Origin: a virus
Direction: 5' to 3' (one strand)
IMG/VR virus record: IMGVR_UViG_3300043775_003011
Location: 1-40,028 of that record
Length of the DNA: 40,028 nt
This document shows positions 1 to 40,028 of this stretch, piece after piece; the first letter of the stretch is position 1; every line of letters starts with the position of its first letter. The notes below the pieces were generated by a model. It was not told where the DNA came from. It searched no databases and saw nothing but the letters and a program-made list of their open reading frames with translations. A program made the translations under genes and the position numbers.

Positions 1-667
1 AACTAAATTCACCAAAAACTACTAAATCTGCTCTAGAATTCTTAGGAACTCCAGCAGGTTTAGCTCGATAAGACCAAATAACCTGGTCTATTCTCGTTTT
101 TATGCTTTCTTGTTTCAACCAATCGAAAATTGCATATGCGTTTTGCATTTTATCTTCAAATAAAGGAGAAGTTTCAAAAGATTCTATGTTTTTTCTAGCA
201 GCCTTATCGTCTCCACCTAATACACACTTACTTAAATCGTCGATAGATAGAACAAACTCTAACATTTCATTTGGATCGTTAGTTCCTTGATAATTATAAG
301 AAAATAAAACACAAGGAACTAATTCAGTGATAGTAGAATTTAACGTAGTTCCAGCTTGACCACCGATTGGTTTGTATATAAATAAGATTCGTTTTCCTTC
401 TATATAAAATTGAGTTTGAGGAAAAGTAGAAGCCGAAGAAGTTATTTCTTCTGGATTAAATCCTAATTTTTCTAATTCAGCTATAATAGATTTAGAACCA
501 GAAGCTCGATCCTTCAAATAAATATAGATTTTTTGAACTACTTTACCTTCAGTTTTTATTTTTGTACTTATTTTCTTTACGAAATCAAGTATGTCATTAA
601 AATCTTCAGAAGTTTGAGCTGCTTCATTAATCCATTCGGTAAACTCTTTATATTTTAGCATTCTCAT
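1..667 (-). CDS. Capsid-targeted protein of unknown function (3' end beyond window)
   Basis: An open frame runs from an ATG at 667 off the left edge without a stop, about 222 codons. It starts MRMLKYKEFTEWINEA; an internal Met three residues in gives MLKYKEFTEWINEA. This is a variant of the leader shared by the next genes and ends in I-N-E before Ala, the T4-type prohead protease pattern. The rest is a soluble mixed alpha/beta sequence that I do not recognise. The start lies a few bases after the stop of the gene at 669-1592, as expected for one operon. Confident as a gene; function unknown apart from likely packaging in the head. Confidence 0.8.
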   Translation of the reverse strand, partial: MRMLKYKEFTEWINEAAQTSEDFNDILDFVKKISTKIKTEGKVVQKIYIYLKDRASGSKSIIAELEKLGFNPEEITSSASTFPQTQFYIEGKRILFIYKPIGGQAGTTLNSTITELVPCVLFSYNYQGTNDPNEMLEFVLSIDDLSKCVLGGDDKAARKNIESFETSPLFEDKMQNAYAIFDWLKQESIKTRIDQVIWSYRAKPAGVPKNSRADLVVFGEFS

Positions 668-668
668 A

Positions 669-1592
669 TTAATTAAATAGTGTTGGGAATAATTGTTCTA
701 CTTCAGTTGGTACTGGCATTTTAGCTGATAATATATAAATTTTGAATCTATTTAGAATAGCATCTAAACGATCTTTGTGTATGAATTTAGGTGATGTTGT
801 TAATGCGAATGCATTTTCAAAAGTCATAACTTCAGCAGGTTTAACACCTTCACCGAAAGCAAATTTAACAACTTCTTCTGGTGTGCTGGTAATGAATTTG
901 TCTTGGTCATGTAAAAGAGAAGCAGTTTTAACTAATGCACCCTTTTTACCCATAAAAGTTTTTTCTACTTGATAGATTCCTTTCTCTAAACGAATAACAT
1001 ATTGTTTGTATTGTTCGGTTTCTCCGGTTTCAGTTTTCTTTGTAGTTTCTTTCATACATTCAGAAACTATCGACATTAAGAGTACATTTCTGTACATTCC
1101 TTTGTATTTTGATTCTGCAATTTTAAAGTTTGGAGAGTAGTACATGAAACGTGACCAATCTAAATTAGTAGAAAGCATAAAATCTACTTGAGCAGTTCCA
1201 TTGTTTTTCTTACCTGCTACAGGAACTCCAATAGATATCTGTTCAAATCCTTTCGCGGTTCTAGTTGAATATCCTTTTGATTTGAATGTGTCTTCTAAAA
1301 ATTGAAGTGCATCTTCCATAGATATTCCATTAACTCCAGCAATTTTATCTACTGAAACGGCAATATCGATATCACCACTAGTAATTTCATCAGCTTTCTT
1401 GCCATATGAACCAATAGGTGATGCATCAACTCCTTTACCTCCTAAACCAATTAGAGGAAATAAATTCTTTTCAACCCAATCATAAGTATCAATTACTTCT
1501 GGTTGTGTTAAAGGACGAGAATCCTCTATTGCATTTCCACTTTCATTTAAGAAGGTAGAAACAAAGTCTTTAAATTTTAGCATATTTCTCAT
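669..1592 (-). CDS. Capsid-targeted polymerase-beta-type nucleotidyltransferase
   Basis: 307 residues from the ATG at 1592, just after the stop of the upstream gene; a longer ORF start upstream overlaps that gene and is less likely. The leader MLKFKDFVSTFLNE ends in a predicted prohead cut site before Ser. Residues 61-76 (GSYGKK..., then SGDIDIAV) give the Gly-Ser plus D-x-D signature of the polymerase-beta nucleotidyltransferase fold, and VDFML near residue 137 supplies the usual third acidic residue. Such enzymes move NMP to proteins, nucleic acids or small molecules; the substrate cannot be read here. Context suggests it enters the cell with the DNA. Family call good, role inferred. Confidence 0.8.
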   Translation of the reverse strand: MRNMLKFKDFVSTFLNESGNAIEDSRPLTQPEVIDTYDWVEKNLFPLIGLGGKGVDASPIGSYGKKADEITSGDIDIAVSVDKIAGVNGISMEDALQFLEDTFKSKGYSTRTAKGFEQISIGVPVAGKKNNGTAQVDFMLSTNLDWSRFMYYSPNFKIAESKYKGMYRNVLLMSIVSECMKETTKKTETGETEQYKQYVIRLEKGIYQVEKTFMGKKGALVKTASLLHDQDKFITSTPEEVVKFAFGEGVKPAEVMTFENAFALTTSPKFIHKDRLDAILNRFKIYILSAKMPVPTEVEQLFPTLFN

Positions 1593-1593
1593 A

Positions 1594-1833
1594 TTATTCT
1601 TCTTCCTCACATTCGTAAGCTGGACCAATTCCTCTTATCGGCACTTTTAATTTTTTGCCAGTTTTATCGTCTACTACAATTAAATAATCACCTTTAACTT
1701 CAGCAACTTTTCCTGTATGATTTATATGAGTTCCAGGAACTATGTATTCGATGATGTTTCCAGGTCGAACATGCGAGTATGCTTCAGTAATAAATTCCTC
1801 ATAAGTAGGTAATTTTTTCATTCTATCTTTCAT
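1594..1833 (-). CDS. Small capsid-targeted protein, KOW/SH3-like
   Basis: 79 residues from an ATG at 1833 that overlaps the upstream stop as TAATG. A second Met gives MKKLPTYEEFITEA at 1821, which is exactly the shared leader, so the true start could be either. After the predicted cut at I-T-E the mature part is about 60 residues, with GKVAEVKGDYLIVVDDKTGKK, reminiscent of a small KOW or SH3-like beta barrel, and a very acidic C-terminus (EEEE). No catalytic motif is visible. Function unknown; internal head protein is the contextual guess. Confidence 0.75.
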   Translation of the reverse strand: MKDRMKKLPTYEEFITEAYSHVRPGNIIEYIVPGTHINHTGKVAEVKGDYLIVVDDKTGKKLKVPIRGIGPAYECEEEE

Positions 1834-2108
1834 TATTTTTCTACCTTAGTAACATTAACATTTAGATAATTCAAATCTACATCGATAGCTAAACTAACGT
1901 TTTTCTTTTTAGCCAAATCGTTGTCCGGCTTAATTGTAATTTCATCGGCAGATCTTCTTCTGCTGAAAAGTCCACTCATTCCAGAAGGTTTAATCACTTT
2001 CCAAGCTTCTCCGTCTTTAAAATGCACTATTGCATCTACTGGAAAATCTGTTATTTTAAAAGATTTAGCTTCATTTAAGAAGTTTTCGAATGTTGGTATG
2101 TTTTTCAT
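1833..2108 (-). CDS. Small capsid-targeted protein
   Basis: 91 residues beginning MKNIPTFENFLNEA, the canonical form of the leader in this region with an L-N-E site before Ala. The remaining 77 residues are basic in the middle (FSRRRS) and beta-rich at the end, and match nothing I recognise. It overlaps the next gene's start by one base, so the two are likely translationally coupled. Confidence 0.8.
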   Translation of the reverse strand: MKNIPTFENFLNEAKSFKITDFPVDAIVHFKDGEAWKVIKPSGMSGLFSRRRSADEITIKPDNDLAKKKNVSLAIDVDLNYLNVNVTKVEK

Positions 2109-2121
2109 AGTTTATTATTTT

Positions 2122-2379
2122 TTATTGTTGGAGATTTATTAAATCACATGTTTGATACAGATGTATTATTTGATTATATACTTCTAATTCATATAATTCG
2201 ATTTTAGCATCTTTTATAGCTTTAATTGCTTCTAATTTTTTACGCAAACTAAATACGCTTGATTGACCTCGTATAATTTCTATCTTATAATACATGGCAT
2301 CGTTATGTTCTATGTAATCAATAACGTTCAGTTTTGATAAAATAGTTACAATTTGTTCTTCGTTATTAACCGATTCCAT
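2122..2379 (-). CDS. Hypothetical protein without the leader
   Basis: 85 residues, one of the few genes in this cluster that lacks the leader. It is predicted mostly alpha-helical with a central basic/hydrophobic helix (RKKLEAIKAIKDAKIELYELEV). It sits between two leader-bearing genes with 4-13 base spacers, so it is co-transcribed with them. Function unknown; it may act in the cell or in assembly rather than as cargo. Confidence 0.65.
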   Translation of the reverse strand: MESVNNEEQIVTILSKLNVIDYIEHNDAMYYKIEIIRGQSSVFSLRKKLEAIKAIKDAKIELYELEVYNQIIHLYQTCDLINLQQ

Positions 2380-2383
2380 TAAT

Positions 2384-2791
2384 CTATTCCATAGTCATTG
2401 TACAATCATCCATTAGGCCACCTAAAGCCGTTTGTATTGCTGATTGAGATTCATTTGAATTAAAGGTAACTAATTTTGTGTAGTTTTCATGATGAGCATC
2501 AATCAAAAAATGGTTTTTTAGTACTTTGAGAACTTCTACTGCAACAGTAGGTGTATCACAATCAATTTCATAAGATTTATCTCTGGCTTCATTCATCGGC
2601 TTATTGATTTTACCTTTCTTTTCATGAAGAAGTCTTAATCTTTCTCGAAGGATTTCTTCTTGTTTTTCTCGGTTTTCTTCAGGTAAACCCTTTAGTTGCT
2701 TTTTAATTTCCTTAATCTTAGCTTGAATGTTGTCCATTAAAGACTCAGCAGATTCACCGATAAATTCTTCAAATGTAGGTAAGTTCTTCAT
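2384..2791 (-). CDS. Capsid-targeted coiled-coil protein
   Basis: 135 residues starting MKNLPTFEEFIGES, with I-G-E before Ser as predicted cut site. Residues about 20-60 form a strongly charged coiled coil rich in Glu, Lys and Gln (IKEIKKQLKGLPEENREKQ). A second possible site, P-M-N-E before Ala, follows at about residue 69 and would separate the coiled coil from a C-terminal alpha/beta part. A TATATTTG box lies just upstream of the start. The mix resembles T4 core or internal proteins in style but not in sequence. Confidence 0.8.
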   Translation of the reverse strand: MKNLPTFEEFIGESAESLMDNIQAKIKEIKKQLKGLPEENREKQEEILRERLRLLHEKKGKINKPMNEARDKSYEIDCDTPTVAVEVLKVLKNHFLIDAHHENYTKLVTFNSNESQSAIQTALGGLMDDCTMTME

Positions 2792-2807
2792 AGGTTAATT
2801 TGCTATA

Positions 2808-2815
2808 CAAATATA
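2808..2815 (-). promoter_or_regulatory. TATATTTG box, host-type -7 element
   Basis: Reads TATATTTG on the minus strand, about 17 bases before the ATG at 2791, matching the TAnnTTTG -7 element known from Bacteroidota promoters. I see no clear -33 TTTG. The same octamer occurs before three other starts in this window. Confidence 0.45.
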
Positions 2816-2850
2816 AAAAAAATTCTCGAAAGAAAAAAATTTATTTGAAA

Positions 2851-4563
2851 TTATTTTTTGTGATTTTCTTTCCAAATTCCTTGCAACCAATTGTGCAATT
2901 CTTTGTTATTGTCTTTCTTGCCAATACTATATTCTTTAACAAATTCCGCTTTAAATTCATCAAAAGTAGCAGCCTCTTCAGCCATAATATGAACATCACC
3001 CATAGAAGATTCAGCAATAAAAGTAGAAGATTCTTTGATATTGGTTTCCCAATAATCTTGAAGTTTTTCAAATTCTTTACGACCCATATTAGCAATCATG
3101 TACTCTATGATGTCATTGTCGTAATCATCGGCTTCATCTCTAAAACCTCCTGGAGTATCGATGTATTTGCTACCCATGATTCTTTTGATTCTAGATTCTG
3201 GCATACCGTCGATTTCTTCTAAGAACTCTTCAAAATCTTTAGTTGCTTTGAAAAATTGAGCTTCATTAACTGAAGATTCAACTAATTTCATATTATATGC
3301 ATTCGAAACATCAGTTTTAATTTTACCGGTTTCTTTTGAATGCAATTCCATAGTTTTACGATCTGAATTTAATTTGATGAATGTAACTATACCGTAGTCT
3401 GATGTGTATTGTTTCCCGGGTTTTAGATCAGTTGCTTTACCTTCATTAATTGAAGATTCTTTAATAATGGTAATATCTTTATCAGTAACACCATCTGGCT
3501 TACGTAATCCAATTAGTTCCCATTTATTATTTTTAACTTTAAAATAGCCAACTTTACCTGATAAAACATATATTTTAGTTGGGTCATTATCTTTAGGTAT
3601 TTCAGGAGTATTTGCTTCTTTCATTAATGCTAAAGCACCTAATTCACTTAATGTAACTTTTGCGCCTTTATCTTTACCATTATCAGAAGAATGGTATAAC
3701 AATCCAGCGTTAAACAGTCTTTTTAAAACTTCACCTTTAACTAAATCAAAGCTAATTGTATCGCTTACGTTATCCCATGAATCTACTACATATTCCGGTT
3801 CAATCCAACCATAACCTCTTTTAATGTTTTTAATCAAAGTTTCTACGTCTTTATCGAATTGCTTAGCAGCAGCTTCATTAAGAGTAGATTCTAGTACTTG
3901 AGTATTATCCTTGTTCCATTCACCTTTTTTAACAAATCCATGAACCATGAAATTTGCTCTTGTTAATCCGGTCGATTTTACTAACTTATCAATAGCTGCA
4001 TTTTCAACATTAACATTACTAGTTCCTTTAATGTACTTGAACTTATATGTCTTTTTCGATTTTGAATCTAGAACAATAAATCCATCGTAAAATTTAGTCA
4101 TATCACCTTCATTAAGAGTAGATTCAAAAGTAGCAGTAATTCCTTTGATTTTATATTTTTTAGATAATTCTCCTAATTCGGTATAAAGATCGTCTAATTC
4201 ATATTCAACTAAATGTTTATAACCTTTCTTTAAGTTAATATCCGTATTTCCGGATTTGGCCATGTAATCATCTTTACCTTCAGTAATAGAAGATTCTTTT
4301 AATCCAGAAAGAATTTTCTTAGCTTTGTCTAAATCTCTTTGAGTTTTAAAGATTAAGTTACCATCATCAGATACCTGAGGAAACGCATAATGTTGGTAAG
4401 GAATTCCTTTAAGTAATTTGTCTAAATATGGTGTTCTTAAATCCATATTAGCTGGCAAATCGTCGTAATTGATGCGATATTTCGTATCCCATAACTTTGC
4501 ATCCGGATCATTTAAGATGTCTTCGTTTATGAAATCTTCGTAATTTGGTATGTAATTTTTCAT
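2851..4563 (-). CDS. Capsid-targeted polyprotein with seven predicted prohead-protease sites
   Basis: 570 residues starting MKNYIPNYEDFINED. Besides the leader site (after residue 14) there are six internal sites set in near-identical linkers: ESSITE/G (95), ESTLNE/G (152), ESTLNE/A (230), ESSINE/G (374), ESSVNE/A (434) and STFIAE/S (518). Cutting at all would free segments of about 81, 57, 78, 144, 60, 84 and 52 residues, each with its own character; the 144-residue segment may include a winged-helix-like part. The linkers match the leader's own cut site and differ from the segments around them. No segment is recognised by family. It is probably a packaged multi-protein precursor; the number of cuts is inferred. 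Confidence 0.85.
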   Translation of the reverse strand: MKNYIPNYEDFINEDILNDPDAKLWDTKYRINYDDLPANMDLRTPYLDKLLKGIPYQHYAFPQVSDDGNLIFKTQRDLDKAKKILSGLKESSITEGKDDYMAKSGNTDINLKKGYKHLVEYELDDLYTELGELSKKYKIKGITATFESTLNEGDMTKFYDGFIVLDSKSKKTYKFKYIKGTSNVNVENAAIDKLVKSTGLTRANFMVHGFVKKGEWNKDNTQVLESTLNEAAAKQFDKDVETLIKNIKRGYGWIEPEYVVDSWDNVSDTISFDLVKGEVLKRLFNAGLLYHSSDNGKDKGAKVTLSELGALALMKEANTPEIPKDNDPTKIYVLSGKVGYFKVKNNKWELIGLRKPDGVTDKDITIIKESSINEGKATDLKPGKQYTSDYGIVTFIKLNSDRKTMELHSKETGKIKTDVSNAYNMKLVESSVNEAQFFKATKDFEEFLEEIDGMPESRIKRIMGSKYIDTPGGFRDEADDYDNDIIEYMIANMGRKEFEKLQDYWETNIKESSTFIAESSMGDVHIMAEEAATFDEFKAEFVKEYSIGKKDNNKELHNWLQGIWKENHKK

Positions 4564-4570
4564 TTGAGAT

Positions 4571-5152
4571 TTATGTTAGTTTTTTTCTTAATTCTTTATA
4601 AAATGGATGAACTGATTTAGGAGTTAAAATTTTAAATTCGGTTTCATTATCAGCAATAATGGCCTCTCTAACTTTAGTTCCTGAAGGACCACCTTCAACT
4701 CTACTGTCAACCATTGCAACCGAAAATTCATCAACAGGTACATCAGACTTTTCTGAAGTTAAATATGCAACTTGTCTTTCGTAATCTTTTTGTCGATCGG
4801 AACCACATCCTATTCCTATTGTATTAAATCCCTTTTCTTGAATAAATTTTACCATTTGAGGTATAACAGTCTTATTACCAAGAGGATACATAGCAAATTC
4901 TTGAATAAAATCAAATTCACCAGCAACTCGATGACCTATTTTGGTTAATAAGGCAACATCAAACGGCGATTTTTCATTCTTCGAGAATATTTGTAATGGA
5001 ATAACAGGACATCCGAATGCCTGAGAAGTTCTTCTTAGAGCTTCAATATGTCCATTATGGAATGGTTGAAATCTTCCAGGAAATATGCATACTCGTTTGC
5101 CATTTAGTGTAGCTTCAAATACAAAATCCTCAAATGTAGGTATATTCTTCAT
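4571..5152 (-). CDS. Capsid-targeted HIGH-family nucleotidylyltransferase (NMNAT/cytidylyltransferase-like)
   Basis: 193 residues from the ATG at 5152, three bases after the upstream stop; a start five codons earlier would overlap that gene. The leader is MKNIPTFEDFVFEA. After it comes PGRFQPFHNGHIEAL (residues 25-39) with the HNGH signature of the nucleotidylyltransferase superfamily, and later GPSGTKVREAI, the equivalent of the second nucleotide-binding motif (SxTxxR). Relatives adenylylate NMN, or cytidylylate or adenylylate other phosphates. NMN adenylyltransferase is plausible since T4-like phages such as KVP40 carry NAD-synthesis genes, but the substrate is not determined. A packaged NAD or cofactor enzyme would be notable. 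Confidence 0.85.
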   Translation of the reverse strand: MKNIPTFEDFVFEATLNGKRVCIFPGRFQPFHNGHIEALRRTSQAFGCPVIPLQIFSKNEKSPFDVALLTKIGHRVAGEFDFIQEFAMYPLGNKTVIPQMVKFIQEKGFNTIGIGCGSDRQKDYERQVAYLTSEKSDVPVDEFSVAMVDSRVEGGPSGTKVREAIIADNETEFKILTPKSVHPFYKELRKKLT

Positions 5153-5154
5153 AA

Positions 5155-5613
5155 TTATTTTCGGCAATCGCCTTCTTTTATTGCAAATTCTTGAGCAATA
5201 GATTTAATTGCTCTATCGTCAGTATTAGATATCGAAGTATGAAAGAATTTACTTCCATCTTCATTTTTAAATAAACCTTTTACGGATTTTCCCATCCAAG
5301 TCTTCCAAGGAAGAGAGTCTTTATAAGCATTAATTGCTTTATCTCCGGTTTTGATAGTAACCTTATTGTTGTTGTTTGCTGCAGCTACATATTTTTTAAC
5401 TTCAGCATAATTATCATCCATATAAGCATTAAAATACTTTACAAATTTCTTAGCATTCTCATTATCTTCGGCAGAAGATATGAATTTTTTCTCGATTATT
5501 GTGTAGAAAATAACATCAACAACATTCGTTATTGGTTGTATTTCTATTCTAATTGCTAAATCCGGTGACAAATTTTCATTAATAAAGTTATCAAACGAAG
5601 GTATATTTTTCAT
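5155..5613 (-). CDS. Capsid-targeted protein of unknown function
   Basis: 152 residues starting MKNIPSFDNFINEN with I-N-E as predicted cut site. The mature part has a beta-rich start and a helical middle (NAKKFVKYFNAYMDDNYAEVKKYVAA) and ends with a basic CRK. No family is recognised. It is separated by two bases from the nucleotidylyltransferase gene downstream. Confidence 0.8.
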   Translation of the reverse strand: MKNIPSFDNFINENLSPDLAIRIEIQPITNVVDVIFYTIIEKKFISSAEDNENAKKFVKYFNAYMDDNYAEVKKYVAAANNNNKVTIKTGDKAINAYKDSLPWKTWMGKSVKGLFKNEDGSKFFHTSISNTDDRAIKSIAQEFAIKEGDCRK

Positions 5614-5628
5614 CTATTGTGATTTTTA

Positions 5629-6399
5629 TTATCTTACGAATTTTTCGAATGTAGGAATATTAACACCTTCATTATAAGGAGTTCTAACATCGATTTTACC
5701 ACCTGAAAGAGCTTTGGCAACAGAACTAACTTGTTCTGGTTCAATCTTAGGCATTTCTTGTCTCGGTGGTGCACCAGCAGGAGGTCCAAATTTTTGTATC
5801 ATTTTAAGACCGGTTGCAACCGTTGCTTTGTTTTTTTCATACCAAGCAATTGCCTTTTCTTTATTAAAGAATTTAGGGTCCATGTTTTCTCCATCATATA
5901 TACAAGCTTCAACATCTTTCATTGTTGCATTAAAGATATTAACATCTCCACCTGTCGGAATTCCACCTCGTTCGTTACCTAATGCATCACCAGCTTGTCT
6001 TAAAACTGGAACTAAGTCACCAATTTTTAAATCCGCTTTAGCCCCAATAACTTTTGCATTTGGATTATTGAATATTGTAGCAGCCCATCTATGATGACCA
6101 TCTAATATTCTATTATCTGAAGATATTACTGCATCTAAATTACCGCCTTCAACTCCAGCAATTGCTAAACCTAAAGCTTTACCTAAATAAACTGCATCTT
6201 GAGAAGGTTTAAGAGATTTAGCCGGAATACCAACTTCTTTAGTAATTACAACGTCGTCATTTGCACTACCATCACGTTTACCGGCAGTAAAAAATCCTGG
6301 ATCGTTGTGATTTCCTGGATTTGGGAATTTTTTAGGATTGATTTCCTTAGTAGCTAAATCTTCGTTAATGAATTCGCTAAATGTAGGTATGTTTTTCAT
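5629..6399 (-). CDS. Capsid-targeted ParB/sulfiredoxin-fold protein with a C-terminal leader copy
   Basis: 256 residues starting MKNIPTFSEFINED. The motif SSDNRILDGHHRWAA (residues 93-107) is the signature loop of the ParB/sulfiredoxin fold, whose phage members can be nucleases or nucleotide-dependent enzymes. A central segment is unassigned and a Pro-rich linker (GPPAGAPPRQEMP) follows. The protein ends PYNE/GVNIPTFEKFVR: a second, near-perfect copy of the leader at the C-terminus, preceded by an NE/G cut-like site. This may be a C-terminal targeting tag, or the remains of a former downstream gene's leader fused in frame. Fold call fair, activity unknown. Confidence 0.8.
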   Translation of the reverse strand: MKNIPTFSEFINEDLATKEINPKKFPNPGNHNDPGFFTAGKRDGSANDDVVITKEVGIPAKSLKPSQDAVYLGKALGLAIAGVEGGNLDAVISSDNRILDGHHRWAATIFNNPNAKVIGAKADLKIGDLVPVLRQAGDALGNERGGIPTGGDVNIFNATMKDVEACIYDGENMDPKFFNKEKAIAWYEKNKATVATGLKMIQKFGPPAGAPPRQEMPKIEPEQVSSVAKALSGGKIDVRTPYNEGVNIPTFEKFVR

Positions 6400-6414
6400 A
6401 ATTTATATATTTGA

Positions 6415-7275
6415 TTAGTAACTCCAATTAGCAGCGATACTAACTTTAAGATTCCACTTTTTTGCAAAGTTTTCCATTAAGTCGTATATCTTAGAACTTA
6501 ACATCGAGTACTTTTGATATTCTTTTGATGACGTAGTATCTCCACCATATTCATTTTCATGACGATATTGTCTAGGTTCATCTATTCTCATTCTAACTTC
6601 TTTGTGTCTTAATTCTAATCTAGGCTCATTACAGGTAATTCCTAATTTTTTAGCATTATTCCACATTTCGTCGAATATAGGAGATATTTTAGATTTAACT
6701 TTTTTCCAATCGTTTTCAATCTTAAGTCTTTCTGCAATTATTTTCTTTGCAGTTTTAGGATTGAAATATTCACCATTTTTCTTTTCGTATGCATCAAAAA
6801 TGCTTACAATGTCTTGTAGAACTTCATTATGCTTAGATATTGCTTTATAAGTTCCATAGATTACACTTCCAGTTTCTAACATATCTCCGTCAGGATGTCT
6901 GATACCGGCAAAATAATGTCCGAATTGATAAGAAGGAGTTCGAGTACTATCAGCAGAAGAATATTGAAAAGGTCCATCTGCATAAGTAGCTCTACTCATA
7001 CCTTTCACTGCAATAACTACTACAAGATTACCACCGTAGTTCCAATCCGAACGATAAACATATACGTCTAGAGGAACTTTAAGGTTTTTGCTAAGAAATT
7101 TAACAGCGTCGACTCCTTTATTGAAGTTAGAACCTGGTTCATCTATATTTTTAACAGCTTTTAAGAAGTTAGCAGGAGACATCGGCTCCATTGAATTAAA
7201 TAGAGGTTTGTTAGTTTTTTCTGCATAAAGCATATCTTCGTTAACGAAGTCTTCGAATTTAGGTATGTTTATCAT
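6415..7275 (-). CDS. Capsid-targeted protein of unknown function
   Basis: 286 residues starting MINIPKFEDFVNED with V-N-E as predicted cut site. The mature protein has an alpha/beta N-terminal half (LDVYVYRSDWNYGGNLVVVIAVKG) and a long helical, charged C-terminal half with many His, Arg and Trp residues. I recognise no family. The start is 4 bases from the upstream stop at 7279. Confidence 0.8.
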   Translation of the reverse strand: MINIPKFEDFVNEDMLYAEKTNKPLFNSMEPMSPANFLKAVKNIDEPGSNFNKGVDAVKFLSKNLKVPLDVYVYRSDWNYGGNLVVVIAVKGMSRATYADGPFQYSSADSTRTPSYQFGHYFAGIRHPDGDMLETGSVIYGTYKAISKHNEVLQDIVSIFDAYEKKNGEYFNPKTAKKIIAERLKIENDWKKVKSKISPIFDEMWNNAKKLGITCNEPRLELRHKEVRMRIDEPRQYRHENEYGGDTTSSKEYQKYSMLSSKIYDLMENFAKKWNLKVSIAANWSY

Positions 7276-7278
7276 AGT

Positions 7279-7944
7279 TTATGTATTCATTATATTTTCT
7301 AGATCTCTAGCAAGGCCTGTATTAAATTGAAATTTACTACATTTAAGACCAATAGTACTATAATTAGTACCTGATGTTTCATCAAATGAAACTCCTCCAT
7401 CATTAGAACAATATTCATCTAATACGAAAAATAAAGGATATAATTCAGATTTGATTTTATCAGCAATTGATGAAGATATTCCACCACCAATTTTAACTGC
7501 TATCAAGAAATTATTTTGTCCATCAGGTCTGAAATTACATTCACCTCTAATAAATCCACTGACTGTAGATCTAGCAGTACCTGACCAGCCTGCAGCAGCT
7601 CCAACCGAAGTAGCTTCAACTTCGTATTTTTTGTATTTTTTAATAACTTTAGATATTCTTTTAGCTAATTCGGTAGCATTTGAAGATTTGAAAATTTCAT
7701 AATCATCAGAAGGATCAGATCCTTGAACCATAATAGGATTTTTCCAATCTAATTTAACATCTTTTGTACTAATTTTGTGCTCTAATCTTTCAATTTGATC
7801 GGTATAAACTTTATGAGTCCATCCTTTTATTTCTACTGCTTGCTTAGCAATAACTAATTTATCTTTAAGTTTATTAATAATTCCTTTAGGACTAAAATCA
7901 ACAGATTCATTAACAAAATTTTCAAATAACGGTATATTTTTCAT
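7279..7944 (-). CDS. Capsid-targeted protein of unknown function
   Basis: 221 residues starting MKNIPLFENFVNES. After the V-N-E/S site comes a basic helical stretch (INKLKDKLVIAKQAVEIKGW), then a domain with Gly-rich turns (SVGAAAGWSGTARSTVSGF) and a beta-rich end. No catalytic signature that I can name. It is part of the same closely spaced operon. Confidence 0.8.
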   Translation of the reverse strand: MKNIPLFENFVNESVDFSPKGIINKLKDKLVIAKQAVEIKGWTHKVYTDQIERLEHKISTKDVKLDWKNPIMVQGSDPSDDYEIFKSSNATELAKRISKVIKKYKKYEVEATSVGAAAGWSGTARSTVSGFIRGECNFRPDGQNNFLIAVKIGGGISSSIADKIKSELYPLFFVLDEYCSNDGGVSFDETSGTNYSTIGLKCSKFQFNTGLARDLENIMNT

Positions 7945-7956
7945 ATGATTTATGTT

Positions 7957-8304
7957 TTAATATTCAAATGGAGGTGTTCCATATTCAGATTTTTTAACGG
8001 CAAACCAATTTCTATCGATTTTAAAGTACCACCAACCACGAGAAGAATCTATGATATAGTGCTCTCCTTTAATAGCGTATGTTTTATAACCGCCTCTAGT
8101 AAAAAATTTAGTTACAGGTGAACCATCTGGCCAAGTTTTGTCAGTAGATTGAGCATGTATTGATTTACCATCAAAGGTTGCTAGAAAAATATCTGCAACC
8201 ATTCCATCGGCTCTTTCTTCTCCGGCAAATTCTTTAACTCCCGGTAGCATCGCTTCAACTGCTTCATTAATGAATTCGTCAAAAGTAGGTATATGATTTT
8301 CCAT
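7957..8304 (-). CDS. Small capsid-targeted protein
   Basis: 115 residues starting MENHIPTFDEFINEA, with I-N-E before Ala. The mature part of about 100 residues is rich in aromatic residues and Gly (SSRGWWYFKIDRNWFAVKK), suggesting a small beta-rich domain. Function unknown. Confidence 0.8.
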   Translation of the reverse strand: MENHIPTFDEFINEAVEAMLPGVKEFAGEERADGMVADIFLATFDGKSIHAQSTDKTWPDGSPVTKFFTRGGYKTYAIKGEHYIIDSSRGWWYFKIDRNWFAVKKSEYGTPPFEY

Positions 8305-8309
8305 TTTTA

Positions 8310-8702
8310 TTATATTGTTTTTACTAAACGCACTGAATATGCTTGGCTTCCACTAGTAAAATACTCTTGTTTTCCTGTGCCGAAGTTTTGTACCCAGACT
8401 GCATTTTTACCAAATGTTTCAGACGACATATAAAATGCGTTCATTCTAAGATTAGGTAATACATCAACATTTTTATACATCTCTTCTAATTCAATTCTAG
8501 TTGGTAATCTCCAGTCTTTGCCCATTTTTTTGGCTAACCGATTTGCATTAACCAATTTAAGATCTGCGCCGTTAAGTTCGGTTAAGTCGCGTTCTGCAAC
8601 TTCTATGTTACCAATTGTAACTGGTGTTCCTATTACATCCGATGATGTATATAATCCAGCGACCTCGTTTACGAAGTCTTCAAAAGTTGGTATGTTTTTC
8701 AT
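8310..8702 (-). CDS. Capsid-targeted DUF1566-like protein
   Basis: 130 residues from the ATG at 8702, chosen because it gives the standard leader MKNIPTFEDFVNE before Val; a longer ORF start at 8741 runs into the upstream gene. The mature part contains WRLPTRIELEEMY, an FYMSSE strand and a final SYSVRLV-type ending (here AYSVRLVKTI), the pattern of DUF1566 (Lcl C-terminal-like) domains, which are found in surface and phage proteins and are thought to be binding modules. Family call by motif pattern; role unknown. Confidence 0.8.
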   Translation of the reverse strand: MKNIPTFEDFVNEVAGLYTSSDVIGTPVTIGNIEVAERDLTELNGADLKLVNANRLAKKMGKDWRLPTRIELEEMYKNVDVLPNLRMNAFYMSSETFGKNAVWVQNFGTGKQEYFTSGSQAYSVRLVKTI

Positions 8703-8716
8703 TTTTTGTTTATATT

Positions 8717-9502
8717 TTATGAATAAGCTTCGATGTCCCATTGAATTCTTTCTAATGGAGTTTCATCATAACAAATATTTTTCTTAACCCAATCAAGTAA
8801 ACCTGGTTCGAACTTAGCATTTTGTGCCATATCATAAGCATTATCTGCTCCACCATTACCTGACATATCCTTAATCCATTTATCGTATGCCTTTTTATTC
8901 CATGAATGGGCTTTCTGTTTCTTTGCATGAGGCCCATTACCTAAAGTAGAGAAAACTGCCATAGATGAATTAGGAACAAATACATCAACAGAACCTTCAG
9001 TACCTGATTTACCATTGCCATATTTAATTTCTCTTCTAAATTTTGCTAATGCATAATCAGCAGATGCTATTTGAGATGAGCTAGACATTGCTCCGGTTTT
9101 TTTACCGTAAGCTTTTTTAAGTTGTAATTGTTTATTTGGATCAGTTTCAAAGTGAATATCTCGGATATAATCCTCAAACCATCCTTCATTTAAAGTAGAT
9201 TCCATAAGGTTACCACCACCATCAATTCCAGCACTATGCCAATATTCGCCTTTACCGTTATATGTTTGTACAAAGGCTACATATTCTTTAGTTTTAGGAT
9301 TCCAATAATGAGTTTTACCACCAGGTTCTTTCATTGATTTTAAAATTCCATTTCTAGCATTACTAATCAATGTGGCATTAACTTTAGGAGTTAGCGGTTC
9401 TCTGACAGTTAATTTATCAATAGAAGCTGAGGCTAAAGCTTCATTAGTAGAAGTTAATTTCGATTCGTTAACGAAATTCTCAAATGTAGGTATATTTTTC
9501 AT
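8717..9502 (-). CDS. Capsid-targeted protein with an internal cut site
   Basis: 261 residues starting MKNIPTFENFVNES. Further sites follow at TSTNE/A (residue 21) and MESTLNE/G (residue 106); the latter is the same linker as in the polyprotein at 2851-4563. Cutting would give an 85-residue piece (WNPKTKEYVAFVQTYNGKGEYW) and a 155-residue piece rich in Lys, Ser and Gly. Neither piece is recognised. The start overlaps the upstream stop as TAATG. Confidence 0.8.
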   Translation of the reverse strand: MKNIPTFENFVNESKLTSTNEALASASIDKLTVREPLTPKVNATLISNARNGILKSMKEPGGKTHYWNPKTKEYVAFVQTYNGKGEYWHSAGIDGGGNLMESTLNEGWFEDYIRDIHFETDPNKQLQLKKAYGKKTGAMSSSSQIASADYALAKFRREIKYGNGKSGTEGSVDVFVPNSSMAVFSTLGNGPHAKKQKAHSWNKKAYDKWIKDMSGNGGADNAYDMAQNAKFEPGLLDWVKKNICYDETPLERIQWDIEAYS

Positions 9503-9618
9503 TATGATTCTTTAGTCAATCTACTAATAATTTCTTGGTTATTAGCGATACGTTTTTTGTTTTTAAGTTGGTTACCTCTATTAGGTTTTGGTTTACCTTC
9601 TTTTTTAGATTTTGACAT
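9502..9618 (-). CDS. Very small basic protein
   Basis: 38 residues, from an ATG inside the end of the 9605-9883 gene to a TAA that overlaps the next ATG. It starts MSKSKKEGKPKPNRGNQ and is strongly basic, so it may bind nucleic acid. Both junctions overlap by a few bases, the spacing seen throughout the operon, which supports it as a real gene despite its size. Function unknown. Confidence 0.5.
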   Translation of the reverse strand: MSKSKKEGKPKPNRGNQLKNKKRIANNQEIISRLTKES

Positions 9619-9883
9619 TGTGTTTGATTATTTTGAGTCGAACATCAGATGTTCCTTGTATAATTCTATGTATCTCACCGCATTTGATGAATATTTCTTG
9701 ATTAAGTGAAATAGGCAATTGATTATCAAATTGAAACTGCCAATCCGTAGAATCTATCGCTTGAACGGTTCGATCTTGTTCATCCCAGTGCCATTTGAAT
9801 TCTTCAGGATGAGTGTCAGCACTAAATGTTCTTATAAAAACATTATCTCCTAAATCATCTTCTATAAAAGGCAATTCTACCAT
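9605..9883 (-). CDS. Cupin-like small protein
   Basis: 92 residues without the leader. The pattern EFKWHWDEQDRTV, then WQFQFDNQLP, then GEIHRIIQG, with His and acidic residues spaced through short beta strands, resembles a single-domain cupin, but I cannot name a subfamily or prove metal binding. Its start codon overlaps the stop of the displaced gene end at 9877-9933 (ATGGTAG), so it was originally coupled to the gene now at 10539. Confidence 0.65.
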   Translation of the reverse strand: MVELPFIEDDLGDNVFIRTFSADTHPEEFKWHWDEQDRTVQAIDSTDWQFQFDNQLPISLNQEIFIKCGEIHRIIQGTSDVRLKIIKHNVKI

Positions 9884-9933
9884 GGATTGTCAGATGAAAG
9901 TCCTAATTGTTTAGTAAAAAGTGAAGGAGCATA
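9877..9933 (-). pseudogene. Displaced 3' end of the gene at 10539-11084
   Basis: Eighteen codons plus TAG read YAPSLFTKQLGLSSDNPW, matching the C-terminus of the gene at 10539-11084 (YGPSLFSKQLGLQSDMPW) at 14 of 18 positions, though the DNA differs at many third positions. It starts at the stop codon of the GIY-YIG gene between the two copies. It is the leftover original end of the invaded gene, still overlapping the start of the next gene. Confidence 0.8.
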
Positions 9934-9935
9934 GG

Positions 9936-10499
9936 TTATGCATCGTTTAATTTTTTCTGTTCCCATGTAGATTTAATTTTATCTTTAGTTTCTTGTTTCA
10001 TTGGTCTTTTAGCACCTTCAGCAATTTTATCTTTAGTAGATTGTATTTTTTCTTGCGGTAAATAATCTTCATACTTCATGCCTTTAAATTTACAAGGTTT
10101 ATTACCTTTTCTACTTTTTGCACGCTCAGATAAATTTTTTCTATGTTCTTCAGTGAATATCCTTTTTTTACCGGAAGTAGAAAGTTTTTCCTTTATTAAT
10201 GACATCTCCTCGTTTGATTTATTAGCATAAGTATTACCGCCTAAAGCTGAATCTTTTTTATTATAGCTCATAGGATTATTAGAGATTTTGAATATTTTTA
10301 AGAATTTATCTTCAAAGGTATAAGCTTCTTCTCGAGTATTAAATCTTTTTAATATTTCAAATTTGAAATTTTCTTTGCCGTATTTTTTTCTGGCAAATGA
10401 TAAAGCACTTCCACTACCTTCATATTTTTCTTTACTACCTGAACCATAATAAAATTTACCATTTATTAAATTGGTTATCTTATAAAAATAATTTTCCAT
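9936..10499 (-). CDS. Free-standing GIY-YIG homing endonuclease
   Basis: 187 residues. The N-terminus MENYFYKITNLINGKFYYGSG is a GIY-YIG catalytic domain; a conserved Arg and Glu follow in KRFNTREEAYTFEDKF. The C-terminal half has NUMOD3-like DNA-binding repeats (TEEHRKNLSERAKSRKG and a second copy near the end). It is flanked by two copies of one gene end (10539 side intact, 9877-9933 displaced), the footprint of a mobile gene. A GATATATAAA box lies 11 bases upstream. Family call is strong; the cleavage site is unknown, presumably in the empty-site allele of the neighbouring gene. Confidence 0.9.
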   Translation of the reverse strand: MENYFYKITNLINGKFYYGSGSKEKYEGSGSALSFARKKYGKENFKFEILKRFNTREEAYTFEDKFLKIFKISNNPMSYNKKDSALGGNTYANKSNEEMSLIKEKLSTSGKKRIFTEEHRKNLSERAKSRKGNKPCKFKGMKYEDYLPQEKIQSTKDKIAEGAKRPMKQETKDKIKSTWEQKKLNDA

Positions 10500-10509
10500 T
10501 ATGTTTTAT

Positions 10510-10519
10510 TTTATATATC
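10510..10519 (-). promoter_or_regulatory. GATATATAAA box, late-promoter candidate
   Basis: Reads GATATATAAA followed by ATAAAAC on the minus strand, 11 bases before the GIY-YIG start at 10499. It resembles the T4 late promoter TATAAATA. All three GIY-YIG genes carry the same box. Confidence 0.5.
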
Positions 10520-10538
10520 AAGTTAGTGCGTAACAAAA

Positions 10539-11084
10539 CTACCAAGGCATATCACTTTGTAATCCTAGCTGTTTCGAGAATAGGCTCGGCCCGTAGCACG
10601 CCCAGAACCCTTTTTTCGAAGGATCCATTTTCTTTTGTAAATCACATTGCTGTCTAGCCCAAAAAGATGAAGCAGCTCCTTCATCGGCATTATCAATTGC
10701 ACGATTTGGATCTCCCCATTCTATTTTAGTAGCAATGATATTTCCATCATCATCCTTCTTACCACTATTGTGATAAACTTGATATTTTTGTTCTCCACCT
10801 CTTTGTGGTGTGTCTAATTTAACATCAATCCATGCATCATTATCGGTTTTGAATTTAGCCTTTTTACCTACCTCTAGGTTCTTTGCCATCCAAGCTGATT
10901 TGCCGTTAAGGATGATGTTTCCTTTATCCCAATATTCTTTAGTTTCCTCAAATAAATCATCATAAGCTTGTGAACCTAAACGAAATACTGAAGTACTTAA
11001 ATCTAGGCCATTTGCTTGGTGATATTTGAAAGCTTCTGAAGCGTTTTCACGAATGAAATCTTCGAATTCTGGTATGTTTTTCAT
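10539..11084 (-). CDS. Capsid-targeted protein with a replaced, GC-rich 3' end
   Basis: 181 residues from the ATG at 11084, giving the leader MKNIPEFEDFIREN; the longer ORF start at 11147 overlaps the upstream gene. The C-terminal part (ARQQCDLQKKM...GFWACYGPSLF...GLQSDMPW) has two Cys and an aromatic ending that look like a compact conserved phage domain, but I cannot name it. The last ~60 bases (10560-10620) are over half G+C by my count, unlike the AT-rich surroundings, and encode almost the same residues as the displaced end at 9877-9933. The end was probably imported together with the neighbouring endonuclease. Confidence 0.8.
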   Translation of the reverse strand: MKNIPEFEDFIRENASEAFKYHQANGLDLSTSVFRLGSQAYDDLFEETKEYWDKGNIILNGKSAWMAKNLEVGKKAKFKTDNDAWIDVKLDTPQRGGEQKYQVYHNSGKKDDDGNIIATKIEWGDPNRAIDNADEGAASSFWARQQCDLQKKMDPSKKGFWACYGPSLFSKQLGLQSDMPW

Positions 11085-11085
11085 A

Positions 11086-11442
11086 TTATCTTGTACGAGT
11101 GGAAGGAGTTCCTTTATATTCTGCTTGATATATCGATCTAAGTTCATTCCACATAGTTTGATATTTAGCCGGAATTTTATCAGTTGAATATAAACGAGAA
11201 CGAGAGTTTTTACCTAAAGATTCTGGTTTGTAATTAGGTCCGCTATAATATTCCATAAATTCTTTACCAGTATTAGGTCCTTTAACGTAAATTCCATAAG
11301 TGATTAAAGAATCACGATCTAAGTGTCCTTCCAAAATATCGCAATCTGGATTGTGGTCTGTGTGTGAGTTGAAGTTTAAATCATACCATTTAGTGGTATT
11401 AGATTCATTTACAAATGCTTCGAATGTAGGTAAGTTTTTCAT
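11086..11442 (-). CDS. Small capsid-targeted protein
   Basis: 118 residues starting MKNLPTFEAFVNES. The mature part is rich in Asn, Asp, His and Tyr (NSHTDHNPDCD, then MEYYSGPNYKPES) and ends basic (TPSTRTR). No family recognised. It ends two bases before the next leader start. Confidence 0.75.
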   Translation of the reverse strand: MKNLPTFEAFVNESNTTKWYDLNFNSHTDHNPDCDILEGHLDRDSLITYGIYVKGPNTGKEFMEYYSGPNYKPESLGKNSRSRLYSTDKIPAKYQTMWNELRSIYQAEYKGTPSTRTR

Positions 11443-11457
11443 ATTGTTAGTTTTTTA

Positions 11458-11511
11458 TTATATTGCAATTCCACTGAACCAAATAGAGATCCAAAGTATT
11501 AATTTTTTCAT
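11458..11511 (-). CDS. Possible 17-residue hydrophobic peptide
   Basis: ATG at 11511 to TAA at 11458 gives MKKLILWISIWFSGIAI. It is 22 bases downstream of a TATATTTG box and directly upstream of the leader gene at 11086. It could be a real membrane peptide or only part of a leader transcript; length alone cannot decide. Confidence 0.25.
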   Translation of the reverse strand: MKKLILWISIWFSGIAI

Positions 11512-11532
11512 ATCGATTGTATTTTTATATTA

Positions 11533-11540
11533 CAAATATA
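11533..11540 (-). promoter_or_regulatory. TATATTTG box, host-type -7 element
   Basis: Reads TATATTTG on the minus strand in the largest gene-poor gap of the cluster (11443-11675). It would drive the genes from 11511 leftward. No convincing -33 element is visible. Confidence 0.45.
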
Positions 11541-11564
11541 AACATAATTCCTGATACTATGAAA

Positions 11565-11663
11565 TTATTTTAAATCTTTTTTAAATTCATCGTATATCGT
11601 GAGTATTAAAAATAAGCCTATTATTCCAGCAAAGAAAGGTAGGCAATTAAGTTCAGAGTTCAC
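11565..11663 (-). CDS. Possible small single-span membrane protein
   Basis: A 32-residue frame with a GTG start 12 bases after the stop of the gene at 11676: roughly MNSELNCLPFFAGIIGLFLILTIY..., one hydrophobic span followed by a charged tail (DEFKKDLK). No ATG is available in frame. Charge after the span and position support a small membrane protein, but there is no independent evidence. Confidence 0.35.
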   Translation of the reverse strand: MNSELNCLPFFAGIIGLFLILTIYDEFKKDLK

Positions 11664-11675
11664 TGCATCAAATGA

Positions 11676-12176
11676 TTATTTTATTGCAGTTTTGATTAGA
11701 TCTTCAATTACTGAACTAAAGTCTCCTTTAGGAGTTACTCTAAGTGGTTTCTTATCTGACACAATATCCTTATTAATCCATTTAAAATGATCGGCATCTA
11801 CTAAGAACTTAGCAATTTCAGTAGAAATTTTCTTTGAATTAGATTCAAATTCTTTAACATTAAGAGGATAATTTTTTCCAAATGTAGAAGAAGGCTCTTT
11901 CTTAAGCGAATTAGTTGTTCCTATTTTTACATAACCTGTACCATCAGGCCATACACTAACTGAAAACATTACAACATTACGTTCATTTGGATTAACATCA
12001 TTATCCGAATCTACAAATAAGTTTGAGTTAATTTTAAACGTAGTGTTACCGGTTTCTTTAGCATCTCGATAAATACCCCAAGTAGATTTGTCTTCATCAA
12101 ACATATCAGGTGTTAAAATAACTTTTACGGCTGCAGCTTCATTTAAGAAGTCTTCAAAAGTAGGTATGTGTCTCAT
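11676..12176 (-). CDS. Capsid-targeted protein of unknown function
   Basis: 166 residues starting MRHIPTFEDFLNEA, with L-N-E before Ala. The mature part is predicted mostly beta with an Asp/Asn-rich loop (DSDNDVNPNER) and a helical end (FSSVIEDLIKTAIK). Not recognised. Its His at position 3 is shared with the next two genes (MKHIPTFE), which suggests that these three leaders descend from one another. Confidence 0.8.
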   Translation of the reverse strand: MRHIPTFEDFLNEAAAVKVILTPDMFDEDKSTWGIYRDAKETGNTTFKINSNLFVDSDNDVNPNERNVVMFSVSVWPDGTGYVKIGTTNSLKKEPSSTFGKNYPLNVKEFESNSKKISTEIAKFLVDADHFKWINKDIVSDKKPLRVTPKGDFSSVIEDLIKTAIK

Positions 12177-12178
12177 AA

Positions 12179-12523
12179 TTATCTTTGTTTTCCTTTTGTT
12201 ACTTGACCCATTTGAATAGCCTTTTCAATTTGATCGTATAATTCTTCGGCATTTTTAATATCCTTTGTAGGAATTTCAAATTCTCCTTTTTTGCAAAGAA
12301 GGACATAATATTCTCCGTTGTTGGTTATATTAAAATACTCATCTCCTGTCATAAATGGAATTTTCTTTCCTCTAACAGAACCAGAGCCTATTTCAATTGT
12401 TCCTTTAGAAGAATTTAATAATTTAGCCACCTTGTCAAGAATTTTATCATCCGTGGTTTTAACACCTTCTGGATATTCTATCTTTTCGTTAACGAATTCT
12501 TCGAATGTAGGTATATGTTTCAT
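12179..12523 (-). CDS. Small capsid-targeted protein
   Basis: 114 residues starting MKHIPTFEEFVNEK; V-N-E before Lys is a less typical flanking residue. The mature part has a helix, then a beta-rich region (GEYYVLLCKKGEFEIP) and a C-terminal helix ending in basic residues. Function unknown. Confidence 0.75.
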   Translation of the reverse strand: MKHIPTFEEFVNEKIEYPEGVKTTDDKILDKVAKLLNSSKGTIEIGSGSVRGKKIPFMTGDEYFNITNNGEYYVLLCKKGEFEIPTKDIKNAEELYDQIEKAIQMGQVTKGKQR

Positions 12524-12530
12524 TTTTTAA

Positions 12531-12905
12531 TTATTTTTTATTTACTCTTTCTAGGTAAATTATAGATGCATTTTTAATTTTACTTATAAAATCATCAAAC
12601 GTATAATTACCCTTTTCGATATTAACTTTTAATCTTTTTTTCCCTTTGTCATTAATTAAAATACAAAGTTCGTTTTTCAAAATATTAATATCAAAATGAT
12701 CGTATGGAAATTTAAAATTTTTATTTAATTCTAACCCTATACCAACTGTTGCTTTAGGCATGTCTGATAAGCCTATATTATAGATTTTCGTTTCTATACC
12801 TAAAGGGATTGATACTTTATTTTTTAATTGTTCAAATCCTTTAAATATACCTTTAGTTAAAATCTCTTCATTTAAGAAGTCTTCAAAAGTAGGTATATGT
12901 TTCAT
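12531..12905 (-). CDS. Small capsid-targeted protein
   Basis: 124 residues starting MKHIPTFEDFLNEE. The mature part is Lys- and Ile-rich with alternating beta strands (KKRLKVNIEKGNYTFDDF). No recognised family. Eight bases separate it from the neighbour on each side. Confidence 0.75.
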   Translation of the reverse strand: MKHIPTFEDFLNEEILTKGIFKGFEQLKNKVSIPLGIETKIYNIGLSDMPKATVGIGLELNKNFKFPYDHFDINILKNELCILINDKGKKRLKVNIEKGNYTFDDFISKIKNASIIYLERVNKK

Positions 12906-12912
12906 TGTTTAA

Positions 12913-14202
12913 TTATTTTTTATATGCTACCATTGAACGAATTTGATGAATTGCCATAAAAATTCCAGTGTACTTGTAAAGCTTACCTTTAAATAAGAAA
13001 GTAATTCCTTCGGTAGGAACGATTGATTCTAGGCCACCAGCCGCAGTAACTCGTCTAAGTTCATGTTCTAGTTTCTCGATATCTTTCTCGTCGCCATCAA
13101 CTCTAATTTTTGATATTGCCGCCTCTACTTCCTTTTTCATAATCATGGCAGCTTCAGTAGGATTTGCTACTAATGTTGATGTGATATTTTTCATCATTTC
13201 CGTTCCTATTTCTAAGAAGATATTTTCAAGAGGAGCATAAACTTCTCGCTTCCAAACTTTCGCCTTTTTCTTTTCTAATTCAATAAACCAATTTGCATTA
13301 TCGCCTAAGTCCTTTTTGATTTGTCCTACTGAGTAAGATTTATCAATATCGGCAAGTCTTCTAGCTAATCCATCTAATGAATTTTCCGGCAAAATAATCT
13401 TAGCATCATTAGCTTCTCTCATTATAATCTTTTTTCCCATTCCTAAAGCATAATCACCAACCGTAGATGTTTGAGTACAACTAGAATCTGACATTACCCG
13501 AGATAATTTATCAGCATAGTATTTAGCTCTCGCTTTAGTATTAGGCAAACGAAATGAAGCTATATCTTCAGGACCTCTTACAAAGAAAGTTTCTTGTGCT
13601 GCAGCATTTGCTTCGGCTATTAATTTACCTAAATCTCTACCTGCTTGTTTATCTTCACCTACAACATTTCCATTATTATCATATTCGACAACTCCATGAA
13701 ACACTAACATATTTTGGCCATAAGGCACAGTATTTTGTGTTACCGGCGTGATGATTTCTACCGATGCAAATTTTTGTCCTTCATTAAAAAACTTAAGTTT
13801 GTCTTTCTCAGATAAAGAACTTATAGAAGCAGTAAGATCTTTCATTGCTGCATTAAACGCAATTTCTATATCACCTCTACCTACAAAAAGTTCGGCAATC
13901 GATTTAGAGTTTAACGCGTTTTCACCGAAGTTTTTAAGGTGTGATTTGTTTCTAGCTGCAATCAATTGACCATTCTTCCATGAAATAGAAAGTTGTTGAC
14001 CATCAGTTTTAGTTTGTACAAAGTTTTCTGGACCGAATGCTCCATTAACGGTAGTTTGTAGCATTTCTTCTAAATCCAAAAAGGTCAACCCGATATCCTC
14101 AAAAGGATGTGCGAGATGACCATAGGCACCACCTTCATTGAGAGGTACATTAATGGATTCGTTCAATTTCTTAACGAAATCTGTAAATTTAAGTAGTTTC
14201 AT
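12913..14202 (-). CDS. Capsid-targeted ligase-like covalent nucleotidyltransferase
   Basis: 429 residues, the rightmost member of the main leader cluster. It starts MKLLKFTDFVKKLNE/S, and a second site VPLNE/G follows at residue 23. K65-T-D-G68, with LIAARNKS downstream, fits motif I (KxDG) and the following Arg of covalent nucleotidyltransferases; FASVEIITP...LVFHGVVEYD fits motif III, and EGITFLFKGKLYKYTG (398-413) fits motifs IV and V. This is the core of ATP-dependent DNA or RNA ligases. The 200-residue helical insert between motifs III and IV is unusual. It could seal or repair injected DNA or host RNA; which one is not decided. A late-promoter-like box lies 23 bases upstream. Confidence 0.75.
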   Translation of the reverse strand: MKLLKFTDFVKKLNESINVPLNEGGAYGHLAHPFEDIGLTFLDLEEMLQTTVNGAFGPENFVQTKTDGQQLSISWKNGQLIAARNKSHLKNFGENALNSKSIAELFVGRGDIEIAFNAAMKDLTASISSLSEKDKLKFFNEGQKFASVEIITPVTQNTVPYGQNMLVFHGVVEYDNNGNVVGEDKQAGRDLGKLIAEANAAAQETFFVRGPEDIASFRLPNTKARAKYYADKLSRVMSDSSCTQTSTVGDYALGMGKKIIMREANDAKIILPENSLDGLARRLADIDKSYSVGQIKKDLGDNANWFIELEKKKAKVWKREVYAPLENIFLEIGTEMMKNITSTLVANPTEAAMIMKKEVEAAISKIRVDGDEKDIEKLEHELRRVTAAGGLESIVPTEGITFLFKGKLYKYTGIFMAIHQIRSMVAYKK

Positions 14203-14224
14203 GTCTATGGTAGATTTAATTCTA

Positions 14225-14234
14225 TTTATATATC
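14225..14234 (-). promoter_or_regulatory. GATATATAAATA box, late-promoter candidate
   Basis: On the minus strand GATATATAAATA, containing an exact T4-type TATAAATA (14223-14230), 21-23 bases before the ATG at 14202. It sits at the head of the leader-protein operon and is the best candidate for its promoter. Confidence 0.6.
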
Positions 14235-14253
14235 TCTACCTGACACTTGAAAA

Positions 14254-14472
14254 TTATTTAGCCTTTTCAGCTAATTTAGCTTCCTTTTTAGCTTCTTTAC
14301 GAGCTTCTTCGGCTTCTGCAACTGCAATGGCAGCAGCATCTCTAACATTTAATTTCCATTCAGATTTAGGACAGAAAGACCATCCTTGATTTTTAACCGC
14401 ATAATCCGCATGAACATCTTCAATTCTCTTATATTCAGTTTCGTTATTTTGTATTTTCTTTATCGTTTTCAT
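14254..14472 (-). CDS. Small Ala/Lys/Glu-rich helical protein
   Basis: 72 residues starting MKTIKKIQNNETEYKRI. The last 30 residues are an uninterrupted Ala-Glu-Lys helix (AEAEEARKEAKKEAKLAEKAK). No leader of the NE-site type. It resembles other short phage proteins with a globular start and helical tail; function unknown. Confidence 0.65.
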   Translation of the reverse strand: MKTIKKIQNNETEYKRIEDVHADYAVKNQGWSFCPKSEWKLNVRDAAAIAVAEAEEARKEAKKEAKLAEKAK

Positions 14473-14491
14473 TTTACTTTAATGTTGTTGG

Positions 14492-14680
14492 TTAAGTTTT
14501 GTGAACTTTTTTAATTTCTATTCGAATTTGATTGGCTGTATTAGGTTCTTTTAATAGGATAATTAGAGAGTCTTTCTCTTTATCATAACCATAAACTTCC
14601 CAATCATCGGTAGATATTGGACGATCATTAATCCAAGAAGAAATTGCAAGGTCTTCTTTTCGTTTTAATTCTAATTGCAT
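14492..14680 (-). CDS. Small hypothetical protein
   Basis: 62 residues starting MQLELKRKEDLAISSW. It begins exactly at the stop of the glycosyltransferase gene (one shared base), so it is coupled to it. Short alpha/beta protein without motifs that I recognise. Confidence 0.6.
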   Translation of the reverse strand: MQLELKRKEDLAISSWINDRPISTDDWEVYGYDKEKDSLIILLKEPNTANQIRIEIKKVHKT

Positions 14681-15900
14681 TATGCGAAATATTTCTTGTT
14701 ATCAGTGATTCTTGGAATTTCGTGATCTGGAACAATTCCACCTTTTTGTACTTGTTTCCATAATTTAGTAAATGTAACTTTTGCTTCTTCTCTTCTACCA
14801 GAATACCAACAAGAAAGAGTATGTAAGTCAAATATCTTCCACATATACACAGAATTGTCAATAAACAACGAAGATTGTGGCATAGGTAAATTACCGGCAG
14901 ATTTCATAGCATGTGAAGAGTACATATATGCAATATCAAATTCTTTAATCGAGTGATAATGTAATACCAAAGGCAATATATGTTCTATTCGATGAGTATT
15001 TAATTTACCACATTTTCTGTATGATTCTAAAACTTCCTCAACTGGATATTGTAGTTGACCCTTTAATGATGCTGCCATTAGAGCAGAAAAATACATTTCT
15101 TCCCAGAATCCATTTGCCATGGCAGCTCTTTTTTCATACCATTCTAAAGATTTTTTACGATTTTCGTCAGTATTTGCATCTCGGTAAGATTGAGCTAAAT
15201 AAAATACCCATCGTGGGTCTTTATTAGGATCGTTTTCTACATAATCTAATAAAATCTTAGCATGTCCTTCATATTTCTGAGTTTGAGTCTCAGCTGTCCA
15301 AGAATTACCATCTGGAGTTACTAATGCAACCAATCCTTCAGCTTCTCCTACTCTTTGATGATCGTCAGAAACTAAAACTTCGTGTACTGGTCCATACCAT
15401 CTCCAATTAGCTTTAGTTGAAAAGAATTGCATACGATAGTAATTTTGACCTCCATAAAGAACTTTTAAGTTAGCTCCATCGAATTGAGAAAGATTTAACT
15501 TAAATCTGTCGATATTAAATTTTGGATCGATGAGTAATTGCTCATCTGCATCTATCCAAAACCCGAAATCTGCTTTGCCTTTTACCGCATTAAGTGCAGT
15601 GTTTCTTGCATCTTCGAAGTTTTTCCATGGATGATCGATTACTTCACCTGGAATTCCTTTCTCTTCAAAGAATTTTCTAATAATGTCTTGTGTACCATCA
15701 GTAGATCCAGTATCAATAACTACATAATAATCAAGAATAGGCCAAACAGTATTAAGCATACGCTCAATTACATTAGCTTCATTCTTAACAATAATAGAAA
15801 GAGAAATAGTAGATGGTGGTAAAGCTTCAACTAATGAGTTAGGCGCTTTAGGCCTAAGAGGTTGCGCTTTTTGTGGTTTGCGCTTTTTGTTTTGTGCCAT
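14680..15900 (-). CDS. GT-A (family 2) glycosyltransferase with TPR-like C-terminus
   Basis: 406 residues. A basic Pro-rich start is followed by ISLSIIVKNEANVIERML and DTGSTDGTQDII, the hallmark of family 2 GT-A glycosyltransferases, and WIDADE at about residue 120 is the metal-binding D-x-D. Residues 215-400 form TPR-like helix pairs (DPRWVFYLAQSYRDANTDEN...SLEWYEKRA). This layout is seen in bacterial and phage enzymes that sugar-modify proteins or surface glycans. Acceptor unknown; phage structural protein or host envelope is possible. Confidence 0.85.
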   Translation of the reverse strand: MAQNKKRKPQKAQPLRPKAPNSLVEALPPSTISLSIIVKNEANVIERMLNTVWPILDYYVVIDTGSTDGTQDIIRKFFEEKGIPGEVIDHPWKNFEDARNTALNAVKGKADFGFWIDADEQLLIDPKFNIDRFKLNLSQFDGANLKVLYGGQNYYRMQFFSTKANWRWYGPVHEVLVSDDHQRVGEAEGLVALVTPDGNSWTAETQTQKYEGHAKILLDYVENDPNKDPRWVFYLAQSYRDANTDENRKKSLEWYEKRAAMANGFWEEMYFSALMAASLKGQLQYPVEEVLESYRKCGKLNTHRIEHILPLVLHYHSIKEFDIAYMYSSHAMKSAGNLPMPQSSLFIDNSVYMWKIFDLHTLSCWYSGRREEAKVTFTKLWKQVQKGGIVPDHEIPRITDNKKYFA

Positions 15901-15903
15901 TTC

Positions 15904-16095
15904 TTATTGTTTTTTTTCTCCAGGAATCTCTTCTGGTGTTAGAATAGATTCCGTTCCTTGAATAAAACCTTCGTTGAAGGTAAAACCCAATATGTTGTGA
16001 AACATTTTTTTATCAACCTCGTTCATATCTAAACGAACGATAAAATGTTGTATTGCTCCATTTAAAGTAGGAGAGACGTCAAATGATTTAAGCAT
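15904..16095 (-). CDS. Small hypothetical protein under a hairpin
   Basis: 63 residues starting MLKSFDVSPTLNGAIQHF. No recognised domain; it is acidic and ends with EEIPGEKKQ. Its first five codons form one arm of a perfect 16-bp inverted repeat (16081-16135), so its start codon could be hidden in readthrough mRNA. It ends three bases before the glycosyltransferase start. Confidence 0.65.
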   Translation of the reverse strand: MLKSFDVSPTLNGAIQHFIVRLDMNEVDKKMFHNILGFTFNEGFIQGTESILTPEEIPGEKKQ

Positions 16096-16135
16096 AATTC
16101 AAGTGTTTTACTTATATTATATGCTTAAATCATTT
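16081..16135 (-). promoter_or_regulatory. Perfect 16-bp inverted repeat over a start codon
   Basis: Arms 16081-16096 and 16120-16135 are exact reverse complements separated by 23 bases. The left arm is the first codons of the gene at 15904-16095. The right arm and loop hold a CATATAATA box (16115-16123). A transcript reading through would fold the AUG into a stem, while one starting at the box would lack the upstream arm. T4 genes e, soc and I-TevI use this layout. Function inferred. Confidence 0.65.
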
Positions 16136-16149
16136 TTCGGTTTCTTATT

Positions 16150-16923
16150 TTATAAATCGAAATAAGATTTATTTGCTATTTTGATGTCATTCCTTTGAAT
16201 GAAATCAGTAACTTCGGATTTTGGATTATCGAAGAACAAAGTAATTAAATGTCCTCGGATTGAACCTAAAGGTTGACCATGAGACCAATGAGTAAAATTT
16301 AGATGATTTGCTTTCTTATCGGTTCTAAGTAACCTTTTAACATCATCAAAATCTTGGTCTTTTGATAAAATCATTTCAACTTCATTGTTTGAATTTGATT
16401 CTTTTAAATAGCCATAGTCATCTAATTTACCATTATGTCGAAGTTCTTGATATCTGCTTCCTAAATCAAAAAGAGTACCGAAATGATTACCGGATTTATC
16501 AAAGAAATAAATACTATCTCCATCCTCTTTGGTCTTATATCTTTCTTTCATATTTCGTAAAAGATCAGTTTTTAAACCTACTAAAATTTTACTTTTAGAA
16601 TTACTATAATCTACGATTTTTTGGGCAGCTTCATTAATAAATTCATCAAAAGATTCGTGTAACTTTGCATTTTGCTTAGCTTTATCGTAAGTACCAAAAT
16701 CTTGAATTGGAAGTTCTTCCTCTTGTTGAGGTTGTTCTTGTGGATATTTTAAAATAGTTCCTTTATATGGATCCTGTTCAACACCTCGTTTTTTCCAATA
16801 ATCAAAAAAATTTTTCCACGAAGATCTAAAATGTCGTATTTTTTCTAAGTCTTTATCTTGATTATGTGTATAATCGATAGTTTCTTTCTCCTTTACGGGA
16901 TTCTTGTCGATAGGATTGGCCAT
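16150..16923 (-). CDS. Two-part protein with internal capsid-targeting-type site
   Basis: 257 residues. The first 87 are charged and helical with a Gln/Glu/Pro-rich linker (EQPQQEEELP). Then ESFDEFINE/A (residues 90-99) appears, the conserved core of the leader found at N-termini elsewhere, followed by a 158-residue alpha/beta part with basic patches. The internal leader suggests either cleavage into two pieces or fusion of a leader protein to an upstream gene. No family recognised in either half. It lies nine bases from the GIY-YIG gene upstream. Confidence 0.7.
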   Translation of the reverse strand: MANPIDKNPVKEKETIDYTHNQDKDLEKIRHFRSSWKNFFDYWKKRGVEQDPYKGTILKYPQEQPQQEEELPIQDFGTYDKAKQNAKLHESFDEFINEAAQKIVDYSNSKSKILVGLKTDLLRNMKERYKTKEDGDSIYFFDKSGNHFGTLFDLGSRYQELRHNGKLDDYGYLKESNSNNEVEMILSKDQDFDDVKRLLRTDKKANHLNFTHWSHGQPLGSIRGHLITLFFDNPKSEVTDFIQRNDIKIANKSYFDL

Positions 16924-16931
16924 TTTGTTAA

Positions 16932-17648
16932 TTATTTTTGTAAAATATAACCTTTGTAAGTTTTACCTACTGAACTATATGATTTAAGAGTATTGAAATT
17001 CAATCCTTTAATTAATAAAAAATCTTTCAACGATTGAGCTCCGATAAATTCTGTTAAATCTTTATCTGGAGAAATTAATTTATATTTTTTAGATGAGTAG
17101 CTATCATATCCTCGTTTACCAAAACCTGGTGAATTTTCTCCAATTCTAAGTTTTCTAGATATTGACATTTTAGATTTAGTTTCGTCTGATACTATATGTC
17201 CTTTTTTAGAATTAGACATATTTCTTTTTGTAGTTTCAGTGTGAACATATCCAGATAAAGACTTAGATATATTTTTACATTCATCTTCTGTTTTTATTCT
17301 ACCTTTAAGTGAATTAGAAATTTTATTTTTATGATCGAAATTCATTGGACCTACGCAATAAAATCCTTTTGATGGAACATGAGCATTTCTACATAAAGGA
17401 TTTTTAATGTTTTCAGAAATCATTTTTGATTCAATTCTACATAAATCGTCAAAAGTTTTTATTTCATCGATTAAAATTTCCTTAACCAATATTTCATTTA
17501 TTGTAAATTTATCTAATTCTCTATACCAACTAATCGAACTTCCTCTGTAAAAATTATCTAGTATAGGCGATGTTTTAGATTTTCTTCTACCTATGTAAAA
17601 TTCTTTTGTTTCTGGATGAATCATTCGATAGATATAAAAATGTTCCAT
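16932..17648 (-). CDS. Free-standing GIY-YIG homing endonuclease
   Basis: 238 residues. MEHFYIYRMIHPETKEFYIGRR is the GIY-YIG motif, and the sequence closely follows the endonuclease at 34996-35766 (GSSISWYRELDK.. versus GSSITWYKNLNK..). NUMOD3-type repeats follow (TEDECKNISKS, SDETKSKMSIS), then a different C-terminal domain of about 70 residues (residues 170-238) that may bind DNA. The start lies within the 3' end of the gene at 17587-17844. A GATATATAAA box is 14 bases upstream. Unlike the other two, no second copy of a gene end is visible downstream. Confidence 0.9.
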   Translation of the reverse strand: MEHFYIYRMIHPETKEFYIGRRKSKTSPILDNFYRGSSISWYRELDKFTINEILVKEILIDEIKTFDDLCRIESKMISENIKNPLCRNAHVPSKGFYCVGPMNFDHKNKISNSLKGRIKTEDECKNISKSLSGYVHTETTKRNMSNSKKGHIVSDETKSKMSISRKLRIGENSPGFGKRGYDSYSSKKYKLISPDKDLTEFIGAQSLKDFLLIKGLNFNTLKSYSSVGKTYKGYILQK

Positions 17649-17844
17649 TTCTTTGGTTTATTTTATATATCCTGCATACTTCACCTTTAATTAAGGTGTT
17701 ATTTTTTTTGATACCGACGAAAGTCTCCTCGGTTTCTTTTATTACTGTTTTGATTTTGACAAAGATGCCAGATTCAATTTCAATAATATCTCCAATTTGA
17801 AGGGGAGTACTTATGTCTTCCCCTTCCTTGTAGAGCTTAACCAT
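17587..17844 (-). CDS. Small hypothetical protein with 3' end overwritten by the endonuclease gene
   Basis: 85 residues in the open frame. The first 62 look like a small beta-barrel protein (LQIGDIIEIESGIFVKIKTVIKETEETFVGI). From about GEVCRIYKI on, the frame runs through the endonuclease promoter and 62 bases into its coding region, so the last ~20 residues (NQRNGTFLYLSNDSS) are probably not native. I infer that insertion of the GIY-YIG gene replaced the original end. Confidence 0.6.
   Translation of the reverse strand: MVKLYKEGEDISTPLQIGDIIEIESGIFVKIKTVIKETEETFVGIKKNNTLIKGEVCRIYKINQRNGTFLYLSNDSSRNKRILHR
17662..17671 (-). promoter_or_regulatory. GATATATAAA box, late-promoter candidate
   Basis: Minus strand GATATATAAA followed by ATAAACC, 14 bases before the GIY-YIG start at 17648. 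It lies inside the reading frame of the upstream gene, so it probably arrived with the endonuclease. Confidence 0.5.
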
Positions 17845-17867
17845 AGCAATGGTAATTTTTTTACTTC

Positions 17868-18095
17868 TTATTTAGAAGGTTGAGATTCTTCAACCTCTTC
17901 AGCTTCTGATTCGAATGGACCAACTGGACCATCTTGTTGAGGCTGGTTAAGCGATTCTAAGAAATCAATAGAAGATTTGATAATTACTGCGTCTTCTAAT
18001 GAAAGAATTCCACTTTTTTGTGCTAATTGAGCAACTTGAATAAGTACGGAGATTGCTTCTCCGACAGTTTGAACGGTTGTTCTGTTTTCTGACAT
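17868..18095 (-). CDS. Small acidic protein
   Basis: 75 residues: an amphipathic helical N-terminal part (TVQTVGEAISVLIQVAQLAQKSG...LEDAVIIKSSIDFLESL) and an acidic, Pro/Gln-rich tail (QDGPVGPFESEAEEVEE). Typical size and style of a phage assembly or chaperone protein, but no family recognised. Confidence 0.7.
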   Translation of the reverse strand: MSENRTTVQTVGEAISVLIQVAQLAQKSGILSLEDAVIIKSSIDFLESLNQPQQDGPVGPFESEAEEVEESQPSK

Positions 18096-18126
18096 GTTGT
18101 TTGTTTTTAAGAATTATATGATATTA

Positions 18127-18435
18127 TTAGAAAGTTGTTTCTATGATAGATCTAACCCATTGAGTACCGGTATGAACATACATATAAGATGTTGCTCCTG
18201 TTGCTCCAGTAATTCCAAAAGCTACTTGACCAGTAACTCCAGTTGAAATAGATCCAGTAGGAGCAGTAGCAGAAATCCAAAGACCTATAGTTCCTGTCAT
18301 ACCTAAAGGACCGGCTAAAATAGAATCATCTGCTCTATTATATGCAGAATCTATCATATCTTCAAACTTAGCAGCAGTTGCTTGCTGTCCGGTTGCAGTT
18401 TGTGCGGTTAATTGAGTTCTAGTTTTAATTGACAT
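18127..18435 (-). CDS. Gly/Thr-rich probable virion protein
   Basis: 102 residues. After a helical start (QQATAAKFEDMIDSAYN) comes a Gly-Thr-Ala-rich stretch (GPLGMTGTIGLWISATAPTG, TGVTGQVAFGITGATGATS) ending in a beta-type YMYVHTGTQWVRSI. The style recalls small tail-fibre or decoration proteins, which is consistent with the next gene. No exact family. Confidence 0.65.
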   Translation of the reverse strand: MSIKTRTQLTAQTATGQQATAAKFEDMIDSAYNRADDSILAGPLGMTGTIGLWISATAPTGSISTGVTGQVAFGITGATGATSYMYVHTGTQWVRSIIETTF

Positions 18436-18446
18436 TGTTAATTTAT

Positions 18447-18980
18447 TTAGTTTGCGTATAACATAGACACAGAAACTGTATATGGAGATACGTTGTTTAT
18501 TTTTACTTGAGGGGTTAAAACATTTTCAGAGTTGATATGAAATATGTCTTTATATACTGAGCTATTAATTCCAGATGTAGCACCAATATTAAATGGAATA
18601 TACATTCCTATTAATCCAGGTTGTTGATTTACTACTATTTCTACATTCTTTTCGGATTCTAATGCGTTTGTTGGCCATGCATTTTTAACAAACACATATT
18701 TAGAATTTATGTTTACCGTTGCATCTTGTCCAGAATCTAATAATACAGTTACAAAATTGTAAGTACCTACTTCTTGAAACCAACTGCACATAGCTAAATC
18801 ATCGGCAGTAAATAAAGTTTGTTGTGAACGAAAAACACTAGGCTTACATCCTACCCAACGAATAATTTTTCTTTTATCTACATCAGTACAACAAAATCCA
18901 GATTGTAAATCAAGAGTTGCCTGAGAAAAACGACTGGCTACTACGCCGTCTATTGATGATGTTAATGAATTATCTGACAT
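18447..18980 (-). CDS. Probable structural protein
   Basis: 177 residues with a beta-rich, Asn/Val/Thr-rich composition (VTVLLDSGQDATVNINSKYVFVKNAW, TPQVKINNVSPYTVSVSMLYAN) and a Cys pair near residue 29 (GFCCTD). Composition suggests a small virion or tail protein. It lies 11 bases upstream of the Gly/Thr-rich gene. Not recognised by family. Confidence 0.65.
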   Translation of the reverse strand: MSDNSLTSSIDGVVASRFSQATLDLQSGFCCTDVDKRKIIRWVGCKPSVFRSQQTLFTADDLAMCSWFQEVGTYNFVTVLLDSGQDATVNINSKYVFVKNAWPTNALESEKNVEIVVNQQPGLIGMYIPFNIGATSGINSSVYKDIFHINSENVLTPQVKINNVSPYTVSVSMLYAN

Positions 18981-18982
18981 AT

Positions 18983-19771
18983 TTACATACCTCCGAAACT
19001 ACGAACTTTAGGAGTATCGATTACTTCCTCTTCGGTAGTTTCTCTTTTAGTATATGTATCTTCCTCATCGATTTCTCGGATCTTCTCTTCAATCTGTTTT
19101 TTGAGTTCTGGATTCTTAGCTATCGCCTTTGCAATCTTTTGCTCAGTTTTACGAGATTTTTCTTTATCCGAGATTTCATCATTTGATTCGATCTTAGCAA
19201 TCTCAGTTTTAATCTTTTCTATTTCAGCTAAATCTTCTTCATTCGTAGGAATAAATTCATCGATTGCTTCTCTAGCAATTTCATCTTCAATAGCCTTTTT
19301 AGCTTCGTATTCTTCTTTAATATCTTCAGCGGTAGAAGGACGAATGTAGTCTACAAGAGATTTAATGAATCCTAAAGCAACAATAGGCAAAATAGCACCA
19401 GAAACTATAGAAAGTACTCTCTTTTGGAATATTGGCTCTTCTTCAATCAACCCAAACAACTCAGACCAATTTTTATAATCTGTTAGATGAGTATATGTAC
19501 TGTACATATTACCCATCATTTGCATTAAAGTTATCAAAATGAAAAGTAACCAAACTAAACTTTTACTTGTTTTGTCTAAGATAATAATAGCTGCCAGAGA
19601 TGCTGCAGCACCTATTTCAAAGGCAATTGCCAATGTGATAGCTAGCCATTCTGGATTAGATAATCTAAAGAAATCTATTACGTGGATAGTAGAGATACAA
19701 CTCACAAGACAATACAAGAGAACAAATATAGATATTACTGTCCATTTAATTATATTGTCTCTTTTACTCAT
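18983..19771 (-). CDS. Multi-pass membrane protein with charged C-terminal coiled coil
   Basis: 262 residues. Four hydrophobic spans are visible: about residues 9-28, 42-64, 70-88 and 120-140. The last 110 residues are a highly charged helix of Glu, Lys, Ile (EDLAEIEKIKTEIAKIESNDEISDKEKSRKTEQKIAKAI), presumably cytoplasmic. No enzyme motif. Possible roles are an inner-membrane anchor, superinfection exclusion or lysis control; none can be chosen from sequence. Confidence 0.75.
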   Translation of the reverse strand: MSKRDNIIKWTVISIFVLLYCLVSCISTIHVIDFFRLSNPEWLAITLAIAFEIGAAASLAAIIILDKTSKSLVWLLFILITLMQMMGNMYSTYTHLTDYKNWSELFGLIEEEPIFQKRVLSIVSGAILPIVALGFIKSLVDYIRPSTAEDIKEEYEAKKAIEDEIAREAIDEFIPTNEEDLAEIEKIKTEIAKIESNDEISDKEKSRKTEQKIAKAIAKNPELKKQIEEKIREIDEEDTYTKRETTEEEVIDTPKVRSFGGM

Positions 19772-20189
19772 GTTGTAATTGTTTTTCTATTTCTTCACGT
19801 AGAATTGTAGATGCTAATTCTACTGCATCGATAGCAGTTCCATTGATTTTAGCATCTTCGTAAATCTGTTCAGAAGTCTTAGGTAGATCAGATTCTTTAA
19901 CGAATGTTCCGTTAATCATCTTACCTTTTCTTTTTACTATAACTTGATATGATCCGTTAACACAGTCTTCAATATTATAACCTTTTAATTTTGCTAAATT
20001 AGTAAGTACCACTGTACAATCACCAATTGCGTCTTGAAATTCTGCTTCGTCTTTATTTAATAAGGATTTTGCCAATTCTCCTATTTCTTCCATTAATTTT
20101 GCATATTGAGTTAAAGGATCGCCTTTCTCATATATGCCTTTATTGGCAGCCCAATCTCTAATAGATTGAAATTCGTTTGTTAATTGCAT
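19764..20189 (-). CDS. MazG-like nucleotide pyrophosphohydrolase
   Basis: 141 residues from the ATG at 20189 (MQLTNEFQSIRDWA); the longer frame to 20252 overlaps the upstream gene. YAKLMEEIGELAKSLL followed by DEAEFQDAIGDCTVVLTNLAK is the EExxE...ExxD metal-binding pattern of the MazG/dUTPase-like all-alpha pyrophosphatases, which hydrolyse NTPs or dNTPs. Phage MazG proteins are thought to shape the nucleotide or alarmone pool. It overlaps the membrane-protein gene by 8 bases. Family call good. Confidence 0.85.
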   Translation of the reverse strand: MQLTNEFQSIRDWAANKGIYEKGDPLTQYAKLMEEIGELAKSLLNKDEAEFQDAIGDCTVVLTNLAKLKGYNIEDCVNGSYQVIVKRKGKMINGTFVKESDLPKTSEQIYEDAKINGTAIDAVELASTILREEIEKQLQHE

Positions 20190-20202
20190 ATTATTTTTTA
20201 GA

Positions 20203-20502
20203 TTATGTTTTTCTATTATCTTCGATCCACTTTTTAAAAATAGGAACTGCATCTCTCATGCCTTCAGTTTGATTTGCAGAGTGATTAGCTCGATTCATCA
20301 TCGTAGTAGCAATTGACATTGCATGTCGATGATCGTCTTTTCTTAGCTTATCTATAATTTTAATAGTTTTCTCTGCTTTCTCTTTTGAACCATATCCAGT
20401 TCCTTTGACTGCATCTTTGTCTCCTGGATTGAAGAGCCCTTTTCCTTCAATCAATGATTCAAAAAGAAATTCTTCAAATGTAGGTAAATTTACTAATTCC
20501 AT
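20203..20502 (-). CDS. Small capsid-targeted protein outside the main cluster
   Basis: 99 residues starting MELVNLPTFEEFLFE/S, a version of the shared leader with L-F-E as predicted cut site; SLIE/G just after is a possible second one. The mature part is a basic helical protein (KEKAEKTIKIIDKLRKDDHRHAMSI) with several His and Met. Unknown function. It shows that leader proteins are not limited to the left cluster. Confidence 0.7.
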   Translation of the reverse strand: MELVNLPTFEEFLFESLIEGKGLFNPGDKDAVKGTGYGSKEKAEKTIKIIDKLRKDDHRHAMSIATTMMNRANHSANQTEGMRDAVPIFKKWIEDNRKT

Positions 20503-20550
20503 GATATGCTATTATTTGTATTATATATTCCAATAATAACTCAATGGATT

Positions 20551-20883
20551 TTATTCATTAATATTGAAGTATTTAACTACATAATTAGTTCTAGCTGCTT
20601 CTTCATGCGCTTCATTCATTAAACGAAGAGAACCTTGGTAGATATTTTTTAATTTGAATCTAACTCGGTTATCGATAACTTTATAGCTTTCAACCTCAAA
20701 TACTCCAAGTACTTCATTAGCCTTTACTGGAAATAAGTACTTAATTGTTGAAGCCGCTCCTTCGGTCATAACCCAATCTCCGGAAGCAACTCGCTTTAAA
20801 TCATATAAAGGATATTTGCCATTGATTTTTGTAATTGATAACGTAACGTTTACGAATGCTGAATTGTGAGATGTTGTTTCCAT
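20551..20883 (-). CDS. Hypothetical protein
   Basis: 110 residues, mostly beta at the start (AFVNVTLSITKINGKYPLYDLKRV), ending with a helix (LRLMNEAHEEAARTNYVV). RLMNEA resembles a prohead cut site but there is no N-terminal leader, so I do not treat it as cargo. Unrecognised; the upstream region is A/T-rich with a possible GATATAATA box. Confidence 0.6.
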   Translation of the reverse strand: METTSHNSAFVNVTLSITKINGKYPLYDLKRVASGDWVMTEGAASTIKYLFPVKANEVLGVFEVESYKVIDNRVRFKLKNIYQGSLRLMNEAHEEAARTNYVVKYFNINE

Positions 20884-20965
20884 TTTTTTATATGTTTATT
20901 ATTATATCATAAAGTAACATAAAGTTTTACAAAAAGAAAAATCTAGAGTTGAAAGTTATTAACAA

Positions 20966-21250
20966 TTAGCTATTAATCTGTACGATTCTTTCTGACGATT
21001 CTATTTTTTGAAAATCTCCAGTTTGTAAATCTACGATCAGCTCAGTAACTAATTGTTTGATGTCTATATGATTAAAGTTTTGGAGGCGATTCCACGAGAG
21101 TTCATGTCTGGATTCAATTCCATTAACATATAACTTATAAGTCTCAGTCATTTGTCCATCTTCGGTCACGAGTTTAACATCCTGACCAAATTCTTGTTTG
21201 ATACGCTGAGCCACTAGGTCAACATATCTTTCTTGTGTTTCTTTACTCAT
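20966..21250 (-). CDS. Hypothetical protein
   Basis: 94 residues starting MSKETQERYVDLVAQRIKQEF. Alpha-beta with a charged helical start and a C-terminal helix (IDIKQLVTELIVDLQ). It shares one base with the stop of the UDP-sugar dehydrogenase gene (TAATG-type overlap) and is therefore coupled to it. No family recognised. Confidence 0.6.
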   Translation of the reverse strand: MSKETQERYVDLVAQRIKQEFGQDVKLVTEDGQMTETYKLYVNGIESRHELSWNRLQNFNHIDIKQLVTELIVDLQTGDFQKIESSERIVQINS

Positions 21251-22122
21251 TATTCTGCGCTTACTGCTCTACCTATTTGAGCTTCCCAATCTTTATTTGT
21301 TCTCACTAAATCATTTTTTGTTTTAGTTGCAGTTAACATAGTAGAATCGATTCCCATTTCTTTACAAACAAAAGTTAAAGCTGCTAAATCTTTAGGAAAA
21401 CAATGTCCACCGCTGCCAAAATCTCCATCTGGTCCTGGTACTGACCAATGTGAGTTACCTAATCGATCATCGTATCTTGCATATTCAATTACTTTGTCGT
21501 AATCAATACCTAAGCCTTGACATAATTGATAAATTTCATTTGCATAGGAAACTTTCATTGCTAAGAATGTGTTAGTTACGTACTTGATAGTTTCTGCAAT
21601 CGTAGAAGAAGTTTTAATGATAGGCACTTTAGGAAATGCCTTTGCAAAAATAGATTTTACTTTTGTACTTCCAGGTCTTTCACCACCTACAATAATTCTA
21701 TTTTGGTTTTTATAATCTTCGTTTGCATTTGCTTCAGTTAAAAATTCTGGATTGAAAACAATATCTAAATCTTGATAGATTGAATTTAAAGCATTAGTAG
21801 ATCCTGGTGGAATTGTAGATTTGATAACTACAATGTAGCCTGGCTTATTGAGAGCTTTAACACATTCAGCAATTTCATTTAAAGCCGAAGCTAAAATTCC
21901 TAAATCACATTCACCTGATTTTTTCATTGGAGTCGGCACACAAAGAAAGGTCATTTCTGTGTTTTCTACAACTTCAAAAATACTTCTTACGGTACTGTCT
22001 TTTTTAGGGTCTTTGTCGAATGCAACTATATCATAATAGTTTTTCATTCCTTCTCGAACTGCCGAGCCTACAAAGCCTTGTCCTATCACCCCGATAGTTT
22101 CTTTTCGGTTTTTATTTTCCAT
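21250..22122 (-). CDS. UDP-glucose/GDP-mannose dehydrogenase family enzyme, short form
   Basis: 290 residues. GVIGQGFVGSAVREG (11-25) is the NAD-binding Rossmann motif; CVPTPM, VVIKSTIPPGST and FNPEFLTE are family motifs; GSGGHCFPKD (237-244) holds the catalytic Cys241. These enzymes oxidise UDP-glucose to UDP-glucuronate in two steps. Typical members have 390-430 residues; this one stops soon after the catalytic Cys and lacks most of the C-terminal UDP-binding domain, so the substrate may differ. With the epimerase at 24274 it could feed the glycan genes further right. Confidence 0.85.
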   Translation of the reverse strand: MENKNRKETIGVIGQGFVGSAVREGMKNYYDIVAFDKDPKKDSTVRSIFEVVENTEMTFLCVPTPMKKSGECDLGILASALNEIAECVKALNKPGYIVVIKSTIPPGSTNALNSIYQDLDIVFNPEFLTEANANEDYKNQNRIIVGGERPGSTKVKSIFAKAFPKVPIIKTSSTIAETIKYVTNTFLAMKVSYANEIYQLCQGLGIDYDKVIEYARYDDRLGNSHWSVPGPDGDFGSGGHCFPKDLAALTFVCKEMGIDSTMLTATKTKNDLVRTNKDWEAQIGRAVSAE

Positions 22123-22132
22123 TAATATCCTA

Positions 22133-22786
22133 TTATGATTTTACGTCTTCTCTATCTTCTTCGGTGAAACTTAATACTGCATCTAACTCTACTTTTGAAG
22201 CATTAACATTCATTTTAGCTGATCTAAAATTACTTAATTTATTAGAGAAACTAGCATACATTTTGCTATTTGAATTATTATTTGCATTATATGTCATAGC
22301 ATTATTAGCAGAAATACCCATATCACCACCGGCTTTAATTGCATCTTGATTTGCCGCTAAGAACAAGAAGTTCCATCCGGCTTTCTTTTTAGCTTCAATG
22401 GACTTAAAAACTCCATCTCTATTAAATTCTCTACTTGCGTTTTCCATACCATCAGTAATGATTACCATAACGACATCATTCTTAGTTTTAACTTCTGCAA
22501 TAGTTCTACCGATAGCATCATATAATGCAGTCATTGCTCTAGGAACGAAAGTTTTACCTAAAATCAAGTCTTTTACATGTTTGATGTCTAGATTAGAATA
22601 ATCTACTTGATATTGATCGTCAAATTGTACTAATGTAAGATTTGCTTCACCTTCTGCAGCTCTTTGTTCTTTAATGAATGAATTGAATCCATCCACCGTA
22701 GATTGACCTATGCTATCCATAGATCCACTTCTATCTAAAACAACGATAATGTCAGTTGCTTTGATTTTTTGTTTTGTTTTTGTCAT
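22133..22786 (-). CDS. von Willebrand factor A domain protein
   Basis: 217 residues. DIIVVLDRSGSMDS (12-25) is the D-x-S-x-S part of a MIDAS metal site; Thr in PRAMTALYDAI and Asp in VIITDGMEN complete it. A classic single VWA domain, soluble, without signal peptide. VWA proteins bind partners through a metal ion, so a role in complex assembly or chaperoning is reasonable; the partner is unknown. The stop overlaps the thymidylate synthase gene by one base. Confidence 0.85.
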   Translation of the reverse strand: MTKTKQKIKATDIIVVLDRSGSMDSIGQSTVDGFNSFIKEQRAAEGEANLTLVQFDDQYQVDYSNLDIKHVKDLILGKTFVPRAMTALYDAIGRTIAEVKTKNDVVMVIITDGMENASREFNRDGVFKSIEAKKKAGWNFLFLAANQDAIKAGGDMGISANNAMTYNANNNSNSKMYASFSNKLSNFRSAKMNVNASKVELDAVLSFTEEDREDVKS

Positions 22787-24063
22787 TAATTATTTAGTTT
22801 AGCTTCGATTTTTTCATCAGATTGATAACCTATTAAAGAGAATTGTGATGGATCGTATTCTGAAATATCGTCTCTTTCATCAATATAATGATTGTTTTTG
22901 TCGAATTGATTAATTTTTAATTTCGGCAGAGGATGACCATATCTAGTGATTTGTTCAGCTGCAGCTGTTATATGATTATTATACAAATGAGTATCACCTA
23001 ACATACCAATCAATTCATCAGGAATCATATTTACTTCTTTTGCGATGATTTCTAATAAAAGTCCATAAGATGCAATATTAAATGGCAAACCTAATAGAGT
23101 ATCTACCGATCTTTGTGACCACATCAAAGAAATAGCTCTTTCTGGAACTACTCGAGTCTTAGAAAGTTTCTTTTCGAATTTAGCATAGAATTCCTTCTCT
23201 TCCGATCTAAATTTAGAAGCTTCCTCATAACGTAAAGCTTTAACGTTAGCACTTTTGAGAATCAAGATTCCTCTTAGTTCTTGTTTTTCTTCATTAGTTC
23301 CTAATCTTTCAACCAATTCAGATTCACTCAATTTACGAGTATAAAGTTGAAATCCAATATGACAAGGAGGAAGTACAGCTTTATCCACATCTGCAACATT
23401 CCAGGCATTAAGTAAAAGTCTTCTGGAATCTGGATTTGTTCTTAAGTCGATAATCAAATTAGCAATTTGATCGAATGATTCGGGTTTGTAAAATAAACCT
23501 TGTCGAGCATCTCTATTTTCTTCATCTAAAGCATCAGAATTAAAAAAGAAATCTTTATCGACACCTTCCCATCTTCTCCACTGCTTACCGTAAATAGGTC
23601 CTAAATCACCAAACATTGAATTAAAATCATCATTTGCAAGAATATCTCTTTCGAATTCTTCTACCGTTAATTTAACTATTTTAGGAATTGCAACTACTTC
23701 TGCAACCTTTTGTGCATTTTCGGTAGTAGGATTAGTGTATTTTTCTTGAAGGGCTTCAACCCATTTCTCATATTTCTTATAAGCGTCACCTGTCCAAATA
23801 TGGCAGTTGTTTTCTAATAAATATCGAAGATCCGTTCTACCTTGTAGGAACCACATCAGTTCAGTTACCATTGTTTTGAATGCTAACTTTTTAGTAGTTA
23901 TTGCAGGAAAGCCATCTGCCATATCGTGTCTAATCATATAGCCGAATATGCTTCGAGTTCCTACTCCGGTTCTATCACCTTTAACATTACCATGGTGCAT
24001 AATTGTTTGTAATAAGACCTTGTATTGATGGTCTAATTTGTTTGCCGAGTTTCCTATTTCCAT
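22786..24063 (-). CDS. thyA: Thymidylate synthase with large insertions
   Basis: 425 residues. GDRTGVGTRSIFGY near residue 29, LLWF-type region with MWFLQGRTDLRYL, LPPCHIGFQLY with catalytic Cys234, and RSVDTLLGLPFNIASYG are unmistakable ThyA motifs, so it makes dTMP from dUMP using methylene-tetrahydrofolate. Standard enzymes have about 264-316 residues. Here there are extra segments at about 93-150, 168-195 and 244-308, the last two charged and helical. All catalytic residues seem kept. It is unlikely to be an intein because the inserts lack splice-junction and endonuclease motifs. Confidence 0.92.
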   Translation of the reverse strand: MEIGNSANKLDHQYKVLLQTIMHHGNVKGDRTGVGTRSIFGYMIRHDMADGFPAITTKKLAFKTMVTELMWFLQGRTDLRYLLENNCHIWTGDAYKKYEKWVEALQEKYTNPTTENAQKVAEVVAIPKIVKLTVEEFERDILANDDFNSMFGDLGPIYGKQWRRWEGVDKDFFFNSDALDEENRDARQGLFYKPESFDQIANLIIDLRTNPDSRRLLLNAWNVADVDKAVLPPCHIGFQLYTRKLSESELVERLGTNEEKQELRGILILKSANVKALRYEEASKFRSEEKEFYAKFEKKLSKTRVVPERAISLMWSQRSVDTLLGLPFNIASYGLLLEIIAKEVNMIPDELIGMLGDTHLYNNHITAAAEQITRYGHPLPKLKINQFDKNNHYIDERDDISEYDPSQFSLIGYQSDEKIEAKLNN

Positions 24064-24064
24064 T

Positions 24065-24274
24065 TTATATAAATTGCAGTTGTACAGTTTTTAATTCAGT
24101 TCCTTCAGGAAATATAGAATTTCCTAAATACATTTGTATGGTTTCTATTTCTGCAGTAGGTGCAAATACCATCGGTAGACTTCCTGTCATCCAAATAACT
24201 TCATCAGTTATTGGCGAAAGATCGAAATGAACGAAATGTTGATGAGTTTCGTTCCATAAAGTTTTAAATATCAT
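24065..24274 (-). CDS. Small hypothetical protein
   Basis: 69 residues starting MIFKTLWNETHQHFVHF, with strand-like segments (DEVIWMTGSLPMVFAP). It begins at the stop of the epimerase gene and ends two bases before the thymidylate synthase gene, so it belongs to this operon. No function recognised. Confidence 0.6.
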   Translation of the reverse strand: MIFKTLWNETHQHFVHFDLSPITDEVIWMTGSLPMVFAPTAEIETIQMYLGNSIFPEGTELKTVQLQFI

Positions 24275-25152
24275 TAGCTACAATTTTTATTAACATATTC
24301 AGTTAAGTAATCCATTAAGTCATGTTCGGCTCTCCAACCTAAAGCTTTTTGAGTTTGTTCCCAATCACAAAGAGTAGATTGACCTTCATTCTTTCTTAAA
24401 GGAGTATGAATCCATTTGCCACCTTCCATTGAACAAAGTTTCTTAGCGATATCAATGATTTTAATAGGTTTACCTCTACCTAAATCAAAATTCACACCTA
24501 AACCTTCAACCTTAGACGCAGCAATAAGTCCTTTACAAATATCTTCAACATGAGTAAAATCTCTAGATTGTTCACCATCACCTACAACTGTAATGTCCTC
24601 ACCATTTTTCCATTGTCTAGAAAATTTAGCAACAACAGTAGCCCATTCACCTTCACGAGGTTCTCTAGGACCATAAACATTATAGAACGTACACATTGTC
24701 ATGTTTAATCCAAAACATTGTGCATAAGTTTTAATAATTCCTTCTCCTGCTACTTTTGAGTAAGTATATGGAGTTAAATAAGGAGTTCCATGATTTTTCG
24801 ATGAGGTAGTTGCGTAGACTAAAGATTTACATTCACTTAATCTAGCTAATTCACAGACTGCAGCAGTGCCTAAAGTATTAGATTCAAAATAATCAAAAGG
24901 CCTTTCAAAAGATGGTTGTATACGAGCTTCAGCTGCTAAATGAAATATTTTATCAAATTTCTTATCTCCATAATGTTTAATTACATTTTGAACATCACCT
25001 AAGATATACTCGGCAAATTGATTTTGATATTTTAAAGATGCAGATTCGGATGATAAATTATCAATACCATAGACTTCGTGTCCTTGTGACACTAGCATAT
25101 CTACTAAATTTGAACCCACAAACCCTAATGAACCAGTTACTAAAATCTTCAT
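24274..25152 (-). CDS. NAD-dependent sugar-nucleotide epimerase/dehydratase (extended SDR)
   Basis: 292 residues. ILVTGSLGFVGSNLVDML is the GxxGxxG nucleotide-binding motif; YTYSKVAGE gives the catalytic Y-x3-K, and YNVYGPREP plus DFTHVEDICKGL are typical of UDP-glucose 4-epimerase-like enzymes. It likely acts on UDP-sugars, perhaps together with the dehydrogenase at 21250. A CATATAATA box lies 18 bases before the start. Confidence 0.88.
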   Translation of the reverse strand: MKILVTGSLGFVGSNLVDMLVSQGHEVYGIDNLSSESASLKYQNQFAEYILGDVQNVIKHYGDKKFDKIFHLAAEARIQPSFERPFDYFESNTLGTAAVCELARLSECKSLVYATTSSKNHGTPYLTPYTYSKVAGEGIIKTYAQCFGLNMTMCTFYNVYGPREPREGEWATVVAKFSRQWKNGEDITVVGDGEQSRDFTHVEDICKGLIAASKVEGLGVNFDLGRGKPIKIIDIAKKLCSMEGGKWIHTPLRKNEGQSTLCDWEQTQKALGWRAEHDLMDYLTEYVNKNCS

Positions 25153-25169
25153 ACTTATTTTTTAATAAT

Positions 25170-25178
25170 TATTATATG
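25170..25178 (-). promoter_or_regulatory. CATATAATA box
   Basis: Minus strand CATATAATA, 18 bases upstream of the ATG at 25152. The identical 9-mer is found near the starts at 16095, 26305 and 38034. It could be a phage promoter class; such AT-rich words also occur by chance. Confidence 0.4.
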
Positions 25179-25208
25179 CAGGTTTTATAATAAGAATTCA
25201 ATACAACA

Positions 25209-25233
25209 AAAGGCTAAATAAAATTTAGCCTTT
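25209..25233 (-). terminator. Rho-independent terminator
   Basis: Perfect 10-bp stem (arms 25209-25218 and 25224-25233, core GGCTAAA) with a 5-base loop, followed on the minus strand by TTTTGTTG. It lies just after the stop of the gene at 25245 and before the epimerase promoter, thus ending the upstream transcription unit. Confidence 0.8.
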
Positions 25234-25244
25234 GTGATTGTAGA

Positions 25245-25526
25245 TTACTTAGAAAGTTGTTCAATTTCCTTATCGATAGCAGATTGTCGATTAACATCAA
25301 GGATTTTTCTATCTGTAGATTGTATCATTCGCTTTTCAGTTTTAAGTCCTTCGATTTGTAAATCTTTTTTGGTAACTGATTGGTCAACCTTTTCGGTTAA
25401 TTTATCAAGTCTTTTGTTGATGCTCTTAACATCACCAGATCCACAAGTGTTAAGGAAAATTAAAACAAGAAGAATCGTTGCAATTTTGTTAAAATGAAGA
25501 TTCAAAAAGTTTGTTATTTTATTCAT
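25245..25526 (-). CDS. Small membrane-anchored or lipoprotein-like coiled-coil protein
   Basis: 93 residues. A hydrophobic stretch (IATILLVLIFLNTC, residues 15-28) is followed by CGSGD, compatible with a lipoprotein Cys and the acidic export tag of Bacteroidota lipoproteins, although the lipobox LNTC is imperfect. The rest is a charged coiled coil (INKRLDKLTEKVDQSVTKKD). This architecture is seen in spanin-type lysis proteins, but it could be any small periplasmic coiled coil. It is followed by a terminator. Confidence 0.7.
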   Translation of the reverse strand: MNKITNFLNLHFNKIATILLVLIFLNTCGSGDVKSINKRLDKLTEKVDQSVTKKDLQIEGLKTEKRMIQSTDRKILDVNRQSAIDKEIEQLSK

Positions 25527-25762
25527 GACATTTTCTTGTTTTTTGGTTTGATTGTAGTAGATGGTCTAGGAGTTTGCTGAGATTTCTTAGCATCATAGTA
25601 ATCATCGGTATAGCATTCACATGGAAGTCTAGAAGAACCACATTTTGGGCAAGCTAGAGGCTCAGCCGGTGAATCCGGCTTTGGAGCTTCTATCTCTTCG
25701 ATATCTTTATCTGATGGTTTTTTCTTTTCTAATATGAATTGGAAGAATTTCTTAAATGACAT
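25523..25762 (-). CDS. Small zinc-ribbon-like protein
   Basis: 79 residues. Helical start (FKKFFQFILEKKK), an acidic Pro-rich linker, then ACPKCGSSRLPCECY: a C-x2-C knuckle with two further Cys, enough to bind a zinc ion. The end is basic (KPKNKKMS). It overlaps the next gene by 4 bases. Function unknown. Confidence 0.65.
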   Translation of the reverse strand: MSFKKFFQFILEKKKPSDKDIEEIEAPKPDSPAEPLACPKCGSSRLPCECYTDDYYDAKKSQQTPRPSTTIKPKNKKMS

Positions 25763-25780
25763 GGTGTCGTTTTAAGTTAT

Positions 25781-26305
25781 TTATCTTCCTTGTTGAAGTG
25801 CTTGTTCTCTTTGTGCAGCTTCTACTAAATTTTCAACAGTGATTCCTTGCTCAGCAGCAACTAATTCAAGAGAAAGATCTCTTAAAGTTTGTCTATCGTC
25901 ATTGATTTCTTTCATAGGAAGTGCAAATTGATCGCAGATTCTTCTGAACATTTTAGCGTTTTCAACACCTTTTCCTGGATAGTTTTTTAAGAAGTGGAAA
26001 ATTGCTTCTACGATTTCTACCGCAGTATTACCATTTAATGCTCCATCAACTACAATTCCTTGCAATTTTTCGTAAGTTTCCGAAATTGCATAAGATTCGT
26101 ATCCTTTCCATTCAACTGTTTCGTAAAAATTTTCAAACAAGTATTTTGTTTCTTCTACAGATAAAAGAACTGAATAATTTTTAGTCTCCAGTAATTGACG
26201 GATTGTATCAAATTTTTCTTGAGCTTCGGCAACTCTTTTTGGATCGATTTGACCATTTTGATTAGGTCCTTGTTCTTGGACTTCGTCGGCTTTAATTACT
26301 TTCAT
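25781..26305 (-). CDS. Hypothetical helical protein
   Basis: 174 residues, acidic and almost wholly alpha-helical (DPKRVAEAQEKFDTIRQLLE, ELVAAEQGITVENLVEAAQREQALQQGR). No leader, no enzyme motif. A CATATAATA box is 21 bases upstream. It may be a scaffold or assembly protein by composition; that is only a guess. Confidence 0.7.
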   Translation of the reverse strand: MKVIKADEVQEQGPNQNGQIDPKRVAEAQEKFDTIRQLLETKNYSVLLSVEETKYLFENFYETVEWKGYESYAISETYEKLQGIVVDGALNGNTAVEIVEAIFHFLKNYPGKGVENAKMFRRICDQFALPMKEINDDRQTLRDLSLELVAAEQGITVENLVEAAQREQALQQGR

Positions 26306-26325
26306 ATTTTAGTTTTTGTTTTGGT

Positions 26326-26334
26326 TATTATATG
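26326..26334 (-). promoter_or_regulatory. CATATAATA box
   Basis: Minus strand CATATAATA, 21 bases upstream of the ATG at 26305, in the short gap that separates the glycan operon from this gene. Confidence 0.4.
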
Positions 26335-26354
26335 CACTTTGTGCAATTTAGTTT

Positions 26355-27077
26355 TTATTGAGGTCCATTATTATTTAACCATTTCTTCTGGAATATTTCG
26401 GTTTGTGCATTAGTTATTTGATGTTGCTGTTCAGAAGTCAAAGTTTTACCAGTTTTACCTAAATTTCCGTCATGATGATTTACTATTGAATCTGCAACTA
26501 AACAATGTGCAATTCTATTTTTTTGTAATTCCATCGAGTAATCATTATCACAGAACCAAAAAGTAAATTGTTCATCTAATTCACCTAAGATATCGTAGAT
26601 TTTTCGTTGTTGAAAAATACACCATCCTGCTAATTCACCTCTCACTCGATAACCTTCAAATACATTTCCTGCATTAGGTGTATTATCGCCTTGAGTTTGA
26701 GGACACCAAGGAGAAGCAGAAAGAAATCTAGGATGAGCATCCATTACTTCGATTATCTTAGAAGCCCAACCTTTTTCATAAGTCAAATCTGAGTTACATA
26801 AAACTACGTAAGGTGAATTACCTGCTCTTCTGCCGATATTCAAGTATCGATGATATCCGAAAGGAACTTCAGGGTGTATTGTAGTTGTAGTATGTCTTCT
26901 GAATGTTTGATTTAATTGGTCGTAATTCACTTTCGGATTAGATTCAATTACATAAGCATGAAAAGTTACATCCTCTGAAGATTCTGAATCAAAAAGAGAA
27001 TCTAAACCTTGATGAGTTACTTCTAGAAGAGCATCATCCTTTGCCCAGCTAATTATTATTACGTCTATGTGCTTCAT
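26355..27077 (-). CDS. Family 2 (GT-A) glycosyltransferase
   Basis: 240 residues. MKHIDVIIISWAKDDALLEVT begins the GT-A fold, VVLCNSDLTYEKGW supplies the D-x-D-like NSDL metal site, and the WCIFQQRKIYDILGELDEQFTFWFCDNDYS block matches rhamnosyltransferase-type family 2 enzymes. The leader-like first residues MKHI do not continue into the NE-site pattern. Last gene of the glycan operon. Donor and acceptor unknown. Confidence 0.85.
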   Translation of the reverse strand: MKHIDVIIISWAKDDALLEVTHQGLDSLFDSESSEDVTFHAYVIESNPKVNYDQLNQTFRRHTTTTIHPEVPFGYHRYLNIGRRAGNSPYVVLCNSDLTYEKGWASKIIEVMDAHPRFLSASPWCPQTQGDNTPNAGNVFEGYRVRGELAGWCIFQQRKIYDILGELDEQFTFWFCDNDYSMELQKNRIAHCLVADSIVNHHDGNLGKTGKTLTSEQQHQITNAQTEIFQKKWLNNNGPQ

Positions 27078-27081
27078 TTTA

Positions 27082-27816
27082 TTATTTTATTGTTACTTTG
27101 AAATCTGATGCTCTACTCCCTAATTGATCAGCAAAAACACCTTTACATTGTCCATAAAAACTATTAGGATAACATGGACCGACTGCATTATACATACTTT
27201 GATATATGCTAGCATCTAAATTTCTAGTTTGTGGAAAAGGAAACCAAACATTTCTATCTTTAAAGTAAAAAGTCCTAAATGAAACCTGTGAAGCATCGCA
27301 TCGACAAAAAGGATTAAGAGGTTGATTATTTCGATTTAAATCGTCAGTGGACCCTGCTGGACCTCGTTTGTTAGCGTAATCATCTTCAGCTTTGGTATAA
27401 TCTTCTATTTCTGGATTGTAATATTTAACTTTACTATACGACCAAGCATAAGGATTAGATTGATAAAATTTATTTAGATTTTCTAGATAATCAGGTAATA
27501 AAGCATCATCATCGCATAACATAATTACAATTTCTGCGTCACTCTCTTTAATAGCTAAGTTTGCATAATTACCGAATATACTACCTCCTTTAATTTGTTT
27601 TTCTTCGTCTGAGATTCCTATATTGTATTGCTTAACTTTTGTTTTATCTTTCAAATCTGTTAGTAGATGATCGCTAGTAGATTCTCCGGAATCATTGATA
27701 AAAGCTATCTCGTAATTTTTATAGGTTGAGTTTTCGATACTTTTTAGAGCATTAATCTTAACCATTTCTGGTCGATCATAATAAAAAAGCAATATTAGTA
27801 CTTTTAAGTCTTTCAT
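27082..27816 (-). CDS. Family 2 (GT-A) glycosyltransferase
   Basis: 244 residues. LKVLILLFYYDRPEMVKINALKSI and FINDSGESTSD give the N-terminal nucleotide-binding half, and IVIMLCDDDALLPDYL carries the D-x-D (CDDD). The C-terminal part is variable and aromatic. It overlaps the upstream epimerase gene by 4 bases. Donor and acceptor not known. Confidence 0.82.
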   Translation of the reverse strand: MKDLKVLILLFYYDRPEMVKINALKSIENSTYKNYEIAFINDSGESTSDHLLTDLKDKTKVKQYNIGISDEEKQIKGGSIFGNYANLAIKESDAEIVIMLCDDDALLPDYLENLNKFYQSNPYAWSYSKVKYYNPEIEDYTKAEDDYANKRGPAGSTDDLNRNNQPLNPFCRCDASQVSFRTFYFKDRNVWFPFPQTRNLDASIYQSMYNAVGPCYPNSFYGQCKGVFADQLGSRASDFKVTIK

Positions 27817-28553
27817 CGTATATTAATTTTGTATTCTTTTAGTTCTTTGATAACTTCTTGTTTTTTTTGTATGTAGCCATCTGAGAAATATAGACTTCGA
27901 TTATTATATGCAATTCGTTTTTCAGAGTTTCCTATGTTATTGAATTCCGGAAAAACTGATTCTATAAGTTCTTTATTAGATATAGGTTCAGTAAAAAAAT
28001 TTATTTCGTGTATATCTTCTGGAATTTTGGTTATATCTTTCCAAAGATTTTCTACGTTATACCACTGAAATTCGTCAAATAAATTTATTTTATCTATATG
28101 ATTGTTATTACATAAATCGAAAATAATGTTCTTTTTAAGTCCTTTACCAAACATTCCGGGAAGTCGTATGATTTTAATATTCTTAAAATGGTTGGTTGCA
28201 AATTCTTCTAGAGTTCTTCGGTTTTTCCCGTAACCGCTTGTTTTTTCGTAATTAGAAATTCCTTCATGTTGATTTTCTGACGAAGAATAAACATCTATTG
28301 TTGATATGAGAATAAATTTTTTAGAGTTTATCCTTTTTAAATGTTCTATTAAATTCTTTATGTTTTGTTCATCTTCTTCAGGATGTAGATTTGCATACCA
28401 TTTGATTGCAGGAGCTGCGCTACAAACAACTAAATCAAAATCTCCTTTAATTTCATTTATATTTTGCGTATTGTAGAATTCATTAAATTCTAATTGAGTT
28501 TTTAAATTGCTACCTATAAATCCAGTATAGCCAATTAAGCATTTCCTATCCAT
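27813..28553 (-). CDS. SDR-family sugar-nucleotide reductase/epimerase
   Basis: 246 residues. LIGYTGFIGSNLKTQL is a GxxGxxG motif; ILISTIDVYSS supplies the Ser/Thr region and SGYGKNRRTLEEF the catalytic Y-x3-R/K position (here Y-G-K-N-R, so the lysine is shifted or absent). Resembles dTDP-4-dehydrorhamnose reductase-type enzymes. The active-site deviation makes the reaction uncertain. It overlaps both neighbours in the operon. Confidence 0.75.
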   Translation of the reverse strand: MDRKCLIGYTGFIGSNLKTQLEFNEFYNTQNINEIKGDFDLVVCSAAPAIKWYANLHPEEDEQNIKNLIEHLKRINSKKFILISTIDVYSSSENQHEGISNYEKTSGYGKNRRTLEEFATNHFKNIKIIRLPGMFGKGLKKNIIFDLCNNNHIDKINLFDEFQWYNVENLWKDITKIPEDIHEINFFTEPISNKELIESVFPEFNNIGNSEKRIAYNNRSLYFSDGYIQKKQEVIKELKEYKINIR

Positions 28554-29578
28554 TTGTTTACGTATTTTTCTAATTCAAAAATCTCAAGAATTTTACCTGA
28601 GAATGTGTTCATTATTCGATTATCTATTGAGACGTGTAGGTCTCTATTGGCACTGTTTGATAAAGTTTTTGTTTTTATAGAAGTAAAGAATCTCTTATAT
28701 ACGAAATCATTGTTGAAATTAGGATAGTATTTATTGACACTTTCTTCTATAAGTTTTTTATTATCTTCAATATCCGAAGATTCTAATTTTTCTATATAGG
28801 ATTCGCATTCTTTAGCTGAAGTAAATACTTTCATAGGAGTGTATTTAACATGAGTTAACGTAAAACATTTTTCTTCGTCTACTATGGGGTATATAGAAAA
28901 GAATTCTCCATCAACTAAAGTTAGAGAAGAATTACTTAATTTCGAATTAAGTAAATTATAAACTAATGTTAAGCAAGCTTCGTAATTAACATCGATTCCT
29001 TCGATTGGATTAAAATGATTATATGTACAATTTATACAATAATCATATTTTTCGCCATTTACCAAGACTCCGTCTTCTTGATTTTCTAAAAGAATTACTT
29101 CGGTGTTAAATCTGATTTCGTCTTTACTAAAATAATTAAGGAAGAATTCCCTAATAGAATTTGTATTTAGTGCCATTTCGTCACATAATATACATCCTTC
29201 AATTTTTCGTAAATTATAAGTTTGTGGTGTATCAGTTTCCCTAAAAGGAATTTGATCGAATTCGAATATGCTTTTATAAGTTTTAAAATCTAATAGAGAA
29301 TCTTCATCAATAACACAATAATAATTTTCTTTAATAGGTTCAGCTAGAGTAGGATATTCGTTTAAAAAACGATAATAATTATTAAAGTTTTTGATTCTCG
29401 TAGAATAATTCCTAGAATAATGAAACCCTAAATGTAATCGATATTGATTTTTACCACTAGAAGCAGAAAATAATTTATTAGATTTCTCAAATATTGTTAC
29501 TTCGTTTCCTTGGTCCTTAAGAAATTTACCAATATGTAAGCCGAACCAACCAGCTCCTATTATAGATATTTTACTCAT
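28535..29578 (-). CDS. FAD-dependent oxidoreductase (DAO-like)
   Basis: 347 residues. ISIIGAGWFGLHIGKFLKDQGNEVTIFEK is a textbook dinucleotide-binding fold (GxGxxG, then Glu at the end of strand 2). A small FAD enzyme in a glycan operon recalls UDP-galactopyranose mutase-like or amino-sugar oxidoreductases, but I see no mutase-specific motif. Position suggests action on a sugar intermediate. Confidence 0.78.
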   Translation of the reverse strand: MSKISIIGAGWFGLHIGKFLKDQGNEVTIFEKSNKLFSASSGKNQYRLHLGFHYSRNYSTRIKNFNNYYRFLNEYPTLAEPIKENYYCVIDEDSLLDFKTYKSIFEFDQIPFRETDTPQTYNLRKIEGCILCDEMALNTNSIREFFLNYFSKDEIRFNTEVILLENQEDGVLVNGEKYDYCINCTYNHFNPIEGIDVNYEACLTLVYNLLNSKLSNSSLTLVDGEFFSIYPIVDEEKCFTLTHVKYTPMKVFTSAKECESYIEKLESSDIEDNKKLIEESVNKYYPNFNNDFVYKRFFTSIKTKTLSNSANRDLHVSIDNRIMNTFSGKILEIFELEKYVNKWIGNA

Positions 29579-30375
29579 AAATAATACTCTCTGCAGAATT
29601 TAATGGATTCTAACAATTCCATTTCATCTATTTTTTTATCTTTAGTAGTTAGCTTTTCTATGCTAATAGATTCAATTTTACTCTGCTTAAAAAGATTAGA
29701 ATATATTAAATGATTCGATTTAGGATCAGTAAAACCTTTTAATTGAGGTTCGCTAATATGGAAATGTTTTACATTCTCGTTTAATATATTCAATTCATTA
29801 TCATCTTCCAAGAACATATTAGCAGTATCTAAATGCAACTTAATATTGTTCTTATTTATTAAATTGATGATATTTAACCCTTCGTTAGAATTGGTTATAA
29901 AATTACAATTATAGATTTTTGAATTAGGTTCTATACAAATTACCGTATTAGGAGATATATTATTAGCTAATTCACTCAATTCAATAAAGAATTTAACGAA
30001 CAAATTACTTGATTCTTCTATTGACATTCCTACCGGTATTCTCCTATTAAAAGGTGAACCAAATACTATTCTTTTTATATCTAATTCTTTACATATGAAA
30101 AGTACAACATTTTCAAAATGTCTTAATAATATTTCAGGATTTTCAAATATATTATCGGGAATTCCAAATAATACTGCTTGCATAGAATAAGGCGTCAAAT
30201 CAAAATATCTTAATTTATTCTTATAATCGATTAAATCATCTTTTGATATTTCCCAGGAGTTTTTAATTTTAAAAGGAGCTATCTCTAGATATCTTATATC
30301 ATTATTTTTTAGAAGAGCAAGAAAATAATCCTCATCTTCAAACATCCACGCTATGTTACTTACACCTAATATCAT
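29575..30375 (-). CDS. Xylose-isomerase-like TIM-barrel protein
   Basis: 266 residues. Motifs IRYLEIAPF, KRIVFGSP, VICIEPNS, IKLHLDTANM and VKHFHISEP match the sugar phosphate isomerase/epimerase (AP endonuclease 2-like) TIM barrel, with His, Glu and Asp residues at the usual metal positions. Likely isomerises a sugar derivative used by the operon, although the substrate is not identifiable. Starts overlap by 4 bases. Confidence 0.8.
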   Translation of the reverse strand: MILGVSNIAWMFEDEDYFLALLKNNDIRYLEIAPFKIKNSWEISKDDLIDYKNKLRYFDLTPYSMQAVLFGIPDNIFENPEILLRHFENVVLFICKELDIKRIVFGSPFNRRIPVGMSIEESSNLFVKFFIELSELANNISPNTVICIEPNSKIYNCNFITNSNEGLNIINLINKNNIKLHLDTANMFLEDDNELNILNENVKHFHISEPQLKGFTDPKSNHLIYSNLFKQSKIESISIEKLTTKDKKIDEMELLESIKFCREYYL

Positions 30376-31193
30376 TCCATCATATTAACAAAATGTTCTA
30401 TATCTTTAGATAAATCTCGAGCATTAGCTTGCCATTCTTTCATCCATCGAGTGTGCTCGGCAGAATCTAGAAAATGTTCAAATCCTAACATTTTTTGTTC
30501 GTCTTCTGGATCTAAATTATTTTTAAGATTCGTTATTCGATTCAACATTTCAACATTCCAAGGGCAAAATCGATAATATACAATGATAAAATCTTTAGAA
30601 GATCTTTCATATTCAGAAAAATGCCTTCCCATAGGATATGTTATATTATCATGATTATGAAGAAGTCTCTGTCTTCTAGTTACCCAACCTCTATTCCAAG
30701 GATGAATGTGATGGTCCCATCTTCGATTATGTGTTATTTCATTATTACTATAATGAATTGGGTCATCATAATGAATTCCATAAGTTTTTTGCTTGAATAA
30801 ATCAATACTTGGATTAGGATAAGTACCTTCGGTTTCTGGATGCTCGATCATTTGAAAAGCTGGAACTAAAATTTCTTGATTACCGTCTAATATTGTATCT
30901 AGTTTTTTATAATTTCCAACCAAAAATTCAGTAGTACTCAATACCATTTTCCATCCTGGATTTTTACTTTCGATTTCTTCGATTTCTCGATCCATTATCA
31001 ATGCTCCCATCCTTTGATTTTTACTCGGTACAACTTCCCAAGTAGGACAAATCTCTTTTATGATTTCGATTGATCGATCAGTCGAATTATAATCGATTAT
31101 AATGCCGTGATCGAAATATTTTTTGTGATGATTCAACCAAAAAGGAAGGAGATATTCTTCATTCCAAATATGTGAGATTATCGTTTTTTTCAT
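30372..31193 (-). CDS. Glycosyltransferase-like protein (GT2/GT92-type)
   Basis: 273 residues. TIISHIWNEEYLLPFWLNHHKKYFDHGIIIDYNSTDRS is the N-terminal pattern of the Glyco_tranf_2_4 / GT92-like group, which use a metal-bound nucleotide sugar. The middle has many His and Trp (NRRWDHHIHPWNRGW). It overlaps the TIM-barrel gene by 4 bases. Confidence 0.8.
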   Translation of the reverse strand: MKKTIISHIWNEEYLLPFWLNHHKKYFDHGIIIDYNSTDRSIEIIKEICPTWEVVPSKNQRMGALIMDREIEEIESKNPGWKMVLSTTEFLVGNYKKLDTILDGNQEILVPAFQMIEHPETEGTYPNPSIDLFKQKTYGIHYDDPIHYSNNEITHNRRWDHHIHPWNRGWVTRRQRLLHNHDNITYPMGRHFSEYERSSKDFIIVYYRFCPWNVEMLNRITNLKNNLDPEDEQKMLGFEHFLDSAEHTRWMKEWQANARDLSKDIEHFVNMME

Positions 31194-31199
31194 GATTCT

Positions 31200-31694
31200 T
31201 TAATTTAAAAATTCAGTTTTTAAGATTGACATTATCTTTGAATCTACGTATTTTCCATCTTTTAATACGTCTTCTCTTTTTATTCCTTCTAAAACAAAAC
31301 CTAGTTTATTGTATAAATGAATTGCTCTTTCGTTTGTCGAGAGAACTTCTAAAGAAACTTTATGAAAATTCATTTCATTAAATAAAATTTCTAAAAATAT
31401 TTTATATGCAGCATATCCAATTCCTTTGCCGGTAAATGAAGGATCGATATCACATCCAATATAAATATTATTGTTTTCTTTGCTAAGATTAGAAGTTCTA
31501 AAATATCCAATCTCTTGACCTTTATACCTTATAATATAGAATTCGGGTTTAGTTTTATTAAACCATTCAACAGACTCTTCGTTAGTAAATGTTCTAGAAT
31601 CATGGAGATATTTTTTAGCATACCCATTTCGTATTAAATTAACGAAAGGGACATCTTCTTCTTTCATTAATCTGACATCTATTTCTAGAATCAT
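31200..31694 (-). CDS. GNAT-family N-acetyltransferase
   Basis: 164 residues from the ATG at 31694, right after the aminotransferase stop; the longer frame overlaps that gene. IYIGCDIDPSFTGKGIGYAAYKIFLEIL carries the acetyl-CoA pyrophosphate-binding loop (here FTGKGIG) and VLSTNERAIHLYNKLGFVLEG is the second conserved block of RimJ/RimL-like GNATs. Next to a DegT aminotransferase, N-acylation of an amino sugar is the likely step. Confidence 0.85.
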   Translation of the reverse strand: MILEIDVRLMKEEDVPFVNLIRNGYAKKYLHDSRTFTNEESVEWFNKTKPEFYIIRYKGQEIGYFRTSNLSKENNNIYIGCDIDPSFTGKGIGYAAYKIFLEILFNEMNFHKVSLEVLSTNERAIHLYNKLGFVLEGIKREDVLKDGKYVDSKIMSILKTEFLN

Positions 31695-31695
31695 A

Positions 31696-32886
31696 TTACC
31701 AACCCTTTTTAATGCAATCAACAATATATTCGCGTTGCTCTTCTGTTATCCACCAACCAACTGGTATCGAAACTATTTTACCGATAGTACGATCTAAAGT
31801 TGGTAAAGGAGAAATATATTCTCTTACGCAAGTATGTTTATCGTTTCTCTCGTGAACCTGAGAAACTGTGATTTTACACTCTTTCATCCATTTATAGAAT
31901 CCATCTCGGTTTTCTACTAACATAGTATAGATCCAAAAAGCTGATTCTCGATCAGAATGCCTTTCTAGTAAGGTAACACCTTTAACACCTTTAAGATTTT
32001 CGTCGTAATATTTAGCGTTTTCTTGGTGTTTCTTAATGATAGTATTAGCATATTTTAGATTTTCGATACCGACGGTTGCACAAATATCGTTCATATGAAA
32101 TTTAAAACCCCATTCTTCAATATCAGCTTCACATCTAAAGTCTTTACGATTAGAATCTCTATCTATACCATACCATCTTTGTAACTTCGCTCTATTTAAA
32201 AGCTCCTGATGAGGAAGAATTAATAAACCTCCATCAATAGAAGTTATATGTTTAATTGCTTGGAACGAATACATTGCAATATTTCCATGGTCACCTAAAT
32301 AATTTCCTTTATATTTAGAACCGAATGAATGTGCACAATCTTCTATTACCGCTGGTTTAAATCCATAAAGTTTCATAGACTTTTCTTGAATAGATTTAAT
32401 TCGATCTAAGTCATTAGGATATCCACCCCAATGAACTAATATAATAGCTTTAGTTTTAGGAGTAATTTTTCTTTCTAAATCATCTAAATCCATATTTAGA
32501 GTCTTTTCATCTATATCGACCCATTTAATTTTAAGTCCATTAGCTAGAATAGGGAAATTTGAAGCAGTACACGTTAAAGCAGTAGCTAAAACTTCATCTC
32601 CTTCTTGAATTCCTGCCCAGTAATTTTCTGCAAAAGCTACGCCATGTGCATTAATTTTATTGTTAGCAGGTTTTTTAAGTAAATTAAGGGCTAAGTGTAA
32701 ACCAGAAGTACCTGCATTTAAAGTTGCTAAATAATCGATATTAAAAAATTCCTTTAAATCCCTTTCAAATTCCTCTACTTTAGGTCCTTGACCAATAAAT
32801 CCACTATTAAGTACTTTACCTACTTCTCGTTCGGCTTTATCCGACATAAAAACTTTAAAAAGTTGTATTTGTTCCATTTGTTTCAT
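31696..32886 (-). CDS. DegT/DnrJ/EryC1/StrS-type sugar aminotransferase
   Basis: 396 residues. NAGTSGLHLAL, AVIEDCAHSFGSKYKG (Asp183) and YSFQAIKHITSIDGG, in which Lys212 would bind PLP, are the family's signatures. These enzymes put an amino group on a keto-sugar nucleotide. The downstream acetyltransferase would then acylate it. The gene begins 17 bases after the RgpF-like gene ends. Confidence 0.9.
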   Translation of the reverse strand: MKQMEQIQLFKVFMSDKAEREVGKVLNSGFIGQGPKVEEFERDLKEFFNIDYLATLNAGTSGLHLALNLLKKPANNKINAHGVAFAENYWAGIQEGDEVLATALTCTASNFPILANGLKIKWVDIDEKTLNMDLDDLERKITPKTKAIILVHWGGYPNDLDRIKSIQEKSMKLYGFKPAVIEDCAHSFGSKYKGNYLGDHGNIAMYSFQAIKHITSIDGGLLILPHQELLNRAKLQRWYGIDRDSNRKDFRCEADIEEWGFKFHMNDICATVGIENLKYANTIIKKHQENAKYYDENLKGVKGVTLLERHSDRESAFWIYTMLVENRDGFYKWMKECKITVSQVHERNDKHTCVREYISPLPTLDRTIGKIVSIPVGWWITEEQREYIVDCIKKGW

Positions 32887-32902
32887 GTTCTTTATTTATT
32901 TT

Positions 32903-33652
32903 TTATTCAATTTCGTAAAAATTACCGTTTAATTCCTCAACATAATAACCAAATATTCTTTCCATTGCATGTGCGTTAGAATTATAGACATATCCTTTAG
33001 GTAAAGATTCATAGAATTTAATCATATCACAATTCTTAAAAACTTCTTTAATATATTTATGAGAAGTTGCAAACATCGTTCCAGCAAAAAATCTACCAGT
33101 CTTAGAAAAACAGACAGATCCATTATTCTGAGATTCTCGTATACTAAGATTTAATTCTTTTATAGTGTCGTGTATAACTCCATAATGGTATGGTATATTA
33201 GCAGAATCCAATGAGAATCCCATTAAAAATTTCTTAGATCCAAACATCGATATAGGTTCTTTCTCAATAATAGTTGTTATGTCATCAAAAATTTCCATAT
33301 TACCTATTAACGAATCAATTAGATTATTCCTCCAATTTATTCCGAAACTAGGATCTTGACCATGATGTAGAGATTTTTTAGTGTGTATTTTAAAAATTGA
33401 AGTATATTCTAAATCCTTTATTTCGTTCATTATGAAAATAAATGGGCCGACATCCAATCCTCGATTAGGAAGAACGAAGACGTTTTTTGTTGTTTTTTCG
33501 ATTTCAGATTTCGCAGTAGTATCTTCTTCGGACATAGTAACGTATAAATCTACGTCACCTCTTTTCATAATAGGTTCTATCTTACTTTTAAATTCTGGCC
33601 ATAGATCGTTATAATATAAGTGAACTATTATTGCATGTTTTTTATGTTCCAT
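32903..33652 (-). CDS. RgpF-like (rhamnan synthesis F) protein
   Basis: 249 residues. AIIVHLYYNDLWPEF, VLPNRGLDVGPFIF and IFKIHTKKSLH match the rhamnan synthesis F family (RgpF), proteins that take part in assembling rhamnose-containing polysaccharides. Single domain, no membrane span. First gene of the glycan operon; overlaps the exonuclease by one base. Confidence 0.8.
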   Translation of the reverse strand: MEHKKHAIIVHLYYNDLWPEFKSKIEPIMKRGDVDLYVTMSEEDTTAKSEIEKTTKNVFVLPNRGLDVGPFIFIMNEIKDLEYTSIFKIHTKKSLHHGQDPSFGINWRNNLIDSLIGNMEIFDDITTIIEKEPISMFGSKKFLMGFSLDSANIPYHYGVIHDTIKELNLSIRESQNNGSVCFSKTGRFFAGTMFATSHKYIKEVFKNCDMIKFYESLPKGYVYNSNAHAMERIFGYYVEELNGNFYEIE

Positions 33653-34380
33653 TATATTTGGTCTTTTATTGTTGCATGATATTGAACCACTTTATCGTAG
33701 AACATTTCAAAGTATTTTTTTATTTCAGATCGATTCATTTCAAACATTTGAACTTCTCCACTTTCACACGAAATCCAAATTTCACAGGTATCTGGAAATA
33801 TTCCATGTCTCTCTTTAAGAGCTACTGAATAGCCTGCAGTTTGCATTTTATAATTATCGATCCAATCTTCTCGTTTAGGTTTTTTACTTGATTTAAAATC
33901 GATTACTCTAGGAGTTTTTGGCTTACCCCAAATAGATAAATCCATTCTACCTGCATATCCACCACCTTTCAAAGACCAAAGAGGAATTTCTTGAAACATA
34001 ACAGATTCTATACGTTCATAGAATTCTGAATTGTTATGGAATTGTAAGAATAGATTTTTGCCGCATTCGATTTCTTCTGGTGTCAAATGCTGGCATTCTT
34101 GTCTAGCTTTAATAAAGGCTTGTTGAAGTGGATTTTCTTCTGGATAAACGAATCTAGAATTGAGGTAATGCTCATGTAAAGAATGCATATAAGTACCTCG
34201 ATTTGCTGAAAATTTAGAAATTTTATCAGCTTCAGCTTGACCTACTCGAGTAACCCAATTATCTAATGCGGTTTTATCTCCTGTTGCCGATAAAATTGTG
34301 GTCACACTAGGCAACTTTAGATTTTTAATCTCGTCAATAATATAATAACGTCCTCCATTTTTACCTGTTATAGTTTTCAA
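33652..34380 (-). CDS. PD-(D/E)XK exonuclease (Cas4/RecB/MGME1-like)
   Basis: 242 residues. SVTTILSATGDK near the N-terminus, GTYMHSLHEHYL with a conserved His, GGYAGRMDLSIW, VIDFKSSKKPK and YKMQTAGYSVAL give the order H, D, D-x-K and Q-x3-Y of RecB-type nucleases such as MGME1. Likely degrades or processes DNA ends in replication or host DNA breakdown. Overlaps the adjacent gene by 4 bases. Confidence 0.85.
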   Translation of the reverse strand: MKTITGKNGGRYYIIDEIKNLKLPSVTTILSATGDKTALDNWVTRVGQAEADKISKFSANRGTYMHSLHEHYLNSRFVYPEENPLQQAFIKARQECQHLTPEEIECGKNLFLQFHNNSEFYERIESVMFQEIPLWSLKGGGYAGRMDLSIWGKPKTPRVIDFKSSKKPKREDWIDNYKMQTAGYSVALKERHGIFPDTCEIWISCESGEVQMFEMNRSEIKKYFEMFYDKVVQYHATIKDQI

Positions 34381-34862
34381 GAAAATAGAGAGATTACAAA
34401 GTTAATAATTGAATCTCCTGCAAATTTGATGCATAATTTATTAATGAGAAATATTGAACCAGCAACTAAGCTACATCTAAATAACCAACTAATAAATTTC
34501 CATAAAGAAATAGAATCTGATGAAGGAGATAGAATTACTAAATAAGCAGGTTGGCCTTCTAATCGATTTACATCCGGATAAACTAACTCATTTAAACGAA
34601 GAGTCATTAACAATTCATCTAATTCTCTCAGTTGCTCTAGCATCCAAGGCCATGCTTGGTCTTGATATTCAAGAGGCCAAAGTTCTTCTGGAATATTAAT
34701 TACTGTATAGATTCTACCTATTTTGTCAACTCTTAATTCGTACTTAAAAGACTTGAATTTTTCGATAGTTTCTGATTCTTTTAATGCGCCTCTAATAACA
34801 AACCATACTCGGATATCATCATAGAGATCTTTAGGCCATTGCCAAAAATTATACCATTTCAT
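34377..34862 (-). CDS. Membrane-anchored hypothetical protein
   Basis: 161 residues from the ATG at 34862 (MKWYNFWQWPKDLYDDIRVWF). The open frame extends to 35021, but that extra part reads, out of frame, through the displaced gene end at 34870-34959 and is an artefact. The protein has a soluble charged first part and one hydrophobic C-terminal region (LWKFISWLFRCSLVAGSIFLI) with a second span at the end. No family recognised. Confidence 0.7.
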   Translation of the reverse strand: MKWYNFWQWPKDLYDDIRVWFVIRGALKESETIEKFKSFKYELRVDKIGRIYTVINIPEELWPLEYQDQAWPWMLEQLRELDELLMTLRLNELVYPDVNRLEGQPAYLVILSPSSDSISLWKFISWLFRCSLVAGSIFLINKLCIKFAGDSIINFVISLFS

Positions 34863-34869
34863 ATTGTGA

Positions 34870-34959
34870 CTATATTTCAAAATCTTCGATATCTTCGTCT
34901 CCAAGGGCTTTTGAGAAGATTGATTCTTTTTGTTTAATAATTTTATTTTGTGCGATAAT
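34870..34959 (-). pseudogene. Displaced 3' end of the gene at 35807-36109
   Basis: Twenty-nine codons plus TAG (core KQKESIFSKALGDEDIEDFE) match the C-terminus of the gene at 35807-36109 at 25 of 29 positions, including a 17-residue identical run, with synonymous differences in the DNA. No ATG precedes it. It stands on the far side of the GIY-YIG gene, seven bases before the start of the next gene, where the invaded gene used to end. Confidence 0.85.
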
Positions 34960-34995
34960 TGTCGGTTTATTCGTTTATTTTGATTTTCACGTAAT

Positions 34996-35766
34996 TTAAT
35001 TTTCGTTGATTCTTTTTTCATTACGTATTCTTTTTATAGATTCTGATATTTTTTTCTTTGTTTCTTCTGACATAACGTGACCAATTTTAGCCTTAGACAT
35101 TTTTATTTTAGATTCTTCGGTATGATTCCTATTCTTAGCTGCATCAGATAATTTCTTACGAGTTTCATCTGAAACAATCTGTCCGATTTTAGCCTTAGAC
35201 ATTTTTAATCGAGTTTCTTCTGATACTGTATGTCCTATCTTAGATTCAGATAATTTTTTACGAGTTTCTATTGTAGGTTTTCTACCTTTTTGGGATTCAG
35301 ATAATTTTTTTTTGGTTTCATCCGACATGTTTAACTTCGATTTTGACATTTTATTACGAGTTTCTTCTGAAATTATTCTCTCTTTTATATTTTTACAATG
35401 CTCTTCTGATTTTCGTTTACCTTTTGAAGCAATAGACATCTTTTTCTTTGAATGTTCACTCATAGGTCCAGAAGTATAAAATCCTACATTAGGAATATGA
35501 GCATTCATACATAAAGGATTCTTAATATTTTCTGAAATCCATTTAATCTCGATTTCATTTAGTTCTTCCTGAGATTCAAGGTTTTCAACTAATATTTCTT
35601 TAATTAATATTTCATTTATGATAACTTTGTTTAGGTTTTTATACCACGTAATTGAAGATCCTCGATATGATATATCTTCTGAAGGTTTCTTATTAGAAGT
35701 TCTTCTACCGATATAAAATTCTCCTGTTTCAGGATGAGTCATTTTATAAATATAAAAATAAGACAT
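34996..35766 (-). CDS. Free-standing GIY-YIG homing endonuclease with NUMOD3 repeats
   Basis: 256 residues. MSYFYIYKMTHPETGEFYIGRR is the GIY-YIG core, close to the enzyme at 16932. About six NUMOD3-like repeats follow, of the form SEETRKKLSESKIG, each a short DNA-binding helix unit that lengthens target recognition. It lies between an intact gene end (35807 side) and a displaced copy of the same end (34870-34959). GATATATAAA box 14 bases upstream. Confidence 0.92.
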   Translation of the reverse strand: MSYFYIYKMTHPETGEFYIGRRTSNKKPSEDISYRGSSITWYKNLNKVIINEILIKEILVENLESQEELNEIEIKWISENIKNPLCMNAHIPNVGFYTSGPMSEHSKKKMSIASKGKRKSEEHCKNIKERIISEETRNKMSKSKLNMSDETKKKLSESQKGRKPTIETRKKLSESKIGHTVSEETRLKMSKAKIGQIVSDETRKKLSDAAKNRNHTEESKIKMSKAKIGHVMSEETKKKISESIKRIRNEKRINEN

Positions 35767-35779
35767 AATATTGTTTTAT

Positions 35780-35789
35780 TTTATATATC
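35780..35789 (-). promoter_or_regulatory. GATATATAAA box, late-promoter candidate
   Basis: Minus strand GATATATAAA followed by ATAAAAC, 14 bases before the ATG at 35766. The same box and nearly the same following bases stand before the other two GIY-YIG genes. Confidence 0.5.
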
Positions 35790-35806
35790 TCTTACTGATT
35801 AATTTG

Positions 35807-36109
35807 CTAATCAAGTTCAAAATCTTCTATATCTTCATCACCTAAAGCTTTCGAGAAGATAGATTCTTTTTGTTTAACGATTCTGTTTTGTGTTATGATC
35901 AGATTTTTAAGCTCTTCTCTTTTATTCTGATCTTCTTTTGCTGTTTTGACAAATTCATTTTGTAATTGTTGTAATTTTAACTGAGCATCATGATAATCTT
36001 CAGTAGCTTTCTGTAATTTCTTAGAAGCTTTCCCAGATGCTTCATCTACTTTTTTAAGTTCGAATTCTTTGCTGAATTTTTTAAATGTAGGTAGTGAATC
36101 TTTTTTCAT
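35807..36109 (-). CDS. Coiled-coil protein with a degenerate capsid-targeting leader
   Basis: 100 residues. MKKDSLPTFKKFSKEFE resembles the shared leader (LPTFxxF) but the NE site is replaced by SKEFE. KVDEASG at residues 20-26 could serve as the cut site instead. The rest is a coiled coil (KASKKLQKATEDYHDAQLKLQQLQNEF) ending in an acidic GDEDIEDFELD. Its last 29 codons exist a second time at 34870-34959 beyond the GIY-YIG gene. Confidence 0.7.
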   Translation of the reverse strand: MKKDSLPTFKKFSKEFELKKVDEASGKASKKLQKATEDYHDAQLKLQQLQNEFVKTAKEDQNKREELKNLIITQNRIVKQKESIFSKALGDEDIEDFELD

Positions 36110-36125
36110 TTTGGGTTGATTTTCT

Positions 36126-36135
36126 TTTATATATC
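36126..36135 (-). promoter_or_regulatory. GATATATAAA box, late-promoter candidate
   Basis: Minus strand GGATATATAAAAG, 17 bases before the ATG at 36109. A CATATAATA word lies further upstream at 36156-36164. Head of the leftward unit after the sigma gene's terminator. Confidence 0.5.
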
Positions 36136-36177
36136 CGTTACAATATTCTATTAACTATTATATGATATCAACACAAA

Positions 36178-36209
36178 AAGGACTCAATCAATTTAATGAG
36201 AGAGTCCTT
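36178..36209 (-). terminator. Rho-independent terminator after the sigma gene
   Basis: Arms 36178-36185 and 36202-36209 (AAGGACTC and GAGTCCTT) pair perfectly over a 16-base loop; on the minus strand the stem is followed by TTTGTGTTG. It lies 20 bases after the sigma gene's stop. Confidence 0.75.
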
Positions 36210-36229
36210 AGTGCATCTAATTAAAAATA

Positions 36230-36832
36230 TTACATTTCGTATTGTTCTTTAAGAATACGTTTTCCGCGAGAAATACGGTTCTTAACAGTATGAAGTGGTA
36301 TTGCAAGTTTTTCTGCAATTTCTTCGTATTTTAAATCATTGAAGATTTTTTCTTCGATTACAACTCGATAATCTTCCGGAAGTGTGCTGAATAAAGCTCG
36401 TAAACGAGTTAAATTATCTTCATGTTCTCGTTTATCTTCGATTGCAACTAAATCATCAACATAACCGTCAATTGAATCGAATTCGATTTTAGAAAGTAAG
36501 TTTTTGTTTTCGGAGTTTTCAACATCCGTCATAAAAGTTATCTTTCGCTTTTTTCGATTTCGTAATTCCATACAAGAGTGGGTGTATGCAATTCGATAGA
36601 TCCAAGTAGAAATATGCCATTTTGGATCGTATGTGTCGATTTTATTGTAAGCAACGGTCATTACTTCAGACACAAGGTTTTCTACGTCATCAGTATTTTT
36701 TACAATACTGTAGATGTAATTGTAAAGTCCTGGACGAATTCTATCGTACAATTCTTTGAATGCTTTCTCTGAACGAGTGGTTTTGAATTTGAATCCTAAA
36801 TCTTTTAATGAATCTGCTTTTACTTTCGCCAT
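36230..36832 (-). CDS. ECF-type sigma-70 family factor
   Basis: 200 residues. Region 2 spans about 24-95 (AFKELYDRIRPGLYNYIYSIV, DVENLVSEVMTVAYNKI, STWIYRIAYTHSCMELRNRKKRK) and region 4 about 146-198 (LPEDYRVVIEEKIFNDLKYEEIAEKLAIPLHTVKNRISRGKRIL split by a turn), with the classic helix-turn-helix. No region 1 or 3, as in ECF sigma factors. A phage-coded sigma of this kind is a candidate for directing host RNA polymerase to the GATATATAAA boxes, as gp55 does in T4; that link is inferred. Its own leader has both a TATATTTG and a TATAAATA box. Confidence 0.92.
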   Translation of the reverse strand: MAKVKADSLKDLGFKFKTTRSEKAFKELYDRIRPGLYNYIYSIVKNTDDVENLVSEVMTVAYNKIDTYDPKWHISTWIYRIAYTHSCMELRNRKKRKITFMTDVENSENKNLLSKIEFDSIDGYVDDLVAIEDKREHEDNLTRLRALFSTLPEDYRVVIEEKIFNDLKYEEIAEKLAIPLHTVKNRISRGKRILKEQYEM

Positions 36833-36853
36833 GTTTATCTTTATTTTTGTTTT

Positions 36854-36861
36854 TATTTATA
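36854..36861 (-). promoter_or_regulatory. TATAAATA box (T4 late-type)
   Basis: Exact TATAAATA on the minus strand, 22 bases before the sigma ATG, the same spacing as for the box before 14202. It would let the sigma factor act on its own gene if this is its target. Confidence 0.45.
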
Positions 36862-36864
36862 GTA

Positions 36865-36872
36865 CAAATATA
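36865..36872 (-). promoter_or_regulatory. TATATTTG box, host-type -7 element
   Basis: Minus strand TATATTTG, three bases upstream of the TATAAATA box. Suits early expression of the sigma gene by host RNA polymerase. Confidence 0.5.
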
Positions 36873-36921
36873 ATAAAAGTTTCTTTGAAATGAAACTTTA
36901 TTAATGATTAGTTATTAACAA

Positions 36922-37341
36922 CTATCTTAGCTTAGTCACAAATCTGCCTTCCATTCGTTGCAAAGCTTCTTCTGGAACATTGTGAACGTTAACACCACAA
37001 TGTCGATTTTCGACAATGATAGAGAACACGATATACCCATATTTTTCTGCTAATTCATAGTAAGGTTGCATTTCCCATTCTTGAGTAAATGTATTTGATA
37101 CTGCTATTGTGTGTTCATACTTCATTAGAAATTCAACTTCTTGGTGACACCAAGCATGTGCATCTTTTAATAACAAAGGATCGAATTTGTAATTTCCTTT
37201 TGCATTAACAAAATACATATCAGCTTCCTTATGGCAATAATCTTTATCACCAATTAATTGTTTAGCTAATGTAGATTTACCAGATCCTGGTAAACCTCGG
37301 AGCAAAAAGAGAGATTTAGTTTGAGTGATTGTGGTTTTCAT
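36922..37341 (-). CDS. P-loop nucleotide kinase (polynucleotide kinase-like)
   Basis: 139 residues. LLRGLPGSGKSTLAKQL (14-30) is the Walker A motif, and the short length with HKEADMYFVN and AVSNTFTQEWEM is typical of AAA_33-type polynucleotide kinase-like domains. No phosphatase domain, unlike T4 Pnk. Could phosphorylate RNA/DNA 5' ends or a small molecule. A TATATTTG box lies 20 bases upstream, so it may be expressed early. Confidence 0.82.
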   Translation of the reverse strand: MKTTITQTKSLFLLRGLPGSGKSTLAKQLIGDKDYCHKEADMYFVNAKGNYKFDPLLLKDAHAWCHQEVEFLMKYEHTIAVSNTFTQEWEMQPYYELAEKYGYIVFSIIVENRHCGVNVHNVPEEALQRMEGRFVTKLR

Positions 37342-37360
37342 TAAATTTTAATTTATAAGA

Positions 37361-37368
37361 CAAATATA
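37361..37368 (-). promoter_or_regulatory. TATATTTG box, host-type -7 element
   Basis: Minus strand TATATTTG, 20 bases before the kinase start at 37341. The region just right of it (37370-37430) shows nothing else. Confidence 0.5.
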
Positions 37369-37433
37369 ACAAAATTAAGTGATAATTAGAAATTTTAAAG
37401 AAGGAAGTTATTAACATTTTTTTGAAGGCAACA

Positions 37434-37462
37434 AAAACCAGGAGTAGCGAATTCCTGGTTTT
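37434..37462 (-). terminator. Strong terminator hairpin
   Basis: Arms 37434-37443 and 37453-37462 (AAAACCAGGA and TCCTGGTTTT) pair perfectly around a 9-base loop, with a T run in both directions. Ends the transcript that comes from the metallophosphoesterase gene and includes the hairpins at 37466-37520. Confidence 0.8.
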
Positions 37463-37465
37463 CTT

Positions 37466-37520
37466 TATAGCCGTAACTATACCGGTCCTAAAATGGAGAC
37501 CTCTAAGAAGTCTCGCCGGT
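37466..37520 (-). ncRNA. Candidate structured RNA upstream of a terminator
   Basis: Between the stop at 37531 and the terminator are two more hairpins: TATAG/CTATA (37466-37470 with 37477-37481) and a two-level stem ACCGG/CCGGT (37481-37485 with 37516-37520) enclosing GAGAC/GTCTC (37496-37500 with 37510-37514). The stretch is richer in G+C than its surroundings. It is not a tRNA: no acceptor stem or T-loop. Could be a stable 3' UTR, a small RNA or a processing signal. Confidence 0.4.
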
Positions 37521-37530
37521 TAATCTTTAA

Positions 37531-38034
37531 TTATGGTGTTTGTGAGTCTATTAATTCTTTAAAAAATTCAAATTCTATAGGCGAACCATTCCAATTATGG
37601 ATATTGGCATTAAATCTTTTTTCATCTAAATCCATAGGAAGTTTTCCACCATGTACATGAATTGCACCTTCTTCTTTTCCTGGCCAATCATGTAAAGGCC
37701 AATGAGATATTACAATGTTTTGTTCTGGAAGTACTGCAATTGCTCCATAAAGAACTTGATGTTTCCCTAATTTGATTAGTGACATTTCCGGTAAATGAGA
37801 ATCATATTGACCACCAATAAATGTAAGTTTTCCATTAAGTAAAGACATAGCAGCTTCTCCAGAGAGTGGATCCCAACTGAAATTTCCTAAATGATAGACG
37901 ACATCGTTTTTACCTACACGAGAATTCCAATTCTGAACATAAGAGTCCATCATGACATCTTCATCTTCGAATTCTCTTTCTATTGCAGTAAGTTTGCGAC
38001 CAAAGTAACAGTCGCTTGTAAAGAATATCTTCAT
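37531..38034 (-). CDS. Metallophosphoesterase-fold protein with degraded active site
   Basis: 167 residues. The frame of a phage calcineurin-like phosphoesterase is plain (FTSDCYFGR, NDVVYHLGNFS, FIGGQYDSH, ISHWPLHDWP, AIHVHGGK). But the metal ligands are changed: D-x-H is D8-C-Y10, the Asp of GD is Asn51, the GNHD motif is GQYD (Gln76, Tyr77) and GHxH is IHVH. His111 remains. It probably binds but no longer cleaves phosphoesters, or binds a different ligand. A CATATAATA word is 5 bases upstream of the start. Confidence 0.8.
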   Translation of the reverse strand: MKIFFTSDCYFGRKLTAIEREFEDEDVMMDSYVQNWNSRVGKNDVVYHLGNFSWDPLSGEAAMSLLNGKLTFIGGQYDSHLPEMSLIKLGKHQVLYGAIAVLPEQNIVISHWPLHDWPGKEEGAIHVHGGKLPMDLDEKRFNANIHNWNGSPIEFEFFKELIDSQTP

Positions 38035-38038
38035 AGTT

Positions 38039-38047
38039 TATTATATG
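38039..38047 (-). promoter_or_regulatory. CATATAATA box
   Basis: Minus strand CATATAATA 5 bases before the ATG at 38034. The distance is short, which would make a nearly leaderless mRNA, so it is weaker than the other copies. Confidence 0.3.
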
Positions 38048-38068
38048 AGAGATTAATAAATTAGTTTC

Positions 38069-38806
38069 CTAAGATTGTAATTCGTTGAAAACTTGTTCAA
38101 TTTTTTTGATTAATGGATTTCTAACAATATCTTCATCGGAAAGTGCAATACATCCAAATTCGTCAATTTTAGAAAATTTCTCCATTATCATAGGTAGTGA
38201 TGAATTTTTCTTCATCTTAAGGTCAATTTGACCAGTGTCTCCTAAGAAAATCATCTTACAATTAGTACCTATACGAGTCATAATGGTACGCATGTTATCA
38301 TGAGTGATATTTTGACATTCGTCTATTAATACTATACAATCATCGAAATTGATTCCTCTAAGGAATGCTATTGGCATCACTTCTATTGAACCATTATCTC
38401 TAAGAGTTTTAGTTATTGAACGACCAACAATTTTTTCAAAGTTATGAATGAAAGAATAAATATAAGGCTCCATCTTTTCATCAAGAGTTCCTTTTAAAAA
38501 TCCAATCTCTTCGTCTTTTAGTGTAGTAACAGATTTAACGATATAAATCTTTTTGTATCGTTGATCGTTTTTAAATAGCTTAAGAGCTTGAGCGCAAGCA
38601 ACATAAGTTTTACCAGTTCCGGCAGGACCTGAACAAATTACTATTTCTTTATCCTCAATAAATGAAGCAAATAGTTTTTGATTTGGGTTTTTAGCCTTTA
38701 ATTCGACTTTCACTTTAGTAAGTGTGCCGTTTGTTGGTGCAGTCATAATAGATTCTAGAACTTGTTGTTCTTCCTCTTCGCTCAATCTCTTTCTACGGGT
38801 ACTCAT
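38069..38806 (-). CDS. phoH: PhoH-like ATPase
   Basis: 245 residues. IVICSGPAGTGKTYVACAQALKLF holds the Walker A site (60-67), IVLIDECQNITHDNMRTIMTRIG the Walker B site (162-165), and MIFLGDTGQIDL is the sensor-like motif; all are typical of PhoH-family ATPases, common in large phages. Probably an RNA-related helicase or ATPase; its exact role in phages is not known. Fifteen bases separate it from the structural gene upstream. Confidence 0.92.
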   Translation of the reverse strand: MSTRRKRLSEEEEQQVLESIMTAPTNGTLTKVKVELKAKNPNQKLFASFIEDKEIVICSGPAGTGKTYVACAQALKLFKNDQRYKKIYIVKSVTTLKDEEIGFLKGTLDEKMEPYIYSFIHNFEKIVGRSITKTLRDNGSIEVMPIAFLRGINFDDCIVLIDECQNITHDNMRTIMTRIGTNCKMIFLGDTGQIDLKMKKNSSLPMIMEKFSKIDEFGCIALSDEDIVRNPLIKKIEQVFNELQS

Positions 38807-38821
38807 AAATTATTTTATTTT

Positions 38822-40028
38822 TTAGTATTTTACTACTCGTGTATTAATAGTAACTGAGTTTAATGCACTTACCATAGCAGATTGAATGTCTCTTGCAGAT
38901 ATAGAAGCACCGGGTTTTCCGGCAGGTGCTCCAGGTGTAGGTTTTCCGGCAGGTGCTCCAGGTTTTTTAGGTCCTGCTGGAGGTGTTCCTGCTTCACCGA
39001 TCGGAGCTGCTGCAGCAGCAGCAGTGCTACTGTCGTTAATTTTTTTGATACCTTCTAATAAGTCTTTAAATGCCTTTTCAATAGACTCAGCAATTTTCTC
39101 TCCTACAACTTCTGGAGATTTAGACATAATAGCTAATGATTTCATCATGGAATCTGTCGCAGTAAGTTTTACTAAATCCATTCCATTAACATGACCCTGA
39201 AATAATTTCATCGATTTTTGAATTTTATCAAAGTTAGTTGCTACTTTATCCAATTGATTTTTAGGAGCAGCCATCGTTACAATGTTTGCTGTAAATTTGT
39301 CCATGTACTCTAACTTCTGAGGTAATCCTTTATTCATTGCTGGATCGAATATAGAAAATACTGCTCCAGTAAATGATTTAAAATTTGTTGTTGATTTGTC
39401 TATGTCTTTTAATTCAGCGAAAGAAACTACTCCTTCTGCCAATTTAGAAATAGATTTCGACATATTAGGTAAAACATCTATAGCTTGGTCAATTGGATCT
39501 TGATATTTTTTATAAAATACACCTACATTATAAATACCAGCTCCAATAATCATCATAATTGAATTGATCGTCTTAGCAGCTGATTTTAACATCGCATCGG
39601 TTATTTTAATTGGGGTTCCAGGTACTAATTTAGTATCGGTTCCACTACCAGAAGCAACCATAGGAGTAATAGTTCCTGTTGCAATTTTTATAACTGAATC
39701 TGTAACTTTTGCAACGATATCACCAACTCCAGATAAAGCTTTTATACCTTTTGTGATATATCCATCTCCCCAGAAAGAAGAAGAATCAGATTCTGCCTTA
39801 CCGATATCGTAGAATCCATTAGCAATAACTTTAAGTATTTTCATTATCGTATCAGCTGCTGCAAATAATTGTGGGTCTGTTATTTTTCTAGGATTTCCTG
39901 GTACAAGTTTAGCATCTTTAGTTCCTCCATTAATTAATGTGAAAGTAGGAATTTCCCGATTAGCCATCATTAATACTGAATCTACCATGCTTTTAAGATT
40001 ATCTCCTACACCTGATAGTGCTTTAACA
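38822..40028 (-). CDS. Large repeat-containing structural protein (5' end beyond window)
   Basis: The frame is open to the right edge: residues upstream of the first visible Met (VKALSGVGDNLKS) continue it, so the true start is outside. A unit of about 93-95 residues occurs twice: KALSGVGD...DSV...LVPGxPxKITD...AAxTI...Y..G. Then come helical segments, an Ala-Pro-Gly linker with a GAPAGKP repeat, and the terminal SISARDIQSAMVSALNSVTINTRVVKY. Alternating hydrophobic and helical modules suggest a tail tape-measure or similar large virion protein; there is no proof of role. Confidence 0.75.
   Translation of the reverse strand, partial: VKALSGVGDNLKSMVDSVLMMANREIPTFTLINGGTKDAKLVPGNPRKITDPQLFAAADTIMKILKVIANGFYDIGKAESDSSSFWGDGYITKGIKALSGVGDIVAKVTDSVIKIATGTITPMVASGSGTDTKLVPGTPIKITDAMLKSAAKTINSIMMIIGAGIYNVGVFYKKYQDPIDQAIDVLPNMSKSISKLAEGVVSFAELKDIDKSTTNFKSFTGAVFSIFDPAMNKGLPQKLEYMDKFTANIVTMAAPKNQLDKVATNFDKIQKSMKLFQGHVNGMDLVKLTATDSMMKSLAIMSKSPEVVGEKIAESIEKAFKDLLEGIKKINDSSTAAAAAAPIGEAGTPPAGPKKPGAPAGKPTPGAPAGKPGASISARDIQSAMVSALNSVTINTRVVKY

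What the first reader, a model, noticed from the sequence alone, without database searches (positions are those of the whole stretch)
1..14202. About 20 unrelated proteins share one N-terminal capsid-targeting-type leader
Seen: nearly every gene from 1 to 14202 starts with a variant of M-K-[NH]-[IL]-P-T-F-[ED]-x-F-[VIL]-N-E followed by A, S, D, N, G, K, E or V, while the sequences after it differ. Known: T4 internal proteins (IPI-III, Alt) carry a leader such as MKTYQEFIAE, cut after [LI]-x-E by the gp21 prohead protease. Inference: this phage packages an unusually large, varied set of proteins in its head and delivers them with its DNA, possibly as anti-defence or take-over factors. The number and the DNA-level similarity of the leaders suggest a leader that spreads by shuffling onto new genes.
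Basis: partly seen in the sequence, partly recalled or inferred. Interest (0 to 1): 0.95.

Follow-up and report, generated by a model that had tools for sequence, protein, structure and literature searches.

The report
Phage head-cargo leader on twenty genes
A family of uncultured giant T4-like phages appears to tag dozens of unrelated proteins, 20 of them in this stretch, with one short cuttable label that loads them into the virus head, and it mixes the cargo by joining pieces at the cutting sites, which may let the phage inject a large, changeable toolkit with its DNA.

Summary
Confirmed: 20 of 23 genes in 1-14202 share an N-terminal leader; a 21st lies at 20203-20502. Their bodies show no mutual similarity. 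The relative G008 (294 kb, collinear) has about 50 leader genes. The leader core [FY]xxF[LIV]xE matches the T4 IPII/IPIII capsid-targeting sequence, and its four conserved positions are those shown to matter in T4. Relatives carry a T4-type head module: a gp21-family (S77) protease fused to a scaffold studded with [LIV]xE sites, and a capsid protein with L-x-E within a residue of the N-terminally sequenced mature end in phage PAU. Best reading: head-targeting leaders removed by the prohead protease. Packaging, cutting and delivery are inferred; the window is a fragment without protease or capsid genes.

The argument from leader DNA similarity mostly fails: codon sharing equals genome codon usage, with few recent leader copies. 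Shuffling shows differently: modules standing alone behind a leader recur inside longer proteins, with a cut-type motif at the joint in 57 of 87 cases (16 expected); in one case ~94% DNA identity starts at the N-E-S codons. Some cargo genes may be polyproteins cut inside the head. New variant of the T4 internal-protein system; cargo functions mostly unknown.

The parts
2..667 (-). Leader gene (3' end cut by the window edge): MRMLKYKEFTEWINE|A; body matches phrog_2496 (unknown function)
669..1592 (-). Leader gene MRNMLKFKDFVSTFLNE|S; polymerase-beta-type nucleotidyltransferase (GS..SGDIDI motif; weak fold hits to Cid1 and Pol beta/mu). In G007 the same module sits behind another module at a FVNE|G joint
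1594..1821 (-). Leader gene MKKLPTYEEFITE|A
1833..2108 (-). Leader gene MKNIPTFENFLNE|A
2384..2791 (-). Leader gene MKNLPTFEEFIGE|S
2851..4563 (-). Leader gene MKNYIPNYEDFINE|D, 570 aa; candidate cargo polyprotein with internal joints ESSITE|G, ESTLNE|G, ESTLNE|A, ESSINE|G, ESSVNE|A, TFIAE|S; modules occur singly or in other proteins of L001, L006, G007, G014, L107, L119
4571..5152 (-). Leader gene MKNIPTFEDFVFE|A; cytidylyltransferase/NMN-adenylyltransferase-like domain (Pfam PF01467; relatives fuse it to other modules)
5155..5613 (-). Leader gene MKNIPSFDNFINE|N; in G008 this is the C-terminal part of one protein together with 5629-6399
5629..6399 (-). Leader gene MKNIPTFSEFINE|D; weak match to phrog_2859 with a ParB-like stretch; C-terminus ends in a leader relic NEGVNIPTFEKFVR
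6415..7275 (-). Leader gene MINIPKFEDFVNE|D
7279..7944 (-). Leader gene MKNIPLFENFVNE|S
7957..8304 (-). Leader gene MENHIPTFDEFINE|A
8310..8702 (-). Leader gene MKNIPTFEDFVNE|V; Lcl_C domain (PF07603)
8717..9502 (-). Leader gene MKNIPTFENFVNE|S; two modules joined at MESTLNE|G, found in other combinations in G008, G007, L010, L112
10539..11084 (-). Leader gene MKNIPEFEDFIRE|N; conserved in relatives
11086..11442 (-). Leader gene MKNLPTFEAFVNE|S
11676..12176 (-). Leader gene MRHIPTFEDFLNE|A; leader DNA 37/39 identical to that of 12531-12905, bodies unrelated
12179..12523 (-). Leader gene MKHIPTFEEFVNE|K
12531..12905 (-). Leader gene MKHIPTFEDFLNE|E
12913..14202 (-). Leader gene MKLLKFTDFVKKLNE|SINVPLNE|G; most widely conserved cargo (to LR756500, 31% identity, leader kept); invariant KxDG, EGIxF-type and KxYKxTG-type motifs as in covalent nucleotidyltransferases; best but weak fold hits T4 RNA ligase 2
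20203..20502 (-). Leader gene outside the reported range: MELVNLPTFEEFLFE|S
25523..25762 (-). Weak leader candidate MSFKKFFQFILE|K
16150..16923 (-). ORF with an internal leader-like stretch KLHESFDEFINE|A; the G008 homologue starts near it (MNNKLHESFDEFVNE)

Best explanation
The leader is a T4-type capsid-targeting sequence. The aromatic residues ([FY]xxF) bind each precursor to the scaffold core of the prohead, and a gp21-family (S77) protease then cuts after [LIV]-x-E, mostly [LIV]-N-E, leaving the mature protein in the head to enter the cell with the DNA. This phage group has expanded the system to tens of genes per genome. It also uses the same cut-type motif as a joint between protein modules, so cargo modules move between stand-alone leader genes and multi-module genes, and the latter may be cut apart in the prohead. 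Shown: leader, its statistics, protease and head genes in relatives, shared site motif, modules joined at the motif. Inferred: packaging, cutting, internal cutting, delivery, and any role in the host.
For: Leader far above chance, with the most constant feature at the cut motif. T4 IPII/IPIII leader core YQEFIAE scores 13.3, above the level no shuffled protein reaches; the T4 IPIII residues shown to matter for targeting (4 and 7) and processing (8 and 10) (PMC9026906) correspond to the four conserved leader positions. S77 protease in 7 of 14 relative contigs, 6 over the family cut-off, fused to a scaffold-like half; 32-34 [LIV]xE sites per ~635 aa, several conserved as [LIV]NE[ST], one just after the protease domain. 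Gp23-like capsid protein, portal and leader genes together; capsid protein has LYE|N where PAU has LME|N, and N-terminal sequencing puts the PAU mature protein at 520 of 585 residues, within one residue of that site (PMC5646251). Second site within 14 aa of the first in 41 of 202 leader proteins against 10.4 expected. Modules: 26 of 57 joints near a cut motif against 6.9 random; body-only test 57 of 87 against 16.0, maximum 29 in 2000 trials. DNA: G007 36071-36748 C-module and G008 237613-238020 are 93.9% identical over 375 bp, with identity starting at AATGAATCT (N-E-S), where G007/G008 orthologues have a median of 68% identity in protein. PAU leader proteins MKSLTNLYENKLNE|A (gp142) and MKTISKLYEAKLNE|A (gp154) are annotated internal capsid proteins.
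Against: No virion proteomics of this group was found. The window itself holds no protease or capsid gene. The PAU mature length differs by one residue from a cut after LME, and the basis of its 'internal capsid protein' labels is not known here. The homologue of the leader-bearing ATP-grasp protein is virion-associated in YerA41 but without a leader, so a leader is not the only route. [LIV][NT]E is not much denser in leader-protein bodies than in other proteins, so internal cutting rests on position rather than density. Near-identical contigs make some of the 87 joints non-independent.
Confidence: 0.86

Rival explanations
1. The leader targets proteins to the prohead core, but many of them are core or scaffold helper proteins, degraded or kept in the head, rather than effectors delivered to the host.
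For: Leader genes also sit next to scaffold, capsid and portal genes; T4 gp67 and gp68 are core proteins largely lost from the mature head (PMC9026906).
Against: Cargo includes enzyme-like domains (NMN adenylyltransferase-like, RimK ATP-grasp, ADP-ribosyltransferase-like, nucleotidyltransferase, ligase-like) that have no obvious scaffold role; content varies even between close relatives.
Confidence: 0.25
2. The shared start is a translation or regulatory feature (a conserved 5' DNA or RNA element) and not a protein signal.
For: Ile4 is ATA in 12 of 12 window leaders, above the codon-usage expectation; AAA is favoured at codon 2 in relatives.
Against: Over the whole leader codon identity equals genome codon usage, so the amino acids are conserved and not the DNA; the motif recurs at internal protein joints far from start codons.
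Confidence: 0.02
3. The leader addresses proteins to another place (host membrane or a phage-made compartment) and is not cut.
For: N-terminal position; no cleavage shown in this group.
Against: No long hydrophobic stretch as in a signal peptide; core matches the T4 capsid-targeting sequence; E at P1 with [LIV] at P3 and mostly S or A at P1' is a protease-site pattern shared with the scaffold.
Confidence: 0.04
4. The internal [LIV]NE motifs are relics of gene fusion (old leaders read through) and are not cut in the multi-module proteins.
For: Window 5629-6399 ends in a leader relic and is fused to its neighbour in G008; one protein holds a whole internal leader, L121 KHVKLFEAFVNEK; bodies are not much enriched in sites overall.
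Against: Most joints keep only a short ES-x-x-[LIV]NE-[GA]-type motif with the rest of the leader gone, as expected if the cut site alone is under selection.
Confidence: 0.3

Closest known systems
T4 internal proteins IPI-IPIII and Alt with capsid-targeting sequence, cut by gp21
   Same: Short N-terminal leader with two aromatics and [LI]-x-E; the T4 IPII/IPIII leader scores with the leaders found here; gp21-family protease, gp23-like capsid, scaffold with the same kind of sites in relatives. Already proposed as a way for T4-like phages to load varied proteins (PMC9026906).
   Different: Tens of leader genes per genome against a handful in T4; N preferred at P2; protease fused to the scaffold; multi-module cargo with internal cut-type joints and module exchange; cargo almost wholly different.
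Sphingomonas (Sphingobacterium) phage PAU internal capsid proteins
   Same: Related gp23-like capsid and protease; own leader family MK[ST][LI][ST]xLYExKLNE-type on at least four genes, two annotated internal capsid protein.
   Different: Different leader sequence and few genes; separate protease and scaffold genes.
Giant phage SPN3US / phiKZ-type head proteins cut by gp245
   Same: Large set of head proteins, some ejected, matured by a prohead protease cutting after glutamate, P1' serine preferred (PMC10052503).
   Different: Motif A-x-E; 14 sites in nine proteins, mostly long propeptides, and about 80% of head proteins uncut; no shared short leader.
Polyvalent proteins of phages and conjugative elements (PMC5512222)
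   Same: Arrays of unrelated domains predicted to be injected with the DNA; an ART-PolyVal-like domain (below the family cut-off) occurs in a leader gene.
   Different: Polyvalent proteins are multi-domain single polypeptides with no shared leader; here modules are mostly separate genes, or joined at prohead-protease-type sites.

Membership tests
T4 capsid-targeting sequence / gp21 maturation system | Short N-terminal leader with targeting aromatics and [LI]-x-E cut site | tested here: met
   T4 leader scores above shuffles; important residues per PMC9026906
T4 capsid-targeting sequence / gp21 maturation system | gp21-family (Peptidase S77) prohead protease encoded by the same phage | tested here: inconclusive
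   Present in 7 of 14 relative contigs incl. the collinear G008; the window is a fragment without it
T4 capsid-targeting sequence / gp21 maturation system | Scaffold and major capsid protein carry the same kind of cut motif | tested here: met
   In relatives: scaffold [LIV]xE and [LIV]NE sites; capsid L-x-E at the position N-terminally sequenced in PAU, within one residue
T4 capsid-targeting sequence / gp21 maturation system | T4-type head: gp23-like capsid and gp20-like portal | tested here: met
   In relatives: capsid homology to gp23-type capsids; portal-like and capsid genes beside the protease in G008, the portal named from sequence and position only
T4 capsid-targeting sequence / gp21 maturation system | Leader proteins are in the virion in cut form and enter the host | not testable with these tools
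   needs virion proteomics
SPN3US / phiKZ gp245-type maturation | A-x-E cleavage motif | tested here: not met
   P3 is I/V/L in 163 of 176
Polyvalent proteins | Several unrelated domains in one uncut polypeptide | tested here: inconclusive
   Multi-module proteins exist, but joints carry cut-type motifs; whether they are cut is unknown

The most novel reading that the evidence does not exclude
The prohead protease site doubles as a cargo-assembly joint: the phages encode cargo polyproteins that are targeted once by one leader and cut inside the prohead into several separate proteins, and recombination at the cut-site codons exchanges cargo modules between genes and genomes, giving a plug-in system for a large, fast-changing injected toolkit.
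Probability: 0.55. Interest if true: 0.88.

Novelty: new variant of a known kind. Interest (0 to 1): 0.8.

Why it matters
T4 carries a handful of leader-bearing internal proteins, and only IPI and Alt have clear jobs. Here the leader marks, by sequence alone, around 50 candidate head proteins in one genome and hundreds across relatives, nearly all without known domains, so it gives a direct way to list what giant phages probably inject, a rich place to look for anti-defence and take-over factors. The cut-site joints would explain how such a toolkit is assembled and exchanged. The leaders are also candidate tags for loading proteins into phage heads.

Tried and rejected
Leader spread by recent DNA copying: rejected as the general rule; codon sharing equals codon usage, four recent copies only. 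Overall enrichment of cut motifs in leader-protein bodies: weak. Defence-system homologues (PADLOC): only weak scattered hits. Direct nucleotide relatives among annotated phages: none. Finding relatives with the 12913-14202 protein in viral contigs by short back-translated peptides: none; the leader pattern worked instead. A named host: the one genome-contig match was a single hit in an uncultured Clostridium bin and was not followed. First leader-copy count used too narrow a pattern for G004 and was redone. Structure of 12913-14202: low confidence (pLDDT 63.6), so the T4 RNA ligase 2 hits are only suggestive next to the conserved motifs. Structure of 669-1592: moderate, no hit at E<=0.001. 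PTm1 and Lak head regions: no clear leader excess.
Full report
Observation. The window is a 40,028-base IMG/VR virus fragment; its first 25 kb have no nucleotide match in annotated phages. Of the 23 genes between 1 and 14202, all on the minus strand, 20 begin with the leader; a further one lies at 20203-20502. The strict core occurs in 15 window genes against 0.15 expected. Bodies are unrelated: window-to-window matches end with the leader.

Relatives. A scan for the leader in viral contigs found 17 stretches. G008 (294 kb) is collinear with the window (165129-181513; median 91.6% identity between full-length orthologues) and has about 50 leader genes in several clusters. G004, G007 and G014 have 19-34 by the strict core. 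The capsid protein places the group near huge phage LR756500, Lak, PAU, and Tenacibaculum phages.

What the leader is. Choosing proteins on residues 1-10 only, P3 is I/V/L in 163 of 176, P2 is N in 115, P1 is E in 145, and P1' is most often S or A. T4 IPII and IPIII begin MKTYQEFIAE; their core scores 13.3 on the profile, above a level reached by no shuffled G008 protein. In T4 IPIII residues 4 and 7 matter for targeting and 8 and 10 for processing (PMC9026906); these align with the four conserved positions here. L016 has MKTYEEFINE, nearly the T4 sequence.

Machinery. The gp21 family (S77) is found in 7 of 14 relative contigs, six over the cut-off. In the four inspected it is fused to a scaffold-like half rich in [LIV]xE, with conserved VNE[SA] right after the protease domain and LNES and [IV]NE[ST] near the C-terminus. 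Portal-like, capsid and leader genes lie beside it. The capsid proteins keep HELYE|N, aligned by eye with ALME|N in PAU, whose mature capsid protein is 520 of 585 residues by N-terminal sequencing (PMC5646251), within one residue of that cut.

Spread. Codon identity at same-residue positions is 0.626 against 0.593 expected in the window and similar elsewhere. Near-identical leader pairs on unrelated bodies exist (window 11676/12531; two in G004; one in G007), four against about 0.55 expected. So leaders are mostly old and kept by selection on the protein, with occasional recent copying.

Modules. Many cargo genes differ in how modules are combined. Window genes 5629-6399 and 5155-5613 are one protein in G008; the former still ends in a leader relic. 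The 570-aa protein at 2851-4563 has six internal motifs of the form ES-x-x-x-E-[GAS] or close to it, and its modules occur singly or in other proteins. Joints lie near cut-type motifs: 26 of 57 against 6.9. With leaders and four further residues removed from the queries, so that the leader cannot drive the alignment, 57 of 87 joints carry [LIV][NDTSAQ]E against 16.0 at random, maximum 29 in 2000 trials; some of the 87 come from near-identical contigs. In one case the C-terminal module of G007 36071-36748 and the stand-alone G008 gene 237613-238020, at different genome places, share 93.9% DNA identity over 375 bp, starting at the codons for N-E-S, while G007 and G008 orthologues have a median protein identity of 68%.

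Cargo. Of 122 leader proteins scanned, few have known domains: RimK ATP-grasp, cytidylyl/NMN adenylyltransferase, KTSC, DUF5824, PAP2, an ART-PolyVal-like match below the family cut-off, a weak ParB-like match, one weak match to an internal head protein family, and three matches to the NleE-family cysteine methyltransferase model; Lcl_C is in the window. The ATP-grasp homologue is listed as a structural protein of Yersinia phage YerA41, whose virion proteome was measured, though it lacks a leader there. The most conserved cargo, 12913-14202, has KxDG, EGIxF-type and KxYKxTG-type motifs as in covalent nucleotidyltransferases (the motif assignment is from general knowledge) and weak fold hits to T4 RNA ligase 2.

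Conclusion. Shown: a T4-type capsid-targeting and cut motif on tens of genes per genome, its protease and shared kind of site in relatives, and module exchange at cut-type motifs. Inferred: packaging, cutting, polyprotein cutting, delivery and function. It works like the T4 internal-protein system and meets the features testable here, but in number, in protease-scaffold fusion and in modular cargo it goes beyond it.

Noticed in passing
window 4571-5152; L187 1348-2883 (G008 around 79-81 kb): The leader sits on an NMN-adenylyltransferase-like enzyme, and G008 also encodes a NAPRTase-family (NAMPT-like) enzyme without a leader; together they could rebuild NAD+ during infection, with one enzyme pre-packaged.
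   Followed up: partly
window 12913-14202: The most widely conserved cargo protein has ligase-like motifs; in Microcystis phage Mel-JY01 the homologue is part of a longer protein annotated cytidylyltransferase-like, and in LR756508 of a 915-aa protein that also matches window 4571-5152.
   Followed up: partly
window 9936-10499, 16932-17648, 34996-35766: Three genes that look like GIY-YIG homing endonucleases, the first inside the leader array and without a protein match in the relatives compared.
   Followed up: no
L088 7543-7932 and 8658-9050: Two leader genes with identical first 30 residues in one array, apparently a recent tandem copy.
   Followed up: no
L077 11031-11696, 16051-16796, 23313-23735 (phage PAU): PAU has its own smaller leader family MK[ST][LI][ST]xLYExKLNE-type on gp133, gp142, gp143 and gp154.
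   Followed up: partly
L040 5208-7121 (G008): Prohead protease and scaffold are one fused protein in this group, unlike the separate gp21 and gp22 of T4 and gp151 and gp152 of PAU.
   Followed up: partly
alignment A1 (122 leader proteins): Three leader proteins match the NCBIfam model for the NleE-family cysteine methyltransferase (best E 8.9e-7), an unusual domain for a phage head protein; not identified individually.
   Followed up: no
window leaders, codon 4: All 12 isoleucines at leader position 4 use ATA, well above codon usage; cause unknown, possibly weak 5' mRNA structure.
   Followed up: partly
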